From Ulva prolifera (Eukaryota; Chlorophyta; Ulvophyceae; Ulvales; Ulvaceae): a stretch of DNA of 64,000 nucleotides. Positions 1 through 64,000 of this stretch are shown here, piece after piece. A model generated the notes under the pieces. The model ran no database searches, was not told the origin of the DNA, and saw nothing but the letters and a program-made list of their open reading frames with translations. The translations under genes were made by a program, and so were the position numbers. Location: positions 10,961,943 to 11,025,942 of the forward strand of contig CM041199.1 in assembly GCA_023078555.1 (NCBI GenBank). Direction: 5' to 3'. Each line of letters opens with the position of its first letter. Position 1 is the first letter of the stretch.

Positions 1-258
1 GGGTATGGGATGATTATCATTCATTGCATATTTGCTGCTGACTCCCAGGAGTGGCGTGGGGCAAAAGTGCACACTTTTCACCAACCATGTGAATGGACTT
101 GGTTGTAGCCACGCAACCCCCCGCGCATCAAAAGGTACGTCGCCATGAACATTCCAAGATGTTGGAGGGTATGGGATGATTATCATTCATTGCACATTTG
201 CTGCTGACTCCCAGGAGTGGCGTGGGGCAAAAGTGCACACTTTTCACCAACCTTGTGA
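1..258 (+). repeat. Left edge: cut B monomer plus one B monomer
   Basis: Bases 1-92 are the 3' part of a B monomer (GATTATCATTC, TGCTGCTGACTCCC). Bases 93-258 are a complete 166-bp B with TTGGAGGG and GCACATTTGC, the form that normally sits just before an A monomer. They match the end of a 5a or 5b subunit, so the array continues beyond the window on this side. Confidence 0.9.
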
Positions 259-423
259 ATGGACTTGGCTATAGACAAGCATACCCCCGCGCACCATAGG
301 GAAGTTGCCAGAAACATCCTTTGATTCTGAAAGATCTAGGACGTCAAGTATGCATTGCACAGTTGTTGCTAACTCCTAGGAGTGGCGTGGAACAAAAGTG
401 CACACTTTTCACCAACCATGTGA
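259..423 (+). repeat. Type A monomer (representative, 165 bp)
   Basis: A is the most diverged type and opens every subunit. It shares its first 10 bases and its last ~50 bases with B. The middle can be aligned to B but differs at many positions, with CTATAGACAAGC, ACCATAGGG, a BglII site (AGATCT, 332-337) and GACGTC. It has three main subtypes at one site: ACTCCTAGGAGT (here), ACTCCCAGGAGT and ACTCCCAAGAGT. There are 79 A monomers, 67 of them before 44 kb. A is almost always followed by a monomer with GCAGCAAAAGG or GAAGCAAAAGG instead of the usual GCATCAAAAGG. Confidence 0.95.
372..383. other. Perfect 12-bp palindrome ACTCCTAGGAGT in some A monomers
   Basis: It is present in A monomers that open subunits 5a, 4b and 4c and in several domain II A monomers. 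It contains an AvrII site. The other A forms have CCCAGG or CCCAAG. Confidence 0.85.
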
Positions 424-561
424 ATGGACTTGGTTGTAGCCACGCAACCCCCCGCGCAGCAAAAGGTACGTTGCCATCAACATTCAAAAGATGTTGGGGG
501 GTATGGGATGTCCATCATTCATTGCGTATTTTCTGCAGACACCATGGAGTGGTGTGATGCA

Positions 562-575
562 AAAGTGTACACTTT
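562..575. other. Perfect 14-bp palindrome AAAGTGTACACTTT
   Basis: This occurs in the subset of C monomers with GTGTACAC, mostly the C right after A in subunits 4a, 5a, 5b and 4c. It is one C to T away from the common dyad and creates a BsrGI site. Confidence 0.85.
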
Positions 576-614
576 CCACCAACCCATGTGAATGGACTTG
601 GTTGTAGCCACGCA

Positions 615-669
615 ACCCCCCGCGCATCAAAAGGTACATCGCCATCAACATTCCAAGATGTTGGGGGGT
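615..669. other. C-tract and G-tract inverted repeat (7-bp arms)
   Basis: ACCCCCC (615-621) and GGGGGGT (663-669) are 41 bp apart in most C and D monomers. B monomers with TTAGGGGG or TTGGAGGG, and E, have shorter or broken pairing. Long spacing and loss in B make a structural role uncertain. Confidence 0.5.
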
Positions 670-705
670 ATGGGATGTCCATCATTCATTGCGTATTTTC
701 TGCAG

Positions 706-722
706 ACACCATGGAGTGGTGT
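706..722. other. Inverted repeat in C monomers (6-bp arms, 5-nt loop)
   Basis: ACACCA and TGGTGT flank TGGAG. The arms stay complementary when the loop is TGGCG, as in many domain II Cs. In A and B the same place holds a different dyad, ACTCC-CA-GGAGT. Confidence 0.8.
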
Positions 723-748
723 GGTGCAAAAGTGCACACTTTCCACCA
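722..748. other. Imperfect hairpin in C monomers
   Basis: TGGTG pairs with CACCA and AAAGTG pairs with CACTTT. A 2x1 internal loop separates the two stems and CA is the turn. The outer stem is lost in GTAATGC and GTGATGC forms; the inner stem remains. Formation in vivo is not shown. Confidence 0.65.
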
Positions 749-872
749 ACCCATGTGAATGGACTTGGTTGTAGCCACGCAACCCCCCGCGCATCAAAAG
801 GTACGTCGCCATGAACATTCCAAGATGTTAGGGGGTATGGGATGATTATCATTCATTGCATATTTGCTGCTG

Positions 873-884
873 ACTCCCAGGAGT
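873..884. other. Near-palindrome ACTCC-CA-GGAGT in A and B monomers
   Basis: Two 5-bp arms flank CA. In A monomers with CCTAGG a single C to T makes a perfect 12-bp palindrome, ACTCCTAGGAGT. Confidence 0.8.
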
Positions 885-894
885 GGCGTGGGGC

Positions 895-910
895 AAAAGT
901 GCACACTTTT
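895..910. other. Dyad AAAAGTG-CA-CACTTTT found in nearly all monomers
   Basis: Two 7-bp arms flank CA in A and B (6-bp arms in C, D and E). It recurs about once per 166 bp. Exceptions seen are AAAAATGCACAC (for example 44951) and GTGCACATTTTCC (before every E). Confidence 0.85.
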
Positions 911-1090
911 CACCAACCATGTGAATGGACTTGGTTGTAGCCACGCAACCCCCCGCGCATCAAAAGGTACGTCGCCATGAACATTCCAAGATGTTGGAGG
1001 GTATGGGATGATTATCATTCATTGCATATTTGCTGCTGACTCCCAGGAGTGGCGTGGGGCAAAAGTGCACACTTTTCACCAACCTTGTGA

Positions 1091-1421
1091 ATGGACTTGG
1101 CTATAGACAAGCATACCCCCGCGCACCATAGGGAAGTTGCCAGAAACATCCTTTGATTCTGAAAGATCTAGGACGTCAAGTATGCATTGCACAGTTGTTG
1201 CTAACTCCCAAGAGTGGCGTGGAACAAAAGTGCACACTTTTCACCAACCATGTGAATGGACTTGGTTGTAGCCACGCAACCCCCCGCGCAGCAAAAGGTA
1301 CGTCGCCATGAACATTCCAAGATGTTGGGGGGTATGGGATGATTATCATTCATTGCATATTTGCTGCTGACTCCCAGGAGTGGCGTGGGGCAAAAGTGCA
1401 CACTTTTCACCAACCATGTGA
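1091..1421 (+). repeat. Subunit 2 (dimer, 331 bp): A-B
   Basis: This is an A with CCCAAG followed by a B that carries the post-A mark GCAGCAAAAGG and TTGGGGGG. Copies start at 1091, 5246, 9402, 14886, 36651, 38645 and 39473. The copy at 5246 has ACTCGAAAGAGT where the others have ACTCCCAAGAGT, a private change in one array copy. Confidence 0.92.
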
Positions 1422-2086
1422 ATGGACTTGGCTATAGACAAGCATACCCCCGCGCACCATAGGGAAGTTGCCAGAAACATCCTTTGATTCTGAAAGATCT
1501 AGGACGTCAAGTATGCATTGCACAGTTGTTGCTAACTCCCAGGAGTGGCGTGGAACAAAAGTGCACACTTTTCACCAACCATGTGAATGGACTTGGTTGT
1601 AGCCACGCAACCCCCCGCGCAGCAAAAGGTACGTTGCCATCAACATTCCAAGATGTTGGGGGGTATGGGATGTCCATCATTCATTGCGTATTTTCTGCAG
1701 ACACCATGGAGTGGTGTGGTGCAAAAGTGTACACTTTCCACCAACCCATGTGAATGGACTTGGTTGTAGCCACGCAACCCCCCGCGCATCAAAAGGTACA
1801 TCGCCATCAACATTCCAAGATGTTGGGGGGTATGGGATGTCCATCATTCATTGCGTATTTTCTGCAGACACCATGGAGTGGTGTAATGCAAAAGTGCACA
1901 CTTTCCACCAACCCATGTGAATGGACTTGGTTGTAGCCACGCAACCCCCCGCGCATGAAAAGGTACGTCGCCATGAACATTCCAAGATGTTGGGGGGTAT
2001 GGGATGATTATCATTCATTGCATATTTGCTGCTGACTCCCAGGAGTGGCGTGGGGCAAAAGTGCACACTTTTCACCAACCATGTGA
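1422..2086 (+). repeat. Subunit 4a (4 monomers, 665 bp): A-C-C-B
   Basis: The order is A with CCCAGG, a C with TACGTTGCC and the GTGTACAC palindrome, a C with TACATCGCC and GTAATGC, and a B with GCATGAAAAGG and TTGGGGGG. Copies start at 1422, 2918, 5577, 9733, 15217 and 39804. The copies at 9733 and 15217 share GCGTGTTTTC, which marks them as sister copies within the 33-mer. Confidence 0.92.
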
Positions 2087-2917
2087 ATGGACTTGGCTAT
2101 AGACAAGCATACCCCCGCGCACCATAGGGAAGTTGCCAGAAACATCCTTTGATTCTGAAAGATCTAGGACGTCAAGTATGCATTGCACAGTTGTTGCTAA
2201 CTCCCAGGAGTGGCGTGGAACAAAAGTGCACACTTTTCACCAACCATGTGAATGGACTTGGTTGTAGCCACGCAACCCCCCGCGCAGCAAAAGGTACGTT
2301 GCCATCAACATTCCAAGATGTTGGGGGGTATGGGATGTCCATCATTCATTGCGTATTTTCTGCAGACACCATGGAGTGGTGTGATGCAAAAGTGTACACT
2401 TTCCACCAACCCATGTGAATGGACTTGGTTGTAGCCACGCAACCCCCCGCGCATCAAAAGGTACATCGCCATCAACATTCCAAGACGTTGGGGGGTATGG
2501 GATGTCCATCATTCATTGCGTATTTTCTGCAGACACCATGGAGTGGTGTGGTGCAAAAGTGCACACTTTCCACCAACCCATGTGAATGGACTTGGTTGTA
2601 GCCACGCAACCCCCCGCGCATCAAAAGGTACGTCGCCATGAACATTCCAAGATGTTAGGGGGTATGGGATGATTATCATTCATTGCATATTTGCTGCTGA
2701 CTCCCAGGAGTGGCGTGGGGCAAAAGTGCACACTTTTCACCAACCATGTGAATGGACTTGGTTGTAGCCACGCAACCCCCCGCGCATCAAAAGGTACGTC
2801 GCCATGAACATTCCAAGATGTTGGAGGGTATGGGATGATTATCATTCATTGCACATTTGCTGCTGACTCCCAGGAGTGGCGTGGGGCAAAAGTGCACACT
2901 TTTCACCAACCTTGTGA
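2087..2917 (+). repeat. Subunit 5b (5 monomers, 831 bp): A-C-C-B-B
   Basis: The order is A with CCCAGG, a C with GTGATGC and GTGTACAC, a C with TACATCGCC and AAGACGTTGG, then two Bs. AAGACGTTGG is diagnostic. Copies start at 2087, 3583, 6242, 7739, 10398, 15882, 26182, 30833, 34988 and 36982. In the copies at 26182 and 30833 the two Bs carry GCATTTTTGC and GATAATC, which otherwise mark subunit 5c, so these are recombinant 5b/5c units. Confidence 0.92.
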
Positions 2918-4413
2918 ATGGACTTGGCTATAGACAAGCATACCCCCGCGCACCATAGGGAAGTTGCCAGAAACATCCTTTGATTCTGAAAGATCTAGGA
3001 CGTCAAGTATGCATTGCACAGTTGTTGCTAACTCCCAGGAGTGGCGTGGAACAAAAGTGCACACTTTTCACCAACCATGTGAATGGACTTGGTTGTAGCC
3101 ACGCAACCCCCCGCGCAGCAAAAGGTACGTTGCCATCAACATTCCAAGATGTTGGGGGGTATGGGATGTCCATCATTCATTGCGTATTTTCTGCAGACAC
3201 CATGGAGTGGTGTGGTGCAAAAGTGTACACTTTCCACCAACCCATGTGAATGGACTTGGTTGTTGCCACGCAACCCCCCGCGCATCAAAAGGTACATCGC
3301 CATCAACATTCCAAGATGTTGGGGGGTATGGGATGTCCATCATTCATTGCGTATTTTCTGCAGACACCATGGAGTGGTGTAATGCAAAAGTGCACACTTT
3401 CCACCAACCCATGTAAATGGACTTGGTTGTAGCCACGCAACCCCCCGCGCATGAAAAGGTACGTCGCCATGAACATTCCAAGATGTTGGGGGGTATGGGA
3501 TGATTATCATTCATTGCATATTTGCTGCTGACTCCCAGGAGTGGCGTGGGGCAAAAGTGCACACTTTTCACCAACCATGTGAATGGACTTGGCTATAGAC
3601 AAGCATACCCCCGCGCACCATAGGGAAGTTGCCAGAAACATCCTTTGATTCTGAAAGATCTAGGACGTCAAGTATGCATTGCACAGTTGTTGCTAACTCC
3701 CAGGAGTGGCGTGGAACAAAAGTGCACACTTTTCACCAACCATGTGAATGGACTTGGTTGTAGCCACGCAACCCCCCGCGCAGCAAAAGGTACGTTGCCA
3801 TCAACATTCCAAGATGTTGGGGGGTATGGGATGTCCATCATTCATTGCGTATTTTCTGCAGACACCATGGAGTGGTGTGATGCAAAAGTGTACACTTTCC
3901 ACCAACCCATGTGAATGGACTTGGTTGTAGCCACGCAACCCCCCGCGCATCAAAAGGTACATCGCCATCAACATTCCAAGACGTTGGGGGGTATGGGATG
4001 TCCATCATTCATTGCGTATTTTCTGCAGACACCATGGAGTGGTGTGGTGCAAAAGTGCACACTTTCCACCAACCCATGTGAATGGACTTGGTTGTAGCCA
4101 CGCAACCCCCCGCGCATCAAAAGGTACGTCGCCATGAACATTCCAAGATGTTAGGGGGTATGGGATGATTATCATTCATTGCATATTTGCTGCTGACTCC
4201 CAGGAGTGGCGTGGGGCAAAAGTGCACACTTTTCACCAACCATGTGAATGGACTTGGTTGTAGCCACGCAACCCCCCGCGCATCAAAAGGTACGTCGCCA
4301 TGAACATTCCAAGATGTTGGAGGGTATGGGATGATTCTCATTCATTGCACATTTGCTGCTGACTCCCAGGAGTGGCGTGGGGCAAAAGTGCACACTTTTC
4401 ACCAACCTTGTGA

Positions 4414-7400
4414 ATGGACTTGGCTATAGACAAGCATACCCCCGCGCACCATAGGGAAGTTGCCAGAAACATCCTTTGATTCTGAAAGATCTAGGACGTC
4501 AAGTATGCATTGCACAGTTGTTGCTAACTCCTAGGAGTGGCGTGGAACAAAAGTGCACACTTTTCACCAACCATGTGAATGGACTTGGTTGTAGCCACGC
4601 AACCCCCCGCGCAGCAAAAGGTACGTTGCCATCAACATTCAAAAGATGTTGGGGGGTATGGGATGTCCATCATTCATTGCGTATTTTCTGCAGACACCAT
4701 GGAGTGGTGTGATGCAAAAGTGTACACTTTCCACCAACCCATGTGAATGGACTTGGTTGTAGCCACGCAACCCCCCGCGCATCAAAAGGTACATCGCCAT
4801 CAACATTCCAAGATGTTGGGGGGTATGGGATGTCCATCATTCATTGCGTATTTTCTGCAGACACCATGGAGTGGTGTGGTGCAAAAGTGCACACTTTCCA
4901 CCAACCCATGTGAATGGACTTGGTTGTAGCCACGCAACCCCCCGCGCATCAAAAGGTACGTCGCCATGAACATTCCAAGATGTTAGGGGGTATGGGATGA
5001 TTATCATTCATTGCATATTTGCTGCTGACTCCCAGGAGTGGCGTGGGGCAAAAGTGCACACTTTTCACCAACCATGTGAATGGACTTGGTTGTAGCCACG
5101 CAACCCCCCGCGCATCAAAAGGTACGTCGCCATGAACATTCCAAGATGTTGGAGGGTATGGGATGATTATCATTCATTGCATATTTGCTGCTGACTCCCA
5201 GGAGTGGCGTGGGGCAAAAGTGCACACTTTTCACCAACCTTGTGAATGGACTTGGCTATAGACAAGCATACCCCCGCGCACCATAGGGAAGTTGCCAGAA
5301 ACATCCTTTGATTCTGAAAGATCTAGGACGTCAAGTATGCATTGCACAGTTGTTGCTAACTCGAAAGAGTGGCGTGGAACAAAAGTGCACACTTTTCACC
5401 AACCATGTGAATGGACTTGGTTGTAGCCACGCAACCCCCCGCGCAGCAAAAGGTACGTCGCCATGAACATTCCAAGATGTTGGGGGGTATGGGATGATTA
5501 TCATTCATTGCATATTTGCTGCTGACTCCCAGGAGTGGCGTGGGGCAAAAGTGCACACTTTTCACCAACCATGTGAATGGACTTGGCTATAGACAAGCAT
5601 ACCCCCGCGCACCATAGGGAAGTTGCCAGAAACATCCTTTGATTCTGAAAGATCTAGGACGTCAAGTATGCATTGCACAGTTGTTGCTAACTCCCAGGAG
5701 TGGCGTGGAACAAAAGTGCACACTTTTCACCAACCATGTGAATGGACTTGGTTGTAGCCACGCAACCCCCCGCGCAGCAAAAGGTACGTTGCCATCAACA
5801 TTCCAAGATGTTGGGGGGTATGGGATGTCCATCATTCATTGCGTATTTTCTGCAGACACCATGGAGTGGTGTGGTGCAAAAGTGTACACTTTCCACCAAC
5901 CCATGTGAATGGACTTGGTTGTAGCCACGCAACCCCCCGCGCATCAAAAGGTACATCGCCATCAACATTCCAAGATGTTGGGGGGTATGGGATGTCCATC
6001 ATTCATTGCGTATTTTCTGCAGACACCATGGAGTGGTGTAATGCAAAAGTGCACACTTTCCACCAACCCATGTGAATGGACTTGGTTGTAGCCACGCAAC
6101 CCCCCGCGCATGAAAAGGTACGTCGCCATGAACATTCCAAGATGTTGGGGGGTATGGGATGATTATCATTCATTGCATATTTGCTGCTGACTCCCAGGAG
6201 TGGCGTGGGGCAAAAGTGCACACTTTTCACCAACCATGTGAATGGACTTGGCTATAGACAAGCATACCCCCGCGCACCATAGGGAAGTTGCCAGAAACAT
6301 CCTTTGATTCTGAAAGATCTAGGACGTCAAGTATGCATTGCACAGTTGTTGCTAACTCCCAGGAGTGGCGTGGAACAAAAGTGCACACTTTTCACCAACC
6401 ATGTGAATGGACTTGGTTGTAGCCACGCAACCCCCCGCGCAGCAAAAGGTACGTTGCCATCAACATTCCAAGATGTTGGGGGGTATGGGATGTCCATCAT
6501 TCATTGCGTATTTTCTGCAGACACCATGGAGTGGTGTGATGCAAAAGTGTACACTTTCCACCAACCCATGTGAATGGACTTGGTTGTAGCCACGCAACCC
6601 CCCGCGCATCAAAAGGTACATCGCCATCAACATTCCAAGACGTTGGGGGGTATGGGATGTCCATCATTCATTGCGTATTTTCTGCAGACACCATGGAGTG
6701 GTGTGGTGCAAAAGTGCACACTTTCCACCAACCCATGTGAATGGACTTGGTTGTAGCCACGCAACCCCCCGCGCATCAAAAGGTACGTCGCCATGAACAT
6801 TCCAAGATGTTAGGGGGTATGGGATGATTATCATTCATTGCATATTTGCTGCTGACTCCCAGGAGTGGCGTGGGGCAAAAGTGCACACTTTTCACCAACC
6901 ATGTGAATGGACTTGGTTGTAGCCACGCAACCCCCCGCGCATCAAAAGGTACGTCGCCATGAACATTCCAAGATGTTGGAGGGTATGGGATGATTATCAT
7001 TCATTGCACATTTGCTGCTGACTCCCAGGAGTGGCGTGGGGCAAAAGTGCACACTTTTCACCAACCTTGTGAATGGACTTGGCTATAGACAAGCATACCC
7101 CCGCGCACCATAGGGAAGTTGCCAGAAACATCCTTTGATTCTGAAAGATCTAGGACGTCAAGTATGCATTGCACAGTTGTTGCTAACTCCTAGGAGTGGC
7201 GTGGAACAAAAGTGCACACTTTTCACCAACCATGTGAATGGACTTGGTTGTAGCCACGCAACCCCCCGCGCAGCAAAAGGTACGTTGCCATCAACATTCA
7301 AAAGATGTTGGGGGGTATGGGATGTCCATCATTCATTGCGTATTTTCTGCAGACACCATGGAGTGGTGTGATGCAAAAGTGTACACTTTCCACCAACCCA

Positions 7401-8569
7401 TGTGAATGGACTTGGTTGTAGCCACGCAACCCCCCGCGCATCAAAAGGTACATCGCCATCAACATTCCAAGATGTTGGGGGGTATGGGATGTCCATCATT
7501 CATTGCGTATTTTCTGCAGACACCATGGAGTGGTGTGGTGCAAAAGTGCACACTTTCCACCAACCCATGTGAATGGACTTGGTTGTAGCCACGCAACCCC
7601 CCGCGCATCAAAAGGTACGTCGCCATGAACATTCCAAGATGTTAGGGGGTATGGGATGATTATCATTCATTGCATATTTGCTGCTGACTCCCAGGAGTGG
7701 CGTGGGGCAAAAGTGCACACTTTTCACCAACCATGTGAATGGACTTGGCTATAGACAAGCATACCCCCGCGCACCATAGGGAAGTTGCCAGAAACATCCT
7801 TTGATTCTGAAAGATCTAGGACGTCAAGTATGCATTGCACAGTTGTTGCTAACTCCCAGGAGTGGCGTGGAACAAAAGTGCACACTTTTCACCAACCATG
7901 TGAATGGACTTGGTTGTAGCCACGCAACCCCCCGCGCAGCAAAAGGTACGTTGCCATCAACATTCCAAGATGTTGGGGGGTATGGGATGTCCATCATTCA
8001 TTGCGTATTTTCTGCAGACACCATGGAGTGGTGTGATGCAAAAGTGTACACTTTCCACCAACCCATGTGAATGGACTTGGTTGTAGCCACGCAACCCCCC
8101 GCGCATCAAAAGGTACATCGCCATCAACATTCCAAGACGTTGGGGGGTATGGGATGTCCATCATTCATTGCGTATTTTCTGCAGACACCATGGAGTGGTG
8201 TGGTGCAAAAGTGCACACTTTCCACCAACCCATGTGAATGGACTTGGTTGTAGCCACGCAACCCCCCGCGCATCAAAAGGTACGTCGCCATGAACATTCC
8301 AAGATGTTAGGGGGTATGGGATGATTATCATTCATTGCATATTTGCTGCTGACTCCCAGGAGTGGCGTGGGGCAAAAGTGCACACTTTTCACCAACCATG
8401 TGAATGGACTTGGTTGTAGCCACGCAACCCCCCGCGCATCAAAAGGTACGTCGCCATGAACATTCCAAGATGTTGGAGGGTATGGGATGATTATCATTCA
8501 TTGCACATTTGCTGCTGACTCCCAGGAGTGGCGTGGGGCAAAAGTGCACACTTTTCACCAACCTTGTGA
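4414..8569 (+). repeat. 25-mer higher-order repeat, copy 2 (4,156 bp)
   Basis: The subunit order is 5a-2-4a-5b-4b-5b, with A monomers at 4414, 5246, 5577, 6242, 7073 and 7739. It differs from copy 1 in the fifth subunit (4b, 666 bp, for 4a, 665 bp) and in the private ACTCGAAAGAGT site of the A at 5246. Confidence 0.9.
7073..7738 (+). repeat. Subunit 4b (4 monomers, 666 bp): 5a lacking one B
   Basis: It has A with CCTAGG, the 168-bp C, a C with TACATCGCC and one B with TTAGGGGG. This is subunit 5a without one of its two B monomers (832 minus 166). The other copy is at 34322. The same four subunits follow in both places, giving matching 2,660-bp stretches at 7073-9732 and 34322-36981. Confidence 0.9.
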
Positions 8570-11500
8570 ATGGACTTGGCTATAGACAAGCATACCCCCG
8601 CGCACCATAGGGAAGTTGCCAGAAACATCCTTTGATTCTGAAAGATCTAGGACGTCAAGTATGCATTGCACAGTTGTTGCTAATTCCTAGGAGTGGCGTT
8701 GAACAAAAGTGCACACTTTTCACCAACCATGTGAATGGACTTGGTTGTAGCCACGCAACCCCCCGCGCAGCAAAAGGTACGTTGCCATCAACATTCAAAA
8801 GATGTTGGGGGGTATGGGATGTCCATCATTCATTGCGTATTTTCTGCAGACACCATGGAGTGGTGTGATGCAAAAGTGTACACTTTCCACCAACCCATGT
8901 GAATGGACTTGGTTGTAGCCACGCAACCCCCCGCGCATCAAAAGGTACATCGCCATCAACATTCCAAGATGTTGGGGGGTATGGGATGTCCATCATTCAT
9001 TGCGTATTTTCTGCAGACACCATGGAGTGGTGTGGTGCAAAAGTGCACACTTTCCACCAACCCATGTGAATGGACTTGGTTGTAGCCACGCAACCCCCCG
9101 CGCATCAAAAGGTACGTCGCCATGAACATTCCAAGATGTTAGGGGGTATGGGATGATTATCATTCATTGCATATTTGCTGCTGACTCCCAGGAGTGGCGT
9201 GGGGCAAAAGTGCACACTTTTCACCAACCATGTGAATGGACTTGGTTGTAGCCACGCAACCCCCCGCGCATCAAAAGGTACGTCGCCATGAACATTCCAA
9301 GATGTTGGAGGGTATGGGATGATTATCATTCATTGCACATTTGCTGCTGACTCCCAGGAGTGGCGTGGGGCAAAAGTGCACACTTTTCACCAACCTTGTG
9401 AATGGACTTGGCTATAGACAAGCATACCCCCGCGCACCATAGGGAAGTTGCCAGAAACATCCTTTGATTCTGAAAGATCTAGGACGTCAAGTATGCATTG
9501 CACAGTTGTTGCTAACTCCCAAGAGTGGCGTGGAACAAAAGTGCACACTTTTCACCAACCATGTAAATGGACTTGGTTGTAGCCACGCAACCCCCCGCGC
9601 AGCAAAAGGTACGTCGCCATGAACATTCCAAGATGTTGGGGGGTATGGGATGATTATCATTCATTGCATATTTGCTGCTGACTCCCAGGAGTGGCGTGGG
9701 GCAAAAGTGCACACTTTTCACCAACCATGTGAATGGACTTGGCTATAGACAAGCATACCCCCGCGCACCATAGGGAAGTTGCCAGAAACATCCTTTGATT
9801 CTGAAAGATCTAGGACGTCAAGTATGCATTGCACAGTTGTTGCTAACTCCCAGGAGTGGCGTGGAACAAAAGTGCACACTTTTCACCAACCATGTGAATG
9901 GACTTGGTTGTAGCCACGCAACCCCCCGCGCAGCAAAAGGTACGTTGCCATCAACATTCCAAGATGTTGGGGGGTATGGGATGTCCATCATTCATTGCGT
10001 ATTTTCTGCAGACACCATGGAGTGGTGTGGTGCAAAAGTGTACACTTTCCACCAACCCATGTGAATGGACTTGGTTGTAGCCACGCAACCCCCCGCGCAT
10101 CAAAAGGTACATCGCCATCAACATTCCAAGATGTTGGGGGGTATGGGATGTCCATCATTCATTGCGTGTTTTCTGCAGACACCATGGAGTGGTGTAATGC
10201 AAAAGTGCACACTTTCCACCAACCCATGTGAATGGACTTGGTTGTAGCCACGCAACCCCCCGCGCATGAAAAGGTACGTCGCCATGAACATTCCAAGATG
10301 TTGGGGGGTATGGGATGATTATCATTCATTGCATATTTGCTGCTGACTCCCAGGAGTGGCGTGGGGCAAAAGTGCACACTTTTCACCAACCATGTGAATG
10401 GACTTGGCTATAGACAAGCATACCCCCGCGCACCATAGGGAAGTTGCCAGAAACATCCTTTGATTCTGAAAGATCTAGGACGTCAAGTATGCATTGCACA
10501 GTTGTTGCTAACTCCCAGGAGTGGCGTGGAACAAAAGTGCACACTTTTCACCAACCATGTGAATGGACTTGGTTGTAGCCACGCAACCCCCCGCGCAGCA
10601 AAAGGTACGTTGCCATCAACATTCCAAGATGTTGGGGGGTATGGGATGTCCATCATTCATTGCGTATTTTCTGCAGACACCATGGAGTGGTGTGATGCAA
10701 AAGTGTACACTTTCCACCAACCCATGTGAATGGACTTGGTTGTAGCCACGCAACCCCCCGCGCATCAAAAGGTACATCGCCATCAACATTCCAAGACGTT
10801 GGGGGGTATGGGATGTCCATCATTCATTGCGTATTTTCTGCAGACACCATGGAGTGGTGTGGTGCAAAAGTGCACACTTTCCACCAACCCATGTGAATGG
10901 ACTTGGTTGTAGCCACGCAACCCCCCGCGCATCAAAAGGTACGTCGCCATGAACATTCCAAGATGTTAGGGGGTATGGGATGATTATCATTCATTGCATA
11001 TTTGCTGCTGACTCCCAGGAGTGGCGTGGGGCAAAAGTGCACACTTTTCACCAACCATGTGAATGGACTTGGTTGTAGCCACGCAACCCCCCGCGCATCA
11101 AAAGGTACGTCGCCATGAACATTCCAAGATGTTGGAGGGTATGGGATGATTATCATTCATTGCACATTTGCTGCTGACTCCCAGGAGTGGCGTGGGGCAA
11201 AAGTGCACACTTTTCACCAACCTTGTGAATGGACTTGGCTATAGACAAGCATACCCCCGCGCACCATAGGGAAGTTGCCAGAAACATCCTTTGATTCTGA
11301 AAGATCTAGGACGTCAAGTATGCATTGCACAGTTGTTGCTAACTCCTAGGAGTGGCGTGGAACAAAAGTGCACACTTTTCACCAACCATGTGAATGGACT
11401 TGGTTGTAGCCACGCAACCCCCCGCGCAGCAAAAGGTACGTTGCCATCAACATTCAAAAGATGTTGGGGGGTATGGGATGTCCATCATTCATTGCGTATT

Positions 11501-12060
11501 TTCTGCAGACACCATGGAGTGGTGTGATGCAAAAGTGTACACTTTCCACCAACCCATGTGAATGGACTTGGTTGTAGCCACGCAACCCCCCGCGCATCAA
11601 AAGGTACATCGCCATCAACATTCCAAGATGTTGGGGGGTATGGGATGTCCATCATTCATTGCGTATTTTCTGCAGACACCATGGAGTGGTGTGGTGCAAA
11701 AGTGCACACTTTCCACCAACCCATGTGAATGGACTTGGTTGTAGCCACGCAACCCCCCGCGCATCAAAAGGTACGTCGCCATGAACATTCCAAGATGTTA
11801 GGGGGTATGGGATGATTATCATTCATTGCATATTTGCTGCTGACTCCCAGGAGTGGCGTGGGGCAAAAGTGCACACTTTTCACCAACCATGTGAATGGAC
11901 TTGGTTGTAGCCACGCAACCCCCCGCGCATGAAAAGGTATGTCGCCATGAACATTCCAAGATGTTGGAGGGTATGGGATGATTATCATTCATTGCACATT
12001 TGCTGCTGACTCCCAGGAGTGGCGTGGGGCAAAAGTGCACACTTTTCACCAACCTTGTGA

Positions 12061-12724
12061 ATGGACTTGGCTATAGACAAGCATACCCCCGCGCACCATA
12101 GGGAAGTTGCCAGAAACATCCTTTGATTCTGAAAGATCTAGGACGTCAAGTATGCATTGCACAGTTGTTGCTAACTCCTAGGAGTGGCGTGGAACAAAAG
12201 TGCACACTTTTCACCAACCATGTGAATGGACTTGGTTGTAGCCACGCAACCCCCCGCGAAGCAAAAGGTACGTCGCCATGAACATTCAAAGATGTTGGGG
12301 GGTATGGGATGTCCATCATCCATTGCGTATTTTCTGCAGACACCATGGAGTGGTGTGGTGCAAAAGTGTACACTTTCCACCAACCCATGTGAATGGACTT
12401 GGTTGTAGCCACGCAACTCCCTGCGCATCAAAAGGTACGTCCCCATGAACATTCCAAGATGTTGGGGGTATGGGATGTCCATCATCCATTGCGTATTTTC
12501 TGCAGACACCATGGAGTGGTGTGGTGCAAAAGTGCACACTTTCCACCAACCCATGTGAATGGACTTGGTTGTAGCCACGCAACCCCCCGCGCATCAAAAG
12601 GTACGTCGCCATGAACATTCCAAGATGTTGGAGGGTATGGGATGATTATCATTCATTGCATATTTGCTGCTGACTCCCAGGAGTGGCGTGGGGCAAAAGT
12701 GCACACTTTTCACCAACCTTGTGA
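12061..12724 (+). repeat. Subunit 4c (4 monomers, 664 bp): A-C-C-B
   Basis: The order is A with CCTAGG, a C with GCGAAGCAAAAGG and ATTCAAAG, a 166-bp C with TACGTCCCC and only five Gs before TATGGG, and a B with TTGGAGGG. Both Cs read CATCATCCATTGCG. Copies start at 12061, 17544, 20369, 23194, 25020, 27845, 29671, 32496, 40800 and 42626. Confidence 0.92.
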
Positions 12725-13222
12725 ATGGACTTGGCTATAGACAAGCATACCCCCGCGCACCATAGGGAAGTTGCCAGAAACATCCTTTGATTCTGAAAGA
12801 TCTAGGACGTCAAGTATGCATTGCACAGTTGTTGCTAACTCCCAAGAGTGGCGTGGAACAAAAGTGCACACTTTTCACCAACCATGTGAATGGACTTGGT
12901 TGTAGCCACGCAACCCCCCGCGCAGCAAAAGGTACGTCGCCATCAACATTCCAAGATGTTGGAGGGTATGGGATGTCCATCATTCATTGCGTATTTTCTG
13001 CAGACACCATGGAGTGGTGTAATGCAAAAGTGCACACTTTCCACCAACCCATGTGAATGGACTTGGTTGTAGCCACGCAACCCCCCGCGCATGAAAAGGT
13101 GCGTCGCCATGAACATTCCAAGATGTTGGGGGGTATGGGATGATTATCATTCATTGCATATTTGCTGCTGACTCCCAGGAGTGGCGTGGGGCAAAAGTGC
13201 ACACTTTTCACCAACCTTGTGA
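12725..13222 (+). repeat. Subunit 3 (trimer, 498 bp): A-C-B
   Basis: The order is A with CCCAAG, a C with TTGGAGGG and GTAATGC, and a B with GCATGAAAAGGTGCG. Copies start at 12725, 18208, 21033, 23858, 25684, 28509, 30335, 33160, 41464 and 43290. Very similar trimers with a CCTAGG A are at 53599 and 62247 in domain II. Subunit 3 always follows subunit 4c in domain I. Confidence 0.92.
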
Positions 13223-14053
13223 ATGGACTTGGCTATAGACAAGCATACCCCCGCGCACCATAGGGAAGTTGCCAGAAACATCCTTTGATTCTGAAAGATC
13301 TAGGACGTCAAGTATGCATTGCACAGTTGTTGCTAACTCCCAGGAGTGGCGTGGAACAAAAGTGCACACTTTTCACCAACCATGTGAATGGACTTGGTTG
13401 TAGCCACGCAACCCCCCGCGCAGCAAAAGGTACGTTGCCATCAACATTCCAAGATGTTGGGGGGTATGAGATGTCCATCATTCATTGCGTATTTTCTGCA
13501 GACACCATGGAGTGGTGTAATGCAAAAGTGCACACTTTCCACCAACCCATGTGAATGGACTTGGTTGTAGCCACGCAACCCCCCGCGCATCAAAAGGTAC
13601 GTCGCCATGAACATTCCAAGATGTTAGGGGGTATGGGATGATTATCATTCATTGCGTATTTTCTGCAGACACCATGGAGTGGTGTGGTGCAAAAGTGCAC
13701 ACTTTCCACCAACCCATGTGAATGGACTTGGTTGTAGCCACGCAACCCCCCGCGCATCAAAAGGTACGTCGCCATGAACATTCCAAGATGTTAGGGGGTA
13801 TGGGATGATTATCATTCATTGCATTTTTGCTGCTGACTCCCAGGAGTGGCGTGGGGCAAAAGTGCACACTTTTCACCAACCATGTGAATGGACTTGGTTG
13901 TAGCCACGCAACCCCCCGCGCATCAAAAGGTACGTCGCCATGAACATTCCAAGATGTTGGAGGGTATGGGATGATAATCATTCATTGCACATTTGCTGCT
14001 GACTCCCAGGAGTGGCGTGGGGCAAAAGTGCACACTTTTCACCAACCTTGTGA
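13223..14053 (+). repeat. Subunit 5c (5 monomers, 831 bp): A-C-B/C-B-B
   Basis: The order is A with CCCAGG, a C with GTATGAGATG and GTAATGC, a chimeric monomer (13555-13721), a B with GCATTTTTGC and a B with GATAATC. Other copies start at 18706 and 21531. The 4d subunits occupy the same place in the 28-mers but lack the chimeric monomer. Confidence 0.92.
13555..13721 (+). repeat. Chimeric monomer B to C fixed in the HOR (167 bp)
   Basis: The 5' half is B (TTAGGGGG, GATTATCATTC). From GCGTATTTTCTGCAGAC on it is C. The same chimera is at 19038-19204 and 21863-22029, always third in subunit 5c. It therefore arose once, before the 17-mer and 33-mer copies were made. Confidence 0.9.
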
Positions 14054-17000
14054 ATGGACTTGGCTATAGACAAGCATACCCCCGCGCACCATAGGGAAGT
14101 TGCCAGAAACATCCTTTGATTCTGAAAGATCTAGGACGTCAAGTATGCATTGCACAGTTGTTGCTAACTCCTAGGAGTGGCGTGGAACAAAAGTGCACAC
14201 TTTTCACCAACCATGTGAATGGACTTGGTTGTAGCCACGCAACCCCCCGCGCAGCAAAAGGTACGTTGCCATCAACATTCAAAAGATGTTGGGGGGTATG
14301 GGATGTCCATCATTCATTGCGTATTTTCTGCAGACACCATGGAGTGGTGTGATGCAAAAGTGTACACTTTCCACCAACCCATGTGAATGGACTTGGTTGT
14401 AGCCACGCAACCCCCCGCGCATCAAAAGGTACATCGCCATCAACATTCCAAGATGTTGGGGGGTATGGGATGTCCATCATTCATTGCGTATTTTCTGCAG
14501 ACACCATGGAGTGGTGTGGTGCAAAAGTGCACACTTTCCACCAACCCATGTGAATGGACTTGGTTGTAGCCACGCAACCCCCCGCGCATCAAAAGGTACG
14601 TCGCCATGAACATTCCAAGATGTTAGGGGGTATGGGATGATTATCATTCATTGCATATTTGCTGCTGACTCCCAGGAGTGGCGTGGGGCAAAAGTGCACA
14701 CTTTTCACCAACCATGTGAATGGACTTGGTTGTAGCCACGCAACCCCCCGCGCATCAAAAGGTACGTCGCCATGAACATTCCAAGATGTTGGAGGGTATG
14801 GGATGATTATCATTCATTGCACATTTGCTGCTGACTCCCAGGAGTGGCGTGGGGCAAAAGTGCACACTTTTCACCAACCTTGTGAATGGACTTGGCTATA
14901 GACAAGCATACCCCCGCGCACCATAGGGAAGTTGCCAGAAACATCCTTTGATTCTGAAAGATCTAGGACGTCAAGTATGCATTGCACAGTTGTTGCTAAC
15001 TCCCAAGAGTGGCGTGGAACAAAAGTGCACACTTTTCACCAACCATGTAAATGGACTTGGTTGTAGCCACGCAACCCCCCGCGCAGCAAAAGGTACGTCG
15101 CCATGAACATTCCAAGATGTTGGGGGGTATGGGATGATTATCATTCATTGCATATTTGCTGCTGACTCCCAGGAGTGGCGTGGGGCAAAAGTGCACACTT
15201 TTCACCAACCATGTGAATGGACTTGGCTATAGACAAGCATACCCCCGCGCACCATAGGGAAGTTGCCAGAAACATCCTTTGATTCTGAAAGATCTAGGAC
15301 GTCAAGTATGCATTGCACAGTTGTTGCTAACTCCCAGGAGTGGCGTGGAACAAAAGTGCACACTTTTCACCAACCATGTGAATGGACTTGGTTGTAGCCA
15401 CGCAACCCCCCGCGCAGCAAAAGGTACGTTGCCATCAACATTCCAAGATGTTGGGGGGTATGGGATGTCCATCATTCATTGCGTATTTTCTGCAGACACC
15501 ATGGAGTGGTGTGGTGCAAAAGTGTACACTTTCCACCAACCCATGTGAATGGACTTGGTTGTAGCCACGCAACCCCCCGCGCATCAAAAGGTACATCGCC
15601 ATCAACATTCCAAGATGTTGGGGGGTATGGGATGTCCATCATTCATTGCGTGTTTTCTGCAGACACCATGGAGTGGTGTAATGCAAAAGTGCACACTTTC
15701 CACCAACCCATGTGAATGGACTTGGTTGTAGCCACGCAACCCCCCGCGCATGAAAAGGTACGTCGCCATGAACATTCCAAGATGTTGGGGGGTATGGGAT
15801 GATTATCATTCATTGCATATTTGCTGCTGACTCCCAGGAGTGGCGTGGGGCAAAAGTGCACACTTTTCACCAACCATGTGAATGGACTTGGCTATAGACA
15901 AGCATACCCCCGCGCACCATAGGGAAGTTGCCAGAAACATCCTTTGATTCTGAAAGATCTAGGACGTCAAGTATGCATTGCACAGTTGTTGCTAACTCCC
16001 AGGAGTGGCGTGGAACAAAAGTGCACACTTTTCACCAACCATGTGAATGGACTTGGTTGTAGCCACGCAACCCCCCGCGCAGCAAAAGGTACGTTGCCAT
16101 CAACATTCCAAGATGTTGGGGGGTATGGGATGTCCATCATTCATTGCGTATTTTCTGCAGACACCATGGAGTGGTGTGATGCAAAAGTGTACACTTTCCA
16201 CCAACCCATGTGAATGGACTTGGTTGTAGCCACGCAACCCCCCGCGCATCAAAAGGTACATCGCCATCAACATTCCAAGACGTTGGGGGGTATGGGATGT
16301 CCATCATTCATTGCGTATTTTCTGCAGACACCATGGAGTGGTGTGGTGCAAAAGTGCACACTTTCCACCAACCCATGTGAATGGACTTGGTTGTAGCCAC
16401 GCAACCCCCCGCGCATCAAAAGGTACGTCGCCATGAACATTCCAAGATGTTAGGGGGTATGGGATGATTATCATTCATTGCATATTTGCTGCTGACTCCC
16501 AGGAGTGGCGTGGGGCAAAAGTGCACACTTTTCACCAACCATGTGAATGGACTTGGTTGTAGCCACGCAACCCCCCGCGCATCAAAAGGTACGTCGCCAT
16601 GAACATTCCAAGATGTTGGAGGGTATGGGATGATTATCATTCATTGCACATTTGCTGCTGACTCCCAGGAGTGGCGTGGGGCAAAAGTGCACACTTTTCA
16701 CCAACCTTGTGAATGGACTTGGCTATAGACAAGCATACCCCCGCGCACCATAGGGAAGTTGCCAGAAACATCCTTTGATTCTGAAAGATCTAGGACGTCA
16801 AGTATGCATTGCACAGTTGTTGCTAACTCCTAGGAGTGGCGTGGAACAAAAGTGCACACTTTTCACCAACCATGTGAATGGACTTGGTTGTAGCCACGCA
16901 ACCCCCCGCGCAGCAAAAGGTACGTTGCCATCAACATTCAAAAGATGTTGGGGGGTATGGGATGTCCATCATTCATTGCGTATTTTCTGCAGACACCATG

Positions 17001-19536
17001 GAGTGGTGTGATGCAAAAGTGTACACTTTCCACCAACCCATGTGAATGGACTTGGTTGTAGCCACGCAACCCCCCGCGCATCAAAAGGTACATCGCCATC
17101 AACATTCCAAGATGTTGGGGGGTATGGGATGTCCATCATTCATTGCGTATTTTCTGCAGACACCATGGAGTGGTGTGGTGCAAAAGTGCACACTTTCCAC
17201 CAACCCATGTGAATGGACTTGGTTGTAGCCACGCAACCCCCCGCGCATCAAAAGGTACGTCGCCATGAACATTCCAAGATGTTAGGGGGTATGGGATGAT
17301 TATCATTCATTGCATATTTGCTGCTGACTCCCAGGAGTGGCGTGGGGCAAAAGTGCACACTTTTCACCAACCATGTGAAGGACTTGGTTGTAGCCACGCA
17401 ACCCCCCGCGCATGAAAAGGTATGTCGCCATGAACATTCCAAGATGTTGGAGGGTATGGGATGATTATCATTCATTGCACATTTGCTGCTGACTCCCAGG
17501 AGTGGCGTGGGGCAAAAGTGCACACTTTTCACCAACCTTGTGAATGGACTTGGCTATAGACAAGCATACCCCCGCGCACCATAGGGAAGTTGCCAGAAAC
17601 ATCCTTTGATTCTGAAAGATCTAGGACGTCAAGTATGCATTGCACAGTTGTTGCTAACTCCTAGGAGTGGCGTGGAACAAAAGTGCACACTTTTCACCAA
17701 CCATGTGAATGGACTTGGTTGTAGCCACGCAACCCCCCGCGAAGCAAAAGGTACGTCGCCATGAACATTCAAAGATGTTGGGGGGTATGGGATGTCCATC
17801 ATCCATTGCGTATTTTCTGCAGACACCATGGAGTGGTGTGGTGCAAAAGTGTACACTTTCCACCAACCCATGTGAATGGACTTGGTTGTAGCCACGCAAC
17901 CCCCTGCGCATCAAAAGGTACGTCCCCATGAACATTCCAAGATGTTGGGGGTATGGGATGTCCATCATCCATTGCGTATTTTCTGCAGACACCATGGAGT
18001 GGTGTGGTGCAAAAGTGCACACTTTCCACCAACCCATGTGAATGGACTTGGTTGTAGCCACGCAACCCCCCGCGCATCAAAAGGTACGTCGCCATGAACA
18101 TTCCAAGATGTTGGAGGGTATGGGATGATTATCATTCATTGCATATTTGCTGCTGACTCCCAGGAGTGGCGTGGGGCAAAAGTGCACACTTTTCACCAAC
18201 CTTGTGAATGGACTTGGCTATAGACAAGCATACCCCCGCGCACCATAGGGAAGTTGCCAGAAACATCCTTTGATTCTGAAAGATCTAGGACGTCAAGTAT
18301 GCATTGCACAGTTGTTGCTAACTCCCAAGAGTGGCGTGGAACAAAAGTGCACACTTTTCACCAACCATGTGAATGGACTTGGTTGTAGCCACGCAACCCC
18401 CCGCGCAGCAAAAGGTACGTCGCCATCAACATTCCAAGATGTTGGAGGGTATGGGATGTCCATCATTCATTGCGTATTTTCTGCAGACACCATGGAGTGG
18501 TGTAATGCAAAAGTGCACACTTTCCACCAACCCATGTGAATGGACTTGGTTGTAGCCACGCAACCCCCCGCGCATGAAAAGGTGCGTCGCCATGAACATT
18601 CCAAGATGTTGGGGGGTATGGGATGATTATCATTCATTGCATATTTGCTGCTGACTCCCAGGAGTGGCGTGGGGCAAAAGTGCACACTTTTCACCAACCT
18701 TGTGAATGGACTTGGCTATAGACAAGCATACCCCCGCGCACCATAGGGAAGTTGCCAGAAACATCCTTTGATTCTGAAAGATCTAGGACGTCAAGTATGC
18801 ATTGCACAGTTGTTGCTAACTCCCAGGAGTGGCGTGGAACAAAAGTGCACACTTTTCACCAACCATGTGAATGGACTTGGTTGTAGCCACGCAACCCCCC
18901 GCGCAGCAAAAGGTACGTTGCCATCAACATTCCAAGATGTTGGGGGGTATGAGATGTCCATCATTCATTGCGTATTTTCTGCAGACACCATGGAGTGGTG
19001 TAATGCAAAAGTGCACACTTTCCACCAACCCATGTGAATGGACTTGGTTGTAGCCACGCAACCCCCCGCGCATCAAAAGGTACGTCGCCATGAACATTCC
19101 AAGATGTTAGGGGGTATGGGATGATTATCATTCATTGCGTATTTTCTGCAGACACCATGGAGTGGTGTGGTGCAAAAGTGCACACTTTCCACCAACCCAT
19201 GTGAATGGACTTGGTTGTAGCCACGCAACCCCCCGCGCATCAAAAGGTACGTCGCCATGAACATTCCAAGATGTTAGGGGGTATGGGATGATTATCATTC
19301 ATTGCATTTTTGCTGCTGACTCCCAGGAGTGGCGTGGGGCAAAAGTGCACACTTTTCACCAACCATGTGAATGGACTTGGTTGTAGCCACGCAACCCCCC
19401 GCGCATCAAAAGGTACGTCGCCATGAACATTCCAAGATGTTGGAGGGTATGGGATGATAATCATTCATTGCACATTTGCTGCTGACTCCCAGGAGTGGCG
19501 TGGGGCAAAAGTGCACACTTTTCACCAACCTTGTGA
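14054..19536 (+). repeat. 33-mer higher-order repeat, copy 2 (5,483 bp)
   Basis: The subunit order is the same as copy 1, with A monomers at 14054, 14886, 15217, 15882, 16713, 17544, 18208 and 18706. It shares rare markers with copy 1: ATGTAAATGG in the dimer A, GCGTGTTTTC, GCATTTTTGC and GATAATC. It is 1 bp shorter because of a single-base deletion near 17379 (GTGAAGGACTTGG). I saw only about four differences between the copies, about 99.9% identity by eye. Confidence 0.92.
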
Positions 19537-22361
19537 ATGGACTTGGCTATAGACAAGCATACCCCCGCGCACCATAGGGAAGTTGCCAGAAACATCCTTT
19601 GATTCTGAAAGATCTAGGACGTCAAGTATGCATTGCACAGTTGTTGCTAACTCCTAGGAGTGGCGTGGAACAAAAGTGCACACTTTTCACCAACCATGTG
19701 AATGGACTTGGTTGTAGCCACGCAACCCCCCGCGCAGCAAAAGGTACGTTGCCATCAACATTCAAAAGATGTTGGGGGGTATGGGATGTCCATCATTCAT
19801 TGCGTATTTTCTGCAGACACCATGGAGTGGTGTGATGCAAAAGTGTACACTTTCCACCAACCCATGTGAATGGACTTGGTTGTAGCCACGCAACCCCCCG
19901 CGCATCAAAAGGTACATCGCCATCAACATTCCAAGATGTTGGGGGGTATGGGATGTCCATCATTCATTGCGTATTTTCTGCAGACACCATGGAGTGGTGT
20001 GGTGCAAAAGTGCACACTTTCCACCAACCCATGTGAATGGACTTGGTTGTAGCCACGCAACCCCCCGCGCATCAAAAGGTACGTCGCCATGAACATTCCA
20101 AGATGTTAGGGGGTATGGGATGATTATCATTCATTGCATATTTGCTGCTGACTCCCAGGAGTGGCGTGGGGCAAAAGTGCACACTTTTCACCAACCATGT
20201 GAATGGACTTGGTTGTAGCCACGCAACCCCCCGCGCATGAAAAGGTATGTCGCCATGAACATTCCAAGATGTTGGAGGGTATGGGATGATTATCATTCAT
20301 TGCACATTTGCTGCTGACTCCCAGGAGTGGCGTGGGGCAAAAGTGCACACTTTTCACCAACCTTGTGAATGGACTTGGCTATAGACAAGCATACCCCCGC
20401 GCACCATAGGGAAGTTGCCAGAAACATCCTTTGATTCTGAAAGATCTAGGACGTCAAGTATGCATTGCACAGTTGTTGCTAACTCCTAGGAGTGGCGTGG
20501 AACAAAAGTGCACACTTTTCACCAACCATGTGAATGGACTTGGTTGTAGCCACGCAACCCCCCGCGAAGCAAAAGGTACGTCGCCATGAACATTCAAAGA
20601 TGTTGGGGGGTATGGGATGTCCATCATCCATTGCGTATTTTCTGCAGACACCATGGAGTGGTGTGGTGCAAAAGTGTACACTTTCCACCAACCCATGTGA
20701 ATGGACTTGGTTGTAGCCACGCAACCCCCTGCGCATCAAAAGGTACGTCCCCATGAACATTCCAAGATGTTGGGGGTATGGGATGTCCATCATCCATTGC
20801 GTATTTTCTGCAGACACCATGGAGTGGTGTGGTGCAAAAGTGCACACTTTCCACCAACCCATGTGAATGGACTTGGTTGTAGCCACGCAACCCCCCGCGC
20901 ATCAAAAGGTACGTCGCCATGAACATTCCAAGATGTTGGAGGGTATGGGATGATTATCATTCATTGCATATTTGCTGCTGACTCCCAGGAGTGGCGTGGG
21001 GCAAAAGTGCACACTTTTCACCAACCTTGTGAATGGACTTGGCTATAGACAAGCATACCCCCGCGCACCATAGGGAAGTTGCCAGAAACATCCTTTGATT
21101 CTGAAAGATCTAGGACGTCAAGTATGCATTGCACAGTTGTTGCTAACTCCCAAGAGTGGCGTGGAACAAAAGTGCACACTTTTCACCAACCATGTGAATG
21201 GACTTGGTTGTAGCCACGCAACCCCCCGCGCAGCAAAAGGTACGTCGCCATCAACATTCCAAGATGTTGGAGGGTATGGGATGTCCATCATTCATTGCGT
21301 ATTTTCTGCAGACACCATGGAGTGGTGTAATGCAAAAGTGCACACTTTCCACCAACCCATGTGAATGGACTTGGTTGTAGCCACGCAACCCCCCGCGCAT
21401 GAAAAGGTGCGTCGCCATGAACATTCCAAGATGTTGGGGGGTATGGGATGATTATCATTCATTGCATATTTGCTGCTGACTCCCAGGAGTGGCGTGGGGC
21501 AAAAGTGCACACTTTTCACCAACCTTGTGAATGGACTTGGCTATAGACAAGCATACCCCCGCGCACCATAGGGAAGTTGCCAGAAACATCCTTTGATTCT
21601 GAAAGATCTAGGACGTCAAGTATGCATTGCACAGTTGTTGCTAACTCCCAGGAGTGGCGTGGAACAAAAGTGCACACTTTTCACCAACCATGTGAATGGA
21701 CTTGGTTGTAGCCACGCAACCCCCCGCGCAGCAAAAGGTACGTTGCCATCAACATTCCAAGATGTTGGGGGGTATGAGATGTCCATCATTCATTGCGTAT
21801 TTTCTGCAGACACCATGGAGTGGTGTAATGCAAAAGTGCACACTTTCCACCAACCCATGTGAATGGACTTGGTTGTAGCCACGCAACCCCCCGCGCATCA
21901 AAAGGTACGTCGCCATGAACATTCCAAGATGTTAGGGGGTATGGGATGATTATCATTCATTGCGTATTTTCTGCAGACACCATGGAGTGGTGTGGTGCAA
22001 AAGTGCACACTTTCCACCAACCCATGTGAATGGACTTGGTTGTAGCCACGCAACCCCCCGCGCATCAAAAGGTACGTCGCCATGAACATTCCAAGATGTT
22101 AGGGGGTATGGGATGATTATCATTCATTGCATTTTTGCTGCTGACTCCCAGGAGTGGCGTGGGGCAAAAGTGCACACTTTTCACCAACCATGTGAATGGA
22201 CTTGGTTGTAGCCACGCAACCCCCCGCGCATCAAAAGGTACGTCGCCATGAACATTCCAAGATGTTGGAGGGTATGGGATGATAATCATTCATTGCACAT
22301 TTGCTGCTGACTCCCAGGAGTGGCGTGGGGCAAAAGTGCACACTTTTCACCAACCTTGTGA
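19537..22361 (+). repeat. 17-mer higher-order repeat (2,825 bp)
   Basis: The order is 5a-4c-3-5c, with A monomers at 19537, 20369, 21033 and 21531. It repeats the second half of both 33-mers (11229-14053 and 16713-19536), so 16713-22361 is two 17-mers in tandem. It bridges the 33-mer zone and the 28-mer zone. Confidence 0.92.
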
Positions 22362-25300
22362 ATGGACTTGGCTATAGACAAGCATACCCCCGCGCACCAT
22401 AGGGAAGTTGCCAGAAACATCCTTTGATTCTGAAAGATCTAGGACGTCAAGTATGCATTGCACAGTTGTTGCTAACTCCTAGGAGTGGCGTGGAACAAAA
22501 GTGCACACTTTTCACCAACCATGTGAATGGACTTGGTTGTAGCCACGCAACCCCCCGCGCAGCAAAAGGTACGTTGCCATCAACATTCAAAAGATGTTGG
22601 GGGGTATGGGATGTCCATCATTCATTGCGTATTTTCTGCAGACACCATGGAGTGGTGTGATGCAAAAGTGTACACTTTCCACCAACCCATGTGAATGGAC
22701 TTGGTTGTAGCCACGCAACCCCCCGCGCATCAAAAGGTACATCGCCATCAACATTCCAAGATGTTGGGGGGTATGGGATGTCCATCATTCATTGCGTATT
22801 TTCTGCAGACACCATGGAGTGGTGTGGTGCAAAAGTGCACACTTTCCACCAACCCATGTGAATGGACTTGGTTGTAGCCACGCAACCCCCCGCGCATCAA
22901 AAGGTACGTCGCCATGAACATTCCAAGATGTTAGGGGGTATGGGATGATTATCATTCATTGCATATTTGCTGCTGACTCCCAGGAGTGGCGTGGGGCAAA
23001 AGTGCACACTTTTCACCAACCATGTGAATGGACTTGGTTGTAGCCACGCAACCCCCCGCGCATCAAAAGGTATGTCGCCATGAACATTCCAAGATGTTGG
23101 AGGGTATGGGATGATTATCATTCATTGCACATTTGCTGCTGACTCCCAGGAGTGGCGTGGGGCAAAAGTGCACACTTTTCACCAACCTTGTGAATGGACT
23201 TGGCTATAGACAAGCATACCCCCGCGCACCATAGGGAAGTTGCCAGAAACATCCTTTGATTCTGAAAGATCTAGGACGTCAAGTATGCATTGCACAGTTG
23301 TTGCTAACTCCTAGGAGTGGCGTGGAACAAAAGTGCACACTTTTCACCAACCATGTGAATGGACTTGGTTGTAGCCACGCAACCCCCCGCGAAGCAAAAG
23401 GTACGTCGCCATGAACATTCAAAGATGTTGGGGGGTATGGGATGTCCATCATCCATTGCGTATTTTCTGCAGACACCATGGAGTGGTGTGGTGCAAAAGT
23501 GTACACTTTCCACCAACCCATGTGAATGGACTTGGTTGTAGCCACGCAACCCCCTGCGCATCAAAAGGTACGTCCCCATGAACATTCCAAGATGTTGGGG
23601 GTATGGGATGTCCATCATCCATTGCGTATTTTCTGCAGACACCATGGAGTGGTGTGGTGCAAAAGTGCACACTTTCCACCAACCCATGTGAATGGACTTG
23701 GTTGTAGCCACGCAACCCCCCGCGCATCAAAAGGTACGTCGCCATGAACATTCCAAGATGTTGGAGGGTATGGGATGATTATCATTCATTGCATATTTGC
23801 TGCTGACTCCCAGGAGTGGCGTGGGGCAAAAGTGCACACTTTTCACCAACCTTGTGAATGGACTTGGCTATAGACAAGCATACCCCCGCGCACCATAGGG
23901 AAGTTGCCAGAAACATCCTTTGATTCTGAAAGATCTAGGACGTCAAGTATGCATTGCACAGTTGTTGCTAACTCCCAAGAGTGGCGTGGAACAAAAGTGC
24001 ACACTTTTCACCAACCATGTGAATGGACTTGGTTGTAGCCACGCAACCCCCCGCGCAGCAAAAGGTACGTCGCCATCAACATTCCAAGATGTTGGAGGGT
24101 ATGGGATGTCCATCATTCATTGCGTATTTTCTGCAGACACCATGGAGTGGTGTAATGCAAAAGTGCACACTTTCCACCAACCCATGTGAATGGACTTGGT
24201 TGTAGCCACGCAACCCCCCGCGCATGAAAAGGTGCGTCGCCATGAACATTCCAAGATGTTGGGGGGTATGGGATGATTATCATTCATTGCATATTTGCTG
24301 CTGACTCCCAGGAGTGGCGTGGGGCAAAAGTGCACACTTTTCACCAACCTTGTGAATGGACTTGGCTATAGACAAGCATACCCCCGCGCACCATAGGGAA
24401 GTTGCCAGAAACATCCTTTGATTCTGAAAGATCTAGGACGTCAAGTATGCATTGCACAGTTGTTGCTAACTCCCAGGAGTGGCGTGGAACAAAAGTGCAC
24501 ACTTTTCACCAACCATGTGAATGGACTTGGTTGTAGCCACGCAACCCCCCGCGCAGCAAAAGGTACGTTGCCATCAACATTCAAAGATGTTGGGGGGTAT
24601 GAGATGTCCATCATTCATTGCGTATTTTCTGCAGACACCATGGAGTGGTGTAATGCAAAAGTGCACACTTTCCACCAACCCATGTGAATGGACTTGGTTG
24701 TAGCCACGCAACCCCCCGCGCATCAAAAGGTACGTCGCCATGAACATTCCAAGATGTTAGGGGGTATGGGATGATTATCATTCATTGCATATTTGCTGCT
24801 GACTCCCAGGAGTGGCGTGGGGCAAAAGTGCACACTTTTCACCAACCATGTGAATGGACTTGGTTGTAGCCACGCAACCCCCCGCGCATCAAAAGGTACG
24901 TCGCCATGAACATTCCAAGATGTTGGAGGGTATGGGATGATTATCATTCATTGCACATTTGCTGCTGACTCCCAGGAGTGGCGTGGGGCAAAAGTGCACA
25001 CTTTTCACCAACCTTGTGAATGGACTTGGCTATAGACAAGCATACCCCCGCGCACCATAGAGAAGTTGCCAGAAACATCCTTTGATTCTGAAAGATCTAG
25101 GACGTCAAGTATGCATTGCACAGTTGTTGCTAACTCCTAGGAGTGGCGTGGAACAAAAGTGCACACTTTTCACCAACCATGTGAATGGACTTGGTTGTAG
25201 CCACGCAACCCCCCGCGAAGCAAAAGGTACGTCGCCATGAACATTCAAAGATGTTGGGGGGTATGGGATGTCCATCATCCATTGCGTATTTTCTGCAGAC

Positions 25301-27012
25301 ACCATGGAGTGGTGTGGTGCAAAAGTGTACACTTTCCACCAACCCATGTGAATGGACTTGGTTGTAGCCACGCAACCCCCTGCGCATCAAAAGGTACGTC
25401 CCCATGAACATTCCAAGATGTTGGGGGTATGGGATGTCCATCATCCATTGCGTATTTTCTGCAGACACCATGGAGTGGTGTGGTGCAAAAGTGCACACTT
25501 TCCACCAACCCATGTGAATGGACTTGGTTGTAGCCACGCAACCCCCCGCGCATCAAAAGGTACGTCGCCATGAACATTCCAAGATGTTGGAGGGTATGGG
25601 ATGATTATCATTCATTGCATATTTGCTGCTGACTCCCAGGAGTGGCGTGGGGCAAAAGTGCACACTTTTCACCAACCTTGTGAATGGACTTGGCTATAGA
25701 CAAGCATACCCCCGCGCACCATAGGGAAGTTGCCAGAAACATCCTTTGATTCTGAAAGATCTAGGACGTCAAGTATGCATTGCACAGTTGTTGCTAACTC
25801 CCAAGAGTGGCGTGGAACAAAAGTGCACACTTTTCACCAACCATGTGAATGGACTTGGTTGTAGCCACGCAACCCCCCGCGCAGCAAAAGGTACGTCGCC
25901 ATCAACATTCCAAGATGTTGGAGGGTATGGGATGTCCATCATTCATTGCGTATTTTCTGCAGACACCATGGAGTGGTGTAATGCAAAAGTGCACACTTTC
26001 CACCAACCCATGTGAATGGACTTGGTTGTAGCCACGCAACCCCCCGCGCATGAAAAGGTGCGTCGCCATGAACATTCCAAGATGTTGGGGGGTATGGGAT
26101 GATTATCATTCATTGCATATTTGCTGCTGACTCCCAGGAGTGGCGTGGGGCAAAAGTGCACACTTTTCACCAACCTTGTGAATGGACTTGGCTATAGACA
26201 AGCATACCCCCGCGCACCATAGAGAAGTTGCCAGAAACATCCTTTGATTCTGAAAGATCTAGGACGTCAAGTATGCATTGCACAGTTGTTGCTAACTCCC
26301 AGGAGTGGCGTGGAACAAAAGTGCACACTTTTCACCAACCATGTGAATGGACTTGGTTGTAGCCACGCAACCCCCCGCGCAGCAAAAGGTACGTTGCCAT
26401 CAACATTCCAAGATGTTGGGGGGTATGGGATGTCCATCATTCATTGCGTATTTTCTGCAGACACCATGGAGTGGTGTGATGCAAAAGTGTACACTTTCCA
26501 CCAACCCATGTGAATGGACTTGGTTGTAGCCACGCAACCCCCCGCGCATCAAAAGGTACATCGCCATCAACATTCCAAGACGTTGGGGGGTATGGGATGT
26601 CCATCATTCATTGCGTATTTTCTGCAGACACCATGGAGTGGTGTGGTGCAAAAGTGCACACTTTCCACCAACCCATGTGAATGGACTTGGTTGTAGCCAC
26701 GCAACCCCCCGCGCATCAAAAGGTACGTCGCCATGAACATTCCAAGATGTTAGGGGGTATGGGATGATTATCATTCATTGCATTTTTGCTGCTGACTCCC
26801 AGGAGTGGCGTGGGGCAAAAGTGCACACTTTTCACCAACCATGTGAATGGACTTGGTTGTAGCCACGCAACCCCCCGCGCATCAAAAGGTACGTCGCCAT
26901 GAACATTCCAAGATGTTGGAGGGTATGGGATGATAATCATTCATTGCACATTTGCTGCTGACTCCCAGGAGTGGCGTGGGGCAAAAGTGCACACTTTTCA
27001 CCAACCTTGTGA
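22362..27012 (+). repeat. 28-mer higher-order repeat, copy 1 (4,651 bp)
   Basis: The order is 5a-4c-3-4d-4c-3-5b, with A monomers at 22362, 23194, 23858, 24356, 25020, 25684 and 26182. Markers shared with the next copy are CCATAGAGAAG in the A monomers at 25020 and 26182, and GCATTTTTGC and GATAATC in the last two Bs. A private GGTATGTCGCC lies near 23070. Confidence 0.93.
24356..25019 (+). repeat. Subunit 4d (4 monomers, 664 bp): A-C-B-B
   Basis: The order is A with CCCAGG, a C with ATTCAAAG, GTATGAGATG and GTAATGC, a B with TTAGGGGG and a B with TTGGAGGG. Other copies start at 29007, 33658 and 41962. It is 167 bp shorter than subunit 5c, the length of one C-type monomer. Confidence 0.9.
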
Positions 27013-30000
27013 ATGGACTTGGCTATAGACAAGCATACCCCCGCGCACCATAGGGAAGTTGCCAGAAACATCCTTTGATTCTGAAAGATCTAGGACGTCA
27101 AGTATGCATTGCACAGTTGTTGCTAACTCCTAGGAGTGGCGTGGAACAAAAGTGCACACTTTTCACCAACCATGTGAATGGACTTGGTTGTAGCCACGCA
27201 ACCCCCCGCGCAGCAAAAGGTACGTTGCCATCAACATTCAAAAGATGTTGGGGGGTATGGGATGTCCATCATTCATTGCGTATTTTCTGCAGACACCATG
27301 GAGTGGTGTGATGCAAAAGTGTACACTTTCCACCAACCCATGTGAATGGACTTGGTTGTAGCCACGCAACCCCCCGCGCATCAAAAGGTACATCGCCATC
27401 AACATTCCAAGATGTTGGGGGGTATGGGATGTCCATCATTCATTGCGTATTTTCTGCAGACACCATGGAGTGGTGTGGTGCAAAAGTGCACACTTTCCAC
27501 CAACCCATGTGAATGGACTTGGTTGTAGCCACGCAACCCCCCGCGCATCAAAAGGTACGTCGCCATGAACATTCCAAGATGTTAGGGGGTATGGGATGAT
27601 TATCATTCATTGCATATTTGCTGCTGACTCCCAGGAGTGGCGTGGGGCAAAAGTGCACACTTTTCACCAACCATGTGAATGGACTTGGTTGTAGCCACGC
27701 AACCCCCCGCGCATCAAAAGGTACGTCGCCATGAACATTCCAAGATGTTGGAGGGTATGGGATGATTATCATTCATTGCACATTTGCTGCTGACTCCCAG
27801 GAGTGGCGTGGGGCAAAAGTGCACACTTTTCACCAACCTTGTGAATGGACTTGGCTATAGACAAGCATACCCCCGCGCACCATAGGGAAGTTGCCAGAAA
27901 CATCCTTTGATTCTGAAAGATCTAGGACGTCAAGTATGCATTGCACAGTTGTTGCTAACTCCTAGGAGTGGCGTGGAACAAAAGTGCACACTTTTCACCA
28001 ACCATGTGAATGGACTTGGTTGTAGCCACGCAACCCCCCGCGAAGCAAAAGGTACGTCGCCATGAACATTCAAAGATGTTGGGGGGTATGGGATGTCCAT
28101 CATCCATTGCGTATTTTCTGCAGACACCATGGAGTGGTGTGGTGCAAAAGTGTACACTTTCCACCAACCCATGTGAATGGACTTGGTTGTAGCCACGCAA
28201 CCCCCTGCGCATCAAAAGGTACGTCCCCATGAACATTCCAAGATGTTGGGGGTATGGGATGTCCATCATCCATTGCGTATTTTCTGCAGACACCATGGAG
28301 TGGTGTGGTGCAAAAGTGCACACTTTCCACCAACCCATGTGAATGGACTTGGTTGTAGCCACGCAACCCCCCGCGCATCAAAAGGTACGTCGCCATGAAC
28401 ATTCCAAGATGTTGGAGGGTATGGGATGATTATCATTCATTGCATATTTGCTGCTGACTCCCAGGAGTGGCGTGGGGCAAAAGTGCACACTTTTCACCAA
28501 CCTTGTGAATGGACTTGGCTATAGACAAGCATACCCCCGCGCACCATAGGGAAGTTGCCAGAAACATCCTTTGATTCTGAAAGATCTAGGACGTCAAGTA
28601 TGCATTGCACAGTTGTTGCTAACTCCCAAGAGTGGCGTGGAACAAAAGTGCACACTTTTCACCAACCATGTGAATGGACTTGGTTGTAGCCACGCAACCC
28701 CCCGCGCAGCAAAAGGTACGTCGCCATCAACATTCCAAGATGTTGGAGGGTATGGGATGTCCATCATTCATTGCGTATTTTCTGCAGACACCATGGAGTG
28801 GTGTAATGCAAAAGTGCACACTTTCCACCAACCCATGTGAATGGACTTGGTTGTAGCCACGCAACCCCCCGCGCATGAAAAGGTGCGTCGCCATGAACAT
28901 TCCAAGATGTTGGGGGGTATGGGATGATTATCATTCATTGCATATTTGCTGCTGACTCCCAGGAGTGGCGTGGGGCAAAAGTGCACACTTTTCACCAACC
29001 TTGTGAATGGACTTGGCTATAGACAAGCATACCCCCGCGCACCATAGGGAAGTTGCCAGAAACATCCTTTGATTCTGAAAGATCTAGGACGTCAAGTATG
29101 CATTGCACAGTTGTTGCTAACTCCCAGGAGTGGCGTGGAACAAAAGTGCACACTTTTCACCAACCATGTGAATGGACTTGGTTGTAGCCACGCAACCCCC
29201 CGCGCAGCAAAAGGTACGTTGCCATCAACATTCAAAGATGTTGGGGGGTATGAGATGTCCATCATTCATTGCGTATTTTCTGCAGACACCATGGAGTGGT
29301 GTAATGCAAAAGTGCACACTTTCCACCAACCCATGTGAATGGACTTGGTTGTAGCCACGCAACCCCCCGCGCATCAAAAGGTACGTCGCCATGAACATTC
29401 CAAGATGTTAGGGGGTATGGGATGATTATCATTCATTGCATATTTGCTGCTGACTCCCAGGAGTGGCGTGGGGCAAAAGTGCACACTTTTCACCAACCAT
29501 GTGAATGGACTTGGTTGTAGCCACGCAACCCCCCGCGCATCAAAAGGTACGTCGCCATGAACATTCCAAGATGTTGGAGGGTATGGGATGATTATCATTC
29601 ATTGCACATTTGCTGCTGACTCCCAGGAGTGGCGTGGGGCAAAAGTGCACACTTTTCACCAACCTTGTGAATGGACTTGGCTATAGACAAGCATACCCCC
29701 GCGCACCATAGAGAAGTTGCCAGAAACATCCTTTGATTCTGAAAGATCTAGGACGTCAAGTATGCATTGCACAGTTGTTGCTAACTCCTAGGAGTGGCGT
29801 GGAACAAAAGTGCACACTTTTCACCAACCATGTGAATGGACTTGGTTGTAGCCACGCAACCCCCCGCGAAGCAAAAGGTACGTCGCCATGAACATTCAAA
29901 GATGTTGGGGGGTATGGGATGTCCATCATCCATTGCGTATTTTCTGCAGACACCATGGAGTGGTGTGGTGCAAAAGTGTACACTTTCCACCAACCCATGT

Positions 30001-31663
30001 GAATGGACTTGGTTGTAGCCACGCAACCCCCTGCGCATCAAAAGGTACGTCCCCATGAACATTCCAAGATGTTGGGGGTATGGGATGTCCATCATCCATT
30101 GCGTATTTTCTGCAGACACCATGGAGTGGTGTGGTGCAAAAGTGCACACTTTCCACCAACCCATGTGAATGGACTTGGTTGTAGCCACGCAACCCCCCGC
30201 GCATCAAAAGGTACGTCGCCATGAACATTCCAAGATGTTGGAGGGTATGGGATGATTATCATTCATTGCATATTTGCTGCTGACTCCCAGGAGTGGCGTG
30301 GGGCAAAAGTGCACACTTTTCACCAACCTTGTGAATGGACTTGGCTATAGACAAGCATACCCCCGCGCACCATAGGGAAGTTGCCAGAAACATCCTTTGA
30401 TTCTGAAAGATCTAGGACGTCAAGTATGCATTGCACAGTTGTTGCTAACTCCCAAGAGTGGCGTGGAACAAAAGTGCACACTTTTCACCAACCATGTGAA
30501 TGGACTTGGTTGTAGCCACGCAACCCCCCGCGCAGCAAAAGGTACGTCGCCATCAACATTCCAAGATGTTGGAGGGTATGGGATGTCCATCATTCATTGC
30601 GTATTTTCTGCAGACACCATGGAGTGGTGTAATGCAAAAGTGCACACTTTCCACCAACCCATGTGAATGGACTTGGTTGTAGCCACGCAACCCCCCGCGC
30701 ATGAAAAGGTGCGTCGCCATGAACATTCCAAGATGTTGGGGGGTATGGGATGATTATCATTCATTGCATATTTGCTGCTGACTCCCAGGAGTGGCGTGGG
30801 GCAAAAGTGCACACTTTTCACCAACCTTGTGAATGGACTTGGCTATAGACAAGCATACCCCCGCGCACCATAGAGAAGTTGCCAGAAACATCCTTTGATT
30901 CTGAAAGATCTAGGACGTCAAGTATGCATTGCACAGTTGTTGCTAACTCCCAGGAGTGGCGTGGAACAAAAGTGCACACTTTTCACCAACCATGTGAATG
31001 GACTTGGTTGTAGCCACGCAACCCCCCGCGCAGCAAAAGGTACGTTGCCATCAACATTCCAAGATGTTGGGGGGTATGGGATGTCCATCATTCATTGCGT
31101 ATTTTCTGCAGACACCATGGAGTGGTGTGATGCAAAAGTGTACACTTTCCACCAACCCATGTGAATGGACTTGGTTGTAGCCACGCAACCCCCCGCGCAT
31201 CAAAAGGTACATCGCCATCAACATTCCAAGACGTTGGGGGGTATGGGATGTCCATCATTCATTGCGTATTTTCTGCAGACACCATGGAGTGGTGTGGTGC
31301 AAAAGTGCACACTTTCCACCAACCCATGTGAATGGACTTGGTTGTAGCCACGCAACCCCCCGCGCATCAAAAGGTACGTCGCCATGAACATTCCAAGATG
31401 TTAGGGGGTATGGGATGATTATCATTCATTGCATTTTTGCTGCTGACTCCCAGGAGTGGCGTGGGGCAAAAGTGCACACTTTTCACCAACCATGTGAATG
31501 GACTTGGTTGTAGCCACGCAACCCCCCGCGCATCAAAAGGTACGTCGCCATGAACATTCCAAGATGTTGGAGGGTATGGGATGATAATCATTCATTGCAC
31601 ATTTGCTGCTGACTCCCAGGAGTGGCGTGGGGCAAAAGTGCACACTTTTCACCAACCTTGTGA
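27013..31663 (+). repeat. 28-mer higher-order repeat, copy 2 (4,651 bp)
   Basis: This has exactly the same length and subunit order as copy 1, with A monomers at 27013, 27845, 28509, 29007, 29671, 30335 and 30833. The only difference I noticed is TACGTCGCC near 27722 where copy 1 has TATGTCGCC. This is the closest pair of long repeats in the window and implies a very recent duplication. Confidence 0.93.
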
Positions 31664-34321
31664 ATGGACTTGGCTATAGACAAGCATACCCCCGCGCACC
31701 ATAGGGAAGTTGCCAGAAACATCCTTTGATTCTGAAAGATCTAGGACGTCAAGTATGCATTGCACAGTTGTTGCTAACTCCTAGGAGTGGCGTGGAACAA
31801 AAGTGCACACTTTTCACCAACCATGTGAATGGACTTGGTTGTAGCCACGCAACCCCCCGCGCAGCAAAAGGTACGTTGCCATCAACATTCAAAAGATGTT
31901 GGGGGGTATGGGATGTCCATCATTCATTGCGTATTTTCTGCAGACACCATGGAGTGGTGTGATGCAAAAGTGTACACTTTCCACCAACCCATGTGAATGG
32001 ACTTGGTTGTAGCCACGCAACCCCCCGCGCATCAAAAGGTACATCGCCATCAACATTCCAAGATGTTGGGGGGTATGGGATGTCCATCATTCATTGCGTA
32101 TTTTCTGCAGACACCATGGAGTGGTGTGGTGCAAAAGTGCACACTTTCCACCAACCCATGTGAATGGACTTGGTTGTAGCCACGCAACCCCCCGCGCATC
32201 AAAAGGTACGTCGCCATGAACATTCCAAGATGTTAGGGGGTATGGGATGATTATCATTCATTGCATATTTGCTGCTGACTCCCAGGAGTGGCGTGGGGCA
32301 AAAGTGCACACTTTTCACCAACCATGTGAATGGACTTGGTTGTAGCCACGCAACCCCCCGCGCATCAAAAGGTACGTCGCCATGAACATTCCAAGATGTT
32401 GGAGGGTATGGGATGATTATCATTCATTGCACATTTGCTGCTGACTCCCAGGAGTGGCGTGGGGCAAAAGTGCACACTTTTCACCAACCTTGTGAATGGA
32501 CTTGGCTATAGACAAGCATACCCCCGCGCACCATAGGGAAGTTGCCAGAAACATCCTTTGATTCTGAAAGATCTAGGACGTCAAGTATGCATTGCACAGT
32601 TGTTGCTAACTCCTAGGAGTGGCGTGGAACAAAAGTGCACACTTTTCACCAACCATGTGAATGGACTTGGTTGTAGCCACGCAACCCCCCGCGAAGCAAA
32701 AGGTACGTCGCCATGAACATTCAAAGATGTTGGGGGGTATGGGATGTCCATCATCCATTGCGTATTTTCTGCAGACACCATGGAGTGGTGTGGTGCAAAA
32801 GTGTACACTTTCCACCAACCCATGTGAATGGACTTGGTTGTAGCCACGCAACCCCCTGCGCATCAAAAGGTACGTCCCCATGAACATTCCAAGATGTTGG
32901 GGGTATGGGATGTCCATCATCCATTGCGTATTTTCTGCAGACACCATGGAGTGGTGTGGTGCAAAAGTGCACACTTTCCACCAACCCATGTGAATGGACT
33001 TGGTTGTAGCCACGCAACCCCCCGCGCATCAAAAGGTACGTCGCCATGAACATTCCAAGATGTTGGAGGGTATGGGATGATTATCATTCATTGCATATTT
33101 GCTGCTGACTCCCAGGAGTGGCGTGGGGCAAAAGTGCACACTTTTCACCAACCTTGTGAATGGACTTGGCTATAGACAAGCATACCCCCGCGCACCATAG
33201 GGAAGTTGCCAGAAACATCCTTTGATTCTGAAAGATCTAGGACGTCAAGTATGCATTGCACAGTTGTTGCTAACTCCCAAGAGTGGCGTGGAACAAAAGT
33301 GCACACTTTTCACCAACCATGTGAATGGACTTGGTTGTAGCCACGCAACCCCCCGCGCAGCAAAAGGTACGTCGCCATCAACATTCCAAGATGTTGGAGG
33401 GTATGGGATGTCCATCATTCATTGCGTATTTTCTGCAGACACCATGGAGTGGTGTAATGCAAAAGTGCACACTTTCCACCAACCCATGTGAATGGACTTG
33501 GTTGTAGCCACGCAACCCCCCGCGCATGAAAAGGTGCGTCGCCATGAACATTCCAAGATGTTGGGGGGTATGGGATGATTATCATTCATTGCATATTTGC
33601 TGCTGACTCCCAGGAGTGGCGTGGGGCAAAAGTGCACACTTTTCACCAACCTTGTGAATGGACTTGGCTATAGACAAGCATACCCCCGCGCACCATAGAG
33701 AAGTTGCCAGAAACATCCTTTGATTCTGAAAGATCTAGGACGTCAAGTATGCATTGCACAGTTGTTGCTAACTCCCAGGAGTGGCGTGGAACAAAAGTGC
33801 ACACTTTTCACCAACCATGTGAATGGACTTGGTTGTAGCCACGCAACCCCCCGCGCAGCAAAAGGTACGTTGCCATCAACATTCAAAGATGTTGGGGGGT
33901 ATGAGATGTCCATCATTCATTGCGTATTTTCTGCAGACACCATGGAGTGGTGTAATGCAAAAGTGCACACTTTCCACCAACCCATGTGAATGGACTTGGT
34001 TGTAGCCACGCAACCCCCCGCGCATCAAAAGGTACGTCGCCATGAACATTCCAAGATGTTAGGGGGTATGGGATGATTATCATTCATTGCATATTTGCTG
34101 CTGACTCCCAGGAGTGGCGTGGGGCAAAAGTGCACACTTTTCACCAACCATGTGAATGGACTTGGTTGTAGCCACGCAACCCCCCGCGCATCAAAAGGTA
34201 CGTCGCCATGAACATTCCAAGATGTTGGAGGGTATGGGATGATTATCATTCATTGCACATTTGCTGCTGACTCCCAGGAGTGGCGTGGGGCAAAAGTGCA
34301 CACTTTTCACCAACCTTGTGA
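31664..34321 (+). repeat. 28-mer higher-order repeat, truncated copy 3 (2,658 bp)
   Basis: The order is 5a-4c-3-4d, with A monomers at 31664, 32496, 33160 and 33658. These are the first 16 of 28 monomers. At 34322 the expected 4c is replaced by 4b, so the 28-mer order stops at a recombination junction between two similar CCTAGG-type A subunits. Confidence 0.9.
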
Positions 34322-34987
34322 ATGGACTTGGCTATAGACAAGCATACCCCCGCGCACCATAGGGAAGTTGCCAGAAACATCCTTTGATTCTGAAAGATCT
34401 AGGACGTCAAGTATGCATTGCACAGTTGTTGCTAACTCCTAGGAGTGGCGTGGAACAAAAGTGCACACTTTTCACCAACCATGTGAATGGACTTGGTTGT
34501 AGCCACGCAACCCCCCGCGCAGCAAAAGGTACGTTGCCATCAACATTCAAAAGATGTTGGGGGGTATGGGATGTCCATCATCCATTGCGTATTTTCTGCA
34601 GACACCATGGAGTGGTGTGATGCAAAAGTGTACACTTTCCACCAACCCATGTGAATGGACTTGGTTGTAGCCACGCAACCCCCCGCGCATCAAAAGGTAC
34701 ATCGCCATCAACATTCCAAGATGTTGGGGGGTATGGGATGTCCATCATTCATTGCGTATTTTCTGCAGACACCATGGAGTGGTGTGGTGCAAAAGTGCAC
34801 ACTTTCCACCAACCCATGTGAATGGACTTGGTTGTAGCCACGCAACCCCCCGCGCATCAAAAGGTACGTCGCCATGAACATTCCAAGATGTTAGGGGGTA
34901 TGGGATGATTATCATTCATTGCATATTTGCTGCTGACTCCCAGGAGTGGCGTGGGGCAAAAGTGCACACTTTTCACCAACCATGTGA
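34322..34987 (+). repeat. 4b subunit at the change from 28-mer to 12-mer
   Basis: This is A with CCTAGG, the 168-bp C (with CATCATCCATTG instead of CATCATTCATTG), a C with TACATCGCC and one B. It resembles 7073-7738 but carries the CATCC variant that marks 4c subunits. The monomer may therefore be a 4c/4b recombinant at the place where the HOR type changes. Confidence 0.85.
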
Positions 34988-36981
34988 ATGGACTTGGCTA
35001 TAGACAAGCATACCCCCGCGCACCATAGGGAAGTTGCCAGAAACATCCTTTGATTCTGAAAGATCTAGGACGTCAAGTATGCATTGCACAGTTGTTGCTA
35101 ACTCCCAGGAGTGGCGTGGAACAAAAGTGCACACTTTTCACCAACCATGTGAATGGACTTGGTTGTAGCCACGCAACCCCCCGCGCAGCAAAAGGTACGT
35201 TGCCATCAACATTCCAAGATGTTGGGGGGTATGGGATGTCCATCATTCATTGCGTATTTTCTGCAGACACCATGGAGTGGTGTGATGCAAAAGTGTACAC
35301 TTTCCACCAACCCATGTGAATGGACTTGGTTGTAGCCACGCAACCCCCCGCGCATCAAAAGGTACATCGCCATCAACATTCCAAGACGTTGGGGGGTATG
35401 GGATGTCCATCATTCATTGCGTATTTTCTGCAGACACCATGGAGTGGTGTGGTGCAAAAGTGCACACTTTCCACCAACCCATGTGAATGGACTTGGTTGT
35501 AGCCACGCAACCCCCCGCGCATCAAAAGGTACGTCGCCATGAACATTCCAAGATGTTAGGGGGTATGGGATGATTATCATTCATTGCATATTTGCTGCTG
35601 ACTCCCAGGAGTGGCGTGGGGCAAAAGTGCACACTTTTCACCAACCATGTGAATGGACTTGGTTGTAGCCACGCAACCCCCCGCGCATCAAAAGGTACGT
35701 CGCCATGAACATTCCAAGATGTTGGAGGGTATGGGATGATTATCATTCATTGCACATTTGCTGCTGACTCCCAGGAGTGGCGTGGGGCAAAAGTGCACAC
35801 TTTTCACCAACCTTGTGAATGGACTTGGCTATAGACAAGCATACCCCCGCGCACCATAGGGAAGTTGCCAGAAACATCCTTTGATTCTGAAAGATCTAGG
35901 ACGTCAAGTATGCATTGCACAGTTGTTGCTAACTCCTAGGAGTGGCGTGGAACAAAAGTGCACACTTTTCACCAACCATGTGAATGGACTTGGTTGTAGC
36001 CACGCAACCCCCCGCGCAGCAAAAGGTACGTTGCCATCAACATTCAAAAGATGTTGGGGGGTATGGGATGTCCATCATTCATTGCGTATTTTCTGCAGAC
36101 ACCATGGAGTGGTGTGATGCAAAAGTGTACACTTTCCACCAACCCATGTGAATGGACTTGGTTGTAGCCACGCAACCCCCCGCGCATCAAAAGGTACATC
36201 GCCATCAACATTCCAAGATGTTGGGGGGTATGGGATGTCCATCATTCATTGCGTATTTTCTGCAGACACCATGGAGTGGTGTGGTGCAAAAGTGCACACT
36301 TTCCACCAACCCATGTGAATGGACTTGGTTGTAGCCACGCAACCCCCCGCGCATCAAAAGGTACGTCGCCATGAACATTCCAAGATGTTAGGGGGTATGG
36401 GATGATTATCATTCATTGCATATTTGCTGCTGACTCCCAGGAGTGGCGTGGGGCAAAAGTGCACACTTTTCACCAACCATGTGAATGGACTTGGTTGTAG
36501 CCACGCAACCCCCCGCGCATCAAAAGGTACGTCGCCATGAACATTCCAAGATGTTGGAGGGTATGGGATGATTATCATTCATTGCACATTTGCTGCTGAC
36601 TCCCAGGAGTGGCGTGGGGCAAAAGTGCACACTTTTCACCAACCTTGTGAATGGACTTGGCTATAGACAAGCATACCCCCGCGCACCATAGGGAAGTTGC
36701 CAGAAACATCCTTTGATTCTGAAAGATCTAGGACGTCAAGTATGCATTGCACAGTTGTTGCTAACTCCCAAGAGTGGCGTGGAACAAAAGTGCACACTTT
36801 TCACCAACCATGTGAATGGACTTGGTTGTAGCCACGCAACCCCCCGCGCAGCAAAAGGTACGTCGCCATGAACATTCCAAGATGTTGGGGGGTATGGGAT
36901 GATTATCATTCATTGCATATTTGCTGCTGACTCCCAGGAGTGGCGTGGGGCAAAAGTGCACACTTTTCACCAACCATGTGA
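34988..36981 (+). repeat. 12-mer higher-order repeat, copy 1 (1,994 bp)
   Basis: The order is 5b-5a-2, with A monomers at 34988, 35819 and 36651. The same 1,994-bp order is found at 7739-9732, where 4a follows. Here it is followed directly by a second 12-mer copy. Confidence 0.9.
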
Positions 36982-38975
36982 ATGGACTTGGCTATAGACA
37001 AGCATACCCCCGCGCACCATAGGGAAGTTGCCAGAAACATCCTTTGATTCTGAAAGATCTAGGACGTCAAGTATGCATTGCACAGTTGTTGCTAACTCCC
37101 AGGAGTGGCGTGGAACAAAAGTGCACACTTTTCACCAACCATGTGAATGGACTTGGTTGTAGCCACGCAACCCCCCGCGCAGCAAAAGGTACGTTGCCAT
37201 CAACATTCCAAGATGTTGGGGGGTATGGGATGTCCATCATTCATTGCGTATTTTCTGCAGACACCATGGAGTGGTGTGATGCAAAAGTGTACACTTTCCA
37301 CCAACCCATGTGAATGGACTTGGTTGTAGCCACGCAACCCCCCGCGCATCAAAAGGTACATCGCCATCAACATTCCAAGACGTTGGGGGGTATGGGATGT
37401 CCATCATTCATTGCGTATTTTCTGCAGACACCATGGAGTGGTGTGGTGCAAAAGTGCACACTTTCCACCAACCCATGTGAATGGATTTGGTTGTAGCCAC
37501 GCAACCCCCCGCGCATCAAAAGGTACGTCGCCATGAACATTCCAAGATGTTAGGGGGTATGGGATGATTATCATTCATTGCATATTTGCTGCTGACTCCC
37601 AGGAGTGGCGTGGGGCAAAAGTGCACACTTTTCACCAACCATGTGAATGGACTTGGTTGTAGCCACGCAACCCCCCGCGCATCAAAAGGTACGTCGCCAT
37701 GAACATTCCAAGATGTTGGAGGGTATGGGATGATTATCATTCATTGCACATTTGCTGCTGACTCCCAGGAGTGGCGTGGGGCAAAAGTGCACACTTTTCA
37801 CCAACCTTGTGAATGGACTTGGCTATAGACAAGCATACCCCCGCGCACCATAGGGAAGTTGCCAGAAACATCCTTTGATTCTGAAAGATCTAGGACGTCA
37901 AGTATGCATTGCACAGTTGTTGCTAACTCCTAGGAGTGGCGTGGAACAAAAGTGCACACTTTTCACCAACCATGTGAATGGACTTGGTTGTAGCCACGCA
38001 ACCCCCCGCGCAGCAAAAGGTACGTTGCCATCAACATTCAAAAGATGTTGGGGGGTATGGGATGTCCATCATTCATTGCGTATTTTCTGCAGACACCATG
38101 GAGTGGTGTGATGCAAAAGTGTACACTTTCCACCAACCCATGTGAATGGACTTGGTTGTAGCCACGCAACCCCCCGCGCATCAAAAGGTACATCGCCATC
38201 AACATTCCAAGATGTTGGGGGGTATGGGATGTCCATCATTCATTGCGTATTTTCTGCAGACACCATGGAGTGGTGTGGTGCAAAAGTGCACACTTTCCAC
38301 CAACCCATGTGAATGGACTTGGTTGTAGCCACGCAACCCCCCGCGCATCAAAAGGTACGTCGCCATGAACATTCCAAGATGTTAGGGGGTATGGGATGAT
38401 TATCATTCATTGCATATTTGCTGCTGACTCCCAGGAGTGGCGTGGGGCAAAAGTGCACACTTTTCACCAACCATGTGAATGGACTTGGTTGTAGCCACGC
38501 AACCCCCCGCGCATCAAAAGGTACGTCGCCATGAACATTCCAAGATGTTGGAGGGTATGGGATGATTATCATTCATTGCACATTTGCTGCTGACTCCCAG
38601 GAGTGGCGTGGGGCAAAAGTGCACACTTTTCACCAACCTTGTGAATGGACTTGGCTATAGACAAGCATACCCCCGCGCACCATAGGGAAGTTGCCAGAAA
38701 CATCCTTTGATTCTGAAAGATCTAGGACGTCAAGTATGCATTGCACAGTTGTTGCTAACTCCCAAGAGTGGCGTGGAACAAAAGTGCACACTTTTCACCA
38801 ACCATGTGAATGGACTTGGTTGTAGCCACGCAACCCCCCGCGCAGCAAAAGGTACGTCGCCATGAACATTCCAAGATGTTGGGGGGTATGGGATGATTAT
38901 CATTCATTGCATATTTGCTGCTGACTCCCAGGAGTGGCGTGGGGCAAAAGTGCACACTTTTCACCAACCATGTGA
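36982..38975 (+). repeat. 12-mer higher-order repeat, copy 2 (1,994 bp)
   Basis: The order is 5b-5a-2, with A monomers at 36982, 37813 and 38645. The length is identical to the preceding copy. A private change is ATGGATTTGG near 37486. The 4a subunit that follows the dimer elsewhere in the array is missing at the join between the two copies. Confidence 0.9.
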
Positions 38976-39472
38976 ATGGACTTGGCTATAGACAAGCATA
39001 CCCCCGCGCACCATAGGGAAGTTGCCAGAAACATCCTTTGATTCTGAAAGATCTAGGACGTCAAGTATGCATTGCACAGTTGTTGCTAACTCCCAGGAGT
39101 GGCGTGGAACAAAAGTGCACACTTTTCACCAACCATGTGAATGGACTTGGTTGTAGCCACGCAACCCCCGCGCAGCAAAAGGTACGTTGCCATCAACATT
39201 CCAAGATGTTGGGGGGTATGGGATGTCCATCATTCATTGCGTATTTTCTGCAGACACCATGGAGTGGTGTGGTGCAAAAGTGTACACTTTCCACCAACCC
39301 ATGTGAATGGACTTGGTTGTAGCCACGCAACCCCCCGCGCATCAAAAGGTACATCGCCATCAACATTCCAAGATGTTGGGGGGTATGGGATGATTATCAT
39401 TCATTGCATATTTTCTGCTGACTCCCAGGAGTGGCGTGGGGCAAAAGTGCACACTTTTCACCAACCATGTGA
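38976..39472 (+). repeat. Irregular trimer with chimeric third monomer (497 bp)
   Basis: The order is A, a C whose C-tract has five instead of six Cs (near 39168), then a chimeric C/B monomer. It resembles subunit 4a with about one monomer lost by exchange inside the third monomer. Confidence 0.85.
39307..39472 (+). repeat. Chimeric monomer: C 5' half, B 3' half
   Basis: The 5' half has TACATCGCCATCAACATTCC as in C. The 3' half has GATTATCATTC and GCTGACTCCC as in B. The switch lies between about 39370 and 39392, in the shared GATGTTGGGGGGTATGGGAT tract. It fits unequal crossing-over between adjacent C and B monomers. Confidence 0.85.
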
Positions 39473-40468
39473 ATGGACTTGGCTATAGACAAGCATACCC
39501 CCGCGCACCATAGGGAAGTTGCCAGAAACATCCTTTGATTCTGAAAGATCTAGGACGTCAAGTATGCATTGCACAGTTGTTGCTAACTCCCAAGAGTGGC
39601 GTGGAACAAAAGTGCACACTTTTCACCAACCATGTGAATGGACTTGGTTGTAGCCACGCAACCCCCCGCGCAGCAAAAGGTACGTCGCCATGAACATTCC
39701 AAGATGTTGGGGGGTATGGGATGATTATCATTCATTGCATATTTGCTGCTGACTCCCAGGAGTGGCGTGGGGCAAAAGTGCACACTTTTCACCAACCATG
39801 TGAATGGACTTGGCTATAGACAAGCATACCCCCGCGCACCATAGGGAAGTTGCCAGAAACATCCTTTGATTCTGAAAGATCTAGGACGTCAAGTATGCAT
39901 TGCACAGTTGTTGCTAACTCCCAGGAGTGGCGTGGAACAAAAGTGCACACTTTTCACCAACCATGTGAATGGACTTGGTTGTAGCCACGCAACCCCCCGC
40001 GCAGCAAAAGGTACGTTGCCATCAACATTCCAAGATGTTGGGGGGTATGGGATGTCCATCATTCATTGCGTATTTTCTGCAGACACCATGGAGTGGTGTG
40101 GTGCAAAAGTGTACACTTTCCACCAACCCATGTGAATGGACTTGGTTGTAGCCACGCAACCCCCCGCGCATCAAAAGGTACATCGCCATCAACATTCCAA
40201 GATGTTGGGGGGTATGGGATGTCCATCATTCATTGCGTATTTTCTGCAGACACCATGGAGTGGTGTAATGCAGAAGTGCACACTTTCCACCAACCCATGT
40301 GAATGGACTTGGTTGTAGCCACGCAACCCCCCGCGCATGAAAAGGTACGTCGCCATGAACATTCCAAGATGTTGGGGGGTATGGGATGATTATCATTCAT
40401 TGCATATTTGCTGCTGACTCCCAGGAGTGGCGTGGGGCAAAAGTGCACACTTTTCACCAACCATGTGA
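39473..40468 (+). repeat. Subunits 2 and 4a (996 bp)
   Basis: A dimer (A at 39473) is followed by a 4a subunit (A at 39804), as at 1091-2086, 5246-6241 and 9402-10397. A private change is GCAGAAGTG near 40271. Confidence 0.88.
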
Positions 40469-40799
40469 ATGGACTTGGCTATAGACAAGCATACCCCCGC
40501 GCACCATAGGGAAGTTGCCAGAAACATCCTTTGATTCTGAAAGATCTAGGACGTCAAGTATGCATTGCACAGTTGTTGCTGACTCCCAGGAGTGGCGTGG
40601 GGCAAAAGTGCACACTTTTCACCAACCATGTGAATGGACTTGGTTGTAGCCACGCAACCCCCCGCGCATCAAAAGGTACGTCGCCATGAACATTCCAAGA
40701 TGTTGGAGGGTATGGGATGATTATCATTCATTGCACATTTGCTGCTGACTCCCAGGAGTGGCGTGGGGCAAAAGTGCACACTTTTCACCAACCTTGTGA
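40469..40799 (+). repeat. A/B chimeric monomer plus B: HOR junction
   Basis: The monomer starting at 40469 is A up to AGTTGTTGCT (about 40580) and B from GACTCCC and GTGGGGC onward. It is followed by GCATCAAAAGG instead of the post-A mark GCAGCAAAAGG. The next monomer is the TTGGAGGG B that ends subunit 5a. To the left the array runs in 25-mer and 33-mer style; to the right it runs as a 28-mer. I read this as the scar of an unequal exchange between an A and a B monomer. Confidence 0.88.
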
Positions 40800-43787
40800 A
40801 TGGACTTGGCTATAGACAAGCATACCCCCGCGCACCATAGAGAAGTTGCCAGAAACATCCTTTGATTCTGAAAGATCTAGGACGTCAAGTATGCATTGCA
40901 CAGTTGTTGCTAACTCCTAGGAGTGGCGTGGAACAAAAGTGCACACTTTTCACCAACCATGTGAATGGACTTGGTTGTAGCCACGCAACCCCCCGCGAAG
41001 CAAAAGGTACGTCGCCATGAACATTCAAAGATGTTGGGGGGTATGGGATGTCCATCATCCATTGCGTATTTTCTGCAGACACCATGGAGTGGTGTGGTGC
41101 AAAAGTGTACACTTTCCACCAACCCATGTGAATGGACTTGGTTGTAGCCACGCAACCCCCTGCGCATCAAAAGGTACGTCCCCATGAACATTCCAAGATG
41201 TTGGGGGTATGGGATGTCCATCATCCATTGCGTATTTTCTGCAGACACCATGGAGTGGTGTGGTGCAATAGTGCACACTTTCCACCAACCCATGTGAATG
41301 GACTTGGTTGTAGCCACGCAACCCCCCGCGCATCAAAAGGTACGTCGCCATGAACATTCCAAGATGTTGGAGGGTATGGGATGATTATCATTCATTGCAT
41401 ATTTGCTGCTGACTCCCAGGAGTGGCGTGGGGCAAAAGTGCACACTTTTCACCAACCTTGTGAATGGACTTGGCTATAGACAAGCATACCCCCGCGCACC
41501 ATAGGGAAGTTGCCAGAAACATCCTTTGATTCTGAAAGATCTAGGACGTCAAGTATGCATTGCACAGTTGTTGCTAACTCCCAAGAGTGGCGTGGAACAA
41601 AAGTGCACACTTTTCACCAACCATGTGAATGGACTTGGTTGTAGCCACGCAACCCCCCGCGCAGCAAAAGGTACGTCGCCATCAACATTCCAAGATGTTG
41701 GAGGGTATGGGATGTCCATCATTCATTGCGTATTTTCTGCAGACACCATGGAGTGGTGTAATGCAAAAGTGCACACTTTCCACCAACCCATGTGAATGGA
41801 CTTGGTTGTAGCCACGCAACCCCCCGCGCATGAAAAGGTGCGTCGCCATGAACATTCCAAGATGTTGGGGGGTATGGGATGATTATCATTCATTGCATAT
41901 TTTCTGCTGACTCCCAGGAGTGGCGTGGGGCAAAAGTGCACACTTTTCACCAACCTTGTGAATGGACTTGGCTATAGACAAGCATACCCCCGCGCACCAT
42001 AGAGAAGTTGCCAGAAACATCCTTTGATTCTGAAAGATCTAGGACGTCAAGTATGCATTGCACAGTTGTTGCTAACTCCCAGGAGTGGCGTGGAACAAAA
42101 GTGCACACTTTTCACCAACCATGTGAATGGACTTGGTTGTAGCCACGCAACCCCCCGCGCAGCAAAAGGTACGTTGCCATCAACATTCAAAGATGTTGGG
42201 GGGTATGAGATGTCCATCATTCATTGCGTATTTTCTGCAGACACCATGGAGTGGTGTAATGCAAAAGTGCACACTTTCCACCAACCCATGTGAATGGACT
42301 TGGTTGTAGCCACGCAACCCCCCGCGCATCAAAAGGTACGTCGCCATGAACATTCCAAGATGTTAGGGGGTATGGGATGATTATCATTCATTGCATATTT
42401 GCTGCTGACTCCCAGGAGTGGCGTGGGGCAAAAGTGCACACTTTTCACCAACCATGTGAATGGACTTGGTTGTAGCCACGCAACCCCCCGCGCATCAAAA
42501 GGTACGTCGCCATGAACATTCCAAGATGTTGGAGGGTATGGGATGATTATCATTCATTGCACATTTGCTGCTGACTCCCAGGAGTGGCGTGGGGCAAAAG
42601 TGCACACTTTTCACCAACCTTGTGAATGGACTTGGCTATAGACAAGCATACCCCCGCGCACCATAGGGAAGTTGCCAGAAACATCCTTTGATTCTGAAAG
42701 ATCTAGGACGTCAAGTATGCATTGCACAGTTGTTGCTAACTCCTAGGAGTGGCGTGGAACAAAAGTGCACACTTTTCACCAACCATGTGAATGGACTTGG
42801 TTGTAGCCACGCAACCCCCCGCGAAGCAAAAGGTACGTCGCCATGAACATTCAAAGATGTTGGGGGGTATGGGATGTCCATCATCCATTGCGTATTTTCT
42901 GCAGACACCATGGAGTGGTGTGGTGCAAAAGTGTACACTTTCCACCAACCCATGTGAATGGACTTGGTTGTAGCCACGCAACCCCCTGCGCATCAAAAGG
43001 TACGTCCCCATGAACATTCCAAGATGTTGGGGGTATGGGATGTCCATCATCCATTGCGTATTTTCTGCAGACACCATGGAGTGGTGTGGTGCAAAAGTGC
43101 ACACTTTCCACCAACCCATGTGAATGGACTTGGTTGTAGCCACGCAACCCCCCGCGCATCAAAAGGTACGTCGCCATGAACATTCCAAGATGTTGGAGGG
43201 TATGGGATGATTATCATTCATTGCATATTTGCTGCTGACTCCCAGGAGTGGCGTGGGGCAAAAGTGCACACTTTTCACCAACCTTGTGAATGGACTTGGC
43301 TATAGACAAGCATACCCCCGCGCACCATAGGGAAGTTGCCAGAAACATCCTTTGATTCTGAAAGATCTAGGACGTCAAGTATGCATTGCACAGTTGTTGC
43401 TAACTCCCAAGAGTGGCGTGGAACAAAAGTGCACACTTTTCACCAACCATGTGAATGGACTTGGTTGTAGCCACGCAACCCCCCGCGCAGCAAAAGGTAC
43501 GTCGCCATCAACATTCCAAGATGTTGGAGGGTATGGGATGTCCATCATTCATTGCGTATTTTCTGCAGACACCATGGAGTGGTGTAATGCAAAAGTGCAC
43601 ACATTCCACCAACCCATGTGAATGGACTTGGTTGTAGCCACGCAACCCCCCGCGCATGAAAAGGTGCGTCGCCATGAACATTCCAAGATGTTGGGGGGTA
43701 TGGGATGATTATCATTCATTGCATATTTGCTGCTGACTCCCAGGAGTGGCGTGGGGCAAAAGTGCACACTTTTCACCAACCTTGTGA
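40800..43787 (+). repeat. Partial 28-mer copy 4 (2,988 bp)
   Basis: The order is 4c-3-4d-4c-3, with A monomers at 40800, 41464, 41962, 42626 and 43290. This matches 18 consecutive monomers of the 28-mer (23194-26181) in order and length, including CCATAGAGAAG in the A monomers at 40800 and 41962. Private changes are GCAATAGTG near 41269, GCATATTTTC near 41898 and ACACATTCC near 43602. It lies about 6.5 kb from the end of the third copy. Confidence 0.9.
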
Positions 43788-44119
43788 ATGGACTTGGCTA
43801 TAGACAAGCATACCCCCGCGCACCATAGGGAAGTTGCCAGAAACATCCTTTGATTCTGAAAGATCTAGGACGTCAAGTATGCATTGCACAGTTGTTGCTA
43901 ACTCCCAGGAGTGGCGTGGAACAAAAGTGCACACTTTTCACCAACCATGTGAATGGACTTGGTTGTAGCCACGCAACCCCCCGCGCAGCAAAAGGTACGT
44001 TGCCATCAACATTCAAAGATGTTGGGGGGTATGAGATGTCCATCATTCATTGCGTATTTTCTGCAGACACCATGGAGTGGTGTAATGCAAAAGTGCACAC
44101 TTTCCACCAACCCATGTGA

Positions 44120-44285
44120 ACGGACTTGGTTGCAGCCACGCAACCCCCCGCACATCAAAGGTACGACTACATGAACATTCCAAGATGTTGGGGGGTATGG
44201 GATGTCCATCATTCATTGCGTATTTTCTGCAGACACCATGGAGTGGTGTAATGCAAAAGTGCACACTTTCCACCAACCCATGTGA
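44120..44285 (+). repeat. Type D monomer (representative, 166 bp)
   Basis: D is a C-like monomer with ACGGACTTGGTTGCAG at its start, CCGCACATCAAAGG (one A fewer) and either GTACGACTAC or GTACGATGAC. Most copies end with the GTGTAATGC form. There are 23 copies, starting at 44120, 44286, 44452, 44785, 46285, 46451, 48115, 49443, 51271, 51437, 51603, 55260, 55426, 55759, 55925, 57257, 57423, 57589, 57755, 57921, 59751, 59917 and 60083. None lies left of 44 kb. Confidence 0.95.
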
Positions 44286-44950
44286 ACGGACTTGGTTGCA
44301 GCCACGCAACCCCCCGCACATCAAAGGTACGACTACATGAACATTCCAAGATGTTGGGGGGCATGGGATGTCCATCATTCATTGCGTATTTTCTGCAAAC
44401 ACCATGGAGTGGTGTAATGCAAAAGTGCACACTTTCCACCAACCCATGTGAACGGACTTGGTTGCAGCCACGCAACCCCCCGCACATCAAAGGTACGATG
44501 ACATGAACATTCCAAGATGTTGGGGGGTATGGGATGTCCATCATTCATTGCGTATTTTCTGCATACACCATGGAGTGGTGTGGTGCAAAAGTGCACACTT
44601 TCCACCAACCCATGTGAATGGACTTGGTTGTAGCCACGCAACCCCCCGCGCATCAAAAGGTACGTCGACATGAACATTCAAAGATGTTGGGGGGTATGGG
44701 ATGTCCATCATTCATTGCGTATTTTCTGCAGACACCATGGAGTGGTGTAATGCAAAAGTGCACACTTTCCACCAACCCATGTGAACGGACTTGGTTGCAG
44801 CCACGCAACCCCCCGCACATCAAAGGTACGATGACATGAACATTCCAAGATGTTGGGGGGTATGGGATGTCCATCATTCATTGCGTATTTTCTGCAGACA
44901 CCATGGAGTGGTGTAATGCAAAAGTGCACACTTTCCACCAACCCATGTGA

Positions 44951-45618
44951 ATGGACTTGGTTGTAGCCACGCAACCCCCCGCGCATCAAAAGGTACGTCG
45001 CCATGAACATTCAAAGATGTTGGGGGGTATGAGATGTCCATCATTCATTGCGTATTTTCTGCAGACACCATGGAGTGGTGTGGTGCAAAAATGCACACTT
45101 TTCACCAACCCATGTGAATGGACTTGGTTGTAGCCACGCAACCCCCCGCGCAGCAAAAGGTACGTTGCCATCAACATTCCAAGATGTTGGGGGGTATGGG
45201 ATTTCCATCATTCATTGCGTATTTTCTGCAGACACCATGGCGTGGTGTGGTGCAAAAGTGCACACTTTCCACCAACCCATGTGAATGGACTTGGTTGTAG
45301 CCACGCAACCCCCCGCGCATCAAAAGGTACGTCGCCATGAACATTCAAAGATGTTGGGGGGTATGAGATGTCCATCATTCATTGCGTATTTTCTGCAGAC
45401 ACCATGGAGTGGTGTGGTGCAAAAATGCACACTTTTCACCAACCCATGTGAATGGACTTGGTTGTAGCCACGCAACCCCCCGCGCAGCAAAAGGTACGTT
45501 GCCATCAACATTCCAAGATGTTGGGGGGTATGGGATTTCCATCATTCATTGCGTATTTTCTGCAGACACCATGGCGTGGTGTGGTGCAAAAGTGCACACT
45601 TTCCACCAACCCATGTGA
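44951..45618 (+). repeat. Tandem duplication of a C-C dimer (2 x 334 bp)
   Basis: Bases 44951-45284 and 45285-45618 read the same. Each has a C with ATTCAAAG, GAGATG and AAAAATGCACAC, followed by a C with GCAGCAAAAGG, GGGATTTCC and ATGGCGTGG. The GGGATTTCC variant was seen only here. This points to a local two-monomer duplication younger than its surroundings. Confidence 0.9.
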
Positions 45619-45785
45619 ATGGACTTGGTTGTAGCCACGCAACCCCCCGCGCATCAAAAGGTACATCGCCATCAACATTCCAAGATGTTGGGGGGTATGG
45701 GATGTCCATCATTCATTGCGTATTTTCTGCAGACACCATGGAGTGGTGTGGTGCAAAAGTGCACATTTTCCACCAACCCATGTGA

Positions 45786-45950
45786 ATGGACTTGGTTGTA
45801 CCCACGCACCCCCTGCGCATCAAAAGGTACGTCGCCATCAACATTCCAAGATGTTGGGGGTATGGGATGTCCATCATTCATTGCGTATTTTCTGCAGACA
45901 CCATGGAGTGGTGTGGTGCAAAAGTGCACACTTTTCACCAACCCATGTGA
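45786..45950 (+). repeat. Type E monomer (representative, 165 bp)
   Basis: E is a C-like monomer with GTACCCACGCACCCCCTGCG in place of the usual GTAGCCACGC and six-C tract, and five instead of six Gs before TATGGG. Eight copies start at 45786, 47783, 49111, 50608, 52767, 56758, 59252 and 61415. Each is preceded by a C monomer ending with GTGCACATTTTCC and followed by one with TACGTCCCCATG. E is therefore the centre of a fixed three-monomer cassette. Confidence 0.93.
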
Positions 45951-48280
45951 ATGGACTTGGTTGTAGCCACGCAACCCCCCGCGCATCAAAAGGTACGTCC
46001 CCATGAACATTCAAAGATGTTGGGGGGTATGGGATGTCCATCGTCCATTGCGTATTTTCTGCAGACACCATGGAGTGGTGTGGTGCAAAAGTGCACACTT
46101 TCCACCAACCCATGTGAATGGACTTGGTTGTAGCCACGCAACCCCCCGCGCATCAAAAGGTACGTCGACATGAACATTCAAAGATGTTGGGGGGTATGGG
46201 ATGTCCATCATTCATTGCGTATTTTCTGCAGACACCATGGAGTGGTGTAATGCAAAAGTGCACACTTTCCACCAACCCATGTGAACGGACTTGGTTGCAG
46301 CCACGCAACCCCCCGCACATCAAAGGTACGATGACATGAACATTCCAAGATGTTGGGGGGTATGGGATGTCCATCATTCATTGCGTATTTTCTGCAGACA
46401 CCATGGAGTGGTGTAATGCAAAAGTGCACACTTTCCACCAACCCATGTGAACGGACTTGGTTGCAGCCACGCAACCCCCCGCACATCAAAGGTACGACTA
46501 CATGAACATTCCAAGATGTTGGGGGGCATGGGATGTCCATCATTCATTGCGTATTTTCTGCAGACACCATGGAGTGGTGTGGTGCAAAAGTGCACACTTT
46601 CCACCAACCCATGTGAATGGACTTGGTTGTAGCCACGCAACCCCCCGCGCATCAAAAGGTACGTCGACATGAACATTCAAAGATGTTGGGGGGTATGGGA
46701 TGTCCATCATTCATTGCGTATTTTCTGCAGACACCATGGCGTGGTGTGGTGCAAAAGTGCACACTTTCCACCAACCCATGTGAATGGACTTGGTTGTAGC
46801 CACGCAACCCCCCGCGCATCAAAAGGTACGTCGCCATGAACATTCAAAGATGTTGGGGGGTATGAGATGTCCATCATTCATTGCGTATTTTCTGCAGACA
46901 CCATGGAGTGGTGTGGTGCAAAAATGCACACTTTCCACCAACCCATGTGAATGGACTTGGTTGTAGCCACGCAACCCCCCGCGCAGCAAAAGGTACGTTG
47001 CCATCAACATTCCAAGATATTGGGGGGTATGGGATGTCCATCATTCATTGCGTATTTTCTGCAGACACCATGGCGTGGTGTGGTGCAAAAGTGCACACTT
47101 TCCACCAACCCATGTGAATGGACTTGGTTGTAGCCACGCAACCCCCCGCGCATCAAAAGGTACGTCGCCATGAACATTCCAAGATGTTGGGGGGTATGGG
47201 ATGATTATCATTCATTGCATATTTGCTGCTGACTCCCAGGAGTGGCGTGGGGCAAAAGTGCACACTTTTCACCAACCATGTGAATGGACTTGGTTGTAGC
47301 CACGCAACCCCCCGCGCATCAAAAGGTACGTCGCCATGAACATTCCAAGATGTTGGGGGGTATGGGATGATTATCATTCATTGCATATTTGCTGCTGACT
47401 CCCAGGAGTGGCGTGGGGCAAAAGTGCACACTTTTCACCAACCATGTGAATGGACTTGGTTGTAGCCACGCAACCCCCCGCGCATCAAAAGGTACGTCGC
47501 CATGAACATTCCAAGATGTTGGAGGGTATGGGATGATTATCATTCATTGCATATTTGCTGCTGACTCCCAGGAGTGGCGTGGGGCAAAAGTGCACACTTT
47601 TCACCAACCATGTGAATGGACTTGGTTGTAGCCACGCAACCCCCCGCGCATCAAAAGGTACGTCGCCATGAACATTCAAAGATGTTGGGGGGTATGAGAT
47701 GTCCATCATTCATTGCGTATTTTCTGCAGACACCATGGAGTGGTGTGGTGCAAAAGTGCACATTTTCCACCAACCCATGTGAATGGACTTGGTTGTACCC
47801 ACGCACCCCCTGCGCATCAAAAGGTACGTCGCCATCAACATTCCAAGATGTTGGGGGTATGGGATGTCCATCATTCATTGCGTATTTTCTGCAGACACCA
47901 TGGAGTGGTGTGGTGCAAAAGTGCACACTTTCCACCAACCCATGTGAATGGACTTGGTTGTAGCCACGCAACCCCCCGCGCATCAAAAGGTACGTCCCCA
48001 TGAACATTCAAAGATGTTGGGGGGTATGGGATGTCCATCGTCCATTGCGTATTTTCTGCAGACACCATGGAGTGGTGTAATGCAAAAGTGCACACTTTCC
48101 ACCAACCCATGTGAACGGACTTGGTTGCAGCCACGCAACCCCCCGCACATCAAAGGTACGACTACATGAACATTCCAAGATGTTGGGGGGCATGGGATGT
48201 CCATCATTCATTGCGTATTTTCTGCAGACACCATGGAGTGGTGTGGTGCAAAAGTGCACACTTTCCACCAACCCATGTGA

Positions 48281-48446
48281 ATGGACTTGGTTGTAGCCAC
48301 GCAACCCCCCGCGCATCAAAAGGTACGTCGACATGAACATTCAAAGATGTTGGGGGGTATGGGATGATTATCATTCATTGCATATTTGCTGCTGACTCCC
48401 AGGAGTGGCGTGGGGCAAAAGTGCACACTTTTCACCAACCATGTGA
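48281..48446 (+). repeat. Chimeric monomer: C 5' half, B 3' half
   Basis: The 5' half has TACGTCGACATG and ATTCAAAG, as in domain II C monomers. The 3' half has GATTATCATTC and GCTGACTCCC, as in B. The switch lies in the shared GGGGGGTATGGGATG tract. Confidence 0.85.
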
Positions 48447-48612
48447 ATGGACTTGGTTGTAGCCACGCAACCCCCCGCGCATCAAAAGGTACGTCGCCAT
48501 GAACATTCCAAGATGTTGGAGGGTATGGGATGATTATCATTCATTGCATATTTGCTGCTGACTCCCAGGAGTGGCGTGGGGCAAAAGTGCACACTTTTCA
48601 CCAACCATGTGA

Positions 48613-48778
48613 ATGGACTTGGTTGTAGCCACGCAACCCCCCGCGCAGCAAAAGGTACGTCGCCATCAACATTCCAAGATGTTGGGGGGTATGGGATGTC
48701 CATCATTCATTGCGTATTTTCTGCAGACACCATGGAGTGGTGTGGTGCAAAAGTGCACACTTTTCACCAACCATGTGA
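48613..48778 (+). repeat. Chimeric monomer: C body, B 3' end, before A
   Basis: The body is C (GCAGCAAAAGG, PstI and NcoI sites, GTGGTGC), but the end is CTTTTCACCAACCATGTGA as in B, giving 166 bp. It is followed by the A at 48779. The switch lies in the shared AAAAGTGCACACTTT dyad. Confidence 0.85.
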
Positions 48779-50275
48779 ATGGACTTGGCTATAGACAAGC
48801 ATACCCCCGCGCACCATAGGGAAGTTGCCAGAAACATCCTTTGATTCTGAAAGATCTAGGACGTCAAGTATGCATTGCACAGTTGTTGCTAACTCCTAGG
48901 AGTCGCGTGGAACAAAAGTGCACACTTTTCACCAACCATGTGAATGGACTTGGTTGTAGCCACGCAACCCCCCGCGCAGCAAAAGGTACGTCGCCATCAA
49001 CATTCCAAGATGTTGGGGGGTATGGGATGTCCATCATTCATTGCGTATTTTCTGCAGACACCATGGCGTGGTGTGGTGCAAAAGTGCACATTTTCCACCA
49101 ACCCATGTGAATGGACTTGGTTGTACCCACGCACCCCCTGCGCATCAAAAGGTACGTCGCCATCAACATTCCAAGATGTTGGGGGTATGGGATGTCCATC
49201 ATTCATTGCGTATTTTCTGCAGACACCATGGAGTGGTGTGGTGCAAAAGTGCACACTTTCCACCAACCCATGTGAATGGACTTGGTTGTAGCCACGCAAC
49301 CCCCCGCGCATCAAAAGGTACGTCCCCATGAACATTCAAAGATGTTGGGGGGTATGGGATGTCCATCGTCCATTGCGTATTTTCTGCAGACACCATGGAG
49401 TGGTGTAATGCAAAAGTGCACACTTTCCACCAACCCATGTGAACGGACTTGGTTGCAGCCACGCAACCCCCCGCACATCAAAGGTACGACTACATGAACA
49501 TTCCAAGATGTTGGGGGGCATGGGATGTCCATCATTCATTGCGTATTTTCTGCAGACACCATGGAGTGGTGTGGTGCAAAAGTGCACACTTTCCACCAAC
49601 CCATGTGAATGGACTTGGTTGTAGCCACGCAACCCCCCGCGCATCAAAAGGTACGTCGACATGAACATTCAAAGATGTTGGGGGGTATGGGATGTCCATC
49701 ATTCATTGCGTATTTTCTGCAGACACCATGGCGTGGTGTGGTGCAAAAGTGCACACTTTCCACCAACCCATGTGAATGGACTTGGTTGTAGCCACGCAAC
49801 CCCCCGCGCATCAAAAGGTACGTCGCCATGAACATTCAAAGATGTTGGGGGGTATGAGATGTCCATCATTCATTGCGTATTTTCTGCAGACACCATGGAG
49901 TGGTGTGGTGCAAAAATGCACACTTTCCACCAACCCATGTGAATGGACTTGGTTGTAGCCACGCAACCCCCCGCGCAGCAAAAGGTACGTTGCCATCAAC
50001 ATTCCAAGATATTGGGGGGTATGGGATGTCCATCATTCATTGCGTATTTTCTGCAGACACCATGGCGTGGTGTGGTGCAAAAGTGCACACTTTCCACCAA
50101 CCCATGTGAATGGACTTGGTTGTAGCCACGCAACCCCCCGCGCATCAAAAGGTACGTCGCCATGAACATTCCAAGATGTTGGGGGGTATGGGATGATTAT
50201 CATTCATTGCATATTTGCTGCTGACTCCCAGGAGTGGCGTGGGGCAAAAGTGCACACTTTTCACCAACCTTGTGA
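48779..50275 (+). repeat. 9-monomer block (1,497 bp): A-C-E-C-D-C-C-C-B
   Basis: The A reads CCTAGGAGTCGCG, with a private G to C near 48904. The last four monomers (49609-50275) have ATGGCGTGG; AAAAATGCACAC; GATATTGG; and B. This run also occurs at 46617, 51769, 58087 and 60249 with one monomer more or less. Confidence 0.87.
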
Positions 50276-50938
50276 ATGGACTTGGCTATAGACAAGCATA
50301 CCCCCGCGCACCATAGGGAAGTTGCCAGAAACATCCTTTGATTCTGAAAGATCTAGGACGTCAAGTATGCATTGCACAGTTGTTGCTAACTCCCAGGAGT
50401 GGCGTGGAACAAAAGTGCACACTTTTCACCAACCATGTGAATGGACTTGGTTGTAGCCACGCAACCCCCCGCGCAGCAAAAGGTACGTTGCCATCAACAT
50501 TCAAAGATGTTGGGGGGTATGAGATGTCCATCATTCATTGCGTATTTTCTGCAGACACCATGGAGTGGTGTGGTGCAAAAGTGCACATTTTCCACCAACC
50601 CATGTGAATGGACTTGGTTGTACCCACGCACCCCCTGCGCATCAAAAGGTACGTCGCCATCAACATTCCAAGATGTTGGGGGTATGGGATGTCCATCATT
50701 CATTGCGTATTTTCTGCAGACACCATGGAGTGGTGTGGTGCAAAAGTGCACACTTTCCACCAACCCATGTGAATGGACTTGGTTGTAGCCACGCAACCCC
50801 CCGCGCATCAAAAGGTACGTCCCCATGAACATTCCAAGATGTTGTGGGGTATGGGATGATTATCATTCATTGCATATTTGCTGCTGACTCCCAGGAGTGG
50901 CGTGGGGCAAAAGTGCACACTTTTCACCAACCTTGTGA
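50276..50938 (+). repeat. 4-monomer block (663 bp): A-C-E-chimera
   Basis: A is followed by a C with ATTCAAAG, GAGATG and GTGCACATTTTCC, an E, and a chimeric C/B monomer. It is the shortest block containing the E cassette. Confidence 0.87.
50773..50938 (+). repeat. Chimeric monomer: C 5' part, B 3' part
   Basis: It starts with TACGTCCCCATG, the normal monomer after E, and continues as B from GATTATCATTC. It has a private GTTGTGGGGTATGGG. The switch is again in the middle G-rich tract. Confidence 0.85.
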
Positions 50939-52434
50939 ATGGACTTGGCTATAGACAAGCATACCCCCGCGCACCATAGGGAAGTTGCCAGAAACATCCT
51001 TTGATTCTGAAAGATCTAGGACGTCAAGTATGCATTGCACAGTTGTTGCTAACTCCCAGGAGTGGCGTGGAACAAAAGTGCACACTTTTCACCAACCATG
51101 TGAATGGACTTGGTTGTAGCCACGCAACCCCCCGCGCAGCAAAAGGTACGTTGCCATCAACATTCAAAGATGTTGGGGGGTATGAGATGTCCATCATTCA
51201 TTGCGTATTTTCTGCAGACACCATGGAGTGGTGTAATGCAAAAGTGCACACTTTCCACCAACCCATGTGAACGGACTTGGTTGCAGCCACGCAACCCCCC
51301 GCACATCAAAGGTACGACTACATGAACATTCCAAGATGTTGGGGGGTATGGGATGTCCATCATTCATTGCGTATTTTCTGCAGACACCATGGAGTGGTGT
51401 AATGCAAAAGTGCACACTTTCCACCAACCCATGTGAACGGACTTGGTTGCAGCCACGCAACCCCCCGCACATCAAAGGTACGACTACATGAACATTCCAA
51501 GATGTTGGGGGGCATGGGATGTCCATCATTCATTGCGTATTTTCTGCAAACACCATGGAGTGGTGTAATGCAAAAGTGCACACTTTCCACCAACCCATGT
51601 GAACGGACTTGGTTGCAGCCACGCAACCCCCCGCACATCAAAGGTACGACTACATGAACATTCCAAGATGTTGGGGGGCATGGGATGTCCATCATTCATT
51701 GCGTATTTTCTGCAGACACCATGGAGTGGTGTGGTGCAAAAGTGCACACTTTCCACCAACCCATGTGAATGGACTTGGTTGTAGCCACGCAACCCCCCGC
51801 GCATCAAAAGGTACGTCGCCATGAACATTCAAAGATGTTGGGGGGTATGAGATGTCCATCATTCATTGCGTATTTTCTGCAGACACCATGGAGTGGTGTG
51901 GTGCAAAAATGCACACTTTCCACCAACCCATGTGAATGGACTTGGTTGTAGCCACGCAACCCCCCGCGCAGCAAAAGGTACGTTGCCATCAACATTCCAA
52001 GATATTGGGGGGTATGGGATGTCCATCATTCATTGCGTATTTTCTGCAGACACCATGGCGTGGTGTGGTGCAAAAGTGCACACTTTCCACCAACCCATGT
52101 GAATGGACTTGGTTGTAGCCACGCAACCCCCCGCGCATCAAAAGGTACGTCGCCATGAACATTCCAAGATGTTGGGGGGTATGGGATGATTATCATTCAT
52201 TGCATATTTGCTGCTGACTCCCAGGAGTGGCGTGGGGCAAAAGTGCACACTTTTCACCAACCATGTGAATGGACTTGGTTGTAGCCACGCAACCCCCCGC
52301 GCATCAAAAGGTACGTCGCCATGAACATTCCAAGATGTTGGAGGGTATGGGATGATTATCATTCATTGCATATTTGCTGCTGACTCCCAGGAGTGGCGTG
52401 GGGCAAAAGTGCACACTTTTCACCAACCTTGTGA
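50939..52434 (+). repeat. 9-monomer block (1,496 bp): A-C-D-D-D-C-C-B-B
   Basis: The A-C start (ATTCAAAG, GAGATG, GTAATGC) followed by D is the same as at 43788 and 54928. The second D has CTGCAAACACC, as does the D at 44286, so the two blocks are related. All three Ds have GTACGACTAC. Confidence 0.87.
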
Positions 52435-54096
52435 ATGGACTTGGCTATAGACAAGCATACCTCCGCGCACCATAGGGAAGTTGCCAGAAACATCCTTTGA
52501 TTCTGAAAGATCTAGGACGTCAAGTATGCATTGCACAGTTGTTGCTAACTCCTAGGAGTGGCGTGGAACAAAAGTGCACACTTTTCACCAACCATGTGAA
52601 TGGACTTGGTTGTAGCCACGCAACCCCCCGCGCAGCAAAAGGTACGTCGCCATCAACATTCCAAGATGTTGGGGGGTATGGGATGTCCATCATTCATTGC
52701 GTATTTTCTGCAGACACCATGGCGTGGTGTGGTGCAAAAGTGCACATTTTCCACCAACCCATGTGAATGGACTTGGTTGTACCCACGCACCCCCTGCGCA
52801 TCAAAAGGTACGTCGCCATCAACATTCCAAGATGTTGGGGGTATGGGATGTCCATCATTCATTGCGTATTTTCTGCAGACACCATGGAGTGGTGTGGTGC
52901 AAAAGTGCACACTTTCCACCAACCCATGTGAATGGACTTGGTTGTAGCCACGCAACCCCCCGCGCATCAAAAGGTACGTCCCCATGAACATTCAAAGATG
53001 TTGGGGGGTATGGGATGTCCATCGTCCATTGCGTATTTTCTGCAGACACCATGGAGTGGTGTGGTGCAAAAGTGCACACTTTCCACCAACCCATGTGAAT
53101 GGACTTGGTTGTAGCCACGCAACCCCCCGCGCATCAAAAGGTACGTCCCCATGAACATTCAAAGATGTTGGGGGGTATGGGATGTCCATCATCCATTGCG
53201 TATTTTCTGCAGACACCATGGAGTGGTGTGGTGCAAAAGTGTACACTTTCCACCAACCCATGTGAATGGACTTGGTTGTAGCCACGCAACCCCCCGCGCA
53301 TCAAAAGGTACATCGCCATCAACATTCCAAGATGTTGGGGGGTATGGGATGTCCATCATTCATTGCGTATTTTCTGCAGACACCATGGAGTGGTGTGGTG
53401 CAAAAGTGCACACTTTCCACCAACCCATGTGAATGGACTTGGTTGTAGCCACGCAACCCCCCGCGCATCAAAAGGTACGTCGCCATGAACATTCCAAGAT
53501 GTTGGGGGGTATGGGATGATTATCATTCATTGCATATTTGCTGCTGACTCCCAGGAGTGGCGTGGGGCAAAAGTGCACACTTTTCACCAACCTTGTGAAT
53601 GGACTTGGCTATAGACAAGCATACCCCCGCGCACCATAGGGAAGTTGCCAGAAACATCCTTTGATTCTGAAAGATCTAGGACGTCAAGTATGCATTGCAC
53701 AGTTGTTGCTAACTCCTAGGAGTGGCGTGGAACAAAAGTGCACACTTTTCACCAACCATGTGAATGGACTTGTTTGTAGCCACGCAACCCCCCGCGCAGC
53801 AAAAGGTACGTCGCCATCAACATTCCAAGATGTTGGAGGGTATGGGATGTCCATCATTCATTGCGTATTTTCTGCAGACACCATGGAGTGGTGTAATGCA
53901 AAAGTGCACACTTTCCACCAACCCATGTGAATGGACTTGGTTGTAGCCACGCAACCCCCCGCGCATGAAAAGGTGCGTCGCCATGAACATTCCAAGATGT
54001 TGGGGGGTATGGGATGATTATCATTCATTGCATATTTGCTGCTGACTCCCAGGAGTGGCGTGGGGCAAAAGTGCACACTTTTCACCAACCATGTGA
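52435..54096 (+). repeat. 10-monomer unit (1,662 bp): A-C-E-C-C-C-B then A-C-B
   Basis: The first A is at 52435 and the second at 53599. Private changes are ACCTCCGCGC near 52463 and CTTGTTTGTAG near 53771. The same order, with one extra C, occurs at 60915-62744, so this is a dispersed higher-order unit of domain II. Confidence 0.87.
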
Positions 54097-54927
54097 ATGG
54101 ACTTGGCTATAGACAAGCATACCCCCGCGCACCATAGGGAAGTTGCCAGAAACATCCTTTGATTCTGAAAGATCTAGGACGTCAAGTATGCATTGCACAG
54201 TTGTTGCTAACTCCCAGGAGTGGCGTGGAACAAAAGTGCACACTTTTCACCAACCATGTGAATGGACTTGGTTGTAGCCACGCAACCCCCCGCGCAGCAA
54301 AAGGTACGTTGCCATCAACATTCCAAGATGTTGGGGGGTATGGGATGTCCATCAGTCATTGCGTATTTTCTGCAGACACCATGGAGTGGTGTGGTGCAAA
54401 AGTGTACACTTTCCACCAACCCATGTGAATGGACTTGGTTGTAGCCACGCAACCCCCCGCGCATCAAAAGGTACATCGCCATCAACATTCCAAGATGTTG
54501 GGGGGTATGGGATGTCCATCATTCATTGCGTATTTTCTGCAGACACCATGGAGTGGTGTGGTGCAAAAGTGCACACTTTCCACCAACCCATGTGAATGGA
54601 CTTGGTTGTAGCCACGCAACCCCCCGCGCATCAAAAGGTACGTCGCCATGAACATTCCAAGATGTTAGGGGGTATGGGATGATTATCATTCATTGCATAT
54701 TTGCTGCTGACTCCCAGGAGTGGCGTGGGGCAAAAGTGCACACTTTTCACCAACCATGTGAATGGACTTGGTTGTAGCCACGCAACCCCCCGCGCATCAA
54801 AAGGTACGTCGCCATGAACATTCCAAGATGTTGGAGGGTATGGGATGATTATCATTCATTGCATATTTGCTGCTGACTCCCAGGAGTGGCGTGGGGCAAA
54901 AGTGCACACTTTTCACCAACCTTGTGA
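54097..54927 (+). repeat. 5-monomer block (831 bp): A-C-C-B-B
   Basis: This resembles a domain I subunit placed inside domain II: A with CCCAGG, a C with GTGTACAC, a C with TACATCGCC and two Bs. It lacks the AAGACGTTGG of 5b. A private change is CATCAGTCATTG near 54355. Confidence 0.87.
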
Positions 54928-56424
54928 ATGGACTTGGCTATAGACAAGCATACCCCCGCGCACCATAGGGAAGTTGCCAGAAACATCCTTTGATTCTGAA
55001 AGATCTAGGACGTCAAGTATGCATTGCACAGTTGTTGCTAACTCCCAGGAGTGGCGTGGAACAAAAGTGCACACTTTTCACCAACCATGTGAATGGACTT
55101 GGTTGTAGCCACGCAACCCCCCGCGCAGCAAAAGGTACGTTGCCATCAACATTCAAAGATGTTGGGGGGTATGAGATGTCCATCATTCATTGCGTATTTT
55201 CTGCAGACACCATGGAGTGGTGTAATGCAAAAGTGCACACTTTCCACCAACCCATGTGAACGGACTTGGTTGCAGCCACGCAACCCCCCGCACATCAAAG
55301 GTACGACTACATGAACATTCCAAGATGTTGGGGGGTATGGGATGTCCATCATTCATTGCGTATTTTCTGCAGACACCATGGAGTGGTGTAATGCAAAAGT
55401 GCACACTTTCCACCAACCCATGTGAACGGACTTGGTTGCAGCCACGCAACCCCCCGCACATCAAAGGTACGACTACATGAACATTCCAAGATGTTGGGGG
55501 GCATGGGATGTCCATCATTCATTGCGTATTTTCTGCAGACACCATGGAGTGGTGTGGTGCAAAAGTGCACACTTTCCACCAACCCATGTGAATGGACTTG
55601 GTTGTAGCCACGCAACCCCCCGCGCATCAAAAGGTACGTCGACATGAACATTCAAAGATGTTGGGGGGTATGGGATGTCCATCATTCATTGCGTATTTTC
55701 TGCAGACACCATGGAGTGGTGTAATGCAAAAGTGCACACTTTCCACCAACCCATGTGAACGGACTTGGTTGCAGCCACGCAACCCCCCGCACATCAAAGG
55801 TACGATGACATGAACATTCCAAGATGTTGGGGGGTATGGGATGTCCATCATTCATTGCGTATTTTCTGCAGACACCATGGAGTGGTGTAATGCAAAAGTG
55901 CACACTTTCCACCAACCCATGTGAACGGACTTGGTTGCAGCCACGCAACCCCCCGCACATCAAAGGTACGACTACATGAACATTCCAAGATGTTGGGGGG
56001 CATGGGATGTCCATCATTCATTGCGTATTTTCTGCAGACACCATGGAGTGGTGTGGTGCAAAAGTGCACACTTTCCACCAACCCATGTGAATGGACTTGG
56101 TTGTAGCCACGCAACCCCCCGCGCATCAAAAGGTACGTCGACATGAACATTCAAAGATGTTGGGGGGTATGAGATGTCCATCATTCATTGCGTATTTTCT
56201 GCAGACACCATGGAGTGGTGTGGTGCAAAAATGCACACTTTCCACCAACCCATGTGAATGGACTTGGTTGTAGCCACGCAACCCCCCGCGCATCAAAAGG
56301 TACGTCCCCATGAACATTCAAAGATGTTGGGGGGTATGGGATGTCCATCGTCCATTGCGTATTTTCTGCAGACACCATGGAGTGGTGTGGTGCAAAAGTG
56401 CACACTTTCCACCAACCCATGTGA

Positions 56425-56590
56425 ATGGACTTGGTTGCAGCCACGCAACCCCCCGCACATCAAAGGTACGATGACATGAACATTCCAAGATGTTGGGGGG
56501 TATGGGATGTCCATCATTCATTGCGTATTTTCTGCAGACACCATGGAGTGGTGTAATGCAAAAGTGCACACTTTCCACCAACCCATGTGA
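56425..56590 (+). repeat. D monomer with C-type start
   Basis: It reads ATGGACTTGGTTGCAG, then CCGCACATCAAAGG and GTACGATGAC. Everything is D except the first CpG, which is TpG as in A, B and C. This could be gene conversion, a crossover near the monomer start, or a single deamination. Confidence 0.8.
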
Positions 56591-57256
56591 ATGGACTTGG
56601 TTGTAGCCACGCAACCCCCCGCGCATCAAAAGGTACATCGCCATCAACATTCCAAGATGTTGGGGGGTATGGGATGTCCATCATTCATTGCGTATTTTCT
56701 GCAGACACCATGGAGTGGTGTGGTGCAAAAGTGCACATTTTCCACCAACCCATGTGAATGGACTTGGTTGTACCCACGCACCCCCTGCGCATCAAAAGGT
56801 ACGTCGCCATCAACATTCCAAGATGTTGGGGGTATGGGATGTCCATCATTCATTGCGTATTTTCTGCAGACACCATGGAGTGGTGTGGTGCAAAAGTGCA
56901 CACTTTCCACCAACCCATGTGAATGGACTTGGTTGTAGCCACGCAACCCCCTGCGCATCAAAAGGTACGTCCCCATGAACATTCAAAGATGTTGGGGGGT
57001 ATGGGATGTCCATCGTCCATTGCGTATTTTCTGCAGACACCATGGAGTGGTGTGGTGCAAAAGTGCACACTTTCCACCAACCCATGTGAATGGACTTGGT
57101 TGTAGCCACGCAACCCCCCGCGCATCAAAAGGTACGTCGACATGAACATTCAAAGATGTTGGGGGGTATGGGATGTCCATCATTCATTGCGTATTTTCTG
57201 CAGACACCATGGAGTGGTGTAATGCAAAAGTGCACACTTTCCACCAACCCATGTGA

Positions 57257-58086
57257 ACGGACTTGGTTGCAGCCACGCAACCCCCCGCACATCAAAGGTA
57301 CGATGACATGAACATTCCAAGATGTTGGGGGGTATGGGATGTCCATCATTCATTGCGTATTTTCTGCAGACACCATGGAGTGGTGTAATGCAAAAGTGCA
57401 CACTTTCCACCAACCCATGTGAACGGACTTGGTTGCAGCCACGCAACCCCCCGCACATCAAAGGTACGATGACATGAACATTCCAAGATGTTGGGGGGTA
57501 TGGGATGTCCATCATTCATTGCGTATTTTCTGCAGACACCATGGAGTGGTGTAATGCAAAAGTGCACACTTTCCACCAACCCATGTGAACGGACTTGGTT
57601 GCAGCCACGCAACCCCCCGCACATCAAAGGTACGATGACATGAACATTCCAAGATGTTGGGGGGTATGGGATGTCCATCATTCATTGCGTATTTTCTGCA
57701 GACACCATGGAGTGGTGTAATGCAAAAGTGCACACTTTCCACCAACCCATGTGAACGGACTTGGTTGCAGCCACGCAACCCCCCGCACATCAAAGGTACG
57801 ATGACATGAACATTCCAAGATGTTGGGGGGTATGGGATGTCCATCATTCATTGCGTATTTTCTGCAGACACCATGGAGTGGTGTAATGCAAAAGTGCACA
57901 CTTTCCACCAACCCATGTGAACGGACTTGGTTGCAGCCACGCAACCCCCCGCACATCAAAGGTACGATGACATGAACATTCCAAGATGTTGGGGGGTATG
58001 GGATGTCCATCATTCATTGCGTTTTTTCTGCAGACACCATGGAGTGGTGTGGTGCAAAAGTGCACACTTTCCACCAACCCATGTGA
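57257..58086 (+). repeat. Run of five D monomers (5 x 166 bp)
   Basis: D monomers start at 57257, 57423, 57589, 57755 and 57921, all with GTACGATGAC. The first four read the same. The fifth ends with GCGTTTTTTCTG and GTGGTGC. This is the longest uniform monomer run in the window; elsewhere D occurs one to three at a time. It suggests recent local amplification at the single-monomer level. Confidence 0.92.
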
Positions 58087-58919
58087 ATGGACTTGGTTGT
58101 AGCCACGCAACCCCCCGCGCATCAAAAGGTACGTCGACATGAACATTCAAAGATGTTGGGGGGTATGGGATGTCCATCATTCATTGCGTATTTTCTGCAG
58201 ACACCATGGCGTGGTGTGGTGCAAAAGTGCACACTTTCCACCAACCCATGTGAATGGACTTGGTTGTAGCCACGCAACCCCCCGCGCATCAAAAGGTACG
58301 TCGCCATGAACATTCAAAGATGTTGGGGGGTATGAGATGTCCATCATTCATTGCGTATTTTCTGCAGACACCATGGAGTGGTGTGGTGCAAAAATGCACA
58401 CTTTCCACCAACCCATGTGAATGGACTTGGTTGTAGCCACGCAACCCCCCGCGCAGCAAAAGGTACGTTGCCATCAACATTCCAAGATATTGGGGGGTAT
58501 GGGATGTCCATCATTCATTGCGTATTTTCTGCAGACACCATGGCGTGGTGTGGTGCAAAAGTGCACACTTTCCACCAACCCATGTGAATGGACTTGGTTG
58601 TAGCCACGCAACCCCCCGCGCATCAACAGGTACGTCGCCATGAACATTCCAAGATGTTGGGGGGTATGGGATGATTATCATTCATTGCATATTTGCTGCT
58701 GACTCCCAGGAGTGGCGTGGGGCAAAAGTGCACACTTTTCACCAACCATGTGAATGGACTTGGTTGTAGCCACGCAACCCCCCGCGCATCAAAAGGTACG
58801 TCGCCATGAACATTCCAAGATGTTGGAGGGTATGGGATGATTATCATTCATTGCATATTTGCTGCTGACTCCCAGGAGTGGCGTGGGGCAAAAGTGCACA
58901 CTTTTCACCAACCTTGTGA

Positions 58920-60914
58920 ATGGACTTGGCTATAGACAAGCATACCCCCGCGCACCATAGGAAAGTTGCCAGAAACATCCTTTGATTCTGAAAGATCTAG
59001 GACGTCAAGTATGCATTGCACAGTTGTTGCTAACTCCTAGGAGTGGCGTGGAACAAAAGTGCACACTTTTCACCAACCATGTGAATGGACTTGGTTGTAG
59101 CCACGCAACCCCCCGCGCAGCAAAAGGTACGTCGCCATCAACATTCCAAGATGTTGGGGGGTATGGGATGTCCATCATTCATTGCGTATTTTCTGCAGAC
59201 ACCATGGCGTGGTGTGGTGCAAAAGTGCACATTTTCCACCAACCCATGTGAATGGACTTGGTTGTACCCACGCACCCCCTGCGCATCAAAAGGTACGTCG
59301 CCATCAACATTCCAAGATGTTGGGGGTATGGGATGTCCATCATTCATTGCGTATTTTCTGCAGACACCATGGAGTGGTGTGGTGCAAAAGTGCACACTTT
59401 CCACCAACCCATGTGAATGGACTTGGTTGTAGCCACGCAACCCCCCGCGCATCAAAAGGTACGTCCCCATGAACATTCAAAGATGTTGGGGGGTATGGGA
59501 TGTCCATCGTCCATTGCGTATTTTCTGCAGACACCATGGAGTGGTGTGGTGCAAAAGTGCACACTTTCCACCAACCCATGTGAATGGACTTGGTTGTAGC
59601 CACGCAACCCCCCGCGCATCAAAAGGTACGTCGACATGAACATTCAAAGATGTTGGGGGGTATGGGATGTCCATCATTCATTGCGTATTTTCTGCAGACA
59701 CCATGGAGTGGTGTAATGCAAAAGTGCACACTTTCCACCAACCCATGTGAACGGACTTGGTTGCAGCCACGCAACCCCCCGCACATCAAAGGTACGATGA
59801 CATGAACATTCCAAGATGTTGGGGGGTATGGGATGTCCATCATTCATTGCGTATTTTCTGCAGACACCATGGAGTGGTGTAATGCAAAAGTGCACACTTT
59901 CCACCAACCCATGTGAACGGACTTGGTTGCAGCCACGCAACCCCCCGCACATCAAAGGTACGATGACATGAACATTCCAAGATGTTGGGGGGTATGGGAT
60001 GTCCATCATTCATTGCGTATTTTCTGCAGACACCATGGAGTGGTGTAATGCAAAAGTGCACACTTTCCACCAACCCATGTGAACGGACTTGGTTGCAGCC
60101 ACGCAACCCCCCGCACATCAAAGGTACGACTACATGAACATTCCAAGATGTTGGGGGGCATGGGATGTCCATCATTCATTGCGTATTTTCTGCAGACACC
60201 ATGGAGTGGTGTGGTGCAAAAGTGCACACTTTCCACCAACCCATGTGAATGGACTTGGTTGTAGCCACGCAACCCCCCGCGCATCAAAAGGTACGTCGCC
60301 ATGAACATTCAAAGATGTTGGGGGGTATGAGATGTCCATCATTCATTGCGTATTTTCTGCAGACACCATGGAGTGGTGTGGTGCAAAAATGCACACTTTC
60401 CACCAACCCATGTGAATGGACTTGGTTGTAGCCACGCAACCCCCCGCGCAGCAAAAGGTACGTTGCCATCAACATGCCAAGATGTTGGGGGGTATGGGAT
60501 GTCCATCATTCATTGCGTATTTTCTGCAGACACCATGGCGTGGTGTGGTGCAAAAGTGCACACTTTCCACCAACCCATGTGAATGGACTTGGTTGTAGCC
60601 ACGCAACCCCCCGCGCATCAAAAGGTACGTCGCCATGAACATTCCAAGATGTTGGGGGGTATGGGATGATTATCATTCATTGCATATTTGCTGCTGACTC
60701 CCAGGAGTGGCGTGGGGCAAAAGTGCACACTTTTCACCAACCATGTGAATGGACTTGGTTGTAGCCACGCAACCCCCCGCGCATCAAAAGGTACGTCGCC
60801 ATGAACATTCCAAGATGTTGGAGGGTATGGGATGATTATCATTCATTGCATATTTGCTGCTGACTCCCAGGAGTGGCGTGGGGCAAAAGTGCACACTTTT
60901 CACCAACCTTGTGA
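58920..60914 (+). repeat. 12-monomer block (1,995 bp): A-C-E-C-C-D-D-D-C-C-B-B
   Basis: It combines the E cassette with a three-D run (59751-60248) and the ending C-C-B-B seen also at 51769-52434. Private changes are CCATAGGAAAG near 58962 in the A and ACATGCCAAG near 60475. Confidence 0.87.
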
Positions 60915-62744
60915 ATGGACTTGGCTATAGACAAGCATACCCCCGCGCACCATAGGGAAGTTGCCAGAAACATCCTTTGATTCTGAAAGATCTAGGACGT
61001 CAAGTATGCATTGCACAGTTGTTGCTAACTCCTAGGAGTGGCGTGGAACAAAAGTGCACACTTTTCACCAACCATGTGAATGGACTTGGTTGTAGCCACG
61101 CAACCCCCCGCGCAGCAAAAGGTACGTCGCCATCAACATTCCAAGATTTTGGGGGGTATGGGATGTCCATCATTCATTGCGTATTTTTCTGCAGACACCA
61201 TGGCGTGGTGTGGTGCAAAAGTGCACACTTTCCACCAACCCATGTGAATGGACTTGGTTGTAGCCACGCAACCCCCCGCGCAGCAAAAGGTACATCGCGA
61301 TCAACATTCCAAGATGTTGGGGGGTATGGGATGTCCATCATTCATTGCGTATTTTCTGCAGACACCATGGCGTGGTGTGGTGCAAAAGTGCACATTTTCC
61401 ACCAACCCATGTGAATGGACTTGGTTGTACCCACGCACCCCCTGCGCATCAAAAGGTACGTCGCCATCAACATTCCAAGATGTTGGGGGTATGGGATGTC
61501 CATCATTCATTGCGTATTTTCTGCAGACACCATGGAGTGGTGTGGTGCAAAAGTGCACACTTTCCACCAACCCATGTGAATGGACTTGGTTGTAGCCACG
61601 CAACCCCCCGCGCATCAAAAGGTACGTCCCCATGAACATTCAAAGATGTTGGGGGGTATGGGATGTCCATCGTCCATTGCGTATTTTCTGCAGACACCAT
61701 GGAGTGGTGTGGTGCAAAAGTGCACACTTTCCACCAACCCATGTGAATGGACTTGGTTGTAGCCACGCAACCCCCCGCGCATCAAAAGGTACGTCCCCAT
61801 GAACATTCAAAGATGTTGGGGGGTATGGGATGTCCATCATCCATTGCGTATTTTCTGCAGACACCATGGAGTGGTGTGGTGCAAAAGTGTACACTTTCCA
61901 CCAACCCATGTGAATGGACTTGGTTGTAGCCACGCAACCCCCCGCGCATCAAAAGGTACATCGCCATCAACATTCCAAGATGTTGGGGGGTATGGGATGT
62001 CCATCATTCATTGCGTATTTTCTGCAGACACCATGGAGTGGTGTGGTGCAAAAGTGCACACTTTCCACCAACCCATGTGAATGGACTTGGTTGTAGCCAC
62101 GCAACCCCCCGCGCATCAAAAGGTACGTCGCCATGAACATTCCAAGATGTTGGGGGGTATGGGATGATTATCATTCATTGCATATTTGCTGCTGACTCCC
62201 AGGAGTGGCGTGGGGCAAAAGTGCACACTTTTCACCAACCTTGTGAATGGACTTGGCTATAGACAAGCATACCCCCGCGCACCATAGGGAAGTTGCCAGA
62301 AACATCCTTTGATTCTGAAAGATCTAGGACGTCAAGTATGCATTGCACAGTTGTTGCTAACTCCTAGGAGTGGCGTGGAACAAAAGTGCACACTTTTCAC
62401 CAACCATGTGAATGGACTTGGTTGTAGCCACGCAACCCCCCGCGCAGCAAAAGGTACGTCGCCATCAACATTCCAAGATGTTGGAGGGTATGGGATGTCC
62501 ATCATTCATTGCGTATTTTCTGCAGACACCATGGAGTGGTGTAATGCAAAAGTGCACACTTTCCACCAACCCATGTGAATGGACTTGGTTGTAGCCACGC
62601 AACCCCCCGCGCATGAAAAGGTGCGTCGCCATGAACATTCCAAGATGTTGGGGGGTATGGGATGATTATCATTCATTGCATATTTGCTGCTGACTCCCAG
62701 GAGTGGCGTGGGGCAAAAGTGCACACTTTTCACCAACCATGTGA
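60915..62744 (+). repeat. 11-monomer unit (1,830 bp), expanded sister of 52435-54096
   Basis: The order is A-C-C-E-C-C-C-B then A-C-B. Relative to 52435-54096 it has one extra C of 168 bp at 61080-61247, with AAGATTTTGG and five Ts in GTATTTTTCTG. Another private change is TACATCGCGATC near 61294. The block lengths differ by exactly this monomer (1,332 against 1,164 bp). Confidence 0.87.
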
Positions 62745-63242
62745 ATGGACTTGGCTATAGACAAGCATACCCCCGCGCACCATAGGGAAGTTGCCAGAAA
62801 CATCCTTTGATTCTGAAAGATCTAGGACGTCAAGTATGCATTGCACAGTTGTTGCTAACTCCCAGGAGTGGCGTGGAACAAAAGTGCACACTTTCCACCA
62901 ACCCATGTGAATGGACTTGGTTGTAGCCACGCAACCCCCCGCGCATCAAAAGGTACGTCGCCATGAACATTCCAAGATGTTGGGGGGTATGGGATGATTA
63001 TCATTCATTGCATATTTGCTGCTGACTCCTAGGAGTGGCGTGGGGCAAAAGTGCACACTTTTCACCAACCATGTGAATGGACTTGGTTGTAGCCACGCAA
63101 CCCCCCGCGCATCAAAAGGTACGTCGCCATGAACATTCCAAGATGTTGGAGGGTATGGGATGATTATCATTCATTGCATATTTGCTGCTGACTCCCAGGA
63201 GTGGCGTGGGGCAAAAGTGCACACTTTTCACCAACCTTGTGA
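62745..63242 (+). repeat. Trimer with A/C chimeric first monomer (498 bp)
   Basis: The monomer at 62745-62910 is A up to GTGGAACAAAAGTGCACACTT but ends with TCCACCAACCCATGTGA as in C, and it lacks the following post-A mark. Two B monomers follow. The switch lies in or just after the AAAAGTGCACACTT dyad. Confidence 0.87.
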
Positions 63243-64000
63243 ATGGACTTGGCTATAGACAAGCATACCCCCGCGCACCATAGGGAAGTTGCCAGAAACA
63301 TCCTTTGATTCTGAAAGATCTAGGACGTCAAGTATGCATTGCACAGTTGTTGCTAACTCCCAAGAGTGGCGTGGAACAAAAGTGCACACTTTTCACTAAC
63401 CATGTGAATGGACTTGGTTGTAGCCACGCAACCCCCCGCGCAGCAAAAGGTACGTTGCCATCAACATTCCAAGATGTTGGGGGGTATGGGATGTCCATCA
63501 TTCATTGCGTATTTTCTGCAGACACCATGGAGTGGTGTGGTGCAAAAGTGTACACTTTCCACCAACCCATGTGAATGCACTTGGTTGTAGCCACGCAACC
63601 CCCCGCGCATCAAAAGGTACATCGCCATCAACATTTTAAGATGGTGGGGGGTATGGGATGTCCATCATTCATTGCGTATTTTCTGCAGACACCATGGAGT
63701 GGTGTGGTGCAAAAGTGCACACTTTCCACCAACCCATGTGAATGGACTTGGTTGTAGCCACGCAACCCCCCGCGCATCAAAAGGTACGTCGCCATGAACA
63801 TTCCAAGATGTTAGGGGGTATGGGATGATTATCATTCATTGCATATTTGCTGCTGACTCCCAGGAGTGGCGTGGGGCAAAAGTGCACACTTTTCACCAAC
63901 CATGTGAATGGACTTGGTTGTAGCCACGCAACCCCCCGCGCATCAAAAGGTACGTCGCCATGAACATTCCAAGATGTTGGAGGGTATGGGATGATTATCA
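63243..64000 (+). repeat. Right edge: A-C-C-B and a cut B
   Basis: This is a 5-monomer subunit cut by the window end. It has several private changes in about 250 bp: CACTAACC near 63397, ATGCACTTGG at 63575, and ATTTTAAGATGGTGG near 63634. The array continues to the last base in the normal pattern. Confidence 0.88.

What the first reader, a model, noticed from the sequence alone, without database searches (positions are those of the whole stretch)
259..43787. A-anchored grammar: nine subunit types, each opened by one A monomer
All 66 A-to-A intervals in domain I are 2, 3, 4 or 5 monomers long (331, 497-498, 664-666, 831-832 bp). Sixty-four fall into nine recurring subunit types with fixed diagnostic variants; the other two contain chimeric monomers. 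Order is also constrained: 3 follows 4c, and 2 follows 5a. HORs are thus built in two levels, monomer to subunit to HOR.
Basis: seen in the sequence. Interest (0 to 1): 0.7.

Follow-up and report, generated by a model that had tools for sequence, protein, structure and literature searches.

The report
Nested satellite repeats in an alga
A roughly megabase-long stretch of 166-letter DNA repeats in what looks like a green alga is organised much as human centromere DNA is, with small groups of repeats that each start with the same odd copy stacked into larger blocks; the pattern is real, and copying errors that favour similar sequences can explain why it persists.

Summary
The window is one 166-bp satellite. 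All 66 A-to-A intervals in 259-43787 hold 2-5 monomers; at a 4-6 edit cut-off they form nine recurring types (64 subunits) plus two singletons with chimeric monomers. BglII cuts only in A (79 of 79 sites). Subunits read A, 0-2 Y-class, 1-2 Z-class monomers (three carry a Z|Y chimera in a Y place). They are stacked into 25-, 17- and 28-monomer higher-order repeats. One detail is overstated: the recurring 2-mer follows the 5-mer in 6 of 7 cases.

Two levels stand, but the size rule is local: A-A spacing reaches 30 monomers in the rest of the window and 33 at 10.10-10.28 Mb of the same contig. A weaker rule holds in all that was read: A never follows A (0 of 239 intervals).

Best explanation: in-register unequal exchange that depends on sequence identity, acting on a founder with one A per unit. 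Chimeras show breakpoints; simulation shows that such exchange keeps the grammar but does not create it. Human alpha satellite has this architecture ("cascading HOR"). The host, a green-lineage genome with a CenH3-like gene, is unexpected: the one algal survey read here (passages) reports transposon-rich centromeres. Centromere function is untested.

The parts
259..43787 (+). Domain I: 66 A-opened subunits, 262 monomers, nine recurring subunit types plus two singletons
259..423 (+). First A monomer of domain I (class A, 79 in the window), carries the only BglII site type
259..12724 (+). 25-monomer HOR regime (three copies, pairwise 96.9-99.7% identical; the third copy ends in a different subunit order)
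11229..22361 (+). 17-monomer HOR regime, unit 5a-4a-3a-5b (copies at 11229-14053, 16713-19536, 19537-22361; 99.93-99.97% identical), interrupted by one 5a-2a-4b-5a stretch
22362..35483 (+). 28-monomer HOR regime; 24356-29006 and 29007-33657 are identical over 4,651 bp; longest exact repeat in the window 5,974 bp (23074 and 27725)
35061..43787 (+). Mixed end of domain I without a clean HOR period
13555..13721 (+). [not shown]
39307..39472 (+). [not shown]
40469..40633 (+). [not shown]
43788..63907 (+). Rest of the window (domain II): same satellite, A-A intervals of 3-30 monomers, includes the D class

Best explanation
The array is a satellite of nucleosome-sized monomers organised as a cascading higher-order repeat. 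A founder held one diverged monomer (A) followed by Y and Z monomers. Unequal exchange then acted mostly in monomer register and mostly between near-identical partners. Exchanges among Y and Z changed their number per unit and left chimeric monomers. Exchanges between A-aligned subunits copied whole blocks and made the 25-, 17- and 28-monomer HORs. A differs too much from its neighbours (20-33%) to be duplicated alone, so it stays single and marks the start of each unit. Shown: classes, nine types, chimeric monomers, HOR identities, absence of A-A in what was read. Inferred: the exchange mechanism, its dependence on identity, and the founder. A centromeric role is a guess and not part of this claim.
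Against: From random monomer orders the same rule did not build the grammar: 14 of 53 runs at k = 60 had no A-A, and Z preceded A in only 37%, so a special founder must be assumed. With mean shift 6 the strict 2-5 rule appeared in few k = 60 runs (14 of 60, 4 of 60 and 13 of 58 at 100, 400 and 1500 events). k and shift were my choices, not measured. At 10.10-10.28 Mb, 46 of 163 A monomers follow Y, 29 of them long A variants; the one printed has an out-of-register joint, so exchange is not always in register. A2 (8570) is not explained by two parents. Slippage or break repair would leave the same traces.
Confidence: 0.77

Rival explanations
1. A is a functional site (for example for a DNA-binding protein) and selection keeps it single and spaced by 2-5 monomers.
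For: No A-A in 239 intervals read; A is kept alike (at most 3.6% apart in the window); a 16-bp dyad is perfect in 196 of 197 A and Z monomers and in 2 of 160 Y.
Against: Spacing is 3-30 and 2-33 outside domain I. Low divergence within A also follows from recent copying. The dyad is shared with Z, so it does not single out A.
Confidence: 0.12
2. The grammar is a by-product of very recent copying of a few blocks; A has no special role in setting exchange boundaries.
For: 31 distinct sequences among 66 subunits; 18 LZ phrases; exact repeats up to 5,974 bp.
Against: No A-A also in the less regular 10.10-10.28 Mb stretch, where shuffles average 25.3; exchange blind to identity made A-A tandems in most simulated runs (58 of 60 runs did not stay clean at k = 0, counting 14 that lost A).
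Confidence: 0.09
3. The regular domain is partly an assembly product (false duplication of near-identical blocks).
For: Hits of one probe recur in pairs about 390-393 kb apart; the contig ends in a run of N plus 1.4 kb.
Against: HOR copies carry different subunit orders and small differences; chimeric monomers differ between places. No reads were available.
Confidence: 0.02

Closest known systems
Cascading higher-order repeats of human alpha satellite, chromosome 15 (PMC11050224; passages read)
   Same: Monomer types recur within one HOR copy; subfragments are bounded by the same monomer type at both ends; several HOR arrays in one region; nucleosome-sized monomer.
   Different: Other sequence and host. 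Here each subunit opens with one strongly diverged class, subunits vary from 2 to 5 monomers, and HOR length changes from 25 to 17 to 28 within about 35 kb.
Classical alpha-satellite HORs with dimeric or pentameric subunit families (recalled, not read here)
   Same: Copying of blocks of diverged monomers; near-identical HOR copies.
   Different: Classical HOR copies do not repeat a monomer type (PMC11050224, passages); subunit length is fixed within a family (recalled).
Green algal centromeres of Chlorella, Chlamydomonas and Coccomyxa (PMC11005252; passages read)
   Same: Green lineage; retrotransposons are present (a young Ty3-type element sits in this array).
   Different: Those centromeres are described as transposon-rich, and the two Chlorella genomes as lacking tandem satellite there; here about 1 Mb of satellite is seen, of unproven function.

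Membership tests
Higher-order repeat satellite | Multi-monomer units whose copies are far more alike than the monomer classes within a unit | tested here: met
   [not shown]
Cascading HOR | A monomer type repeated within one HOR copy, subfragments bounded by that type | tested here: met
   Class A occurs 4, 6 and 7 times in the 17-, 25- and 28-mer; all 66 subunits run from A to A
Alpha satellite | Homology to the 171-bp primate monomer, CENP-B box | not tested
   No alpha-satellite sequence was compared; the genome carries chlorophyll a/b antenna genes, so descent is not expected
Centromeric satellite | CenH3 occupancy | not testable with these tools
   A CenH3-like gene exists (insertions of 3 and 4 residues against canonical H3), but there are no chromatin data
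Centromeric satellite | One array on every chromosome | tested here: inconclusive
   The capped listings (first 100 places) of two patterns show only C4; 6266 anchor matches imply 1.044 Mb against 1.078 Mb available on C4. Other chromosomes may have other satellites, which was not searched.

The most novel reading that the evidence does not exclude
A centromere-type cascading HOR in a green alga, in which monomers with a perfect 16-bp dyad (A and Z) alternate with monomers without it (Y and D) in an ordered pattern that a DNA-binding protein reads, as box-bearing and box-less monomers do in alpha satellite (recalled), while A's divergence sets the units of recombination.
Probability: 0.1. Interest if true: 0.78.

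Novelty: new member of a known kind. Interest (0 to 1): 0.42.

Why it matters
It shows nested HOR organisation of the human kind in a small green-lineage genome, a group whose centromeres have been reported as transposon-rich (PMC11005252, passages). Recombinant monomers and diagnostic variants are easy to read here, so it is a compact case for testing whether sequence divergence alone sets the units of satellite amplification. If the array proves centromeric, it bears on how satellites and retrotransposons replace each other at centromeres: it holds a very young Ty3-type element with a chromodomain.

Tried and rejected
Organism: histone matches, chlorophyll a/b antenna genes and telomere patterns were tried; TTTAGGG x4 and TTTTAGGG x3 gave 0 matches. 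No species was named. 'Green lineage' rests on the names of PDB matches to one antenna gene; 'alga' is inferred from the 88.9-Mb genome and 11 histone-fold matches. A paper search for '88.9 Mb', 'alga' and 'genome assembly' found 0 papers.

Relatives and origin: an exact 27-base scan of viral contigs gave 0. No Rfam family reached its gathering score in the window. Doubled Y and A monomers gave no blastn match (E up to 1) to 15.4 kb of left flank or to the inserted element, so no origin from that element was seen.

A as a selected, spaced signal: kept as a rival, not first choice, because spacing is free elsewhere.

Not read: of 1.09 Mb of C4 from the first anchor to the contig end, I read the window (64 kb), 10.08-10.28 Mb (about 174 kb of satellite), eight 3.7-kb loci and the last 2 kb. 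The rest, about 0.8 Mb, is unread.

Papers: PMC11005252 and PMC11050224 were seen as passages. All others were seen as listings with the start of the abstract. None of those listings showed me a satellite HOR in a green alga; that covers open-licence PMC papers and these searches only.

Full report
What is there. The 64-kb window is one head-to-tail satellite with a unit of about 166 bp. It lies at G000:C4:10961943-11025942 in an 88.9-Mb genome of 44 contigs; C4 is 11,183,602 bp. The first anchor of the array is at C4:10,095,543. Genome-wide the 20-base anchor word has 6266 forward and 4 reverse matches with up to 3 mismatches (backward control 1 and 4); the 100 places listed are all on C4. 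One A word has 889 forward and 0 reverse exact matches, the 100 listed again all on C4. At the density measured, 6266 copies make 1.044 Mb, against 1.078 Mb between the first anchor and the contig end less the inserted element. So nearly all copies can lie on C4, though this was not listed in full. The last 2 kb of C4 are 623 N and then non-satellite sequence.

Checking the finding. 384 complete monomers fall into classes that I call Y (160), Z (118), A (79), D (24) and E (3). BglII sites number 79, all in A at one offset. In 5000 shuffles no run had only intervals of 2-5. That null ignores copying; with nine types the independent evidence is far smaller.

Second level. In my names the order begins 5a 2a 4b 5a 4b 5a 5a 2a 4b 5a 4d 5a 5a 2a 4b 5a 5a 4a 3a 5b. 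It parses into 18 LZ phrases, against a mean of 28.8 and a minimum of 24 in 2000 shuffles. Best lags by segment are 25, 17 and 28 monomers; the last segment (35061-43787) has no clean period. Copies compared were 99.69%, 97.11% and 96.90% identical (25-mer), 99.93%, 99.97% and 99.36% (17-mer, the last a shorter comparison), and 99.97%, 99.18% and 100% (28-mer). My 3a follows 4a in 10 of 10; 2a follows 5a in 6 of 7.

Limits of the rule. In the rest of the window 12 intervals run from 3 to 30 monomers. At 10.10-10.28 Mb, 161 intervals run from 2 to 33, and 75 are 2-5. There Z precedes A in 117 of 163 cases and Y in 46; 29 of those 46 are long A variants of 181-183 bp, and the one printed starts like Y and is joined out of register to A. 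Of the eight loci fetched around the best matches of one probe (L003 is the window itself), L001 and L005-L008 hold an 8-monomer A-A unit and L002 a 7-monomer one; in L004 one cut failed. What held in all that was read is that A never follows A: 0 of 239 intervals.

Host and surroundings. One antenna gene matches chlorophyll a/b-binding and LHCII chains in the PDB. Eleven histone-fold matches were found. One H3 relative, L031 on C5, aligns to this genome's canonical H3 with insertions of 3 and 4 residues, which is the place and kind of change expected of CenH3 (recalled). A retrotransposon with reverse transcriptase, RNase H, integrase zinc-binding and chromodomain matches interrupts the array near 10.120-10.131 Mb; I take it as Ty3-type. 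Its 1,058-bp repeats are 99.8% identical, and a 5-bp target repeat can be read by eye from the flanks printed. These fit a centromere but do not show one.

Known or new. HORs whose copies repeat a monomer type and contain subfragments bounded by one type are called cascading HORs in human chromosome 15 (PMC11050224, passages). This array meets that description. A survey of green algal centromeres states that each alga studied had transposon-rich centromeres and that satellites were absent from the centromeres of both Chlorella genomes (PMC11005252, passages). So the kind is known and the host is unexpected: a new member of a known kind.

Noticed in passing
G000:C4 about 10.120-10.131 Mb (L013 2184-9398, minus strand, for the two long open frames): A young retrotransposon with a chromodomain match sits inside the satellite array; long terminal repeats of 1,058 bp, 99.8% identical.
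   Followed up: partly
L031 918-1763 (G000:C5 about 7.03 Mb): H3 relative with insertions of 3 and 4 residues against canonical H3, a CenH3 candidate.
   Followed up: partly
G000:C4 about 10.60-10.77 Mb against 10.99-11.16 Mb: Several hits of one 701-bp probe pair up at about 390-393 kb apart, which suggests a large duplication inside the array or a false duplication in the assembly.
   Followed up: no
window, 3' part of the monomers (all classes): The 16-bp dyad AAAAGTGCACACTTTT is present in 196 of 197 A and Z monomers but in 2 of 160 Y, 0 of 24 D and 0 of 3 E.
   Followed up: no
L022-L028 (C4 about 10.21-10.28 Mb): 29 A monomers of 181-183 bp, all after a Y monomer; the one printed starts like Y and is joined out of register to A.
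   Followed up: partly
L010 1225-2646 (left flank of the array): An open frame with DUF659 and hAT dimerisation matches lies about 3 kb left of the first satellite anchor.
   Followed up: no
L043 1-623 (C4 end): A run of N precedes the last 1.4 kb of the contig, so the right edge of the array is not seen.
   Followed up: no
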